DNA of 64,000 bases from Amphiura filiformis (Eukaryota; Echinodermata; Ophiuroidea; Amphilepidida; Amphiuridae): NCBI RefSeq assembly GCF_039555335.1, contig NC_092647.1, positions 15,920,094 to 15,984,093 of the forward strand, given 5' to 3'. The position numbers and the translations under genes are program-made. The notes under the pieces were generated by a model that saw only the letters and a list, made by a program, of their open reading frames with translations, did no database searches and had not been told where the DNA came from. This document shows, one piece after another, positions 1 to 64,000 of the stretch. The number at the start of each line of letters is the position of its first letter. The first letter of the stretch is position 1.

Positions 1-599
1 AGTTGCTCACTTGTGTATTCTATTTCTGGAATGAATTAAGGGGTACTACACCCTGCCCAAATTTGTGCCTATTTTTGCATTTTTCTTTAAAATGATAGCG
101 CATTGGGGACAAGTAAGATATGTATATTATAGGGGAAGGACTACAACAACTTCACTGTAAATTTTATTTCTATTTATTACAATAGGCGGCAGAAGCGGGA
201 GGGGGCATGACCCTCCTTAAGATGAGAAAACTGGGAACAACTATTATGATATTTATTCCCACTTTAGGAGCTTGCAGACCTATTGTACTCTGTTGCCAGG
301 GACTTATGGCAATGGAATTTTTATGGTAAATGACATAACTGGTTTGATATTTAGATAGCTGAGTGGGCACGATTTGCTTCCGCAAACTGTAAATTCTTAC
401 TGTTATGTGAATAATCATTCATGTCATATAGTTCATTTGCGTTGGACTGTACAGATTGAGTGAACATGAAAGCCCAGATTCGTAGTAACCAAAATGATGT
501 GACAGGAAAAGGCCTTGGCTATTGCACGACTATTGCGTGCGGAGTAAATATCACAATAGTTGACCCCTAAAATCCTAGTAAAACAGAAAGTAAATAATT

Positions 600-1240
600 G
601 CCCTCTGGTTCAATCAATCTTTATTTCAACACAGCAAGCGAAATACATACTAGCAGGAAAAAACAATAAAGATTGGATACAAATGCCCAGGACATGTACC
701 AGGACATGACAGCAAAGCTGACCCGGATACGGTGCAGGGCTGCACGAAGACAATAAATTAAAACGCAAAACAAGGTCTAATCAAGGCAATATATACAATA
801 ATGCAAGAGGCAAATGAACGCAAAACACTTAAAGCTTGAGATGGGGTTGCAAATAGTATAACTGGAGAGGATATCAAGTTTGCTTATGTCCTTTTTGATT
901 GACCTTCGGGTGGTTTGGCTTTGACAAAGGAGAAGATATTTATCCTTTTGATGATATCAGGTGTAAACAACCCACGTGACCCGATTTCTATGCAGGTGAG
1001 ATTGCAGGTGGAGCCATTCTCGGAAATGTCTGTTATGAGGTCGGTATATTTTTTAGTTTTCCGTTCATGAGCCTTATTAATATTTTGTTCAAATGGGACT
1101 GTCAACTCAAGCAAGTGGACATACTTCTTTATATTAAAACAATATCGGGACGGAGTTTTGAGACTATGACATTGACAGGAAGTGTGCCACGTCGGAAGAG
1201 GGCATGTCGGAAAAAATCTGGATAGTTGTTGTACTGGCAT
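600..1240 (-). mobile_element. Possible 3' remnant of a retroelement-like gene
   Basis: A minus-strand frame covers 884-1240 and includes KKYTDLITDISENGSTCNLT followed by IEIGSRG. This resembles the C-terminal tail seen in some non-LTR reverse-transcriptase proteins (K-Y-x-x-L, then E-V/I-G-x-R-G). A minus-strand AATAAA lies near 610. No catalytic reverse-transcriptase motif is present, so this is only a candidate. Confidence 0.3.
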
Positions 1241-1680
1241 TTTTTAGATGTTGTAGAAGCTTAGGATTGAATCATGGCGCCACTTCCATCATTGTAAAAA
1301 TACCGAGTTTTGGGCCAAAATAGGGTAATCTTGCACAATTTTGGGCGTTTCGTGCACTGGTGTATCAAATAGCAAAATAGTCTGAAATTGAAATAATATT
1401 TTCATGCACTTCACGCCCAAATGTCCCAGTATTACCAGAATGAAATATACCTAACCCTTGCCCTTACATTTTGATGATTCCACCGCCACTGATTATGACC
1501 AAAAGAGTTTATTTCACATGGTAAATCATGGTAAAATGTTCAGATATTTCCAATAAAAAGTATACAATGTAATAATATGAATGTGTACATCAACAAATTC
1601 AATCATGGCAACTTCCTGACACCAAAGGATTTTTCTGTCTATAGACTCATGGTTTAGCATATGCCCATCATGAGATTTAA

Positions 1681-1940
1681 TATATGTGACCGTACAGCAC
1701 GAATGAGCCGTAAATTCCCAAAATTGTATTCTGAGTTACAGTGTAAAACGTGTATGAAGGTCGTATTCGTCGGTAAGGAAGGAGCAAAGTTTAACAAACC
1801 ATAACCCCGCTTCTGGATATCGTTTGAAGTCAAATGATATACCATTTTAAAGCTTATGATGTAAATTTTCTAAATACGAAATAAAACAAAATTGACCGGG
1901 GAGGAATTTACGGCTCATTCGCCGTGTACGGTCACATATG
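1681..1940. mobile_element. Palindromic-ended MITE, about 260 bp
   Basis: Terminal inverted repeats of about 38 bp open with ATATGTGACCGTACA on the left and end as the reverse complement on the right, both continuing into GAATGAGCCGTAAATTCC. There is no coding capacity. Confidence 0.75.
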
Positions 1941-2615
1941 AAAGTTGTCGTGTGGTGACTGTGGTCTTTATCCTGTTGCAGTGGCGTAGATTTCATTTTG
2001 ACATTGGGGGGATGGGGTTGGAAAAAAATCTTAAAGTATAGTGAATCCAGCACCTTTTGGCGACATAATAAGTTTATGGTACAAATGCGCGAAAATTTTT
2101 GCTATTTTGAAGCTAAACTGATAAAATATGGTGCAAAAGTGGAATAGATGCGCGCTAAGTGTGCAAAAATTTGCACTTTTGGGGCTAAAATGGGCAATAT
2201 GAGGTTAATTTGGTCAGAAACCCATATTCAGATGTCAACATTGGTGGGTGATGATTGTATGGACCACCCCCTGGCAAAATATTGGAAGGTAAGGCATTGG
2301 TCCCATGTATACACGTATATCACAGTCAGCTTTGAAAATGTTGTGAAAAGGGAATTTTCTCCTGGTTGTCCCAATACACCTTCATTTGTTCATTGGAAAC
2401 TCTTAAAATTGGCTGGTGCAGTTATAACATAATGGTGTTTTCTGTCTCACATTGTGACCCATCAAAGGAAGATGCGACAACTTTGATCAATTTTGTCCCG
2501 GTACTTTAAGCCACCCTGCATTTTTTAACACGCTTAAGATTAAAATTGCTATTTCGGGTGCCTTCTGCTTAAGCACTAACATCCAAATAAATAAAAATTT
2601 CCATTTTAATTTCAG

Positions 2616-2833
2616 ACGTGATTATCAAATGTGATGAGTCTAATGGTTGGATGTCTGCAGCCTCAGCTTGCTATAAATATTACTCAAATGACTACACGTG
2701 GACGGATGCTAACAACTACTGTCTAGCTCTTGGAGGAGCATTGATAAGTGTAGAGAGCCAAGAAGAACAAGATCTTGTCACGTTACAGGGATCCACATAC
2801 AAAACAGACATATGGATAGGAGCAAGTGATATT
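2616..2833 (+). CDS. Exon 1 in window: CTLD1, N-terminal part
   Basis: The acceptor TTTCAG precedes 2616 and the donor GTAAGT follows 2833. Two bases complete a codon, then 72 codons follow. Visible are the first cysteine (IIKCDE), the second (ACYKYY), a tryptophan and third cysteine ([10 protein letters not shown]) and the core IWIGASDI. Phase 1 in, phase 0 out. The 2-base overhang implies at least one upstream exon outside the window or undetected. Confidence 0.88.
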
Positions 2834-5800
2834 GTAAGTTGACCGTACCGGTCAGATTTGAAATGAAAAATGTACAAAACCTTTTGTTACTTGAGGCTCT
2901 CATTTTCACAGGGTATTTTGGTAGGGTGTTTTGTTTCAATTTCATTACTATTGCAGACAAATTACGTAAATTTATTATCTAAATATCTGCTTTGGAAAAA
3001 AAATCTTCAATTAGGTTCTCGTAGGCCAAGCAATCATTTTCATTTGGAGTCATGCACATTATACCAAATCAACCTGGTGTAGATTTTTCAACAATACTTC
3101 ATTTTTGAGCAATATTACTTGTACGTATTGGGGGTAACGTATCAGTGGTAACGTATCTGTGAAGCCCTTTCCCACCTTTGTCTTCATCGTGCAAGTGTAA
3201 AAACTTACTGACTTCATACACATACTTGATCAGTTACCAACCAATGTATTATAGTCTGGTATGGTATTTGGCTTCATTTATCAAAGCGTTTTTTCCTAGT
3301 GGAGTAGAATGTAGGTAACGTATCTGTGACAACATGAACGTAACGTCAGGACTTTTTGCCATTAATAGACCTGATTTTTTTTACTTTGAGACCATTGTGA
3401 TATATATCACATATATAATATATCTATGGAGCCTGATTGATCCATCCCATATGAGAATATTCATCTAGCCAACCTGTTGGACAAATTTAATAACCTGTGT
3501 TTTGATGTTTTATACTTTATAATTAGGGCATGATACCGGCTAATGAAAAGTACCTATAATCTATTATATGCGCGCACCTTGGCTGGCGACATCCAGGAAA
3601 ACAATGGATATGCATAATCAGCTTTATTGTTTTATACTTTCTAGATATGTTGCAACCTCTAGCCCCACACATTTTAGAAAGCAACTCCTAAGTATTAGTT
3701 GTATTAATAAAAGTCATTTCTTTCTAATGAAACAAGTCTGAATACGACTTGAATCTATGGGCGACACAAATTTGGCATTTTGAACACTTTATCGGAGAAT
3801 GAGCATATACCGTCTAGTTGGAGCAAACTGATTAATGGTTTTGTGTTTTTAATGCATATCACAGTTTACAGAAATTAATTTAGTTGTTAAATGCAACACA
3901 ACTTAAATGTGATTCAGTTTAATAATAATGATATTGTGTTTTCAATGTTTCATATTTCAGACAAGTGGTACATCTGGTGTATATCAATGGCCTGATGGTG
4001 TTAACATAGGACCATACACTAACTGGGCACCTGGACAACCTGATAATAGGTTAGTAGGGGAGACCGGGGCAAGTCCGCCCTCCCCGTGTTTCTGAACTCG
4101 TGACTGCTGGAAAAGAACAATGATGATGTAATTAGCTGACACACGTCATAGCTAAGTACCAAATAAAACAAGGCAGTCCAACATATCTCGCCACAGAAAT
4201 TATCGTCAAAAAACGTTTCCGAGTCAAGGAAGTTTACTTTTTTAGAATTAATAATATTGTAATAATCTCAAGACCTTGCAGAGTTGGTTTTCGTTCTTAT
4301 ATTTATTTGGAAGGTGAGCCTTTTGCCCAACATATTATGCAATTAAAAGATCGACATTTTGTGTTTAGTAGGCATAAAACGAGGTAAAGAAAAAATGTAC
4401 TGTTGGGGAAGTCTGCCCTGTATGTGAAGGGACACGTTCGCCCTGTGTTTTCCCATAGATTTTAGGTATTTAAAAAATCTATGGTTTTCCCCAGGCGGAT
4501 TCCCGGGGCGGATTCGGCCCATCGGCGTATTATGCAAAATATTGATTATAATACCTTTAAAAAGGTTAAAACTACATGCAAGCATATTTTTATTAAAGTT
4601 AAGTGGTATCAGTATTACTCATACCACCATTTATGCCCTAAATCCATAAATGCCGAAGTTGTAAATAAAGGTTTTGCTCATTTTGTACACCTACATTTAT
4701 CAGCTTACATTATACCCCTTCAATAAATTTAGTATACTCTTTGGAAAAGATTAAGTACCCAATATACCCTTTACTAAACGTTTGCATTAATTTTATCATT
4801 GTTATGCAATATTATAACCTTTTCTTTTTTACCAGCACGGGGCAAGTCCGCCCTTGCATCGTGATTTTTATTTTCACTTCTCTGCCGTTACTGAAAGCTC
4901 AATGTTCTTATAAATGTGATAGTATTTAGCTACAATATACAGTTTTAAAGTGCAAAACTAACATGAGAATTGCCCTCTCTAGGCGAGATTGAAAAGTAGG
5001 GCGGACACGCCCTGGTCTCCCCTATCCATATTATTAACACCTTAGATAAGCGGTGTACCTGGAGGATATACATAGCCTAGTCCGATGGTGTTAACATAGG
5101 CCCATACACTAACTGGGCACCTGTACAACCTGATTATTAGATTACTATCCATATTACTTATTACTAACACCTTAGATAAACGGTGTACCTAGTTGATATA
5201 CATGGTCTGATGGTCTAACCAGTCTCTTACTCAGGAGCGTAGCCAGCTTTTTTGGTCAGGGGGGGCAAAATAAAAATTTTGGGGCACAGACGAAAACAAT
5301 TACTGTTGCATCATACAATACATAGAGACAAAAGGCTTTATTGGGACGATGTGCGCGCGTAGCGCGCAAAAAATTGGTATTTTACACTATTTTCGCACTT
5401 TATCAGGACGGAAAGGGCTTAATCTTTGTAATATGCGCGCGTAGCGCGGAAAAATTGTGTATTTTCGGGCTGAATTTCGGTAGAAAAGGGCTCCTTGCCC
5501 CTTTTCTTTTCCTTTGCCCTCCTGATTTTCCCTTTTATTTTTTTTTGTCAGAGGGCACTTTTTTCTTTCATTTTTTTGTCAGGGGGCACTCTGCCCCCTG
5601 CCCCCCCCGCTGGCTACGCTACTGCTCTTACTTCCATGGTCTAACATAGGACCATACACTAACTGGGCACCTACATGTACCATGATTCTTACCATGTTGA
5701 TAAATATATATACATATAGTACTCATTGTGTTAATAAATTCGGTGTTTTCAACTCTGCGCCAATGAGCCATTCACAAAATTTACCAGTTGCCATTTATTA

Positions 5801-8800
5801 CAAATGTAACAATTAGATGCTCATAAACTTAAAATAAGTTTTAGTAATCACTCATTTTTTTGTGATTTTATCACAAATTGTTAGTGGTTTTCTAAGCTGC
5901 TAATGACAGAAACTAAATCTTGCAGTTATTCCAGTATGGGTGGAAATTGCGCAGAGGTGGTCAGCACAGCATCAGAGGGACAATGGAATACAGCAGCATG
6001 TCCATCAGGAAGAAAATTTATCTGTGAAAAACCTGAAGGTAAGTAAAATATTAATGATACACAGAATGAATACAAAACTAGAAGGCTTTATATTTGTACA
6101 CAAATACGGCTATACCCGCATGTTATCGGTGTACACAAAATTACAGTCCTTATTTGCTGAGGACTTAGGTTGCTGTTGTCAGTCTCTCTAATTCACAGTG
6201 AAGCTATGCAATTTAATAGATTGAAATTCACAATATGCAATTTGATTAGGGGAAAGCTATTCTAGAGGGAGTATGTAAATTAAATGGAACAGCCATTTCA
6301 GAGGGAGTATGTAAATTAAATGGAACAGCTATTTTGGGACCATTTCATAGGGAGTATGTAAATTAAATGGAACAGCCAAAGGTATGTAATTTAAATGGAA
6401 CAGCCTTAACGCTTTACACATGGTATTTCCAATTATCATCATCTATAATTATTATAGGCCTAATACGCTATTGAAATTCACAATATGCAATTTGATTAGG
6501 GGAAAGCTATTCCAGAGGGAGTATGTAAATTAAATGGAACAGCCATTTCAGAGGGAATATGTAAATTAAATGGAACAGCCTATTTTGTGGCCATTTCAGA
6601 GGGAGTATGTAAATTAAATAGAACAGCCAATGGGTATGTAATTTAACTGGAACAGCCTTAACGTTTATGTTATCTATATTATAATTACGCTATTGTCTGT
6701 GAATCTGTTTAGTCCTACGTGTATGGGGTGGGATGGGATGGGCGTTATTAACAATATAATTCTCAGGTGCAATCTGTGTACAAACAATGAGCCCTGAAGC
6801 TGCTTTATTTGATGACAAACGGACGGCCATTTTTTAACATTTGGGGACCATAATATTTGACTTGTGAGGCTCATGTACATATGTTGAAGTATAATTCTCA
6901 AGTGCTATCAGTAGACTCAAGCTGGGCACTGTAGCTGCTTTATTTACTGAGTAACGGCTGGTTTTAGCGTTTTGGGCCCTGGGGCCAATGGAGTGACATA
7001 TGGGGCTCATATGTACATATAACAATATAATTCTCAGGTGCAATCTGTGTACAAACTCTGAGCTCTAAAGTTGCTTTATTTGATGAAAAATGGCCGGGCC
7101 TTTGCTTTAACATTTGGGGCCCCAGGGCCCATAATATTTGACTTCTGGGGCTCATGTGCATATGTTGAAATATAATTCTCAAGTGCTATCAGCAGACTCA
7201 AGCTGGACATTGTAGCTGCTTTCTTTACGGAGTAACGGCCGGCCCTATGTTTTAGCGTTTGAGGCCCTGGGGCCCATATTATGTGACACACGGGGTTCAT
7301 ATATACATATAACAATATAATGCTTTAGACCTAATTAGTGTACCAAATCTAAACCCTGTAGCTCCTTTATTTGCTGAGAAACGACAGGCCCTTTATTTTA
7401 ACATTTGAGCCTCTGGGGCCCCTAGCCTTAAACATCTGGGGCCAAAATGGGCAAAAGGCCATTTACAACTTAGCGCCCATATATGTGCCACATATGAGCT
7501 CTAGTGCCCTTGTAGTTTTATAGCTAGCCTTGTCAATCTGTTGCCCCTTATTTTAACATTTGGGGCCCTGGGGCCCATAATATATGACATGTGGGGCTCA
7601 TGTATACTTGCATATATAGAGTACCCCTGGATCTATCAGTGTACCAACTCAGGGCCCTGAGAGGCTGCTTCATTTAATGAGAAACAGCATGCTTTGTATT
7701 TTTACATTTGGGCCCCTGGGGCCCGTGACCTTGACCTCTGGGGCCGAGATGTGCAAAGGATAAATCTACGGGGTAGGGCCCATAAGTGTACCACATATGG
7801 GATCTGGGGCCCTTGTAGTTTTAGCGCTAGCCCTGTCAATCTGTTGCCCCTTATTTTAACATTTGGGGCCCTGGGGCCCATAATATATGACATATGGGCT
7901 CATGTATAATTGTATATATAGAGTACCCCTGGGGCTATAAGTGTACCAACTCAGGGCCCTGAGGCTACTTCATTTGATGAGAAACGGCATGCTTTGTATT
8001 TTTACATTTGGGCCCCTGGGGCCCGTGACCTTTGACCTCTGGGGCCAAGATGGGCAAAGGATAAATCTACGGGGTAGGGCCCATAAGTGTACCACATATG
8101 GGCCCTGTGGCCCTTGTAGTTTTAGCGCTAGCCTTGACAGAATGTTGTGTTTGATTGAGGAGGAAGAAGAGGAGAAGGAGAAGAAACCATAGGATGGCAA
8201 TATACCCGTTCATGCTTCGCATGCGGGTATAACCATAGGATGGCAATATACCTGCTCATGCTTCGCATGCGGGTATAGCAAATTATAACTCTCTTTCACC
8301 AATTATGGGGTGGGGTGAATTATGGACCTTTGTGTACTAAAACTATAAGTAAGGCCCTTAAGGTGACTGTGCACTCTCAGAAATGCATTATTGAAAGTGG
8401 TGTAACTTCTTATAAATTATTCATGAAAGATGTATAAAAGTATACTTTTTGGAATGAAAATTAGTCAAGGAATCTAAATATAAACACAGATTTGGTGTAA
8501 AATGATTTAAAAAAAACCTCTTTTATCTACTCAAATTTGTGTAAACACACTTTAGAAACAAGACAAATCCAAACTGCTTTTTTGCGTGTTTTTTTTCAAT
8601 TTTTTCTAAACTCTGTGTACTATAATAAACTAATAAACGCATACCAAAAAGTAATTACCCCTCCCCCCTTCATTACGAAATAAAACTCAAAATCTATGAA
8701 AAATATTTAAGAATGAAATAGCAAAATTTTGAATTTTGATACCTCATTTGCCTGGATAGCTCAAAGTTTGTAGCCATGGTGACTCATTGAATGGAAAAGA

Positions 8801-11800
8801 AGCATTTTCAAAAGTTGCACTAAAAAGCTACTCAAGTCATTGAACCATTACATTCTCTACATGACTGGTCAAAGTCAACAGGGATGGTGCTATGGTACCA
8901 AACTTTCGGGGTGGGGGTGGGGTGGTTAGTAAAATTAATGTCTAAATTATCTTGCCAGCTTAAGGTACAGTGTTTCTAACATTCCCTAAATTAAAAAAAA
9001 ATAAAAAAATAAAAAATTTACCATCCCTGAAAGTTGGTGACCATAGCACCTTCCTTGTGGGCTACTAAAATCAAAAACTGTCCAAAATTTAGGGAATTTT
9101 CAAAAAATAAAGAAAAACATAAGAATTGTTACAATTCTTAAGACTCTTAAGGCCAGAGTAATGGAAGACACATTCGTCCATACCCGAATTTGAGATTTCT
9201 TGATATCTATCAACACTAAGGTGTATTCTTTCACTTGAAACTGATAAAATACAACTTGCTAATACCTACTCGTATTTTTGTTTGATTTATGTTACTCTTT
9301 TCGACTCCAAAAATTCACATGGCTCAAGACAGCTTAGTAAATTCACCTTTTCGGTAAATCCCATAACCCTTTGCGAGTACACCTGAGAACTCGTCATTTT
9401 ACGTCACGCCGACTTGCAATGCGCAGTACAGCTCAACTGATCATACTTTTCCTACATTCGACCTTGCATGATTTTTGAGTTGACACAGTCATGAAAAATA
9501 ACTATAGATACTTGACAGACCATTAGTAGCCCCGTTCTGAACCTTTTCATTGATCATTCATAACAATAGGTATCTGATGGATCAGTGAAGATAAGAAGGA
9601 TTATAATATATCCGTAACCTTGATATTATAGTACATCTCGAGGAAAAAGTGCAATGGACATGTTTTCATTTTATGTGTCAAATATCCCGCGCATGAAAAT
9701 TGAGTATTTAAATTTATTGGAAATCTGTTTTAACAGATTTTGTTGACATCTTTTTCTGCACTGTATTATACCTAAATTAAGAAATTTGATAAATATTCAA
9801 AGAAAATATAGGTCATCCAAAAATGTTGATTTTTACACATTTTGGGGCAAAAAAGGAAAAATAAGCAAAAATATCAAAATCTGTTTTAACAGCTTCATTC
9901 ATCAAGTCATAACAAACGGCCTACATGCTTAATTTCTAATAAAATATTGAAATTGTGAAAAATATAGGTATTCATTGATTTTCATGTTTTTTCTTGCAAA
10001 TATGCTAATAATATGCAAATTATGAAATTGCAAAATAAAGTTTCTACATAGCATACATCTTTCAAGTGTGATGTTCAAAATGACAGACATCAAAAAGAGA
10101 TTCGATGAAATGTAAAGGTGTAGTAACAATTTTGGCATGGACTGTCTGGTTAGGAAAAGTACGGTAAGTTGAGCTGTAACGATGTTCAATAAACGATGCA
10201 GGTGGTGGCCGCATTGCATTCTCTAAATTCAGTAAATTTTCATCGTCAACCGTGTAATTGAATGGGATTATTTTGAAATTTTAAAACGCTTGAAATATCA
10301 CAAACAAATGGGCCTATGTTAATAAGTAATACCAAGGGGGTGACACTAAATTCACGGTTGTTCTATTAGCAACGCAAAATCTATGAAAAATTCAGCTGGT
10401 TTACTAGCTAGAAAGTGAGGCCAGTTATCGATCCGTTATAGCTCGTTATGAATAATTCATGTTCGACCCTTGGATCATGTTAATTGAGTTTGGCAAATAA
10501 CAACGTTGTTAGTTTTGCGAACTTTGCCTGTTCAATGAGAGTATAGCACGCCCCAATACATCTGGGCGCAAACCAGGCGAAAACGATCCAGTTTAATGAA
10601 ATGGCGGACGGGTATTCCCATCAGGCACCAGTGATATGTTTTTTTCAAAGAAAGTCTACTAATTTGATATGAAATGACATTTTGCAGTAGCAAAGTCAAA
10701 ATTAGGACTTGCTGTCAATAATATGAAGGAAATATGTGACAGAGGCAAGGTGGGAAATACAAGTAGTATTTAAGTTATAATAACCTTTGATACCCGACCT
10801 GACCTTCCATCATGGCGCCATTATTCGTTTTATGTATTTCTATTATGCTCTCAAGTAAAATAAAATACCAATCTGCGCTGAGCAGACAATGTTACTTGGC
10901 TCCCAGCATGAATTATTGATTTTATACGGAGGTAAAGAAATGCACAGTGTATGTGCATGATGTGCAAGCATACTCCAAATATTTACGGTAAATCTGAATA
11001 GTGGTCACATGGTGACATATCATGTGTTCGTGAAAACACGTGGCAACATTTTAAGATTTCAGGCTTGTTTACTAGTTAATTGCCATTTGTACTCTTTATT
11101 ATTTATCTTTGTTAATTAACATATATTTTAAATGCTGATAAATCGTGGTTGGCTGCCCATGATATCTGTTAAATTCAATGTTTTATGAATATAATTCTAC
11201 CACGCAGAGGGGTCACGCAGCAGAATTTCACATCACCTGACTTAGCTAGATTTCGAAGCTCTGCTCTTCAAATTCATGAAACTTTCAAAGTTTATACATT
11301 TAATATATTTAATAAGATACTAATTTTTTGTTATAACCAACTGGTACACGAAATATACTAGCTTATCACCTATACAGAAAGGTGATTATCAGCCTTCACT
11401 CAGCAAATTCACATGCCCGGCATATATGCAGCCATTCTCCGTCTGGATAACATGACTGTCGCCCTCAATACGTCTGGGCGCAAATTTAAATAACAATACG
11501 CTATTTACATATCAATGTGGCCTCATGCTAATTTCTAGCGCCGCTTCCAGGCCTATTCCGTGGTAATACATACTAGCGGGATACCCGCGCTTCATGAGTA
11601 AATGGGAGCGATCACTATAACAGGAAAAATACTGAACAGGTAGAATCATTGAATCATTATTTTCTAAATCTGTTCTTTCTTACATTTCCCTTTTAGCATC
11701 TTTTTTTTAATTTGCTGCTTGTGATTTCCCGTTTCCATGTTTTTTACTTAATTCTATTCTAATTATTTTAGCTTCTTTTTTTCTTATAATTCCTGATTAG

Positions 11801-13927
11801 TTTCTTTCCTTCTTTGTTTCGTTCCCGTTTCATTTAGTTACTTTAACCCATTGGCCTATTTACTCGTACCTTTTTTTTTTCTTTTTAATTTAATTTTTCT
11901 TTATAGTACCGCTTCATGTTGTTTATACAACACGCATCTTTTCCCGTATTTATTACGTCCTCTCATAGCGTGTCTGCGGACGTGTTCACCCGGTATTCCG
12001 TGACCCGTCCATGTACCTTTTTCTCCTTTATTTTTCCTTCTTTCCGTATTATCATGTCCACTGGTCTCTGGCTCGCAAGTCGTGTGGCTCTGCGCCGTTT
12101 ACGCGCGCATTTGCGCAATACGCACGCGGCGCCGACGCGCTGCCGGCCAGCTGCAGTGACGCGTAGGCTGGTAACCGATTTTCATAACAAAAACCCCGTT
12201 TTTACCCATATTTTCACTGTTTTTGCAGCCAATTCTTTATCATTTTCAACCAAATTTTCGCATAACCGTCTCGGTAAGTTACCCGTATGAATTTGGCGAC
12301 ATTTGGATCGATACTGACGGAGCCTTTATACACTATACATAGATACATAGATAGATAGATATTAGATAGATACATACATACAACATTCCCCTATTTATAG
12401 TAAGATAAATACAAGCTAAAACCGTTGGGGTTCGATAATGAACCCCACAAAACTAACCGAGTATATTGAAAATGCCATACGGCCGGGCGGTTTCACGAGT
12501 TGCCGGCTCGATCATGTCATCCACCACCTGAAACGAACAAACGATGTGCACATCGGCGCAGATAGGCGTGACGTAAAATGACGAGTTCTCAGGTGTACTC
12601 GCAAAGGTTTATGGGATTTACCGAAAAGGTGAATTGGCGGGAAATAATGAGTCAGAAATGTGCGAATGCGAAATATCGTGATTACGCGCGCGATTCGCGT
12701 CGCGTGACGCAGCGCAACTCTGCGCGTATGTCCAATGCAGTAAAGACGCATTCGATATGTTGTTAACACCGGCAAATGTGGTGTAAATAAAACAAACATT
12801 TGCCGTCAAAATGCCACTTAGATTTGTTAATTATTTTGAATTTTGGCGCACTAAAAGCAGACATTATAGATTCATTATGCAAAAAAATACATATTTAGGC
12901 CATGCACCAAATACAGCTTTTACAAGCGTGAAAGTCTTACCGTTTTAAGATACAAGAACATTTTGTGCATTTTTGAGATAACTTTTTGCACTATCGTTTT
13001 GAGTACACCAAAGTCTAGGGAAGGTTTTCGCATTTTCAAAAATATGCACCATTATGTGCAATTTTTAGCTAAAAAATTAAAGAAAACATTCCCTAAGTTC
13101 ATGTCTCTTCTTCATGAAAAAAATTGGGTTAAAAAAGTGAATTTTTGTGATTTTTTCAAAAACTCAAAATTGTTGAACACATCTGACATCACCATGGGAT
13201 TCCTTGACTCATTTCCTTTCCAAAAATGTATAGTTTTATATACTTTGGACATACAATTCAGAAATAATGATGCTCGAAAAGGTCCATGTTCTCTCCCATT
13301 ACTCCATACTGCAGTTACTGTCCGTTTTCCTATACACAATACACAGTGCTCTCACAATTGACGCGTGACCTTTACAAATGATGTACGTTGCAAGAATGGG
13401 CACTTGCCTAGTTAACATCACTGTGTGAAAAATAACCAGCCAATATTTTAGCTATTCTCCAAACTTCTAGCAAATATATTTCTCTAACATGACCTAAAAT
13501 TACAGCTAGGTTAGATGTTCAGAAATAGTCGCACTTTTGTAAAATATGAGTGAGGGCAAGGCATAGCTAGCCAACTTCCCGTGTTAATTGAATGGAGATT
13601 TGACCGAAAATATTGGTATCGGACCGCTCACTTCTGAAGGATGCCACAAAAAAACGGTACAAGCTACATCTTAACTATTCTCTGGCAATCATCATGATGA
13701 GTTTCTTATATAGTATGCCGAAATTGGGTACTGTAGGTGATTGACAAAGGGTCGCACTTTTCTGATAAATAAGTGACAGTGAACATGAAATATCAGCGCC
13801 CATAAACCCAAGTTAGTAGCTAGTTAGTGGAGGCCGTCACGGGACTGATTATTGATTATTGAAGTGCCTTATTAATAGATACGCAAGATGTAGGGCAAGA
13901 AAAAACAAACCGGGACACTTTTGGAGA

Positions 13928-13991
<64 letters not shown>

Positions 13992-16900
13992 GACATCATC
14001 ATCATCATCACTTTCTACATTTTTTCTAAACAACATAGGGCCTACCGTTTTAATAAGATTTTTTTCTTGAAATGCATGTAACTATAATTATTGTTTAGAG
14101 CGTGATGAAATAAAACATCACGATTTTCATCACAAAACAAATATAATGCATAAGAAATCGTTTGTTTTAGAGCGTGATGATGAAATAAAACATCACGATT
14201 TTCATCCCGAAACAAAGTAATACATAAGAAATCAATTTTTCGTGAGTGATGAAATAAAACATCAAAATTGTCATCACGAAACAAAGTAATACATGAGAAA
14301 TCGTTTGTTTTAAAGCGTGATGAAATAAAACATCACGATTTTCATCACAAAACAAAGTAATAGGCCTACAAAAGAAATACATTTTTCGAGAGTGATTAAA
14401 TAAAACATCACGATTTTCATCACGGAACAAAGTAATACATAAAACATCGTTTGTTTGATTGCAATCAACCGCGACAGTTCGTCTCACACACATAACAATG
14501 CACTGCGATCAAATAGGTTGATGACAACATTTGATTGAATGGACTGCACTGCGCCATGATTACGTGCACCGGTTCAAATCCTTTGTTTGGAGCCAATCAA
14601 TAATTTCACGTACAGCCTCTATGCAAATTAGAGTTTACACACGCTGCAGCTGGGGTAATCGACCGAAGCTGGTTGCCGTTAGTAGTGATCGAATGCATGA
14701 GCTTATTTGCTTTACTGAATTGATTTACTGGATTAATTTCCTGTTAACTGGGTTTAATGCCACAAAGGTCGAATCGCCTTTGCCATGGACCATGACTGCA
14801 TCATGCTGGCCTTAAAATAGGTGGGGAAATACTTTTACTTTATAAATGAATAGACCTGATTGATTTGACACAGGAGCTATTTTCCTGTAAGGGTGTTATA
14901 TCCGAGGCAGCTACCTTAAAGGAGTATTTCGTGATCCTAGCATCCTCTTTTCATAACATTTTTCAGTAGATATCTACGAAAAAAGCTTATTCCCAAAATT
15001 TCAGTTGATTCCGATTTTGCGAGTTTACGAGTTATGCATGACTATGTGCTGCTCCATAGACAATGTATTGTAATCTTTGCTAAACGAATTAATCTGCAAG
15101 AAATATTTAGTACATAAACATTATGTAGTCCGGGGTTTCCAGTGATATAAAAATCTCAACTTGTTTTGAGAAAAGTGGGGGGATGATGCTCCCCTTTTAA
15201 ATATAACGCATCAAAATACAGGTCACATTCGACATTATAGTGGCTCGCATTGGCGACATACTAGTATGTGCTGGTATAGGCCACAAAAAAAAGAGATTGA
15301 CAAAATCAGGACAAAACAGAATTTGTTATCATTGCCACCAATAGAGCTCTCAATAAGCTTCACGTCATTGACCTGAACTTGGGCAACCACTCTACCAAAC
15401 CATTTGCCAATGTTAAGAATTTAGGTGTTATTATTATTTTTTTATTCCCTGTGCTTGGAACTGATGGAGGGAGAAAAGACATACATAATGGCCATCAGTT
15501 CCCAACCAGGGCTGTCAACTTTTTGAAATTGCTTGGCGTGAGACAGAGGCGTACCGGGATTTGCCGACTCCAATGTTCATTTTGTACCATGAATATTTGA
15601 GCCACGGCGCTAGGGAATGTGAAAAGCAGGGGGGGGGGGGGGGAGGAGCAACAAACTATTAGCTACTATTCATGACGATGCGTGAGATTTTACTCATTTT
15701 CCAGCTTTTGCGTGAGATTTACTACCTAGGCGTGAGATTATACTACCTTGGCGTGAGACCGTGAGAAAGTGACCCAATGCGTGAGACTCACGGCCAATGC
15801 GGGAGAGTTGACAGCCCTGTTCCCAACGATCAGAATAATTACATAATAATCAAAAAATTCTTATTGAGCAACAGGTATAAAGAGAGACAGACGAGACAAA
15901 GACTATGGACGAAGACAACGATCACTCTAGACTACCCCGTAGTTCACTTGCCCATTGTGCATACTCTGGATATTGTATTTAAGCTTTAAACTCTGATTTA
16001 ATTAATGTGTGCACAATTGATAGATTTTCACATCTGATCTTTTCAGTCACCCTACTCCCTCTTCCAAGTGGACTACTGACTTTGCTTTGCGGTTAAGATT
16101 TTTAACACGGGACTCTATGGAGAGTTAGGCCAATTTCTGGCCTAACTAAAATTGGCCATGATGTAATGCATCTTTAAATAGATCTGCCTTGTGATTGGTC
16201 GCCCATATCTCGCTATGGTTTAAATCTTCTGGGCCCGCGCCGTACACAATTGAATACATGAATACAAAAGCCACCTAAGTCCATGCGAAGTTATTTTGAG
16301 AGAAAAACCCGTGTATCATTTTAATTCCTTCAGTTAGATTTACCTGGTCAATATGGTAAGTTTTACGTGCAAATGAGTGGATTAACTTGTATTAGGTATG
16401 ACGATTAGCATTTCAGGGACTTCGTGGGGTTCATTTTAAAGTTTGGACTTAGGTGGTTTTTTGAATCATATACAAAGACAACAATGTTAGAATGAGATTA
16501 CCACTAGTAAGATAATACAAAATAAAGCACACAGGTATGTATAATGTTGATAAGCATTCTGCCATGTACTATAAACCACACACTTTCCTTTATTAAACCC
16601 ATTTTTTGTTCAAAAGTCATTCTCTAGCAATGAATGTGTTACAAGTGGACTTTTATACATACTGGATTTCAATCAATGTGTTACAAGACTCAAATCATGG
16701 AATTGGGTGATTCTTTCATACATGCTATTTTTCACATGCCCAATAGACACAGAGAATGAATTTGAGTTGTTCTTTCATGCATATGACAGGCCTATGTATA
16801 GCAACAATTTCCCATGCTTAACTCAATTTGGCCAAAGTATGGACTTAGGTGGCTTTTGTATTCATATATTCAATTGTCTGTGGTATTTGTGGCGCTTTTG

Positions 16901-19900
16901 TGTTGACGCGAAAGTTAATCTCTCATCAAACATCCAGCGCGTCCATGCTTAGTACTTGTGGTTAATGGACTGATAAACAGGTATGCTTGACAGTGTGTTT
17001 TAGAGAGCAAAGTCCAGGGGGTAAAGTTCTGCTTACAATTCAAAGTCCATAGTCGAATTTTCGGGGTTCGCTATCAATAAACTGGTAGATTCCAAAATCA
17101 GAATTGTTCAGTATTAAAGTGAGCCATTATAATTATGCAAGATAATGTTGCATTCAATTACTTTTATTGTCACTAATCATCTGATATTTTAACTCTTTAT
17201 GACCATTTTACTATTGAATACTTTAATTTTAATAAACATCAGTATAATTTTGAGTTCAACGAAATGGGTTCATCATGACTAATAATAACATATTTTAATA
17301 AAATTCGACTATGGCATAGTCTACGATCACTCTCACTCACACAAAACATACAAAAGGACAGAAGACAAACAAGAAAAAAGGATTCATATTGTACTCACAC
17401 ACTTAAACAATCTAGCCATGATAAATACATAATATAAAAGTTACTTGAAAAAAAAAGCAATCAAATTTTATCAATGTCGAAAGAAAAACTTTTTAAAGTG
17501 TTTGCCAAGATTGCCATTTTTCTCAGCAATTTTGTACTCAATGTTGAATTTAAGGGATCTAAAATGAGCGTTTATTGCGTTTCGACAGTATTTTTTGTGG
17601 GACATGAGAGCACCTCAGACCTATCGAATTGCATTCTGAATACGAAGCATGTCTTTCTGATATCAAATAATTTTCATTTTTGAAAATCACAATATAATAC
17701 AAATTTTATGACAAATTATAAAAATTTGATATTTTTCAATTTTTTGATATATAACAGTCCTCGAAGTAAATTATATAAATCTAATGTTATATTCTTAAAG
17801 TGTATGTAGCAGGGAGGAAAAGCCGACGGTCAATTGAAAATTTTGACCTTTCATATTGAAGATATGGATTTTTTCTGCAAAATCCAGCTTTGTAAATGCT
17901 TGTTACAATCATATAAAGAACTGAAAATTTAATATTTCCGAGCTCCGACTGATTTTGCTTGATCACATCACATTATCTTGTCTTATCTCGCATAGATTAT
18001 GCCAACTTCCTTATGGTGAACGTGGTTTTATTCATAACTTTATTTTGAAACAAGCAACATAAATCAATTTGCTAAACATTTAGTTCTACACATCATTTAC
18101 GAAATTACAATATCACCCCTTGACCTAATAACATTATTTGTGTACATTTTCTACTAATATATAGTCTTACTATAATGATTGTTATTGTTTTACAGGAGTA
18201 TGTCCAACTGGCTGGAGAATTTTCCGTGGCAACTGTTACCAAGTCAACACAATGAATAAATACACATGGACTGACTCCAAACATTACTGTGAAACACAAG
18301 GGTCTTTCTTGGTTACCATTTTAAGGTTTGCATTCATTTATTCATTATTCATCTTTTTAGTTTTTATTACAACACTTTTCGATAAAACACATAGGCTTAA
18401 CTATTAGATTTACCTAAAGACTTTGATGTGGAGTGCAGAGTAGTTGTCTGATATTATATTCAGCGTTCAGCCCATCCCAGCTTATTCAGTAGATTAATGT
18501 TGTAGGGAATGGGGCTTTTGGCAAATCTGCTAGTATATGCATGTAATTTAAAGATATGAACTGCATTTCTCACCTACATGGACTTCACTTCTACTAGGAG
18601 GTCGAGCAACATGTTGGTATGCTTTGACTTAGCAAGCGAATGCAAAAACTTAAGCGAGTGTTGTTCCCTCCTGACAGAGAGAGTCTAGCTTACAAACTAA
18701 CTACATAAGAAATACGCCCATCGTCAACTCAACGCTGACCTATTTTCACTTTCGTTCCAACGTGAAGTTGATATCTGTTCATAAAGTATGGTGGATATGC
18801 AGACTTGGTCAATATGATACTAGTGTACCTGTAGCTGAAAGAGCACCTGTAGCCGTGATAGTGCTCCTGTGATATGGAAAATTACTTTCACCAAGTTTAA
18901 GCCAAATCAGATGAAGTTTAAAATGTAGCTCCTGGATGACCTTTGACCTCGGATGACCTCGATTATAGTTTTACGTGTTCCCCTCATATCAAGGACTCCA
19001 CCCACCAAGTTTGAGCCCGATCGGACAAAGTTTGAAATTTGACCCCTCCGTAATGACCTTTGACCTCGCTTGACAATATTTTATTTCGGGCATATATTCC
19101 CCGCGTATCAAGGATTCCACCCACCAAATTTGAGCCCGATCGGACAAAGTTTGAAATTTGACCCCCTACGTAATGACCTTTGACCTCGGTTGACCTCGAT
19201 TTTATTTCGCGCATTATATTCTTCTTGTATCAAGGATTCCACCCACCAAATTTGGGCCCGATCGGATAAAGTTTAAAATTTGACCTTTGACCTTGACCTC
19301 CGATGACCTTTCAAACCACCCCATAAACGTGGAATGCCCGATACCTATCTATATCCGAAATATCGGAACGATGCGTCGAAGCGCAGCGAAACGCATAGCC
19401 GGATAGACAGACAGACAGAGCTCATTATTTTATTAGTATAGATTAGGTTGAAAATTTGGACCTTGATACAACATTGATTGGACGTCGATTTGACATTGAC
19501 GCGAACTGTCCAATACCTCCCTAATCTACAGTAGCAGCCAATTTGCATGCCTCTTCTGCCACATATTTCATATGACAATAAGGTGTTCACATATATTATT
19601 TAGGATCAAAGGTTAAGGAGGCTGTGTACTCTCAGACATGCATGTAGTAAAAGTGCAATAACTTTGTAATTATTCGCTCAAGACATATAAAAGTATACAT
19701 TTGTAATGAAGGCAAGACATCAATAAATCTTAATATAAATACAGATTTGGGGTAAAAACAACAATTATGAAGAAAATCACAAAAAAGTGAGTTTTTGGCA
19801 ATATTTGTTAGGTACATCATAACAAAGAAACACTCTTTCCAAAATATTTTATTTTGTTTTTAGCTCAATCTTGAGGCTCCATTCCAAAAACGTTTTTTTT

Positions 19901-22900
19901 TTTTTTTTTGATATTGGCCATATTTTTTGAGATATTGACCATATAAGGCATCAAATTGAACGTTTTAAAATTCACAAACGCCTATTTGCACAAAATGATG
20001 CCTAAAATCGGAAATAGACCAAAATATTTAAAAAAATGAGAAAACCGTTTCTTGAGTCGATCATCCTTTTTACGATGATCATATTTGCTGACCTATAGAT
20101 GCTGTATTTATTGAGTTATCGTGTACCTAAATCGTAATTTTACCGAGAAAATGAACATCGGGTAAATCCACGGCCCCTTGAGAAGTTTGAGCGAAATCCA
20201 TTCATAACTTGATATTTAAATCGGGGGAAAGAACTTGAAAAACCCCACATTTTATCAGCTAAAACGGAACCATTTGACCACTAGGTTTTGTGCTTCCGTG
20301 GTGTTTCCATAAGATGCGCCGCGCATGCAGATAAGCGTCGCGTATGCGTAGCGTATTTGTGCGTTAACAAATTGCGCGATACGCAACGCGATGCGTTGTT
20401 GCGTGCGTGTATCCTGCTGGTACAACAAAGATTTTCTTTCCTTTTCAATTTCAAACACGAGTGGAATAGTGAAATAAAATCCTTAAAATATTGCAGTTGG
20501 AGTTTGCAAATCTGGATTTTCATTCCTTGTATTTATAAAAAAAACCATAACAAAGTACACATGATGCAGTCATGTCTACAGTAGAATTCATCTCGACCTT
20601 TGCAGGACTTAACCCCATTAAAAGCTATTAAACCAAGATAACACTCATTGAAACAGCTCAACTGATTAAATCGGATCTTCTCTGGTTGAGCACAAGTGAC
20701 TGTTTTTCATGTGCGATATCGCACTAAAGCTCGTATTCATAGCTTCAGTTGGGTAACCGATTATAAAGGAAACGAAAGGAAACAATGTTATGTGTGGCTT
20801 TGTTCACGAAATCAGACAATGGCGTGCTTTTTGTAAACCAGCATTCTTGAAAATGAGCAACATAATGATTTTTGACTTAACACGGTTTGGAAATAATTTC
20901 TTCATATTTTTGGTGTTATCTGTCGTTTACATGTCCTTCCTAAAACACAAAGGTACGACCCTCTCCAAACACCTAAATTAGCTAAAAATTTAGGACATGT
21001 TACAAAACTATATTGTCTAGAATTTTAGAAAAGTACTTTTAATATTGGCCGGTTATTTTTCACACAGCGACGTTAACTAGGCAATGTACTATTACCTATA
21101 ACATTAACTAAAACACCAAAGTACGAATATTTCCAAACATCTAAATTAGCTAAAATTTAGGACATGTTAAAAACTATATTTTCTAGAACTTTAGAAAAGT
21201 AATCTTAATATTGGCCGGTTATTTTTCACACAGCGACGTTAACTAGTCATATCCCCATACTGTTAACGTAGGGCTATTTGTAAAGGTCACGCGTCAATGG
21301 GAAAGAGCACTGTGTATTGTGTATAGGAAAACGGACAGTAACTGCAGTATGAAACATATCAAAAAACTCAATTTTGCGAAAGAAACAATGTCTAGAGTAC
21401 ACAGCTGCCTTAAATTGTTCGCTTCCGTTCCGAGACAAAAAAAACAACATTCAAAATACACTTTCTGCCACAAATAACGTTTGCAGAAAACGTTTAAATG
21501 TTGGTTTATACAAAGGGTATAAAACGTTTTGATAACATTCAGAAAACATTTCTGAAAAAACATTTTGACATTATGTTACTAGAGTTGACAAAATATTCTG
21601 CATAAATGTTTCCCAAACAATGTTTTACAATAACATTTAGACAACATTTTTAAAATGTTGTTGCAGTGATTTTTGTTTATATAAAATGCTTTAGAAATAT
21701 TTTCATGACCTTTCTATAACCCAAAATATAAATGTTATTTTAAACGTTTTGATCATAACCACAACGGTTATAACATTTTATGAATATTTTTATGTTTGCT
21801 GGGTGCCCAGCAAACATAAAAATTTATGAGTTGCTAACGTTTATTCAAAACGTTTTAATTTATGCGCCATCTCCCCATCTCCCCTGCCGGACTTCCGGTA
21901 TGAGATGAAATACCTTCAATATGCCTCTTCTGCCACAAATAACATAGTTAAATGACACCACTTGCACGCACACATGAAGTGACATTAGCCAATATCTATG
22001 GGATGTTCTGTTCACATATTTCTTGTCAATGGTCTTTAAAGGGTAAATTTCCGGTCTAAGATAATATACCTTCTCAATGCCCCTGGTCTCACAAGTAAAA
22101 TAGCATAGTGTCACCAATTGCTCATCTGCATTGACATAAGTAATTATATAATAGGACCCAGGCCTATGGTGTTTTGGGTGAAAGGTCGATTAGACAGCAC
22201 AACTGTGTTTGTGGTCGGATACAACCCAGCAAACACAAAACGTTTTCGACATCATTCGCAAAAGGTTATAAAAGGTTGTCAGAAAACGTTTAAATGTCGG
22301 GTTATATAAAGGGTATATTAAGAGTATAAAACGTTTTCATAACCTTAAAAACATATTTTGATAATCTACTGCTCAGCAAACAAAAATGTTTTACAGACAA
22401 CGTTTAAATGTCGGATTATATAAAGGGTATGAAAACGTTTTAATAACATTCCAAAAACATTCTTGAAAACTTGATACAAAACATTCTAAACAGAATGTTA
22501 TTTTGGGGTTGAAAAATATTTTGCGAAAAATGTTTGCCCAAAATATTTTCAATAACGTTTTAGAAACGTTTTCATGACCTTTGTATAACCCGACATTTAA
22601 ATGTTATTAAAAGGTTTTGGAAAAAAAACCATTTTAAGAACATTTCTGTGTTTGCTGGGTTCAAACATTTTAACATGTTATTTAAGTATTGACATAATAT
22701 TTTGCAAAAATGTTTGTAAAAATAGTTTACAATAACATTTTGTGAAAACATTAAAAAATATTGTTGTAGTGTTTTCATACAAAACGTTTTAAAACGTTAT
22801 CATTACCTTTATATAACCCGACATTTTAATGTTATTAAAACGTTTTTACCTAAACCAAAAGCCAAAATATAACATATTTTAAACGTTTTTAAAACGTTTG

Positions 22901-25900
22901 TGTGTTTGCTGGGTAGACGGCACAACTGTGTTTGTGGTCGCATACAATCTATTAAAAGCTGTATGAATTTACATGATATTTTTTTCCCAAATCAACCATG
23001 ATTTTTCATTTTATTTATTTCGTTCTGTGATTACTTCGGTGAAGTTCAGACTTAAATGCGTTTATTTTTCAAATCAAAGTAATTTGTTTTGATCTATGCT
23101 AATTAATTAATTGCAGTGCTATTGAGAATAACTATGTTGTCAGCTTATTTGAAGAACTGGAAAATGTTGGTATCACTGATATATGGATTGGAATGTCAGG
23201 TAAGGTATCGATCAATCTGTTAATCAATGAATCACTCAATCATGAGATTGGTTTATGAGCTATACTATCCATATCAAATTATCAAGCAATCAATTTAATC
23301 AATCAGTCAATCAATCAATCAGTCAATCAATCAGTTGATCAATCAGTTGATCGATCAATTGATCAATCAATTGATTAATCAGTTGTTCAATCAGTTGATC
23401 AATCAATTGATCAATCAGTTGATTAAACAGTTGTTCAATCAGTTGATCAATCAGCTGATCAATCATGACATCGTTGTTCTTCCATACTGGCACATTTTAA
23501 AAACTTGCCGTTTCGAAAAAAAATCAACTTTATAACTATAATACCTTTCTCAGACACGGTGAAAAAAGTGGAATTCATCATAATTATAACTTCCAGGACA
23601 CAGTTATACAATATTTCAAATTTAATTTAAACGTGATAATAACATTACCCCCCCCCCCTTGCCAATTTATAGTAATCTTATATACTGTATGCCAGTATAT
23701 CAGAATATCAAAAAACACTATACTCTTATTGTACAATATGTGTCATATGCCGGTATGTCAAAATGGCAATAAAGTTTAAATTTGTCATACAGCAGTCATA
23801 TGCCAGTATGTCAGAACAGAAACAATGTGGCGGCCTTATTATTATCCAGAACATAAGTGTTTAACAAAAAAAAGTGTTCATACGTCAAATTAATTAGCCC
23901 AATATCTCTTTAATGAATTGCAATTTATTTCTCAAAACTTCATCTGATTGTAGATTAGGTGTCATCAGAGATTCGTAATATCAAATAACTAATAACAAAA
24001 TCGTCATATGCTGGTATGCTAGAAGAGTGACGAGTAAATGATCAGTTGATCAATCAACCAGTTGATTAATCGATCAGTTGATCAATCAATAAGTTGACAA
24101 AGGGTCTTTTTATCTTTTTTGTTTTTTTGCCCCCCCCCCCTGATCAGTCTCCCACCTCCCTCCCCAGTCCCCACTCTCTCCTCTCGAGTTCTTCTCTTTC
24201 TAGTCTTACAGTCTCTCCCTCTCCTCTCTTTCTTCCTCACCCCTCCCACTCTCACTTGTTCAGTCTCAATTATTTCCCTCTCTCCCTCCCTCCCTCCCTC
24301 CCTCTCCGTCCCTTGTGAAATTTATCAGTATGATCCATGACTGAAAATAAACTCTGCAAAAATAAACATTTAAAATAAACCCGAGCCTTGCATATAGACC
24401 CAACCAATTATCAGATTAGCTTGCCAGTGATACGAATGAATAGAATACATTATCTTTACTCCAATGCAATTCTTTTGTTGTATTTCAATATAAAACATGA
24501 TTACCAAATCACCACTTGTACGCGCCTCATTGGGAGATATTTGACTATTTTAGACGCTCGTTTCATCGCCAATATGAAAAACTTTTGCTTATAACTTGGC
24601 AAATGGTTAGTATATATTTCAATGCAAGACAATTTTTACGAGCCACTTACGTCTAGGCGTAAGTGCATATACACCAAACACAAGTCAATTGAAGCTGTAC
24701 AATTTACCGCGAATTTAGGACCGTAAAATTTAGACTCTTCTTTTGTCTAGATTAGCACCCAACCGCACATCTCAAGGTTTTATGTAAAAAATCTATATAA
24801 CTTACCAAAACGAAAACTGAAATTCATGAGCTTCAAATTTTCAGTAACTAACAAAAGGCTAGAATAAAAGATTGGCCACACCTGGGAGACTACCACTTCA
24901 GAATAACAATGACTTACAAAAACTATTACGGTTACGGAAACAGAAACTGAAAAGATAAAACGACGGAAAGTTCAATAAGTTGATCACTCAGTCAGTTAAT
25001 CAATCAGCCATTCATTACATCAGTTGATGAATCAGTCAATTAATTACTGTATTTATGTATATTCCTCAGATGTTGCTACTGATGGTATATTTGCTTGGAG
25101 TGATGGTTCATCTGTGAGCTATACCAACTGGAACACCAACCAACCATCAGATATCGCTGGCTCTCCTGATTGTGGAACTATATTTACAGGCAAGAAACCT
25201 CTTAAGGGATCTGGAATGAGCGTTTGAGCGTTTCAACAGTATTTTTTGTGGGACATATGAACACATCAGACATATCGAATTCCATTCTGAATACGAAGAA
25301 TGTCTTTCTGATATCAAATAATTTTCATTTCTTGAAATTCACGATATAATACAAATTTTATGAAAAATTATTAAAATTTGATATTTTTCACATTTTTGAT
25401 ATATAACAGTCCACGAAGTAAATTTTATAATGATATATTCTTAAAGTGTATGTAAGCTGGGAGGAAAAGCCGACGATCAATTGAAAATTTTGACCTTTCA
25501 TATTAAAGATATGGATTTTTTCCCAAAAAGAACTAATTTTGTTTTTGTGTTTTGCGAAAGAAATCCATATCTTCAATACGAAAGGTCAAAATTTTCAGTT
25601 GATCGTCGGCTTTTCATCCCACCTACATACACTTTAAGTATAAATCATCAGATTTATAAAGTTTACGAGTACTGTTAAAAATATCAATTTGCCATAAAAT
25701 GTGTATTACATTGCGAATTTCAACAAATCTAAATTATTTGATATCAGAAGGACATTCTTCGTATTCAGAATGCAATTCGATATGTCTAATGTGCTCTAAT
25801 GTCCCACAATAAATACTGTCCAAACGTTCATACCCCACCCCTTTTCTCTTAGACCACATAGCCAATATGCAGAGTATAAATGTTGCATAATTGCACTCAA

Positions 25901-28900
25901 GCAAAGATGGAATTACTACCAGTAATATGTGAGATCTTTTTTTTTTAGTTTTCAGTTTTCCTACATGTATGTGAAAGTAATCACCATTGAAGAACTATCG
26001 GCTGATACAATTGTTGAAATATAAGTACCCACTAGAAAATCAAAGAAGACAAAGTGACAACAAGCACTAAATCTTAAACTTTGACAGATTAGAAATATTA
26101 ATAAATGGTATTGTTGTGGTTTCTCCTTATCAGGCACGGAATCTGGTCAATGGAGCACTGATAATTGCTTTGGTCTTCAGGCTTTTGTTTGCCAGGTTCC
26201 TGTGGGTAAGTAGTGCTTGAAACTCCCTTGCAATTGCTTGAACTCGCAAGCATGATGGTGACAGGGCCTTCTCTAATGCTGCCCCTACCTTTGAAATTAA
26301 CTTTATCGCCATCAAGAATGTCAATACCACCAATTTTCCTTAAAACCCACCTCTTCTCCAATATCTAGTCTCTGGGGTTTCTTGTTATCCCCTGTTTCCT
26401 GCTTTGTTTCTTTCTTTTCATGGCGTCTTGCATCCTGTCAGTAATAGCGTTTTACAAAGCCCTTCTTTATTATTATTATTATTCCTTTGTTACTGTTTTG
26501 TTTCATAAAGATTTTTTCAAACTAGCAGTCAGTTTCAAGAAGAGTAGAGTAGTAAATGATAATTCTCCTCTATCTTGCTGCTCTGTAATTGACCCAATCT
26601 AGGAGAATGGTATCAATCACTGGTTGTGATGGTGTTATCAATTTTTTATGCTTTCTTGTCTATATACTCTGTTAGAATGGAGTGAGTTTTTATTTGCTTG
26701 CAAAGGAAAGGAAAATTCAAGGAAAACGCTCGCTGCTATTCACCAGTTAATAATACGAATAATTCTTAATAATTAGTATTTTGTTTCTCTTTCTTTTATT
26801 GTCTTTTTAGGTCAACCTGTGAAGCCAGTTCCACCCAATGTGCGTAAGTACAACATCATTTAATCTTAAAAGATATCCAGATCAATTTTTCCCTGGCCCC
26901 AACTCAACACAAAAGTTGGTAACCATGAGAGTTACCAAATCTTTCAAAGACCCCCTTTGCAATGATGTTTCATCAAATTTACCCCCTTTTTCATGCAAAA
27001 CTGAGGACAAAATTTGGCCAATAAAAACCCCGTTTTTGTGGTTTTCAATGACTAGAATTTCCAGAGCCCCTTTTCAATAACACTAAATATTGACATAAAA
27101 TTACTGGATTTTCCCAAGTACCCCTTTTATCAAAATTTTGCGGAGAGTGCACATTAAATACCCCTTATTTTGCTGATTTCACGGTTAAATTTCGTGGGCA
27201 GTGCACATTAAATACCTCCTATTTTACCAATTTCGCAGTCCTCACTACTGGTAAAAAAATTACCCCTTTTCTGCGCTATTTGGTAACTCTCATGGCTACC
27301 AACTTTTGTGTTGAGTTAGGGGCCGGGATTTTTACAGTGAAAGCATGGATTAAAGGATTGGTTTTATAACAGAACCATAACATCAAGATAAGATGTTTTC
27401 AGCTGATCTTTAAAAAATATCTGTGACGATGTTTCTGTAATATGTTTTCGTTTGGGGACGTACGTTTTTGAATAAAAAAACAACAATAGCAATATCAACG
27501 ACAACAACTACAGGCCACATGGAGCAGTTTTTAAGTGGGGATGCAGACCAGAGGAGTTTGTGGCCACAGCACACTCCACCTTCTGTAGATCTGAAACACA
27601 GACAATTTAACTTTTAAGTGCTATATTACAAAGCTCCACTACCTTTGACTTTATGGTTCATATATTTCATACATGCTTTGTTTCAAATTAATTTTTGTGC
27701 TCTAGTTTGCTCTTATACAATATTTATTCTCCGATCACAAGTTGCTTCATTTTTCACCCTATAGCTCTTGGTGATTGCCCTCCTGGCTGGAGTTTGTTTG
27801 ATGAAAATTGCTACTACCTAGAACAAACCAAGAAGACATATGACAATGCTCGTACAAGCTGTGAAGCTTTTGGGGCTAAACTGACGAGCATACATAGCGC
27901 TGAGGAGCAGTCATATCACTCAAGTAAGTTTGTGTGTGTGTTGAAATGGTCACTGCATGTTGAGGCAAACTTCTGATGATAATCTCAGGGAGGGTACTTA
28001 AGTTTGACTTTGGTAGGGATATTCTTCCAAGAATCTAAAAGAGAACCCATATTAATACCTATTTTTCCAAGACAATTTGATTGATTTCTTTACCCAAGAC
28101 CCAGATTACCTCAGAATTTTGGCCAAATGCAATACAATTTTGTGAAATTTCTACAAAATTAAAAACAAAATAAAATTTAGGCTCCAAGTAAGTGACATTA
28201 GGCATGTTAGGGTATTGTTTTCGAAACTTTTCAAAAAGTGACCCATTTTTATACCACAATTGAAAAGGAGACCATTGTTATACCAGAGGCATAAAAATGA
28301 GACACATATTGGCATGTCCCTGTAATGATCATAATGTACTCGGTATGACCATGATGGCCCATTCAATTTGAATGGAAAGGATACAAAGATGAAGATCATG
28401 AAAAATTAAGGCCACTCCCATGCAATAAAATAATGTACTCCTCTAAATGTGAAACATCATAGACCAACAGAGGTCGATTTGAATATTTTCTTCTGCTTCT
28501 TTTCAGTGCGTGTGAATACAGTGAATGATTGGATATGGATTGGTTTCCATGACATCACAGATGAGGGACAATTTGAATGGGAGGATGGAACTCCGGTAAG
28601 TTACTCTATGGATTTGTTGCTGTTACATTAATTTATAATGACATAATATTATTTATTATGGTGCTATTATGTAATTATTTAAATATTATGTTATGATGGC
28701 ATCATAACACGAGAAATAAGATGAGAAATGTGGAGACTTGTGCACTGCTATAACAGAAGCTTTATCCATATGATGTCTCAACCATCCTGTCAGGATGCCT
28801 GGCAATAGATTACCAAACCAAGTCTATCGCCTTGACTTCACACAGACTGCTGTATTTTAATTTATGCATCTGAAATGTATTATGGTAATGTCATCCTCAA

Positions 28901-31900
28901 GTAGCAGGGTTTGCATTTTATATAAATTTGTATTTGGGCTGGTATGTGCCTGCAAAGCAACCAGATAAGTGATAGGAATTAGGAAGGTAATGAATTTGCC
29001 AGGGATTTCATTTACTCATTTAATATTATTATTTTACATTGATTTCAAAGGTTGACTTTACCAACTGGGCCCCAGGACAACCAGACAACTGGGGCGATGC
29101 AGGGGAAGATTGCACACATATGAGGAATGGGGAAACCCAGGCTGGACTGTGGAATGATTTGCCATGTGATTATACATCCTACTACATGTGTAAACTACCC
29201 AAAGGTGAGTGAGTTGATCAACATTAAGGGCTGGGGTAGTGAACGTTTGGACAGTATTTATTGTGGGACATTAGAGCACATCAGACATATCGAATTGCAT
29301 TCTGAATACGAAGAATGTCATTCTGATATCAAATAATTTTGATTTTTGAAATTCGCAATTTAATACACATTTTATGGCAATTTTTGATATTTAACAGTAC
29401 TTGAAGTAAACTTTATATATCTGATGATTTATACTTAAAGTGTATGTAGGTGGGATGAAAAGCCGACGATCAATTGACAATTTTGACCTTTCGTATTGAA
29501 GATATGGATTTTTTCCCAAAACACCAAAAAAATTAGGTCTTTTGGGAAAAAATCCATATCTTCAATATGAAAGGTCAAAATTTTCAATTGACCGTCGGCT
29601 TTTCCTCCCTGCTACATACACTTTAAGAATATGTCATTAGATTTATATAATTTACTTCGAGGACTGTTATATATCAAAATTTGAAAAATATCAAATTTTT
29701 ATAATTTGTCATAAAATTTGTATTATATTGTGATTTTCAAAAATTAAAATTATTTGATATCAGAAACACATGCTTCGTATTCAGAATGCAATTCGATAGG
29801 TCTGAGGTGCTCTCATGTCCCACAAAAAATACTGTCGAAACGCAATAAATGCTCATTTTAGACCCCATAAGGACACTGTTATGTCTCGAATTTGCTGAAA
29901 GCTACACCCTGAGATCTGGTACTGTTGATTCAGGCTACCATAGACAGATAAGGGTGTATTGAAGAAGCATTAAAGCTATCGATCTATGCTGCATGCTGCA
30001 ATCATATCATAAACGCACTATTGTGTCTCACGCAATTTGACAGGTGTATCACATAGTGACTTTTTATAGTCGTTTTTGGTATAGAGGTTATAAATATCTT
30101 TCTTTCCATTACGTCAATTCCTAAAGCTGTAAATGAAGTAAATAATTTAATTAATTAATTAATTACATTGGCGTATAGTAAGAAAATGGTAAAAAAGCCA
30201 GAAAAGGTGTATCACATAGTGGCATATCCATTTTTTCTGTTTATCGAATCACACAGTAGCGTATCGTGAGGAAGTAAATTGATTCTCATACCTATGTAAA
30301 CAATGGTGCTATTCGCTATAGAAGTAGTGATGTAACAGAAATAATTACCATAGCAATGGATGAAAACAATATTTGAATATAATGCCCTGCACTGTACCTC
30401 GACATCGCACCATTGATTATCAAAGAATAGGTATAAAGAACTGGATCATAATTCTATTTGCAATTTCACATGCATAGTCCCTGTACGTTTCACTCTCATT
30501 TGTACGATTAGTGCATATGAAAAGGTTTGACTACAAAAACGATTCTCTTATAAATGCATCTACGCACAGTTTCCACCTCGATACACCGAGCGCACAGATA
30601 TGTCCAAGCACAGCGAGTCTATACTCTACGCAGACTGTGTTTTACTACACGGTGGAGTGCATAGCATCAGAAGAACTGTGTGAGATCTAGTGGAAAATAG
30701 AAATCTGTGATTGGTGTTTATCAGGGGCTATTTTAACGTGTCTCACTGTCACGTTCGTGCCGAGATAAAATATTCATGCAGTGACAATTAACAATCCGTG
30801 TAGATATACTTTAATAGTAGACAATTTCTTACGGTCACATTCAGGTAAAATGTCAATTTTTAATTTTTGAAACGCACTCTACTTCATCAACAATTTTATC
30901 TCATTGCACGAACGTGACGGTGAGACACGTTAAAATAGCCCCTGGTGTTTATCAAAACCTCAAGTGTTCCCTTCATCCAATCAGATCTTTTTTATATCGA
31001 ACGAAAGCTAACACTTTCCACTAAAACACTTTTTCTCATTAGGTCAACAACAGATAACACAATTCAATATTTATAGCAAGGCGAATGTGGTAAATGTTTG
31101 ACCAAAATGTAACTTTAAAAGTCAAACCTCAAGTGTTCCTTATATTGTCCATAATTATACTAGCCTCATTTTAATGAGCTATGGCCAATTCTCTTTAAAT
31201 TGCAAATCTTGTGCATAAATTTACTATTTTCGCCTGTTTTGTCATATGGTTGTAAATTCAATGAACTGTGACTTTGTTAAAGAACGCTTACAAATCTATA
31301 ATCGCTCACATACACACACATGATAGGTGATGAGTGCAGTCTACTTGTAGTGCAGGGCAATACATTCAAGAATTGTTAACACCTATCGCTATGGTAATTA
31401 ATCCTGTTGCATCACTACTTCTACGGCGAATACAAAAGATTACGCCTTGTTTATGTTATTTTACTTTCCAGCTTGTGATGAGTATACATCGGGTGATACC
31501 GATGAAGATTACTACTATCGCTACCATCCAGCCCAGAAGTCAGTGGAGTACATATATTTTGAAGTGCAAGCTGATAATGATGTACATATAGGCCTATCAC
31601 CAATAGAAGGTGATGCTGACCCTATGTATGAGATTGTTATAGGTGGATATGGAAATACATTGTCAGCTGTCCGTAGATGTAAACAGGTAAAATTACTGAG
31701 CCCATACCGGGAAGTCGGCCATATTGGATTAAAGGTATACTTCAATTTGAGTAAGGCAGTCAAAATCGAGAGCCATGGTTATAATGTATAATTAATATGC
31801 TATATGCTAGCTGTCGACACTGGATAGCAATTGACACTTCCAGATGGTCGCAATGTTTATGATATGCACATGAGATATTATGATCAAATCGGCCTATTTG

Positions 31901-34900
31901 TTGAGCATCTGTTGGTGCAGTCTGACAAAATGATATGAAACATCTTTGCCAATCCCTTTAAACAGGCAAGATTGGTAAAGTTGGCAAAGCCATACACCCA
32001 GCAAACACAAAAATGTTTTAAACACGTTTTAAATAAGTTATATTTAGGGTTTTGGTAAGAACGGTTTAATAATATTAAATGTCGGGTTATATAAAGGTCA
32101 TGAAAACGTTTTAAAACGTTTTGTATGAAAAACACACAACAACATTTTTAAAATGTTTTCAAAATGTTATTTTTGCAAACATTTTTGGCCAAATGTTTTG
32201 TCAACACTTAAATTACATTATGTTAAAATATTTACACCCAGCAAACACAGAAATGTATGTTCTTAAAATGTTTTTTCGAAACGTTTTAATAATATTTACA
32301 TGTCGGGTCATGAAAAATATTTTGGACAAACGTTTTTGCAAAATATTTTTTCAACCCCAAAATAACATTTTGTTTAGAATGTTTTGTATCAAGTTTCAAA
32401 AATGTTTTTGGAATGTTATTAAAACATTTTTATACCCTTTATATAACCCAACATTTAAACGTTTTCTGTGAAACATTTTTGTTTGCTGGGCAGTAGATTA
32501 TCAAAAAATGTTTTTAATGTTATGAAAACGTTTTATATAACCTGACATTTAAACGTTTTATAAACGTTTTGTGTTTGCTGGTCAGCTAAGGAGTACGGGG
32601 GCACTCACATGCATTAAAATGTGGTACGAGTATGTATGACAGTCAAGCTTCTATGTTCAAGCTCCGGAAGTTCCTTAAGACCACCTACGTTTGGATCATG
32701 CTCCAGTTCTTTGAGCCTCAAAGTCTGACAATTGTAGATCTTTTAGCTCAAATTTGGACATAAATGTTGCCATTTCAATTCATCAAGCCCCTATTTTGCT
32801 CGAAAATCAATTCTTATCCCAACATCCTTACCAAAATTTCAGTTTAGTACCACCGGAGCCCCATGAAGACCTACAGCTAGCTTTGACTACATTTATAAAT
32901 ATGCATGTATTATCTCTGCGCTGCCATAACAGCTTGTAGCCAGGAAGTGATCTTTGGCATAACGGGTGGTCTTCCTGTACATTTGAATGCAAAGTAGTAA
33001 AGTGACACCAGATTACTTACCAACTTACTTTTGTTTAAAAAGTTGCAATCTTTTTTGTGTTATAGTAGTAAATTGTGTCAGGATTTGGTCACACTTGGTG
33101 ATCCTGGTATAGCAGTGCCATGGTCATGTGCGTATGTGTTTATGAATTGAAGCTAGCTGACCCATAGATACACTACACCTTATATACAATTGATTCAATA
33201 ATTTCAGTGTGCCAATGAAATCGATGTACCAACACCAAGCATCTTAAACATAAATGAATGGCGTGGGTTCTGGATCACTTTTAACATTAACACGGGCAAG
33301 ATGGAGATTGGCAAAGAAGCACAAGCAGCTTTCTTGACCTACACCGACCCTGATCCAATCGACGTCCAATATGTTGGATATTCAACAGGATGGGGAAGTG
33401 AAGGAAGATTCAGATTCTGCAATCTAAGTACGTATATATTTTTGACAAATTATATCAATTAAAGTAAGTTACTTTAATCTTAATTCTTTAGTAAATCAAT
33501 CAATCAATAAATAAGTAAAAATATGTAACATTAAACATTAAGTGCTAATTTTATTAGGTTCATGCAGACTGCCATTTTCTTTTCAAGTTAATACAACTTC
33601 TATATTCAAGCTAGATCAAAGTTCATCTCATCAGTGGCGGCACCAGGAATTTTTTGAAGCTGTTCGGGGGCTTGTCACAGTTGGTCAGCAGGCATTATTT
33701 GTATCATTTCTTACTTACATTGCCAGGTTTAATAAACAATCACTACAAATAGTTTTGCATTGTTATACTTGCATTTAATGTAAACCAGAGAATTGTTTTG
33801 ACATATTTTTTTCTTTATTTCAGCTGATGCACCTACCCCTGAACCAACACGTAAGTAAATACTTTGCTCTGCAGCATACGTAAACTGGCTTCTCTGTTAC
33901 TAATATATAGCTTATACTTATTGTTATAGACCATCCTTAATATAATTGGCACGTTCTTGCCATTGAAGGGGTAAACATCAATATTACATATGATAAAATA
34001 TTTACAGTATCCAAAGATTGGCGCTCTGTGCGTCAGCATACCCCTAACTTATTGAAAGTTGAGTGCCCCCTGGCATGCCTGGGCCTTGGATATAAAACAT
34101 GGTAACATTTTCTTGGACAATTGGTATAAAAATGCAAAGTGTACATTGGTATAAAATGTCAGCACATTGGTTGATGACATCAGTAGCCCATCCAGATAGA
34201 CATACAAGTCCAGTTTAGGAATTGAATACATGAATACAAAACCCACCCAAGTCCATGGGAAGTGATTTGAAAGAAAAACATGTGTATCATTTTAATTCCT
34301 TCAGTTATATTTACCTGGTCAATATGGTAAGTTTTACTTGCAAATGAGTGGGTAAAACTGTATTAAGTATGACGATTAGCATTTCAGGGACTTCGTGGGG
34401 TTCATTTTAAATTCTGGACTTGGGTGGTTTTTTGAATCATATACAAAGACAACAATGTTGGAATGAGATTACCACTAGTAAGATAATACAAAATAAAGCA
34501 CATAGGTATGTATAGTGTTGATAAGCATTCTGCCATGTAATATAAACCACACTGCACACTTTCCTTTATTAAACCCATTTTTTTCTTCAAAAGTCACTCT
34601 CCAGCAATGAATGTGTTACAAGCGGACTTTTAAACATACTGGATTTCAATCAATGTGTTACAAGACTCAAATCATGGACTTGGCTGGTTCTTTCATGCTA
34701 TTTTTCACATGCTCAATAGACACAGAGGATAAATTTGAATTGTTTGTTTTTCATACATATGACAGGCCTATGTATAGCAACAATTTCCCATGTTTAACTC
34801 AATTTGGCCACAGTATGGACTTGGGTGGGTTTTGTATTCATATATTCAATTATAAGTCTTTGTGAAATGGACTCATGACATAGGTTGATATAGGTCTTCT

Positions 34901-37900
34901 TGGTAGGTATTCTATAAAACACACATTGTGAAATGGACTCCTGACCTAGGTTGATTATTATGAATATTCAATTTTCAGCTGTTTTTGACCCTCGCTGTGG
35001 TCTTGGATGGGAGTTGGACCCTTCCACACAGAATTGTTATCTATTTAGTGACACAGACTATTTGAGTTGGCCTGATGCTGAGGAAGTTTGTAACAAAGAT
35101 GGAGGCAACCTGGCCAGCATCCAAGGAGTAGAAGAACAGACATATATTAATGGTAGGTGCTTGAATGTACTAAAATTGTTCAGTAGGCCTAACCTTTTAA
35201 ATGTCGGGTTATATAAAGGGTATAAAACGTTGCAAACATTCAGAAAACATTTTTGGTATTCTAGTCTCTGGCCTTAACTTTCCTAAACTATTGACTACTT
35301 TGCTTTCCTAGCCATATTATAACATTTTCAAACAAAATAGATTAGCATTTCTTTGCCATAAAATGTTAGCTTTTACTGTCAGATATATCCCCTTTTATTT
35401 TTGAGCCGAACAACTACGGCAAAGCAAAGAAAATTGGAATTTACTACCAGCGCACATGTCGCCACTCCTTCGGCCATGTTATAGTACGACCTTTTGTTGT
35501 GTATATCACCGTCCCGCATGCCGTGTACGTACTGTGTGTTATGAACATCGTGTATGCGTTCGACTAATAATTCCATCGTAATAATAAAGCGCCGAATCCG
35601 GATTTTGACAAAACTACAGCACCTAGAGTCTTGATTTTTGCAGGCTATATTGGTTTAATAAAGTACAATTTATTTGTGTAAAAAATGAATTAAAAAATTC
35701 AGTGAGGGCGTCCTCCTCAGCAAATGTTATAATATGGCTTTTAAGTACCAGCCTATTACTGAATAAGCAAAATGTAAGGTATCATCATTTTGTCAATGGA
35801 ATGAATAGGGTCAGGTGAAATGTATGTAGGTTAAGTAATTTACAAGTGACCCAAAATGTTGTCTGCATGGCTGCTAGCTCTTCTGTCTGTCTAATAAACA
35901 TACTGATGTGTGAGTTTTTGATAAGTCAGATGAATTTGCCATCATCCTTAATTTATCATTTTTTTATCCTTGTCAAAATGGTCCATTATATGGTGACATA
36001 TTTATTACACATCAAGAATAAAATGAATGCAAGTAGTGTCTTGGTCATTTATCATGCATTCGAGCATGTCAAATAGCATCGACGCCATTTTTTGAGTGAA
36101 GCACTGCCCCAGCAAACACAAAACGTTTTCGACATCATTCGCAAAAGGTTGTCAGAAAACGTTTAAATGTCCGGTTATATAAAGGGTATATTAAGAGTAT
36201 AAAACGTTTTCATAACCTTAAAAACATTTTTGATAATCTACTGCTCAGCAAAACAAAAATGTTTTACAGAAAACGTTTAAATTGTCAGATTATATAAAGG
36301 GTATAAAAACGTATTAATAACATTCCAAAAACATTCTTTTAACTTGATACAAAACATTTTAAACAGAATGTTATTTTGGGGTTGAAAAAATATTTTGCGA
36401 AAAATGTTTGCCCAAAATATTTTCAATAACGTTTTAAAAACGTTTTCATGACCTTTATGTAACCCGACATTTAAATGTTATTAAAAGGTTTTGATAAAAT
36501 AGATAGATTGATAGATTTGGCAAAAATGTTTGCAAAAATAGTTTACAATAACATTTTTTGAAAACATTTAAAAATATTTTTGTAGTGTGTTTTCATACAA
36601 AACGTTTTAAAACGTTATTATGACCTTTATATAACCCGACGTTTTAATGTTATTAAAACGTTTTTACCTAAACCAAAAGCCAAAATATAACTTATTTAAA
36701 ATGTTTTGAAAACGTTTTTGTGTTTTTACTGGAGCATTCTTTTTGAAAATGAACATCGCTCATTCTTTTAGTTGGAGAGAGAAATAACATTGGCTAGGGC
36801 CTACCTGTTGCAAACCATGTCTTGTATCTTTGCAGCGCGACTGAAGTACTTGAGTGAGGCCACCATGTGGATTGGAGCTAATGATTTGTCTGTAGAAGGC
36901 GGCTGGCAATGGAGTAGTGGAGATCCATTTAGATATCTCAACTGGAATCCAGGTATGTGCTTAGGGTTAGGGTGAAAAAAAACAACTTTCTCAGATCAAC
37001 TTCAACTATTATGCTAAAATTGTAATACTATTGCACTGAAATATCAGTAACATCTGAGCATGTTTACAAATCCCTGCTTATTTGCTATTCTTTCCATATA
37101 GAAAAATCAGTAGGAATAAAAAAGGATCTGGTCCAGACAACGGCCTATGATTGGGGATTTAGGTCATTGGAGTTCTTGACATCCTCCATGCAGTACATCC
37201 ACATCTGTCTCTAAATGAGTAACCTGGTGAAGGGTGTCGCCGTAGATAGCTAGTCGGGGTATTTTTACAGGACAGGCAAGTGTAGCCGACAATCCGGGCG
37301 TTACCCTGATCGGAACTGACTGTAACAAGGTCTTTTATCATGGATCATCTGGCAGAGCAGAGATATTTTACGGGGGGGGTCCTGCTGGGAATTGCACCCG
37401 GGACCTCATGCACCCGGGACCTCTTTATACTTTATTTTATATGGTATTCTCTTTACAGGTGAACCGAATAACTATAATGGTAATGAGCACTGTACAGAGG
37501 TTTTTGCATCTAATGGAAAATGGAATGATGATAGTTGTGATACAAAGATGGGATATATATGTAAAAAGACAGGTTAGTCAATCAATTCATTTCGATCAGT
37601 AATGTTGATGTCTTAAAATGGCCACTTTGCCCCAATCTATCCATACTTTAACAGCTGGTCATTTGTGCTCTTGAGAGAGGTCTTGTCAGTATCGTGGTCT
37701 ATTCGGCAAATGATTTCCTGCCATCATTTATCCCCTTCACTCACAGAGTATAAATGTACCAACAGAAGAATTCCACTCCTTGCTCACGGTGCATATATGC
37801 GCCCATAACACATGGCTGAGACGGCCATCTTGGATATGGTTAGCAAGGAAAACATATAATATGGCAAATAAATCATTTGAAATGATTATTCTTCATATTT

Positions 37901-40900
37901 AATAATTCACCTATACTGTACATGGCATGAGCGGCCATCTTGGATGCCAAGGGAATATTTCTATTTATTGGTGGTGTGCAGAAGTGTTAACTCAGTGGGA
38001 AATGCTCAGGGCCGCCAGCCGCCGAGAACCATAATATAATGGTATAATGAAGACACAGAGCCCCTTGATCAGCAGCAATGACGTACAGGATTTACTCCCA
38101 TATTATGATGAACTTTCTTGGCCCAATTTTAGGACATAATTGTCCTTAATTTGATTTGACCCATGTTAGTGTTTGAATAGCAAAATTGTGTTCACTTTGC
38201 ATTCATTAATCCCGGTAAAATTGTTTTAGTATTGGATCAGTAGGACAGGTTTGTTAATATTAAGGGTCCGTAAAAAGGCAAAGGGCAGATACATTAAAGC
38301 CATATTGTAACATTTCTATATTAGTATTTCTTTTCCATAAAATGTTAGCATTTACTCTCAGATATGTCCCCTTTTAATTTTGAGCCGAACAAGTGAGGTG
38401 AAGCAAAGAATATTGGAATTTACTACCAGCGCCAATGCGTTACTCCGGCAGTCATAATTCGGATCCGGAACGATCCTTTGATATACGTGTATGGCAAGCC
38501 AAGGGGGCCAAAAGCGTGGAACAGCTACGCGTAGCTTCTTTCTCGTTACGAGCAGCTGTTTGACCAATCAAAATAGTCAAATTTAATCACGTGGTTGGGT
38601 CGTTAGCTCCGCGTAGTATAGTTATAGGTATCCTCTTTCACAATTATTATCTTGTAATTAATTTACAGAATTAGCATAGATAACGAACGGGTAAAGGAGG
38701 CCAAATCACAGCACGTGTCAAAAGAACATGTTGCTAATGCCTGGCTAAAATGACACAAAGCATATTTATTTAGTGTTTCCAAGTTTACACCGTATTCTCT
38801 ATTAGCCGTGCAGGGGATATGAAGGTCAAACAACTACTACTGATGTAAAGCGCTGTGTAAAGATATTGCAGGGAAAGCGATATCACATGCCACTGTGTAA
38901 ATATGGAGAGAGTAATGGGTCATCATTTTCTTCGGAAGGGGGGTCCTAAATTTACAAAAAGTCGGCGTCAATAAAATTGCGGCCCTCACTATTTTGGCAT
39001 CAAAAATGTTATGACCCCGGCTCCCACCACCGAGACACCTTACCCCCTAGACAGGCTAAAATTGTATTGAAATCAGTCTTTTTGAATACAATAAACACAT
39101 CTTATGACTCCCTACATTTTGTTATTATCAATTTAAGCCTCCCCCTTATTTTGCTTTCCAAAAAGTATGACCCCCTATATTTGGGACCCCCTTCCGAAGA
39201 AAATGATAGCCCCCTAAATATAGAACAATCATCATTCTGTTCAGATATTACTTTAATAGCACCTATACCATTTTTTGCTGATATACTACAGATATTTTCA
39301 TTTACAAAAATTAACAACGTAATATTTGTGAGAGAGGATGTTTACATCAGCTCCACGTGTTTAAAACCGCGAATCTGATTGGTTAATAAGCTGCACGTAA
39401 CGAGAAAGAAGCTGCGAGTAGCTAGTCCCACGTTCTGAGCCGCTTAGCTTGCCATATACGTGTGTGCCTATCCCGCACGCTGTGTACGTAATGTGTTATG
39501 AACATCGCATACATGTTCGACTAATATTTCCATCGTAATAATAAACCATCTTATTAAGACGTTTTATTCAAAATCTCGGATTTTGACAAAACTACGGCAA
39601 CTTTTCCTGTTAAAATAAGTTTCGATGGTGAAACTGTTGAAACCTGATTTCATGTGTTAATTCCCATTGTTATCTCATATTTTGATTTCTATTCAGGTTA
39701 CATTACATCTCATTTCACTGTATCACCCAACCTGTACCTGCCTGGCAATGATAATTTCCGTCTACGAGATGTCTACCCAGATGAATGCGCTAGAGCTTGC
39801 GTAGAAGAGACCTCTTTCGATTGCCTGTCATTGGACTATAACAAGCTAACAAAAGAATGTGATCTGAGTGATACAACAGGACAGTACAATGGAGAACTGA
39901 TCACTGACATAAACTTTGATTACTACGAAAAAAGTAAGTATTCATTGCCTTTTTAATCTTGAGCTAGTTAAGTGGTTCTTAATTAGTTTTGATATACAAA
40001 AAAAAGTATTTACGGGCCAGAGAGCTGCTGGTATTGGTTTTTGCACATAATGCTAATAATCACACAAAACATAAATTTTCCCTTTAATAAAGCAATGTTT
40101 GGTCTGAAATTATCTAAAGGGCCAACAATATTCTTTATCAAATCACATGGACTGCACACACAACTAGTAAAGACAAAAAAAAACATCATGCGAAGAAGTC
40201 GTCCACGAAAAAGATCACACATAGCTCATAAAATATTATGATTTTACACAATAGGTATTATAACAGGCTAATAAAATAATGGCTGTTATGTTGAAAAACC
40301 TTGCTTATGTAGACTAAAACAACAGAATTAATTTGTTTTTAGGTGGTTTCGCACGGTGCACAAATTACCCAGATTATCAGGCCTGCAATACAAATACGCC
40401 TTTGCTTTTTGTGGGTTCGCTGGCTACATGTCAACATCCTTGTAGGCTGGATCTGACCTACAGGCTGTAAATTGAAAACTCTATATTCTCAACCCATACA
40501 TGTAGTGTAAGGTGAACTAATATTCTCAATCCATCATACATTGTAGTGCAAAGTGTTGGAACGCACTCCATCCCTGTCACTCTTCCACTCAGCTATAGAA
40601 GTGATCAGGTCTGAACAGAATATATCAGTCGAGTCGTGGATATTATTAGTTATTAGGTGAAGCGGAGGTATGATACGGGAAATTATCGTGCGCGAAGTGT
40701 CATACTGGGTGAAGCCGAAGGCTGAACCCAGTATGACACTGAGCGCACGATAATGTCCCGTATCATACCGACGCTGAACCTAATAACGAATTTATCATAC
40801 CACTAAGTCATTCTAAATATTGAAATATAATTACGTTTTTAAACATTTTAATTGCTGCTAAATAGGAAAAACATTACAAAAAATAGATGACTGTTCCGCG

Positions 40901-43900
40901 TATTACAGATTGCGTGTATTTTACGCGCCCGGTTTACGCGAATCGCCTTTATACGCGTACATCGCCGTACACGCGTATCGGGCTTGCGAAATACGCTCTC
41001 ACTGACTAGATATAAAGCGCAAAATACGCACTCACTGACTAGATACGAAAATATATCCGGTTAGCGGTGTTCTTTGATGTTTCCCTTAGTGGTATGATAA
41101 TAGCTAATATTTGTCTCTTATTTTTCACCCATAGTGCCAAATGTTGGCCCAGACCCTGACCCTCCCACTCTCCCACCCAGCTATCGATGTGATGAAGGCT
41201 GGGCTGGCTACGGCAGTTATTGCTATCAGGTTCAAAATGTACTTCAATCCATGGAAGAGGCTAGGACAAGATGTCGCACACTTGGAGGGGATCTAGTGTC
41301 TATCCACAACAAAGGGGAGAATGATTTTGTTCTCAATACTGTGAAATCAGGTAAGATAATATAGCAGCTATCATTTCTTCCAATAATTCTTAGTGTAACC
41401 CGTCCCCGGGGAACCCGTCTTGGTGTAGATTATTCATCCAGTAGAGCAAATAGAAATTTGTTAATAAAAAAACTCTGGAAATTAAACTGCTACTCACTAT
41501 GCTTCATTACGTCTGGGAACACCAGACTGATTGTGGTGTAATATGCAATGATGATAGGGGGCAAAATTTTGGTGCCTGGACCCATGCGTGCGACAGCTGA
41601 AGCAGTGTCTTCTTTTCTTGCCATTTTATTCCCAGTTTCTGTTTTATTCATGCGATTCCTAACAAGTATCAGGATATGGAAATAAAGCATTTAGTGAGAC
41701 AGTTTTCTTCAAATGCAATTGAAAAATAACCTCTTTTTGCTGGTTTAGCTGAATAAGGCATGAAGGTGTGCATCCAAAGTAGACTTAAACACTAACTTTT
41801 TAAACAATACAGAATATAACAAACACAGAAATTGAAATACGTTCTTAAAGGGAATCTGTACCATAAACTAATCAATGGCTATATAGTTGCAGCAATAATA
41901 AAAACGACAAACAGTAAAAGTCCCAAGCTTATATACGTCCAAATAAAGGCGAAATTCTTAATTCCTTACGACGATTAGCCGTGAGTTTGCGATCCATGGT
42001 GGCTGCCATATTGATACCCGATGTATTTTTATTACGCTGTAACGGTACCCCGATTTTGAAACCAGCGAAATCCGTGCCACGAGCCTCGTCCCTCGTGAAC
42101 TTTGGTGACACGAAGCGAATACTACCAAAGTTCAGATTCAACATTCGTTCAAAAGAAAACGCAACAATTTCTACCCATAAAACTACAGAAGAACATAAAA
42201 AAATGTATTTTAAGTAATATTTATGATCAACAATGTCTTTTGAGAACGAAAAGTAAAAACAGCACTAAAAACCAAAATTCGCTGTAGGGGTCGCGAATGC
42301 CATACAGCAACACACGCTCGCCGTGGGTCTGTGTGAAAGGTTACACTACCGTTTGTGGCAGAAAGGATTCACAAGCAGCTATCATGGCGGCTCCCTTGAA
42401 TCGCAGAAACGAAGGATTAAAAGTGCTTTTTCTTTGTTAGGAATATTCCGAAATTCATTTAGAGCGTCTGGTATGTTTAATTTAGGGGTATATAACTATA
42501 TTAGCCATTGATTAGTTTATGGTACAGATTTTCTTTAAAAAGTGTAATTTTATTGGTTCCTATAGTCATACAACCAAATGATTTCATTCACTTATTATTA
42601 GCTGGCTTATCAAGCCCAATTTGGACTGGTCTAAATGACCTGACTCTTCAAAGCTCCTTTGATTGGACGGATGGCAGTGAAGTAGACTTTACGTGGTGGA
42701 ATACAGGAGAACCAAATAACTATGGCGACAAAGGTGAAGATTGTGTGGAAATGTATGGTAATGTAAGTAAACATAATTACATTAGTCTTGTTTAATAACT
42801 TTTTAAATATTAACATTTACTGAGGAAGGTGCCCTCAATATTTTTAATTAACTAACTAACTAAGATATAACGTTACTGTCCTCAGATCGATGTGTCAAGT
42901 CTCTGGTCCATCGCACTACGTGCTCTTCTATAGTCTGTGACATAACTATCATGACTCCCATGCTCTAAGGCTAGAGTACATGTGGTTAGGTGCGCTATCA
43001 AATAAGACAAGATTAATAAAGGTTTTGTAACTTATTCCAATGTAAATGAATGTATGATTTTTAAAAGAGTAGCTATGTGCTTAAAATTCTTGTTCTGACA
43101 CCAAGCTCAACATTTGTCTTCAATTATCTTTGTGGCAGGGAGCTTGGAATGACCAGGATTGCTCAGATCGTGTTCCATCTGTGTGTAAGATTATGAAGAA
43201 AGACCTACCACCAACTCAATTCCCAGTCACGCCATCTGGATGTAGTCTGGTAAGCTCCATTTTGTTTTATTTAGCAAAACATGATAATACTGTTTTAATC
43301 TCAAACATTTGCACATATTTTTCTGGAATCAGGAATATTGCTATCATTATTGATGGCGCTGATAAAGCAATGTGGGTCGATATAATTATTGTCTTGTCTC
43401 TAGCTCTGTAGTGCTGGCTTCCATACCAACGTTCCTGTTATTATGTTGAGGATGATGATAAAACAATGTGGGTTGATGTTATTATATCATTGTCCTGTTT
43501 CTGTAGGACTGGGTTGCATACCAATATTTCTATGTCGAGAATTTACTATGTCGAGAGTGATGATAAACAGTCGTCTTAGGATATTTAAATAAAGGCACTT
43601 GATGCCCACGTGACCAGATGGGCGCTGACATTATGTCTGGAAAAGTGACCTTTGGCACAGCGGGTGGTCTTCCTATGTATTTCATTTGGAAACGCGGGAT
43701 GCATGTCCACATTTTCTAGCAAATTTGTCATTTTTTTGCAACTTTGTAGTATTATTGTAAGAGTTTCCGCTGATAACTTTTTTTCTGTCGGTAAAAACTT
43801 CCAAAATTTAATTCTTGAAAACATACTAAAAGCAGAATCTCCCAATGTGTAATTATTAAAGTTGTTTTATATATTTCAGCATATTTGATGATATTTGTCT

Positions 43901-46900
43901 GAAAACTTCCTATCTACTGATCACTTGGTGGTCTCGGTATGGCGGCGCCCATGGGTCATGTGGGCATTAAATTTAGTGCCTTTTATTAAATAGCCTATGG
44001 TGACTGATAAAGTAATACGGGTTGATGTTATTATATCATTATTGTCTTGTTTCTGTAGGGCTGGGTTGCATACCAATATTCCTGTTACTATGTTGAGACT
44101 GATGATAAATCAAAGTGGGCTGATGCTATTGACAAGTGTGACGTCAAAGGTGGAGACTTGATGTCCATTGCTGATAGGTAAGCCAAGATGTGATTGCTAT
44201 TTGATATCATTGCATTTGATTAGGCCTCAGTGTAATCAGTGGCGGCTCCAGGATTTACGGGGGGGCAATGAATTTTAGGGGGGCCAAAATCGACAAATTT
44301 TGTGCAAAACTGCTGCAAAAAGTTGCAATTTACGTAATTTTGGGTTTTTGGCCTCAAAAGTTGGGGGGGGGGGCAAGAAAAAAAATATGGGGCCAACCCC
44401 CACCCCGTAGCGCCGCCACTGTATGTAATATTGATTGCCATGGTGGTGGTGGTGGTGGTTGAGCACACTGACCTTGGCAATATGGTAAAGTTTAGATTCA
44501 GTAACATACCTCCTTTAAGGCCTGACAGAGGCCTGTTTATACTGAAAAGTCTATTAGATATAGCCCAATGGCTTTGCCTCGTGTACAGGCAGTACTGTAA
44601 GTTCACTAGAAGTAATTATATTCCTCATAGATTTCTGTCATCAGATTGGTTAAAACTGCGGTCATTGAATTGCCCTCAAAATGAACTATTGGCCGGTGTG
44701 GGTCCTAATCAAACTCTATGCAATCGCAACATCCACGCGTGGATGTGGCAATTGCATAAAGTTTGATCGGGATGCACGTGCGAACATCCATTCGGTATAT
44801 AAAACAAATATTGACTGCTTTATATTCGAGACATGGTTAAAAATATAGGCCCGCGGTGATCTCAAAACCATGCTATGACCCTCGGCTGCACAACAGGTCA
44901 TACATTGGTTTGCAGATCACCTTGGGCCTAAAATTTTAATCATGCCCCTCATAGCAGTCAATATTTGTATACTAGAATGCTTAGGGCCTGGCTATGACAT
45001 CACTGCTTTTGATGCGGCCTGATATGGGGGGGGCTGTATCTGCTTGCTGCAATAAATCATGATTTGAATGGGTGGCTACAACTACCTTCCACTAGGAAAG
45101 ACTAAACTGTCTACCCCAACCACTGGGAGCCTTGGATGTGCACTGTTCACCCACTATTGACATCCCAGTTGACATAATGTAGCCCCTTGATTCAACTTGT
45201 TAAGTGCTTGGCAGTGGCAACTTACCAGGTACTTTTAAAAGTGGTATTTGCTTGAAAAACTTGCTGACCTCTGATCCACTGAAGTATATTGGCCTAGCTT
45301 GTGATTGTTTGTAGCTCCTCATTGCATTTAGGAGAGGTCTGGCAAAGAGCACAAATTATTTTTTCTTTCTGAATTTCAGATTTGAGCAATCAGTGCTTGC
45401 CAGTCAATTGGGTTTACAGGATGGTCAAATGTTCTGGATTGGATTCAGTGATTTGGCTAGTCCTGGAGAATATACTTGGAGTGATGGTAGTCCTGTGACA
45501 TACACACACTGGGACCAAGGAATGCCAGGTAAATTTATTTACAGTCAATGAACTAACCCAGCAAACACAAAAACGTTTTAAAAATGTTTTAAATAAGTTA
45601 TATTTTGGCTTTTGATTTAGGTAAAAACGTTTTAATAACATTAAAATGTCGGGTTATATAAAGGTCATGATAACGTTTTAAAACGTTTTGTATGAAAACA
45701 GACTACAACAATATTTTTAAATGTTTTCAAAAAATGTTATTTTAAACTATTTTTGCAAACATATTTGCCAAATATTGTGTCAATACTTAAATAACATTAT
45801 GTTAAAACATTTGAACCCAGCAAACGCAGAAATGTTCTTAAAATGTTTTTTTAGAACCTTTTAATAACATTTAAATGTCGGGTTATATAAAGGTCATGAA
45901 AACGTTTTTAAAATGTTATTGAAAATATTTTGGGCAAACATTTTTCGCAAAATATTTTTTCAACCCCCAAATAACATTTTGTTTAGAATGTTTTGTATCA
46001 AGTTTTCAAGAATGTTTTTGGAATGTTATTAAAACGTTTTTATACCCTTTATATAACCCGACATTTAAACGTTTTCTTTAAAACATTTTTGTTTGCTGAG
46101 CAGTAGATTATCAAAAAATGTTTCTTAAGGTTATACAAACGTTTTATGCTCTTAAGGGCTGGGGTATGAGCGACCTTGAAGTTCCGGTATCTGGAGAGGG
46201 GAAGCAATGAGTTACCCCAAATCACAGCGGCAGGTAGTGACTGGGCCGCCGAGTGCTAATATATATTTATTTTGGAAGGTTCGTGTTTGTTTTAAATTTT
46301 GGGGCGTTTTTTCAAAATTTGATATTTTTGGTCATATTTCAAAAAAGCGACATGCCAAAGACAACTCTTTGGGCACATAGTTTGTTATTGTTATTGCAGT
46401 TCTTTTCCACATACCTACGTTAACATTCGATTTCGTGATTTACTAATATTATATATTTTATGACTGCAATTTGGCGTTTTCAATGCGTTTTACACGTATC
46501 ATGAAATTAACGCAAATATCTAGTCACGCTGCTTTTAGAATTTTTACCTGATCGTCGGCTTTTGCAGGCAACAGAATGCAGATTGGCTCACGATAGATGT
46601 CGTATTCCTCTATGTGGTGCACTCATTGATAAAATGAGTTTGCATTCCTTGTAACAACACACACATTGCCGTCTGGAAACCGGGTCTGGTACTGATTTTG
46701 GGACAGCCAATAGACTTCAGCGCCGTATCAAATCTCATAAAAACCACACGACTGACGACTATGTGTTTATGTTTCCCGCACGAAAGCTTGTGTCTACATC
46801 TATTATTATACTTCTTTGGAAACGTTGACCTTTGACCATTCTTTGTATAACGCCCTGATATGACCTTGATATGTTCGCTTGATTGGGTACGTTATAGCAT

Positions 46901-49900
46901 CCATTTCATTGAGGTGTTAGGACTTGGTCAGTATAATACTTGCAGGGATACAATAGTTTAACATGGTGTGTGAGCATGGTGAAAGACTCATTATTGATTA
47001 GGCGCGGACATATTAAAGGCACAGGTCCTTTGCGTGTATAGCAGAAAATTATAATAGAATGTGTGAATAGAATGTTTGGAATTTTGCAACTAAAATACTA
47101 ACTGCATTCTGCATTATGTATTTATTTATTTATTTAGGCCTATGTCTATTTATTTATTTACTGACTTATTTATTTATTTTATTTATTTGGAATATTAGTT
47201 AGTAGGCCTAGTTAGTAATATTCCATGATAGGCCTACGTCGGTTTATTATTGATTGTTGATAACTTGACAACTTGATTGATTGATCGATTGATAGTCATT
47301 TCACATTATATTCCTAGTTTATAGGCCAATTTGAATAGCATCGTACATTAGATAAATAGACCTATCAGTATTGATTTATTCTATTCAGCAATATCAAGGA
47401 TTACTATCAAACGTCTCATAGCTGATTGTCAGTTGGCTCAGTGGTAACGCAGTAGGTTTTACAACACCGAGGTCCCGGGTTCGATTCCCACCTCTGCCTA
47501 TTTTTTGCAAGGCTGAGAAAAAAATGAAATTTCTGGACTGCAAACTTATTTGGCGCGCGATCTGAGCTGGTCCTTTTCTGGTGGCTGTGTCTGTTACAGG
47601 CACAATCCCTCTGCATCCAAACCAGGTTCACGCTCATTACACCTCCCTTAATATACCCTTTATATAACCCGACATTTAAACGTTTCCTGACAACCTTTTA
47701 TGACCTTTTGCGAATGATGTGGAAAACGTTCTGTGTTTGCTGGGAAGGAATGCTCAGTGCTTAGCAGAGCTGTTGCTAGAGTGGAAGAGGAGTGTGATGG
47801 TTAGTCTGTGATATATACAGACACGGAATGGGATGAACAAAAATGTCAGTCTTAGAAAGAAGAGAAGGGTTTATGTGATGGTAGTCTGCCTGGGGTAGTC
47901 CAGTACAGTGTACACTCACTGTGTGTGGCCGTTTCAGTCTGGAACCCAGGGCACGGTTATTGACAAATTTTCAAAAACTTTTTATCATGAAATGTAAGGT
48001 ATAACTCATATTAGTTGACTTATTTAAATTTAAAATATATGTAAATAGCGCCCCCAATTTGCACACAAATGTACAGTTTATAGAATTAAAATTGCCACAA
48101 AAAAGCAGAAAAAGATGAATAATTTGATATAGAAACAAAAATCAATGTTAAAAATTGCTACAAAATGTGTATATACAGTTTATTAGTGTGATAGCTGTTG
48201 GTATTATTCAGGTCTAGAATTGAACATTATAATAATGTTTTGTTAGAAAAAAATCATAAATGATCACTTTAAACAACAGGACTACTACTGATCCCTGCTG
48301 ACAGGCGGAAATATTGTTTGCCGACTAAAATAGTTAAGTTTTGACCTCAAATTATGTTTGCCAGCTCGCAGAAGAATCTTTACAAAAAATCTAAAATTCT
48401 TTTTTTTTTGGTTTAATAGTAACTACTCTTCATCAGTACATGTCCGAATGAACTGCGACAAAGTACTGATGTCACTGTCTCGAGGAAGCCTAATGAGCAA
48501 CACATTCAAAAAATTTCAAAAAGTTTTGTTAAAATGCTATATATTGTATTATGATTTGTTAAAATGCTAATATTGTATTATGATTTGTTAAAATGCTAAT
48601 ATTGTATTATGATTTTCAGATAACAGCAATGGTGATTGTGTGGCAGCTACTTCTGGTGTTGTTGCTGGTATGTGGCAAGATAAGGCATGTTATGATGAAT
48701 TGAACTATGTGTGTGAGAAAGGAAGAATTGGCTTCACAGCTCCCCCAGTAACACAACCTCCACCACCAACACAACCCAGCAATCAAGGTTGTGCAACAGG
48801 ATGGATTGGATATGGGAATAACTGCTTTAGGGTAAGCTTTTGGTGTCTGCCTGCTTTGGGTTAGATTTGACATAATGAATCTAATTGTTTTCAACATAGT
48901 GAACCCGCAACATAACAAACCTTCAACATAGTCATAGGCATTAATTCTGTCTGTCCAAGGAGCAAACTTCTGTCCAAAATGATGGGTGAATGGGTGGTTA
49001 GCTAACACTGTGATGATAATACAGTTTCAAAGCTTTAAAAAGTAATATCTAACATTTCAAATAGAGGAATCTTTTTTAGAGTGATTTTTTCAACCATGAT
49101 AATTAACATTTTGTTTCTTTTAAACTTCCCAGGTTGATGAAGTGCCAAATTCGGAAACCTTGTTCTGGGTAGATGCTCAACAACACTGTCGTAACATGGG
49201 AGCAGAATTGGCCAGTTTCCATAGTGGAGATGAAGAAGACTATGTAAAGGCACAAGCTAATGTTATGTAAGTAGTTCATTTACAGTCGTAAAACCATTTG
49301 TTTTATCTATGAATTTGAGATTATAATTAGATCTACTGGACTTACGTTTTTATGAGTGGCAATATTTCACATCCTATCTCGGATGAATCATCAAGCCAAC
49401 TGATGTTATCGCGGCAAAAGTTCGTTGACTTATGATGCGGATGTTGTGCCACAGGGCGAAGATGAGGGATCTTCTTGATCGCAGAACAATGGCCCCTGCC
49501 AAGTTGTGATGTAGGCCACCTCCTTTTTGCCGCGGAAACCACAGTTGGCCTGATGATGCATCCGAGATATGATGTGAAATATTGCCACTCATAAAAAAAG
49601 TCCAGTAGATCTGATTATAATATCAAGTTCATAGTTGTTATTACCTGGATGAATGATAATCTGAATAATAATAATAATAAAAAAATATTAATAATAATCA
49701 TAATCATAATATTAATATTTAATTGTGTAAGCTATAAAATTGTGTAAGATTCAGTTGATGAAATTGAATATATGAATACAAAACCCACCCAAGTCCATAC
49801 TTTGGCCAAATTGAGTTAAGCATGGGAAATTGTTGCTATACATAGGCCTGTCATATGTATGAAAGAACAACTCAAATTCATCCTATGGGTCTATTGAGCA

Positions 49901-52900
49901 TGTGAAAAATAGCATGTATGAAAGAACCACCCGGGGAACCACCCAAGGCTTTGAGTCTTGTAACACATTGATTGAAATCCAGTATGTATAAAAGTCCACT
50001 TGTAACACATTCATTGCTGGAGAGTGACTTTTGGGAAAAAATGGGTTTAATCAAAGAAAGTGTGTGCTATATATTACATGGTAGTATGCTTATCAACATT
50101 ATACATACATGTGTGCTTTATTCTGTATTATCTATTATCTTACTAGTGGTAATCTCATTCCAACATTGCTGTCTTTGTATATGATTCAAACAACCACCCA
50201 AGTCCAGCATTTAAAATGAACCCCACGAAGTCCCTGAAATGCTAATCGTCATACCTAATACAGTTTAACCCACTCATTTGCACGTTAATCTTACCATATT
50301 GACCAGGTAAATCTAACTAAAGGAATTAAAATGATACACAGGTTTTTTCTCAAAATCACTTCCCACGGACTTGGGTGGGTTTTGAATTCATGTATTCAAT
50401 TGTTTATCTGCTTCCAGTACCCCAGGTGCAGGATTCTGGTTTGGGCTACATGATCAAAGTACCGAAGGTGGTGAGTAGATTTTAAAATCACAGTTGTCAA
50501 ATAGGACTTATTGTAGTTGTTGTTTTGTTGTTATTTAAATCTGCACTAGCGTAGCTAGAGAGGCGTGACCAAATGTGACGTGTCATGTCAAAAGGAGACA
50601 CTTTTGGGCAGGATCGTAAATGGTGAAAAAGCCAAAAATCTGCCCAGAGGTGATTTTTTCACAATTTATGTTTGTTGCGAATTTGTGATGTTATTAATGT
50701 TAAAAATATTGTCTGGTAGTTTCAGACCGGAATATAATTGGCATCTTGGTTTTTTAGACATTTTGCAAGGTAATTCCTACTCTCAACATTGTCAATAATA
50801 TTTTTAAAGGCCGATATCTCAATTTCCAATTTTATAATACCATAACTTACAAACTCAATATCTTCACTTAAGAATGTCCGATTTCATTGGGGAAAACGGG
50901 ATTGTGGAGCAAAATATCTCTATATGTAAACACCTCAAAATTGATAACCTGCCCAAAAGTGTCTCCTTTTGACATGACACGTCACAAATAACCTTGTGAA
51001 AGGCAGTTTTTTGTGTTACAAATATGGCTTGTTTAAAGATAAACAGTAAGTATCAAATAAAAAATTTAAATATAGTTTTTGCCCGGAAGTTATTAATTGT
51101 TGACCTTATTCTCCAGTTGTCATATCATCTGTGGTCATAAACTAATTCAGACTTTCTAAATAAAGGTTTTGCTGATTCAATTGGATATAGGGTCCATTTG
51201 TTTGGTGTAAATGTTCTAAAAACACTAAAACAATATCCGCCGCAAATGTCGTTATCTTGACCAGGACACACGTCACCTTGTCGTCGGACCATTGTTTCTC
51301 TCCCGTCTTGATTACGGTAAAGCCCTCTTGTATGGCGCAAACTCACAAGACCTAGTTCGCCTCCAGTCCCTTCAAAACCGAGCGGCAAAACTGATCTTCT
51401 ATGCATCCAGACTCGATAGTCCATCACCCCTTCTGAAAAAACTGCACTGGTTACCGGTCACAAAACGTATTCAATTTAAGTTATGTCTTCATGTTTACAA
51501 ATGTCTCAATGACTGTGGTCCTGAATATCTTGCCAACTTACTTGCTCACATAAATCGTCCTTCAACGGCTCCGGTTACATGGTCTGCAACAGACAAGACT
51601 CTTCTTGCAATACCATTTAGTAAGAAATGTATAGGTGAACAAGCGTTCTCTGTTGCAGGCCCATCACTTTGGAACTCACTTCCGCAGCATGTAAGAAATG
51701 CCGACTCAATTGCAGTTTTCAAAAAACTCTTGAAAACTCATTTGTTTTAATCTGAATTTGTATTTATGTTGTATTATATTTCATGTGGTATTATTTGTTG
51801 TATTTTGTATGGCGCCTTGATCATACTGGTTATTGCGCCTTATAAGAATTTAATGTATGTATGTATGTTGTAAAAGTCCACTTTGTATGATGCAATTTTG
51901 TTTGAAATAAGTCCACTTTTCTCACACCCCCCCTCAAAAAATGACCAAGCCAAACAGACTTTTTTATTATTAGTCTTACATAATAAATGATAAATTGTTG
52001 TAAATTGAATTAAAAAGGAGGGAGGGTGAAACTTGAAAAAAAATGGTTATTTGTACATAGTCATACTTCACTGCCATTTGCATACACGATTTTATACAAT
52101 ACACAATTTCCACTTCAGGTTTTGAGTACACAGATGGTACACCAGTGGATCACACTAATTGGGGCCCAGGTGAACCCAATGACGTAGGGAGTGGAGAGGA
52201 TTGTGTGGAGATGTTTTTTGGTGATCGAGGCTGGAATGATATGGATTGTAATTACTATAGAAGCTGGGTCTGCAAAATAGCAAAAGGTAACAGAAAATAT
52301 AGTTACTGAATGTGTATACCGTACTGTGCCTAATATACGCCCCAGGGGTGATATTTTTTTCAATTGGAGGACCTTATTAAAGATGAATTTTAATGAAGAA
52401 AAGGTTACTTACTTCTGGTTCGATTCCGGAGTCAAACACAAGATGGCGGCGCCCAAACAAATAGTGTAAATTATCCATAAATATATACCACAAAAGTACA
52501 TCAACATTGTAATGCAAGAATGTGATTTACTTAGTGAATTCTACTATAATTTGGCAATGAACTGTTTGTAATCTTAAAGGGGCATTTCGTGATCCACAGC
52601 ATCACCCCTCCCGCACTTTTCTTTTCAAAAAGTTGTGATTTTAATACCACTGGAAACCTCTGGCTACATAATGTTTATGTACAAAAAAGTTCTTGCAGAT
52701 TAATTTACTTATCAAAACTATCATGAAATTTGAATTATGTTCTGGTACACCAGAAGGAAATTACAACATATTGTCTTTGGATCATAATCATGCATAACTT
52801 GCAACCGCAAAATCTGAATCAGCCGAAATTTGTGCAATTTTTTTGTGGATATCTACTGAAAAATGTCATAAAAAGAGGCGGCTAGGATCACCAAATACTC

Positions 52901-55900
52901 CTGTAAATCTGTTTAAAACAGGTAGCTTTTCACCTTTTTGTATTTTTTTCCATAGGTGTTGTACCCTACACTACTCCAGCTCCACCTACACCTTCTCCTT
53001 GTAAGTATACAATACAATATTATTACACTCTTAGCTGGGAGGTTAAATTGGCTGTTAATAAGTATGCAATACAATTATTACACGCTTGGCAGGGAGGTTA
53101 AGGGTTAAATGGCTGTTAGTAAGTACAAAAAGTATACAAAACAATTACTACACTCTGTTAGTAAGCAGGGACAGACTTAGGTTTCAATTTTCTACTGGCC
53201 CGTCGGGCCAGTGAAATGGCAAATCTAGTGGCCCTGCAATAAATTTACTGGCCCAGCTTTTTCGATATGTTCTACTGCAAAAAAAAAAAGACCTTTTTTT
53301 TTTTTGGTGTTTTGGGAAAAAAATTTATATGAGTTTTTAATCATTTGTCATGAAATGTGTATATTGCGAATTTCAAAAAAAAATCAAAATTTTATGATAT
53401 CAGAAGGACATCCTCGTTTTCAAAATGCAATTCGATATGTCTGATGTACTCTCCCCACAAAAAATATGTGGAAACTTTGATATCCAAGTCAAGCAAACCT
53501 TAACATTTTAATTTGTTTTGCACTGAATGTACTCAATGTAGAGAGTGTAGTCACTAACACAAATTCAGTCAGTAGTCCTGCCTTTTTTAGTTCCAAAAGT
53601 TCACAAAGGTTCAAATAATTATGTGTTTTTTGCGGTATCGCTATCATCATAAGATAGACCACGCAAGAGATTGGAAGTAGTATGTAGGCCTACTATCGAC
53701 GTAAAAAGCAGCCATATAGACGTATCCAACGAGCCAAGTCATAGTCAGGATTTGGTCGGCCATTTTTGGGTCCCCGCAGCACCTAACTGGTGTTGTGACT
53801 GCCCAATTGGGTGGATTAAGCCGCTTAAAATTCGATGTTAGATTCTTTTGTGTTGTAAACTGTCATCATTCTTTTGTCAACGTGTAACACGGGTGATAGA
53901 ATGTTTAAAATGACCTTCAAGGCTGCATCATTTCACATTTTAGGCATGGAAATACAAGAATAATTATTCTCTTATTTCCATGTTTTAGGTGAGATAGCTG
54001 GGTCCCCGTCGCGGCTATGGCTGCCATTGAGGTGTAGGAATGCGTGAAATTAGATTTGTTTTTTTATATATTTCCAACTTGCTAGCAACACAAGAATATT
54101 ATAAATATACGAAAAATCATTAAATAAAGATATAAATTACAGTTGACAGATGGAGCAGAAACTGTATGGCCATCACTGATTATATCTTGTCTCAAATGTG
54201 TTATATCAGGCTCAAAAATCTAGTGGCCCGCCGGGCCAGCATTGTTGGAAGTTTACTGGCCCGACGCAAAATCCACTGGCCCCGGGCCACCGGGCCACTG
54301 CTTAAATCTGTCCATGTTAGTAAGTAAGTATACAAACAATTAATATACTCTTAGCTGAAAAGTTAAACTGGCTGTTATATATAATTATAGTATTTCCAAA
54401 TACCCAGCAAACACAAAATGTTTTACAGAAAACGTTGAAGTATCAGATAACATAAAGGGTATAAAACGTTTTAATAACATTCAAAAAACATTTTTGAAAA
54501 CTTGATGCAAAACACTCTAAACATTATTTATGTGGTGGAAAAAAAATTTGCCCAAGATATTTTACAATGTTTTCAAAACGTTTTAATGCTCTTTATAACC
54601 TGACATTCAAATGTTATTTTTGAATTTTTGTGTTTGCTGGATATAGGCCAGTTGTGACACAATCAAGGGAAATGAATATAATATCAGCCCGTTTTCAAGA
54701 AAAAGAGCTGTTTTAAACTTCTAATTCATGCATTTAGGGGTCCTTTTAGTGTACCCAGTTTGTTTTGTAAAGTTTGTGTTTTCTGATTTGTATCACAATC
54801 ACCACCCAAACTTTATAAATGTTAGAAAATGATAAGAAACATGTAATAAGTAGTGTATTTTATCAAAAAATGTAAATGTGGTACATTTCAGATTGAAATC
54901 CTGTTTAGGGGTACAAATTTGTTTGGGAAACTGCCAAACTCCTGTTTAGGGTGCTTTTTGATAAAAAAGGGTAAATTATCGTTAAAGGTATGTTTTGAAA
55001 ATCACTAGTGTACACTATTAAACTTGATAGCCTTCCCGGGGTTTCTACTGAGCATGTTATCCGGTATTACTCCAAAACAAACCACATCACCGATCAACCT
55101 TTGCCCAGTGGTAACATGCAGTTTGTGCTTGCATGATTATGTCTTTGCTGTGTATTTCAGATCCTCCATGTCCTTCTAACTCTGAATGGATGTTGCGTGG
55201 AGACTACTGCTATTATTACAGTGCAGAGATTGATGATAGAAGAGGCTGGGTGGAGGCTAACAGTTACTGTATGGATAATGGAGCCTATCTAGCATCAGTC
55301 CATGCAGATGGAGAAACGACTTCTTGACAGATATTGTAAGTTGTAAACTTATAGCCGTAATGTATGAAAATGTGTATAAAAAAAGGCTCAAAATTTCTGA
55401 AAAACATTCCACCCTGGATATAAATGGCTGTGCGCACAGAAACATCCAACATTAAAGCCAAAATTTTCCATTAGATTTGTATTATGTTACTCTTTACTCA
55501 AATTGCTGAAAAAATAATAGTAATAACTGTTAGGAAAGGTTTCTGTCCATTTTAAGCTGAAATAACAAGGTAAAGTGAAAAAAACCCCAACACTGGCTAT
55601 TTGGTTGTTTAACATATAGTTCTATGGGGAAATTAAATGTCTGAATACAACATTATGTCAACATGATGAATCTGACTGATTCCATTTAGATGTAAGTTGG
55701 GACATAATGTAAGGATGACAAATGAAGACCTGAGCGCAAGAAGACCGTAAGTCCACTTGGCCCCTCAACATGTATACACTAAAGTTATGTATAGTTTCTT
55801 AGGGTTTTATAATGTTTAATACATGTTCCAGGGTGAAAACATCATGAAAGGTTGTGAAAGATTTTTTTTGGCCCCTGAATATGTATAAAACATTACCAAA

Positions 55901-58900
55901 CTATACGAAACTATACGCAACTTTAGTGTATACATGTTAAGGGGCCAAGTGGACTTACGGTCTTCTTGCGCTCAGGTCTTCAAATATGACTGAAACCAGA
56001 TTTTGTGCAAGTGGCCTGTCAGTGACGATATGCATTCAATACCGTCAAGCTGAGACGATAGGTATTTTCGTCTCAAACGTCAAGTAAGGGCAACCAACAC
56101 TGTACCTCAATATGTGCTCTAACGTACTGTTGCCAATGTGTGATTGTTTACTGCACACATTGTTTGAATTAGAAAAGATTTGCAATCAGCTACTGTTGAT
56201 AATTTGTCTACATATCTATGAAAGTTGAATCTTTTTACATCACAATACTTTAAAGTTACCCAAACTTCTATTTCAGAATGCACATTTCTTGAAAACTTTT
56301 ATACTCTGCTTTTGTTTGCAGACTTTAAGAAAGTATGACTACCATTCTCATTGGATTGGGCTAAGGACATATGCTGCAAATGGGAAATATTCGTAAGTAG
56401 ACAAAACTGAAACTTAATTCAAAGAAGCTAGTACCATATTCTATTTCCATGTAACTTCCTTAAATAGATAAACAGATATTTAAAAGAAAAAAGATAAATA
56501 TAGAGGAGGGAATGTGAGGGGACAGGAGATTTGAGAAGAGGAGTGGATGAATCAATCGACAACATTTGAGAGAAATAAAGTCACCAATTTACCTTGTGTA
56601 AATATGTTTTCCCTACTTTTAGACAAAAAAAGACAAATACCGAGTATTGACTCATCAGTTCTTAGAAGGATTTTAATTCTATGCATTGAATGAAATATAC
56701 AGATATTTACTTTGTCATGATAAGATGTGGGGAAGGTGATGATTTTAGTTAATTTTAAAAATATCTCCAAATTACAAATTCTGGGGCAGTCAGACCCCTT
56801 AAAACAGGTTTTTTTGTCACCTAAGGGTGATCTTACATAATGTATTTGATATCTTTACGCCCTTGTATTGTTTTAGATGGTCTGATGGAACACCTCTAGA
56901 CTACATCAACTGGTCACCAGGGGAACCAAATGATTTTAATGGAGAAGAAGAGTGTGCAGAATTCTATGTCTATAGTAAGCTATGTGTTCAATTGATGATA
57001 ACTATGACACGTCAGTCAAGTTAGTGCAGTTGGTAGGGCATCAGAGTCAGTGCGAGAGGTCCCAAGTTCAAGCCCTGGTGTGGTTGGAAATTGTTCTTGT
57101 GAAAATAATTGCACTAACTTGAAAATTCCCCTGGACAAGGAACTAGATGCTTTATTGTCTCGGTTTATACTAATACGTTACTCAGGGAGCTGATCCTGGT
57201 TGCGATGGTTATATGTGGGTAGACTAGGAGACTGGGCATGCACGTTATATTTTGGGTTAGATGTCGGGGTCTTATTTCTGGAACCAATATGGCTTTTTGG
57301 AGGTGTTGTTCATGCCTAACTATAATGAAAATTATGTACTTTTAACAGCTTAGTAAAATAGAGACTAGTAGAATCACAACACCCCTCTAATCACACTTGT
57401 ATAGTCCTAGGAAAACATTAATAATGTGAGAGTGAAAAGGAGGGGAAAAGAGTGAAAGAAAGAAACTAGAATCAAAAACATTTGGGAGAAAAAAGTTACC
57501 AACCTAGTGTAAATATTTAATTTGACTTTTGACTTTCAGCAACATCAGAACCAGGCTCATGGAATGACCTGAACTGTGGAGACAAGATTCCATTTATATG
57601 CAAGAAAGCTAATGGTAACATTGCCCCTATCACCTATCCCCCTACTCCGACTCCTGTAGGTAACTGTCCTACAGGAGCCTTCAAATTTGACAATCGTTGT
57701 TACCAGTTCTTTGGGGAGGATACAGCAGATCGTGTTGGCTGGCATGATGCAAGAACACAATGCGAGTCATTGGGAATGCAACTAGCTACTCTACATAGTC
57801 AACAAGTGCAATGTAAGTATGTTTGTTTGTTTAAGCAATTTAGAAATATGAGAATCGTAGCATTTGTTGGTTATTTCTCTGCAGCCTCTTGTGCCCTACG
57901 TAAAAGGTGCTATTAGACTAGGAGCCCAGACAATTTATTCAGCTCAGAAGAGACAAAAGGTTTGATGGTCTGATTATGTTAGTACAGGCCCAAGATTCAA
58001 TATGCCATATTGCTGCCGGGTCACAGCCTGTACGTTCAGCCTGGGGGTCACAAAATAGGGGGCCAAAAAATGCATTTATTCAGCTCAAGAGAGACATGGA
58101 CAAAACTTGTTGGATATCACTCCCAGGAGGATACTTTTCATGCCTATAGCAATGACAGCAATTTTGCCCTGTACGGGGGCCCAGACAGTAGCCCCAAAGG
58201 GCCCCGCCCATATGGTGTTATTCAGCTGAAGAGAGACAAGGATGAATCTTTTTGCATTGGAACTATTACACATTGGGGTGCACAAAAATACCAATGACAG
58301 CAACTTTTTTCCTGTACAGGGGCCCAGACAGTAGCCTCAAAGGGCCCAATGTCCCATAACTGATTTATTCAGCTGAAGAGAGACATGGATGAATCTTTTT
58401 GCATTGGAATTATTACCCATTGGGGTTTACAAAAATATCAATGACAGCAACTTTTTCCTGTACGGGGGCCTAGACAGTAGCCTCAAAGGGCCCAATGTCC
58501 CATAACTGATTTATTCAGCTGAAGAGAGGCATGCATAAATATTTTTGCATTGGAAGGAGTGCACAAAAATACCAATGACAGCAATTTTTTCCTGTACAGG
58601 GGCCCAGACAGTAGCCTCAAAGACCCCGATGCCCCATAACAGGTTATTCAGCTGAAGGAAGACATGCATAAATATTTGTGCATTGGAACTATTACACATT
58701 GGGGTGCACAAAAATACCAATGATAAAGTGAACAATAGCCCATGAGGAGTGACACATTCAAGAACTTATATAGGCACTCGATTATATAGGCACTATATAA
58801 AAGAAAACTACATGTGCCAATCATTGGTTCACAGTAGCTTAGGAACAACAAGAGTGAAGGGTAAAGCATCAGACATGTGAAATAAGATGCTTATGCACGC

Positions 58901-61900
58901 TGCTCTCAGACTACCCCATCTGGTAGGCTATTCCAAACATGAACTGAAGTGTGGATGAAGGTCTTGCCAGTAGGTATGGTTCTAGAAACTGGTACTGTGA
59001 GAGCATGGCAAGGCATGGACAGGCTTGAGCGGGTAGCCCTTCTGACTACAAATGACTTTAGTGGCTGTGCCTTCAGATCTGGTGGGAACAAGCTGGTGTG
59101 CATTTTATAGAGGACTGTTGCTGCAGTCACTTGACATTTTTGATGGAGAGATGTGATGTTCAGCTCTGTACTTGCTTGCTTCTATGATTCGAAGGTCCAA
59201 CCTCTGGATAGAGTATAGTAATCCTAGAGTGGGTGTGCTGGCCCTCATCTTAGACAGTGAGGTATATTCCATCACACGGCAAACTTTAGCCTTGTAAACA
59301 GTTGCTCTGTCTCTGACATCAAGTTTATTTGCAACTCTCCTCAGAGCGCCCAACTCCTGTCCTGCTCTGTATGAGACGTTAGAAATATGCTTTGTTCAGG
59401 TCAGCTTGCTGTCGACTGTGAGTCCCGGGATCTCCAGCTCTTCCTTCTCAGCCAGTTTGGTGGTACCAAACAGAATATATATCTTGGTTAGATTTCTCTT
59501 TCTTGATATTGCCATTGCCTTACGTTTCGATGTCTCGAAGGTCACCATCCGTCTGTCATGCTTATCTGCCCAGATCCTCATTTTCTCCAAGTCTCCGTTC
59601 AGGCTAGCAGGGTTGTCTCTAGATGTAATCTTACAAAACAAGGTGGAATCATGTACGTAGAGGTAGAATTGGGTTTCACACTCATCACCCGGTTCATCAA
59701 TGAAGACAGAACAATGGTGGGTTCAATATTGACCCCTAATGGAGGATGGCCAGATACAGACTTTGATGGAATGATATGTCAGGTAGCTACTAATCCAGAT
59801 GAGCAGCTTGCCGGATACTCCTTGCCATGAGTGCAAAGTCATGACAGACATTATTGAATGGCTTCTTTGATATCCAGGGCAGTCAGACGCAGGTCGTCCA
59901 AGTCCAGGGAGTTGGACCACTCTTGGGTCAGAATGGTAAAGATATCAGTTATATTGTGGTATGGCCTAAATCCAAACTGTCTATCTGATATCAGTTGGTT
60001 TCCAAGGAGGTACTTTTGAAGTTCTGTACAACAGCCTCCATGATCTTGCTGATGGTGCAGAGCAGAGAGATGGGGCGGTACATAGATGAATTAGACTTCG
60101 CATCTCTTGTAAATAGAGATGAAAAATGCAGTCTTCCATTGGCTTTGAAAAACTTCCTTGGAGAAGCAAAGCTCAAACAGCAGACTGAGTGGTCTTGCCA
60201 GTATTCCTGTATTCCTTCAGGACGCTTGCAATGATTTCATCAGGACCAGTAGCTTTATCTGGTTGTAGATTCCTAAGAAGCTTCCGAAAATCTTTGACCT
60301 TGAAGGCTATCTTTTCCTTTGAGCATGACTTGTGTCTTTCTTCCTTTTCTTTAAACAGTTCTCTTGTTCTTTATGCGGATGATACTACTCTCTTCAAGCC
60401 TATCTCTGCTGCTGATGACTTGGTTGATTTCCAATCCGACATTGATACCATTCATTCTTGGTTCTCCCTTAATCACCTTTCTGTCAATTCTCACAAAACA
60501 AAAGCCATGGTCATCTCCACTAAGAAGGACCCTTTTCCGGATCTCAATCTCACTCTTAACAGCCTGCCTATTGAACGTGTGTCTTCTGCAAAATTTCTTG
60601 GTGTCTGGCTGTCTGACAAGCTTTCTTGGAATCTTCACATCGATCACATATGCAAAAAGTTCGCAAAATCATCGGCTTCATTCAGAGATCTTTCCAATCA
60701 GCCCCCTTCAGCATCCGTCGTTCTTTGTACTTGGCCTTTTTTCGCCCCATTCTGGAGTATGGCTGTACTACTTGGCATCCTCTGAACATAACCCTTACCA
60801 ACCGTCTTGAGTCTACTCAAAGATTCGCCTGTCGTGTCATTCTTCAGTCTTGGAACCTCTCCCATGAGGACCTTCTCTTGGATTCCGACCTACCTCTTCT
60901 TAGTAAGCATCGTGATGTTGCCTCTCTGTGTCACTTATTTAAAATCTTTGCCAATCTTTGTTCCTCTCCCGACCCTTTCCAGCCTCATCCCAGACCCGGT
61001 CTAAGAAACTTCAATTCCCGCGCTGTTCAAGTTCCTTTCCGCCGGCTTTCATTGTCCCAGAGATCATTTTATCCGTTTCCCTCCTCCATCTGGAATTATC
61101 TCCCTGAGGCTATTGTCAATGCTTCTTCCCTCAATGCCTTCAAATTGGCCATTCAGTCCCAACTCCTCTAACCAGATCACATAATTTATTTTTTGTTTTT
61201 ACTTTATTCTGTATTGATTATAATTATGTATTTTCTAGTAATGTTTTGATTTTAATGTAAGGGCAATCCTTCAATTTATTGTGTAATCAATATTGGATCT
61301 GCCTGGCCTTGTGCCAAATGTTATAAATAAATAAATAAATAAATAAAAAGAATGCTGAAATTCACTTCAGGAGCAGATTTTCCTGTGCGGGGAAGCTAAC
61401 ATTTAGCGGCAAAGGTCTGGCAAAATGTTTCAGCTCTGACTTTTGATGTAGTGTAGACTTGACGCCCATTCTGCAGCACTGGTATATAAACTCTGATGAA
61501 CTTTCCAGACAGGGTGCTAAAATTTATGGGATATCAGGCCCTTTGAGGTTACTATACTGTCTGGGCTCCCGTACAGGGAAAAGTTGCCGGCATTTGTATT
61601 TTTGCAAACCCCAATGGGTAATAGTTTCAATTCAAAAATATCCACCCACATGTCTCTTCAGCTGAATAACAAGTTATGGGATATTGGGCCCATTGAGGCT
61701 ACTGCCTGTATTTTTGTAATCCACAATGGGTAATAGTTCCCATTCAAAAAGATTCATCCACGTGTCTCTTCAGCTGAATAATCAGTTATGGGGCATCGGG
61801 CCCTTTGAAGCTACTGTCTGGGCCCCGTACAGGAAAAAGTTGCTGTCATTGGTATTTTTGTGCAACCCAATGTGTAATAGTTCCAATGCTAAAAGATTTA

Positions 61901-63476
61901 CGCATGTCTTCCTTCATCTGAATAACCTGTTATGGGGCATCGGGCCCTTTTAGGCTACTGTCTGGGCCCCCGTACAGGAAAAAGTTGCTGTCATTGGTAT
62001 TTTCGTAAACCCCAATGGGTAATAGTTCCAATGCAAAAAGATTCATCCATGTCTCTCTTCAGCTGAATAAATCAGTTATTGGACATTGGGCCCTTTGAGG
62101 CTACTGTCTGGAAAAAGTTGCTGTCATTGGTATTTTTGTGCACCCCAATGTGTAATAGTTCCAATACAAAAAGATTCATCCTTGTCTCTCTTCAGCTGAA
62201 TAACACCATATGGGCGGGTCCCTTTGGGGCTACTGTCTGGGCCCCCGTACAGGCCAAAATTGCTGTCATTGCTATAGGCATGAAAAGTATCCTCCTGGGA
62301 GTGTTATCCAACAAGTTTTGTCCATGTCTCTCTTGAGCTGAATAAATGCATTTTTTGGCCCCTATTTTGTGACCCCCAGGCTGAACGTACAGGCTGTGAC
62401 CCGGCAGCAATATGGAATATTGAATCTTGGGCCTATACTAACATAATCAGACCGTCAAACCTTTTGTCTCTTCTGAGCTGAATAAATTGTCTGGGCTCCT
62501 AGTCTATATATATAATTATGTTATTCTATGGAAGTGTGTATATATTTTATGAAGTGTGTATATTAATGAATCTGTTCTTATAGCTTTCTTGACCACCCAG
62601 CTAAAGACTGTCACATACCGTATGTGGATTGGACTCAGTGATGTTACCACTACTGGTCAGTTTCGATGGGCTGATGGCACAGCTGTAGATTTCACCAACT
62701 GGAATAATGGAGAACCTAACGAAGCAGGTGGTGAAGTAAGTGTGCATTTGAAACACACACACTACATGCAGCTACAGTGTGATTTAAGTGTTTCTCTGGT
62801 TGACATCACAGACCTCATCAATACACCCCTTTACTGGAAATACCCAGGAAACACAAAAATGCTCTTAAACATTTATTCAAAACGTAACATTTAAATGTCA
62901 GGTTATACAAAGGTCATGAAAACGTTTCTAAGACGTTATTGTAAGATATTTTGGGCAAACATTTTTGCAAAATATTTTGTCAACACTTAAATAACATTCT
63001 GTTTAGAATATTTTGCAGCAATTTTTCAAAATGAATTTTGAATGTTATTAAAATGTTTTATACCCTTTATATATCCCGACATATAAATGTTTTCTGTAAA
63101 ACGTTGTTTCCTGGGTATGTGTCAACCATGGACCAAAACAGCACTGGGGAAACGTGGACCCAAATTTAATAACCAAACAGTGGACCTATTGAACCATAGA
63201 CTGACCCTATAGAGGATACACTGTTAAGTGCATTTTTAGGCTTTTTGTAATCTTCAAAGGCAAGTGTTCAGCCTTCCACGGTTGGTAAAGTGGCCACCCC
63301 AGTGGCCATGGTGTATCAGAATGTAACAGAAGAGTGTCCATTCAGCCTCATTATGAAATCATGTTATTTTTTGCAGGAAGACTGTGTAGAAATGTTAAAC
63401 AACAAAGATGATGTTGGTGAATGGAATGACAATGCATGTGGGAAATTGAATGGATTTGTTTGTCAGAGGAACCCAG
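2616..63476 (+). CDS. Partial multi-CTLD mosaic receptor gene (9 C-type lectin domains, FAMeT-like domain, PAN domain), 34 exons
   Basis: The exons join in one reading frame: 2616-2833, 3961-4049, 5926-6038, 18196-18325, 23117-23199, 25070-25189, 26134-26205, 26811-26843, 27765-27923, 28507-28595, 29051-29204, 31472-31686, 33208-33427, 33824-33850, 34979-35152, 36836-36952, 37459-37572, 39697-39933, 41135-41350, 42602-42762, 43139-43249, 44059-44177, 45380-45528, 48620-48831, 49133-49266, 50418-50470, 52119-52286, 52956-53000, 55161-55335, 56322-56392, 56877-56974, 57540-57812, 62584-62735, 63377-63476. Each has an AG acceptor and a GT donor (one GC donor), and phases match at every junction except for a one-base frameshift in exon 29. 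Each CTLD has six cysteines, a WIG-like core and a W-N/Q-D type C-terminal motif. Known family: macrophage mannose receptor-like lectins bind glycans outside the cell. FAMeT and PAN modules make this architecture unusual. Both ends are missing. It could be two adjacent genes, but no stop or promoter divides it. Confidence 0.85.
3961..4049 (+). CDS. Exon 2: CTLD1, central ligand-binding loop (QPD)
   Basis: Twenty-nine codons plus two bases, phase 0 to phase 2. It reads GVYQWPDG then [10 protein letters not shown], so the calcium-site triplet is QPD, the galactose-type signature in known CTLDs. The donor GTTAGT lies directly against a MITE that begins at 4055. Decayed copies of this exon lie downstream at 5046-5140 and 5176-5690. 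Confidence 0.88.
4055..5024. mobile_element. 970-bp TIR element with TA target duplication
   Basis: Left end GGGGAGACCGGGGCAAGTCC and right end, reverse-complemented, GGGGAGACCAGGGCGTGTCC, flanked by TA on both sides. It starts 5 bp after the exon-2 donor GT. The flank after the right end (TCCATATTATTAACACC) matches the flank after the decayed exon copy at 5140, which preserves the empty site. TA duplication suggests a Tc1/mariner-type relative. Confidence 0.85.
5046..5140 (+). pseudogene. Decayed tandem copy of exon 2 (CTLD1 loop)
   Basis: It contains CCGATGGTGTTAACATAGG and CACTAACTGGGCACCTG, nearly identical to exon 2. A TAG preceding it corresponds to the exon 2 acceptor. Its frame has an in-frame TAG and a degraded donor, so it cannot replace exon 2. 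Confidence 0.85.
5176..5690 (+). pseudogene. Third decayed copy of exon 2, split by a hAT-like MITE
   Basis: The 5' part (5176-5231) ends at CTCTTACT. The 3' part resumes after 5632 with ACATAGGACCATACACTAAC and TGGGCACC. The intervening 5232-5624 is a transposon. The copy has lost its frame. Confidence 0.8.
5232..5624. mobile_element. hAT-like MITE, 393 bp, 8-bp TSD
   Basis: Begins CAGGAGCGTAGCCAGC, ends GCTGGCTACGCTACTG, and is flanked by the identical 8-bp duplication CTCTTACT (5224-5231 and 5625-5632). The interior is G/C-run rich and non-coding. Confidence 0.9.
5926..6038 (+). CDS. Exon 3: CTLD1, C-terminal part
   Basis: Acceptor CTTGCAG, donor GTAAGT. The exon completes a serine codon and contains [15 protein letters not shown] and KFICEKPE, which supply the last three CTLD cysteines. 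The second calcium-site motif is WNT rather than WND. It ends in phase 1 before the 12.2-kb intron. Confidence 0.88.
6230..6670. repeat. Minisatellite with 250-bp higher-order duplication
   Basis: A motif of about 36 bp (GAGGGAGTATGTAAATTAAA followed by TGGAACAGCC) is repeated at least seven times. The block starting near 6231 is repeated from about 6480, both opening with TTGAAATTCACAATATGCAA. Confidence 0.9.
6745..8140. repeat. Diverged tandem array rich in GGGGCCC, units about 270-300 bp
   Basis: The unit start AATATAATTCTCAGGTGCAA recurs near 6755 and 7025, and later units share TTTGGGGCCCTGGGGCCC (7559, 7862). The last two units are about 303 bp apart and closely alike. Open frames here on both strands arise from the repeat. 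Confidence 0.88.
8189..8280. repeat. Short tandem duplication with hairpin core
   Basis: Two units of about 43 bp, each containing CCATAGGATGGCAATATACC and the small palindrome CATGCTTCGCATG. Confidence 0.8.
8358..13330. mobile_element. Large repeat block with inverted arms
   Basis: A 70-bp segment at 9340-9409 recurs inverted at 12564-12633 with about one mismatch. Outer arms are also related: TTGGAATGAAAATTAGTCAAGG at 8459-8480 resembles the inverted sequence near 13198-13230. The left end TTAAGGTGACTGTGCACTCT resembles the TTAA-flanked element at 19613. Interior 12050-12180 and 12650-12730 are CpG-rich. No transposase was recognised. Exact right boundary uncertain. Confidence 0.55.
12336..12381. 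repeat. GATA/CATA microsatellite
   Basis: An imperfect run of ATAGATAGATA and ATACATACATA units. Confidence 0.9.
13927..14011. repeat. (ATC)n microsatellite
   Basis: About 28 ATC triplets, broken once by a CGAC interruption near 13991. Confidence 0.97.
14060..14450. repeat. Minisatellite of about 60-bp units
   Basis: Six or so copies of a unit with GTGATGAAATAAAACATCAC followed by GATTTTCATCAC and AACAAAGTAATACATAAG. Each unit contains a small GTGATG/CATCAC inverted pair. Minus-strand open frames here are repeat artefacts. Confidence 0.92.
14918..15195. repeat. Dispersed repeat, related to 52577-52915
   Basis: Opens TTAAAGGAGTATTTCGTGATCC. Its contents match, inverted, the copy near 52.6-52.9 kb: the ATCTACTGAAAAATG-like block, the CATGCATAACT block and the CTGCAAGA block occur in opposite order and orientation. 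Confidence 0.7.
15507..15819. mobile_element. hAT-like MITE, 313 bp, 8-bp TSD
   Basis: Begins CAGGGCTGTCAACTTT and ends GAGTTGACAGCCCTG, with perfect TTCCCAAC duplications at 15499-15506 and 15820-15827. The interior has GCGTGAGA motifs repeated five or so times and a long G run near 15630. Confidence 0.93.
16247..16876. mobile_element. TIR MITE family 'CAATTGAATAC', copy A
   Basis: Inverted ends of about 38 bp: CAATTGAATACATGAATACA and the reverse complement at the right, including CACC-AAGTCCA. Interiors match copies at 34221-34851 and 49762-50402 (the last inverted). Confidence 0.85.
17550..17885. mobile_element. Half copy of palindromic TTAA MITE
   Basis: Starts TTAAGGGATCTAAAATGAGC and contains TATCGAATTGCATTCTGAAT and AAAGCCGACGGTCAATTG, as in the full palindromes at 25202 and 29224. 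It stops near the palindrome centre. Confidence 0.8.
18196..18325 (+). CDS. Exon 4: CTLD2, N-terminal part
   Basis: Acceptor TTTTACAG. Reads [16 protein letters not shown] and [10 protein letters not shown], the standard opening of a CTLD with its first three cysteines. The joined codon with exon 3 gives glycine. Phase 1 in, phase 2 out. Confidence 0.87.
18930..19330. repeat. Tandem repeat of about 107-120 bp carrying TGACCTTTGACCT
   Basis: Four units, each with the 13-bp direct-repeat motif TGACCTTTGACCT (18937, 19054, 19174, 19281) and most with TTTGAGCCCGATCGGACAAA. The motif equals a DR1 nuclear-receptor half-site pair. Function is inference only. Confidence 0.85.
19613..21413. mobile_element. 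1.8-kb TIR element flanked by TTAA
   Basis: Left TTAAGGAGGCTGTGTACTCT and right, reverse-complemented, TTAAGGCAGCTGTGTACTCT. TTAA at both borders suggests a piggyBac-like target. Internal GCG-rich segment 20310-20420. There is an internal ~110-bp direct duplication (about 21000-21070 and 21140-21240). No transposase seen. Confidence 0.8.
21484..21862. mobile_element. CAGCAAACA-family MITE pieces
   Basis: One copy ends with TGTTTGCTGGGT at 21793-21804 and is directly followed by the start GCCCAGCAAACATAAAAA of another, truncated copy. Rich in AACGTTTT and ACATTTT motifs. Confidence 0.7.
22224..22914. mobile_element. Composite CAGCAAACA-family MITE, copy 1
   Basis: Begins ACCCAGCAAACACAAAACG and ends TGTGTTTGCTGGGT, with extra internal end motifs at 22373 and 22646-22661, so it is built from several modules. 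The 35-bp flanks at 22190-22224 and 22914-22948 (containing GCACAACTGTGTTTGTGGTC) are direct repeats. Confidence 0.85.
23117..23199 (+). CDS. Exon 5: CTLD2, helix 2 and WIG core
   Basis: Acceptor ATTGCAG, donor GTAAGG. Reads [14 protein letters not shown] and then DIWIGMS, the conserved hydrophobic core of a CTLD. One base completes the preceding codon, and the exon leaves in phase 1. Confidence 0.85.
23213..23470. repeat. TTGATCAATCA simple repeat
   Basis: A run of TCAATCAG/TTGATCAA octamer-like units; shorter related runs lie at 24040-24090 and 24960-25045, directly before exon 6. Confidence 0.92.
24130..24305. repeat. C/T-rich low-complexity tract
   Basis: Almost pure pyrimidine, ending in (CCCT)n-like units. 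Pro/Ser-rich open frames here are not genes. Confidence 0.92.
25070..25189 (+). CDS. Exon 6: CTLD2, loop region, with a GC splice donor
   Basis: Reads [16 protein letters not shown], then NTNQPSD and PDCGTIF. The calcium-site triplet is QPS, which breaks the EPN/QPD consensus, so carbohydrate binding by CTLD2 is doubtful. The only donor that keeps frame with exon 7 is AG|GCAAG at 25190, a GC-AG intron. A palindromic MITE starts 12 bp further on. Confidence 0.85.
25202..25845. mobile_element. Palindromic TTAA MITE, about 640 bp, 12 bp after exon 6
   Basis: Left arm starts TTAAGGGATCTGGAATGAGC; the arms are near-perfect inverted copies meeting around 25515-25545, with AAAGCCGACGATCAATTG on the left and its inverse on the right. 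RNA from it would form a long hairpin just past the GC donor. Confidence 0.85.
26134..26205 (+). CDS. Exon 7: CTLD2, C-terminal part
   Basis: Acceptor TTATCAG, donor GTAAGT. Reads [20 protein letters not shown], giving the last two cysteines. The usual WND is WST here. Phase 1 in and out. Confidence 0.85.
26811..26843 (+). CDS. Exon 8: 11-residue proline-rich linker between CTLD2 and CTLD3
   Basis: A 33-bp phase 1-1 exon between TTTTTAG and GTAAGT, reading [11 protein letters not shown]. Small Pro/Thr linkers of this kind recur between domains in this gene (33824-33850 and 52956-53000). Confidence is lower because the exon is very short. Confidence 0.68.
26887..27332. mobile_element. TIR MITE, about 445 bp
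   Basis: Inverted ends of over 40 bp: GGCCCCAACTCAACACAAAA on the left and its inverse near 27290-27325, extending to GGTAACCATGAGAGTTACC-like segments. Interior repeats of TACCCCTTTT / GTGCACATTAAATACC. Confidence 0.85.
27765..27923 (+). CDS. Exon 9: CTLD3, N-terminal part
   Basis: Acceptor CCTATAG, donor GTAAGT. Reads [18 protein letters not shown], then [13 protein letters not shown] and SIHSAEEQ. This is a complete CTLD first half with three cysteines. Phase 1 in and out. Confidence 0.88.
28507..28595 (+). CDS. Exon 10: CTLD3, WIG core
   Basis: Acceptor TTTTCAG, donor GTAAGT. Reads [20 protein letters not shown] and then GTP. Phase 1 in, phase 0 out. Confidence 0.88.
29051..29204 (+). 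CDS. Exon 11: CTLD3, loop and C-terminal part (QPD, WND)
   Basis: Acceptor TTCAAAG, donor GTGAGT. Reads [18 protein letters not shown], then GLWNDLPC and [11 protein letters not shown] together with WND suggests an intact galactose-type calcium site. A palindromic TTAA-flanked MITE begins 20 bp past the donor. Confidence 0.88.
29224..29870. mobile_element. Palindromic TTAA MITE, about 645 bp, 20 bp after exon 11
   Basis: Starts TTAAGGGCTGGGGTAGTG and forms a long inverted repeat meeting near 29520-29545. Same family as 25202-25845 and the half copies at 17550 and 53290. Confidence 0.85.
30722..30944. mobile_element. hAT-like MITE, 223 bp, 8-bp TSD
   Basis: Begins CAGGGGCTATTTTAACGTGT and ends as its inverse; TIRs extend about 40 bp. 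Perfect GTGTTTAT duplications at 30714-30721 and 30945-30952. Confidence 0.92.
31472..31686 (+). CDS. Exon 12: FAMeT-like ('Methyltransf_FA', PF12248-type) domain, first half
   Basis: Acceptor TTTCCAG, donor GTAAAA. Two bases then 71 codons: [19 protein letters not shown] and [17 protein letters not shown]. These match my memory of the domain named after farnesoic acid O-methyltransferase, a beta-rich module common in marine invertebrate extracellular proteins. No methyl-donor site is visible here, so I infer a structural or binding role rather than an enzymatic one. Phase 1 in, phase 0 out. Confidence 0.82.
31996..32581. mobile_element. Composite CAGCAAACA-family MITE, copy 2 (inverted)
   Basis: Starts ACCCAGCAAACACAAAAATG and ends GTGTTTGCTGG, with an internal ACCCAGCAAACACAGAAATG at 32235. 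The module order is the reverse of copy 1 at 22224. Confidence 0.85.
33208..33427 (+). CDS. Exon 13: FAMeT-like domain, second half
   Basis: Acceptor ATTTCAG, donor GTACGT. Reads [31 protein letters not shown] and [19 protein letters not shown]. The W-R-x-FWI, G-x-x-x-IG and '[10 protein letters not shown]' segments are characteristic of the end of this domain family. Phase 0 in, phase 1 out, so the two exons form a 1-1 module. Confidence 0.85.
33824..33850 (+). CDS. Exon 14: 9-residue Pro/Thr linker
   Basis: A 27-bp phase 1-1 exon between TATTTCAG and GTAAGT, reading TDAPTPEPT. It is compositionally identical in style to the other linkers. Very short, so confidence is moderate. Confidence 0.62.
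34221..34851. mobile_element. TIR MITE family 'CAATTGAATAC', copy B
   Basis: Same ends and interior as copy A at 16247. Followed at 34859-34888 and 34926-34955 by a short direct duplication (GTGAAATGGACTC). Confidence 0.85.
34979..35152 (+). CDS. Exon 15: CTLD4, N-terminal part
   Basis: Acceptor ATTTTCAG, donor GTAGGT. Reads [38 protein letters not shown] and EEQTYIN. Three cysteines are in their expected places. Phase 1 in and out. Confidence 0.88.
35312..35600. repeat. Dispersed repeat shared with 38300-39560
   Basis: Both share TTTTGAGCCGAACAA, AAAGAAAATTGGAATTTACT-like and GAACATCG segments. The copy at 38.3 kb is interrupted by the hAT-like element 38491-39455, and this copy shows the uninterrupted version. 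Confidence 0.75.
36109..36732. mobile_element. Composite CAGCAAACA-family MITE, copy 3
   Basis: Colinear with copy 1 at 22224 (starts CCCCAGCAAACACAAAACG, shares CATCATTCGCAAAAGGTTGT). The right terminus is degraded. Ends about 100 bp before exon 16. Confidence 0.82.
36836..36952 (+). CDS. Exon 16: CTLD4, WIG core and loop
   Basis: Acceptor TTTGCAG, donor GTATGT. Reads [18 protein letters not shown] and RYLNWNPG. Phase 1 in and out. The exon begins about 100 bp after a composite MITE (36109-36732). Confidence 0.88.
37459..37572 (+). CDS. Exon 17: CTLD4, C-terminal part (EPN, WND)
   Basis: Acceptor TTTACAG, donor GTTAGT. Reads [24 protein letters not shown] and [11 protein letters not shown] with WND is the mannose-type calcium site of known CTLDs, so this domain is predicted to bind sugar. 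Phase 1 in and out. Confidence 0.9.
38491..39455. mobile_element. hAT-like element, 965 bp, 8-bp TSD
   Basis: Begins ATGGCAAGCC and ends GCTTGCCAT with about 65 bp of inverted end sequence, including AGCTTCTTTCTCGTTACG. ATACGTGT duplications lie at 38483-38490 and 39456-39463. A second inverted pair (38915-38945 with 39182-39212, TTTTCTTCGGAAGGGGG) suggests a nested smaller element. No transposase. Confidence 0.88.
39697..39933 (+). CDS. Exon 18: PAN/Apple-like domain in a single exon
   Basis: Acceptor TATTCAG, donor GTAAGT. A 78-codon phase 1-1 exon containing [33 protein letters not shown] and FDYYEK. The C-x3-C, then C-x-S-x-x-Y, then C-x-L-S-D pattern is that of PAN/Apple modules, which mediate protein or carbohydrate contacts. 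Neighbouring exons are CTLDs, and its symmetrical phase fits insertion by exon shuffling. Confidence 0.85.
40645..41105. mobile_element. TIR element with a strong internal hairpin
   Basis: A nearly perfect palindrome with ~60-bp arms spans 40651-40790 (left arm includes GGTATGATACGGGA and TGTCATACTGGGT). TCATACCACTAAG at 40796 pairs with CTTAGTGGTATGA at 41085. The GCG/CGCG-rich middle resembles the CpG-rich parts of 8358-13330. It ends about 30 bp before exon 19. Confidence 0.72.
41135..41350 (+). CDS. Exon 19: Pro-rich linker plus CTLD5, N-terminal part
   Basis: Acceptor CCCATAG, donor GTAAGA. Begins with the linker [12 protein letters not shown], then [35 protein letters not shown]. Here linker and CTLD share an exon, unlike CTLD3 and CTLD4. 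Phase 1 in and out. The end of a TIR element lies about 30 bp upstream. Confidence 0.88.
41845..42538. mobile_element. 694-bp TIR element flanked by TTAA
   Basis: Left TTAAAGGGAATCTGTACCAT and the inverse of ATCTGTACCATAAACTAATC at the right. The border tetranucleotide TTAA is at 41845-41848 and 42535-42538. Confidence 0.82.
42602..42762 (+). CDS. Exon 20: CTLD5, core and loop (EPN)
   Basis: Acceptor TTATTAG, donor GTAAGT. Reads [20 protein letters not shown], then [20 protein letters not shown]. The core is WTG rather than WIG. EPN predicts mannose-type binding. Phase 1 in, phase 0 out. Confidence 0.88.
43139..43249 (+). CDS. Exon 21: CTLD5 end, linker, and first cysteine of CTLD6
   Basis: Acceptor GTGGCAG, donor GTAAGC. 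Reads [18 protein letters not shown], then the linker [12 protein letters not shown] and GCSL, which is the first cysteine of CTLD6. Phase 0 in and out. This is an exception to the phase-1 domain boundaries, since the exon bridges two CTLDs. Confidence 0.85.
43332..44058 (+). pseudogene. Decayed tandem fragments of exon 22 and its acceptor
   Basis: At 43412-43500 the frame still reads [12 protein letters not shown] and [12 protein letters not shown], close to exon 22. At 43507-43580 CTGGGTTGCATACCAATAT recurs. Tail pieces (GTGGGTTGATGTTATTATAT, TTTCTGTAG) occur near 43370, 43470 and 44010-44058. None has the exon's 3' half and donor. Confidence 0.82.
44059..44177 (+). CDS. Exon 22: CTLD6, N-terminal part
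   Basis: Acceptor TTCTGTAG, donor GTAAGC. Reads [17 protein letters not shown], then [20 protein letters not shown]. Phase 0 in, phase 2 out. Several decayed copies of this exon and its acceptor lie in the preceding intron (43332-44058). Confidence 0.87.
44237..44421. mobile_element. hAT-like MITE, 185 bp
   Basis: Begins CAGTGGCGGCTCCAGG, ends CGCCGCCACTG, flanked by imperfect 8-bp copies (AGTGTAAT and TATGTAAT). A related left end occurs alone at 33633. Confidence 0.75.
44706..44766. repeat. 61-bp near-perfect palindrome
   Basis: Arms AATCAAACTCTATGCAAT and its inverse meet at ACATCCACGCGTGGATGT. It could form a strong hairpin. Confidence 0.85.
45380..45528 (+). CDS. Exon 23: CTLD6, core and loop
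   Basis: Acceptor AATTTCAG, donor GTAAAT. Reads [18 protein letters not shown], then THWDQGMP. Joined to the next exon the calcium-site triplet is MPD, which breaks the EPN/QPD rule. A composite MITE starts 28 bp after the donor. Confidence 0.87.
46152..47651. mobile_element. 1.5-kb TTAA-flanked insertion inside the MITE
   Basis: TTAA at 46152-46155 and 47648-47651. Left end GGGCTGGGGTATGAGCG and right end, reverse-complemented, GGGAGGTGTAATGAGCG are imperfect TIRs. The left end matches the palindromic MITE family at 29224, and 46546-46565 (ACCTGATCGTCGGCTTTTGC) matches its interior. Confidence 0.8.
47425..47640 (+). mobile_element. tRNA-derived SINE
   Basis: Pol III box A TGGCTCAGTGG at 47434-47444 and box B GGTTCGATTCC at 47478-47488, in a tRNA-like head of about 75 bp followed by an unrelated body. 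It lies inside the TTAA insertion. Confidence 0.78.
48525..48615. repeat. Tandem 29-30-bp repeat abutting exon 24
   Basis: Three units of TTAAAATGCTAATATTGTAT plus TATGATTTG; the last unit ends TATGATTTTCAG, which is the exon 24 acceptor. Confidence 0.85.
48620..48831 (+). CDS. Exon 24: CTLD6 end, Pro/Thr linker, CTLD7 start
   Basis: Acceptor ATTTTCAG, donor GTAAGC. Reads [29 protein letters not shown], then [18 protein letters not shown] and GNNCFR. The CTLD6 motif is WQD. One exon bridges two CTLDs without an intron. Phase 1 in, phase 0 out. The acceptor sits at the end of a 30-bp tandem repeat (48525-48615). Confidence 0.87.
49133..49266 (+). CDS. Exon 25: CTLD7, helices 1 and 2
   Basis: Acceptor CTTCCCAG, donor GTAAGT. 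Reads [20 protein letters not shown], then [11 protein letters not shown]. Phase 0 in, phase 2 out. Confidence 0.87.
49330..49612. mobile_element. Palindromic MITE, 283 bp
   Basis: Arms of about 70 bp start AGATCTACTGGACTT and include GAGTGGCAATATTTCACATC; the right arm is the inverse. The flanks share ATTATAAT. Confidence 0.88.
49762..50402. mobile_element. TIR MITE family 'CAATTGAATAC', copy C (inverted)
   Basis: Same ends as copies A and B with the interior in the opposite orientation. Its right end is about 15 bp upstream of exon 26, so the branch point may be MITE-derived. Confidence 0.85.
50418..50470 (+). CDS. Exon 26: CTLD7, core
   Basis: A 53-bp exon with acceptor CTTCCAG and donor GTGAGT, reading [19 protein letters not shown] replaces the usual WIG. 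Phase 2 in, phase 1 out. A TIR MITE (49762-50402) ends about 15 bp before the exon. Confidence 0.82.
50574..50987. mobile_element. TIR MITE, about 414 bp
   Basis: Inverted ends of about 38 bp: TGTGACGTGTCATGTCAAAA followed by GGAGACACTTTTGGGCAGG, inverted at 50949-50987. Confidence 0.88.
51242..51870 (+). mobile_element. 5'-truncated LINE (L2/CR1-like), RT C-terminal part
   Basis: The frame 51242-51750 reads [66 protein letters not shown] and ends [10 protein letters not shown]-stop. These are the post-catalytic motifs of L2/CR1-type reverse transcriptases. A short 3' UTR ends in (ATGT)n near 51855-51870, the usual tail. It lies in the intron between exons 26 and 27, sense strand. Confidence 0.9.
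52119..52286 (+). CDS. Exon 27: CTLD7, loop and C-terminal part (EPN, WND)
   Basis: Acceptor CACTTCAG, donor GTAACA. Reads [39 protein letters not shown] and SWVCKIAK. This is a canonical mannose-type site. Phase 1 in and out. Confidence 0.89.
52577..52915. repeat. Dispersed TIR-like repeat, copy 2
   Basis: Left TTAAAGGGGCATTTCGTGATCC; the right end GGATCACCAAATACTCCT is its approximate inverse. Related to 14918-15195. Confidence 0.72.
52956..53000 (+). CDS. Exon 28: 15-residue Pro/Thr linker
   Basis: A 45-bp phase 1-1 exon between TCCATAG and GTAAGT, reading [14 protein letters not shown]. Similar to the linkers at 26811 and 33824. Confidence 0.68.
53166..54316. mobile_element. hAT-like element, 1.15 kb, 8-bp TSD
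   Basis: Begins CAGGGACAGACTTAGG, ends CTGTCCATG; ends carry inverted CTGGCCC/GGGCCA motifs. Perfect TTAGTAAG duplications at 53158-53165 and 54317-54324. It carries a half copy of the palindromic TTAA MITE (53290-53480). Confidence 0.87.
54402..54641. mobile_element. Short CAGCAAACA-family MITE
   Basis: Starts ACCCAGCAAACACAAAATG and ends TTTTTGTGTTTGCTGG; single-module version of about 240 bp. Confidence 0.85.
55161..55335 (+). CDS. Exon 29: CTLD8, N-terminal part, with a one-base frameshift
   Basis: Acceptor TATTTCAG, donor GTAAGT. Reads [38 protein letters not shown], then meets TGA at 55325-55327. The exon is 175 bp; one more base near 55314-55317 (an A-run before CGAC) would give an open frame ending in phase 0. 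That is exactly the phase needed by exon 30. This may be a true null allele, a sequencing error, or a decayed domain. Confidence 0.8.
55723..55982. mobile_element. Palindromic MITE, 260 bp
   Basis: Arms of about 64 bp, almost identical when inverted, start TGAAGACCTGAGCGCAAGAA and include CCACTTGGCCCCT. Confidence 0.9.
56322..56392 (+). CDS. Exon 30: CTLD8, core
   Basis: Acceptor TTTGCAG, donor GTAAGT. Reads [20 protein letters not shown], then KYS. Phase 0 in, phase 2 out. Its frame only joins exon 29 if the missing base there is allowed for. Confidence 0.83.
56877..56974 (+). CDS. Exon 31: CTLD8, loop (EPN)
   Basis: Acceptor GTTTTAG, donor GTAAGC. Reads [20 protein letters not shown], then [13 protein letters not shown] indicates a mannose-type site. 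Phase 2 in, phase 1 out. Confidence 0.87.
57003..57240 (+). mobile_element. tRNA-derived SINE with Deu-like core (candidate)
   Basis: The head TTAGTGCAGTTGGTAGGGCA and box-B-like AGTTCAAGCCC resemble tRNA promoters. The following CCCCTGGACAAGGAACTAGA and ATTGTCTCGGTTT resemble the conserved core found in deuterostome SINEs (CCTTGGGCAAG..., TGCCTC). The assignment of the core is from memory. Confidence 0.55.
57540..57812 (+). CDS. Exon 32: CTLD8 end, linker, CTLD9 N-terminal part
   Basis: The longest exon (273 bp), with acceptor ACTTTCAG and donor GTAAGT. Reads [20 protein letters not shown], the linker [13 protein letters not shown], then [17 protein letters not shown] and [20 protein letters not shown]. 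It bridges two CTLDs like exon 24 but extends further, to helix 2 of CTLD9. Phase 1 in and out. Confidence 0.88.
58880..60354 (-). mobile_element. Degenerate LINE (Jockey/CR1-like), minus strand
   Basis: Minus-strand frames, broken by shifts, read in order: [18 protein letters not shown] (about 60080), a region with remnants of the fingers/palm, [20 protein letters not shown] (about 59590), [15 protein letters not shown] (59400), [20 protein letters not shown] (59290) and [13 protein letters not shown] (58910). These are reverse-transcriptase and post-RT motifs. A more N-terminal piece lies at about 61349-61475. Confidence 0.82.
60355..61348 (+). mobile_element. 5'-truncated LINE, plus strand, inserted into the minus-strand LINE
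   Basis: Starts abruptly within the RT at [12 protein letters not shown] (catalytic Y-x-DD). One frameshift near 60655 then leads to [55 protein letters not shown] and a stop at 61169-61171. The 3' UTR ends in an AAATA repeat at 61325-61348. It separates two parts of the older minus-strand LINE, showing nested insertion. Confidence 0.88.
62584..62735 (+). CDS. Exon 33: CTLD9, core and loop (EPN)
   Basis: Acceptor TCTTATAG, donor GTAAGT. Reads [20 protein letters not shown], then [15 protein letters not shown]. Phase 1 in, phase 0 out. Separated from exon 32 by an intron that hosts the 4.6-kb foldback-like element. Confidence 0.89.
62841..63116. mobile_element. CAGCAAACA-family MITE relative
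   Basis: Begins ACCCAGGAAACACAAAAATG and ends GTTTCCTGGGT (both ends carry GGAAAC instead of GCAAAC, a compensated change). Lies between exons 33 and 34. Confidence 0.82.
63377..63476 (+). CDS. Exon 34: CTLD9, C-terminal part (last exon seen)
   Basis: Acceptor TTTTGCAG, donor GTAGGA. Reads [20 protein letters not shown], then [11 protein letters not shown] completes a mannose-type site. It leaves in phase 1 with no stop codon, so the gene continues beyond the window. Confidence 0.88.
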
Positions 63477-64000
63477 GTAGGAACAAATAAAAGTAATGCC
63501 CGTGGCATAGCATCATAGGGGGACAGGACTCACAGGAGGCATGTGTCGAAAAAAATTGTTTTCACCTCAAACAGGCTTGGTGCCCCCCACCCCAAACTGA
63601 TGACTCATGCTACATTTCTCACTCTTGTTTCTTGGCACTGTAGCTGTGTCTTGCTCTGTATCTTTCAGTGCATGTGACATGGAAATGCATACTTCTTGAA
63701 AAACTTTTAGACACACTTTTCTTAAAAGAAACTGTAAACAACCACTATTCACAAGTTCCTCCAAATTTTGATCAATCATTCATGTAATTATTTTGTGTAA
63801 GCTAATCCTAATCCTAACCCTATAAATCCTGATGTAGTTACTGGTAATTTAATTTCTGTATACTGGTACATGCTTTGAATTGCACAAGTGTGTGCAGGCC
63901 ATTGGATTTGTGTTGTACTCATTTTGATCATGGTCCAAAGATGGAAGATAGCCTGAACAAGCTTGCTAAGTGATGAAAAGGCGCCGCTGTGTGAATATCC

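Follow-up and report, generated by a model that had tools for sequence, protein, structure and literature searches.

A probable multi-lectin gene of Amphiura filiformis in which FAMeT and PAN modules lie within a row of nine CTLDs

A stretch of 64,000 nucleotides from Amphiura filiformis (NC_092647.1, positions 15,920,094 to 15,984,093; hereafter the window) carries pieces of many CTLDs together with a FAMeT and a PAN module, which raises the question of whether these modules belong to one lectin gene and what kind of protein such a gene would encode. We consider it probable that the window represents the middle of a single animal gene encoding a large, mannose-receptor-like extracellular multi-lectin, into which FAMeT and PAN have been shuffled. 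The DNA itself looks like that of an animal, being intron-rich with a GC content of 37% and having no match in tRNA and Rfam scans of the window; a plasmid search likewise gave no match at E 1e-3.

Gene model and domain order

The exons were first located by motif and profile scans for C-type-lectin fragments, which placed them on the plus strand from 2616 to 63476. Exon edges were set by eye on the sequence and the exons were then joined by script, with frame and splice consensus in view. The rebuilt model contains 31 exons, all resting on edges set by eye and on the joined frame, with the further basis of each given in brackets:

2616..2833, plus strand: exon 1a, first part of CTLD1, phase-1 start (Lectin_C E 2.9e-8 in the enclosing open stretch)
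3961..4049, plus strand: exon 1b, middle of CTLD1, QPD (CTLD profile)
5926..6038, plus strand: exon 1c, end of CTLD1 (CTLD profile)
18196..18325, plus strand: exon 2a, first part of CTLD2, weak donor GTTTGC (CTLD profile)
23117..23199, plus strand: exon 2b, CTLD2, WIG (CTLD profile)
25070..25189, plus strand: exon 2c, CTLD2, QPS, GC donor (CTLD profile)
26134..26205, plus strand: exon 2d, end of CTLD2 (CTLD profile)
27765..27923, plus strand: exon 3a, first part of CTLD3 (CTLD profile)
28507..28595, plus strand: exon 3b, CTLD3, WIG (CTLD profile)
29051..29204, plus strand: exon 3c, end of CTLD3, QPD and WND (CTLD profile)
31472..31686, plus strand: exon Fa, first half of FAMeT, PF12248 (PF12248 E 1.1e-14 in the enclosing open stretch)
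33208..33427, plus strand: exon Fb, second half of FAMeT (PF12248 E 1.3e-13 in the enclosing open stretch)
34979..35152, plus strand: exon 4a, first part of CTLD4 (Pfam on the open stretch)
36836..36952, plus strand: exon 4b, CTLD4, WIG (CTLD profile E 2.4e-8, held out)
37459..37572, plus strand: exon 4c, end of CTLD4, EPN and WND (CTLD profile)
39697..39933, plus strand: exon P, whole PAN module, phase 1-1 (PAN_1 E 2.6e-11 in the enclosing open stretch)
41135..41350, plus strand: exon 5a, proline-rich linker and first part of CTLD5 (Pfam on the open stretch)
42602..42762, plus strand: exon 5b, middle of CTLD5, EPN (Pfam on the open stretch)
43139..43249, plus strand: exon 5c, end of CTLD5 (WND), Pro/Thr linker, first Cys of CTLD6 (by eye)
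44059..44177, plus strand: exon 6a, first part of CTLD6 (by eye)
45380..45528, plus strand: exon 6b, middle of CTLD6, MPD for EPN, motif completed in the next exon (CTLD profile)
48620..48831, plus strand: exon 6c7a, end of CTLD6, Pro/Thr linker, start of CTLD7 (by eye)
49133..49266, plus strand: exon 7b, CTLD7 (CTLD profile)
50418..50470, plus strand: exon 7c, CTLD7, WFG, 53 nt, weak (profile E 14; place and phases)
52119..52286, plus strand: exon 7d, end of CTLD7, EPN and WND (CTLD profile)
55161..55335, plus strand: exon 8a, first part of CTLD8, one-base slip near 55310-55323 (by eye)
56322..56392, plus strand: exon 8b, CTLD8, WIG, 71 nt, weak (profile E 2.8; place and phases)
56877..56974, plus strand: exon 8c, CTLD8, EPN (CTLD profile)
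57540..57812, plus strand: exon 8d9a, end of CTLD8 (WND), Pro/Thr linker, start of CTLD9 (CTLD profile)
62584..62735, plus strand: exon 9b, middle of CTLD9, EPN (Pfam on the open stretch)
63377..63476, plus strand: exon 9c, end of CTLD9, WND, phase-1 GT donor (CTLD profile)

Joined, the exons total 4,496 bases and read in a single frame through 1,499 codons without a stop, one N being placed at the slip in exon 8a; the 30 introns have a median length of 1,251 bases, the longest reaching 12,157. AG is present at all 31 acceptors, and the donors comprise 30 GT and one GC, with 27 of the 31 matching at least seven of the nine consensus positions, compared to 4.1% of all plus-strand GT. Considered one at a time, 25 of the 31 exons have a single open phase and 30 have at least one. 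Wherever two single-phase exons adjoin, which is the case at 18 of the 30 junctions, their phases agree (18/18), while the remaining 12 each involve an exon with two open phases or exon 8a, which has none. Frame and consensus guided the choice of sites, and these counts therefore favour the model without being independent tests of it. The single non-GT among the 31 donors is the GC at 25190 following exon 2c.

A better test is provided by a CTLD profile that was built from part of the window's own exons and that recovered five exons or exon parts left out of its building, namely 4b (2.4e-8), 4c (7.8e-10), 7d (1.8e-17), 8c (3.5e-10) and the start of 8d9a (0.0044). Searched against both strands of the whole window, the profile matched 30 stretches at E <= 0.05, all on the plus strand and most of them by construction, and its best minus-strand match had an E value of 0.75. 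Two of the 30 stretches, at 5081 and 43415, represent degenerate copies of exons and no exons themselves. Exons 7c (profile E 14) and 8b (E 2.8) are the weakest of the model and were accepted for place, phase and motif only. The model begins in phase 1 with exon 1a and closes in phase 1 with exon 9c, at a GT donor; the window is therefore the middle of the gene, both ends of which lie beyond it together with the signal peptide and any ricin/FNII region or membrane anchor. Thus, the limits of 2616 and 63476 assigned to the gene in the initial annotation coincide with splice sites of the model, but they mark internal exon edges rather than gene ends.

Pfam searches of the joined exons identify nine PF00059 domains and single copies of PF12248 and PF00024, arranged along the plus strand as CTLD1-2-3-FAMeT-CTLD4-PAN-CTLD5-6-7-8-9. 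Both the module set and the order agree with what had been annotated from the letters, and the profile search proposed beforehand as a check matched PF12248 and PAN above cut-off, leaving that description standing. Scored alone or as the sole CTLD of its piece, all nine joined CTLDs lie above the Lectin_C cut-off of 22.6 bits, at 70.3 to 89.3 bits (CTLD1 70.3, CTLD2 77.8, CTLD3 81.0, CTLD4 88.3, CTLD5 81.8, CTLD6 78.4, CTLD7 89.3, CTLD8 79.5 and CTLD9 87.8). The joined FAMeT exons match Methyltransf_FA (PF12248) over nearly its full length (E 1.1e-33, 116.3 bits vs a cut-off of 24.2, profile positions 2-136 of 140), and the PAN exon matches PAN_1 (PF00024; E 5.6e-11 in the joined exons, 42.6 bits vs a cut-off of 21.4, positions 2-74 of 76). 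Additional matches on the CTLD pieces, to the lectin-like UL45, A33R, Intimin_C and Xlink as well as to DUF1451, DUF1036, RNR insertion and CadC_C1, and a PPC match on FAMeT all fell below their own cut-offs and are taken as cross-hits or chance. The sole PDB match to FAMeT up to E 1, a formate dehydrogenase (E 0.36), is attributed to chance. A PDB sequence search with the PAN exon gave no match up to E 10, and fold models of the PAN exon alone (pLDDT 39.5) and of exon Fa with a bacterial FAMeT (pLDDT 37.2) were unusable.

In the scanned plus-strand gaps, Pfam returned only the CTLD4 exons already in the model and the remnant of a reverse transcriptase. These scans, in three frames with stops as X, covered the flanks, the phase-1 inter-module introns (except 39457-39696) and the second and third longest introns, with coordinates 1-2615, 6039-18195, 18326-23116, 26206-27764, 29205-31471, 33428-39456, 39934-41134, 52287-55160, 57813-62583 and 63477-64000; on the minus strand, the two longest introns (6039-18195 and 18326-23116) had no Pfam match at E 0.05. 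Scans of this kind detect only pieces long enough to score alone and shorter exons can hide, such that the 12,157-base intron between exons 1c and 2a could conceal exons too short for Pfam.

Several further features are present within the introns. The reverse-transcriptase remnant lies at 60189-60782 between exons 8d9a and 9b (PF00078 E 2.1e-6, 28.0 bits vs a cut-off of 29.6). Decayed partial copies of exon 1b, over 54 nt, are located at 5084-5137 (94%) and 5634-5687 (67%), and those of exon 6a at 43405-43483 (85% over 79 nt) and near 43502; these copies in neighbouring introns are traces of small tandem duplications within the gene. Tandem arrays with units of ~110-300 bases occupy 6842-7287, 7354-8133, 58146-58723 and 61595-62275.

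The lectin row and alternative readings of the locus

Six cysteines, as in the long form of the CTLD, are counted in all nine CTLDs. The pair EPN and WND, which predicts calcium-dependent sugar binding of the mannose type, is present in five of the nine (CTLD4, 5, 7, 8 and 9) and absent as a pair from CTLD1 (QPD and WNT), CTLD2 (QPS and WST), CTLD3 (QPD and WND) and CTLD6 (MPD and WQD), QPD being the galactose-type motif. The CTLDs share 26-42% pairwise identity and their intron positions vary, which points to a probably ancient origin of the row. CTLD5, 6, 7 and 9 are each preceded by a proline-rich linker. FAMeT, encoded by two exons, and PAN, encoded by one, are both phase 1-1 modules, the classic form for exon shuffling.

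Among the best 60 of 135 PDB matches, the chain closest to CTLD5-9 is the yolk sac IgY receptor (E 2e-103, query 16-728 of 730), followed by further close chains from Ly75/DEC-205, the PLA2 receptor and mannose receptors 1 and 2. That these best 60 of 135 matches are led by group VI chains, and that the gene is open at both ends, would be expected of a true group VI orthologue with ricin and FNII domains upstream, a membrane anchor downstream and FAMeT and PAN gained as inserts. We regard such orthology as unlikely: the best PDB matches reflect only what has been solved, and region 1-2615 contains no ricin or fibronectin II match, although it is small and the gene continues upstream. Other animal multi-CTLD proteins that have neither ricin nor FNII domains also exist.

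The description of the locus as one gene holds in part. Exon 5c extends beyond CTLD5 into the first cysteine of CTLD6, exon 6c7a leads from CTLD6 into CTLD7, and exon 8d9a likewise completes CTLD8 and opens CTLD9, so that a single transcript is established by exons across CTLD5-6-7 and across CTLD8-9 only. The other seven of the ten module boundaries (1/2, 2/3, 3/FAMeT, FAMeT/4, 4/PAN, PAN/5 and 7/8) lack a bridging exon and carry phase-1 introns, at which exons alone cannot prove a single transcript; here we infer it. These introns fit one gene, yet they also permit alternative transcripts, and with lengths of up to 12,157 bases the introns could contain promoters. Two or more adjacent genes, or transcripts divided for example into CTLD1-3, FAMeT-CTLD4-PAN and CTLD5-9, would thus be conceivable, and a loose plus-strand scan did return signal-peptide-like starts (89/438) and membrane-tail-like ends (7/112), many of them overlapping. 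The same scan of the minus strand gave 48/381 starts and 4/104 ends with heavy overlap, and no conclusion was drawn from it, whereas a stricter scan for signal peptides and membrane tails gave none of either kind on either strand. In the model, every module is bounded by an acceptor and a donor and no stop closes the last exon of any module, and CTLD5 to 9 are linked through shared or linking exons save across 7/8, which together make separate genes quite improbable. One gene across all modules is therefore the simplest reading, with transcripts that start or end inside it as a possibility.

The frame of this gene is interrupted at one site. As printed, exon 8a runs into a stop soon after 55310-55323, contains stops in all three phases and needs one extra base, at a site adjoining a short A run, to remain open. 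Were the slip real, the gene would be broken here and the full protein no longer made, as in a decayed copy. Against such decay, every exon of the model other than 8a (30 of 31) has at least one open phase, none of the 54 CTLD cysteines is lost, and exon 8b follows in the correct phase only if the slip is an artefact. Short A runs are, moreover, common places for sequencing or assembly errors. Either an error of this kind or a true defect would account for the slip, but we judge a decayed copy to be very unlikely. An assembly chimera of unrelated loci is scarcely credible given the continuous frame, the single coding strand and the several modules interlocked by bridging exons.

FAMeT and the proposed protein

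By its name, the FAMeT module would suggest an enzyme of hormone synthesis, a role that the available parts of three sources still assign to it as a hormone-methylating domain (PMC9358689, PMC9363628, PMC8194122). According to the accessible text of PMC10015273, however, methylation of farnesoic or juvenile hormone acid by FAMeT was never reliably shown in vitro, and mutagenesis in the fruit fly left hormone levels unaffected. In excerpts from other work, human CPAMD8 is depicted with the module (PMC9358689), which is also named as part of CPAMD8 molecules (PMC9363628), is found in six gland-specific footprint (adhesive) proteins of the sea star (Sfp1, 3, 4a, 5, 7 and 8; PMC9382459) and is linked with the mollusc shell (PMC8194122). 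We therefore reject the idea that FAMeT makes the protein a hormone-synthesis enzyme.

A pattern scan of prokaryote genomes, in which 17 stretches matched and one was confirmed, identified a relative of exon Fa on a bacterial MAG contig, with 60% identity over 45 residues. The relative lies in an open frame of 419 residues, in which PF12248 follows two DM9 stretches (contig L001, 4413-5672); by eye, this frame has a signal-peptide-like start and its neighbouring frames look bacterial. PF12248 is present in two of nine genomes from the phylum group of the MAG, the source genome included, vs none of 14 control genomes, and pattern scans of viral contigs gave no confirmed relative of either the window FAMeT or the bacterial FAMeT. 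In insect FAMeT proteins, the DM9/FAMeT pair has the opposite order to that of the bacterial frame (PMC10015273, in part), and the available portion of PMC5712788 mentions insect DM9-FAMeT fusions and describes an oyster DM9 protein that recognises microbes. The position of FAMeT beside DM9, together with microbe recognition by the oyster DM9 protein, makes a binding role for FAMeT plausible. FAMeT in the window would best be read as a binding or spacer module, not as a methyltransferase.

Taken together, the CTLD motifs, the linkers, the group VI matches and the phase 1-1 modules lead us to read the protein as, most likely, a long multivalent glycan-binding rod. As judged from their motifs, CTLD4, 5, 7, 8 and 9 are predicted to bind sugars of the mannose/GlcNAc/fucose type via calcium and CTLD3 may take a galactose-type sugar, while CTLD1, 2 and 6 would act as spacers or protein binders. 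The proline-rich linkers before CTLD5, 6, 7 and 9 would give flexibility to the C-terminal half. FAMeT and PAN appear to have been acquired by phase 1-1 exon shuffling and would serve as additional binding or spacer modules, FAMeT presumably without enzymatic methylation. No membrane segment is seen in the joined 1,499 codons (top 19-residue hydropathy 1.34), the 3' end lying outside the window, and no signal peptide is seen within the modelled exons, the 5' end also lying outside; the protein may accordingly be either secreted or anchored. Its likely use would be in microbe recognition with uptake or agglutination, or in adhesion to glycan-rich surfaces. The receptor suggested in the initial annotation would call for an anchored form, and an immune or adhesive role is read from the domain types.

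We also note that the frame of exon 2a, if its weak donor is unused, reads into a hydrophobic stretch followed by a stop (18196-18407), which might be chance or, through retention of the intron, give a short membrane-bound form.

If one transcript has all eleven modules, the locus offers a clean case of exon shuffling, with FAMeT, whose annotated enzyme role is doubtful, brought into a lectin row. It would then support FAMeT as an extracellular binding module, and its five CTLDs predicted to be active would offer a further multi-lectin for comparison with the vertebrate mannose receptors. Only tentatively do we suggest an undescribed class of very large animal lectins, in which FAMeT and PAN are shuffled into a mannose-receptor-like row, FAMeT itself binds glycans or proteins, and several surfaces are read at once.

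Comparison with known lectins

The mannose receptor family (group VI: MRC1, MRC2/Endo180, PLA2R, Ly75/DEC-205 and FcRY) likewise has a long tandem row of CTLDs, and in both cases CTLDs with altered motifs stand beside CTLDs that keep them. The row of the mannose receptor family is, however, generally uninterrupted by other modules, whereas the window gene has FAMeT and PAN within it. MRC1 relies mainly on CTLD4 and few CTLDs of vertebrate mannose receptors are known to bind sugar; the window gene, unlike MRC1, has five CTLDs with EPN and WND. With nine CTLDs, it exceeds the group VI minimum of eight given in the available part of PMC514892. The nearest precedent that we met for a split row is described in that same part, namely Fugu DEC-205-FUSE, a GenScan prediction in which two CTLD groups are separated by LCCL and FA58C rather than by FAMeT and PAN (PMC514892).

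The window gene shares PF12248 with the sea star footprint proteins and CPAMD8, where it also occurs in extracellular mosaics, and with the FAMeT proteins of insects and crustaceans, where it accompanies DM9/DUF3421; within the available parts of these sources, none of the FAMeT proteins described pairs the module with a CTLD row and PAN. Lineage-specific CTLD mosaics are described for bivalves (PMC10140915, in part), their extra modules being WSC, sushi, scavenger receptor, apextrin and immunoglobulin, and the word 'farnesoic' occurs 0 times in the main text. Among the matches listed from a partial literature, no description of a CTLD, FAMeT and PAN combination was found, though one may well exist in protein databases. 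The parts of the Amphiura gene are known and their combination is unusual; with lineage-specific CTLD mosaics already described, the gene extends a familiar type of system and does not found a new one, being a multi-lectin to be placed beside the mannose receptors and the mosaic CTLD proteins of other animals.
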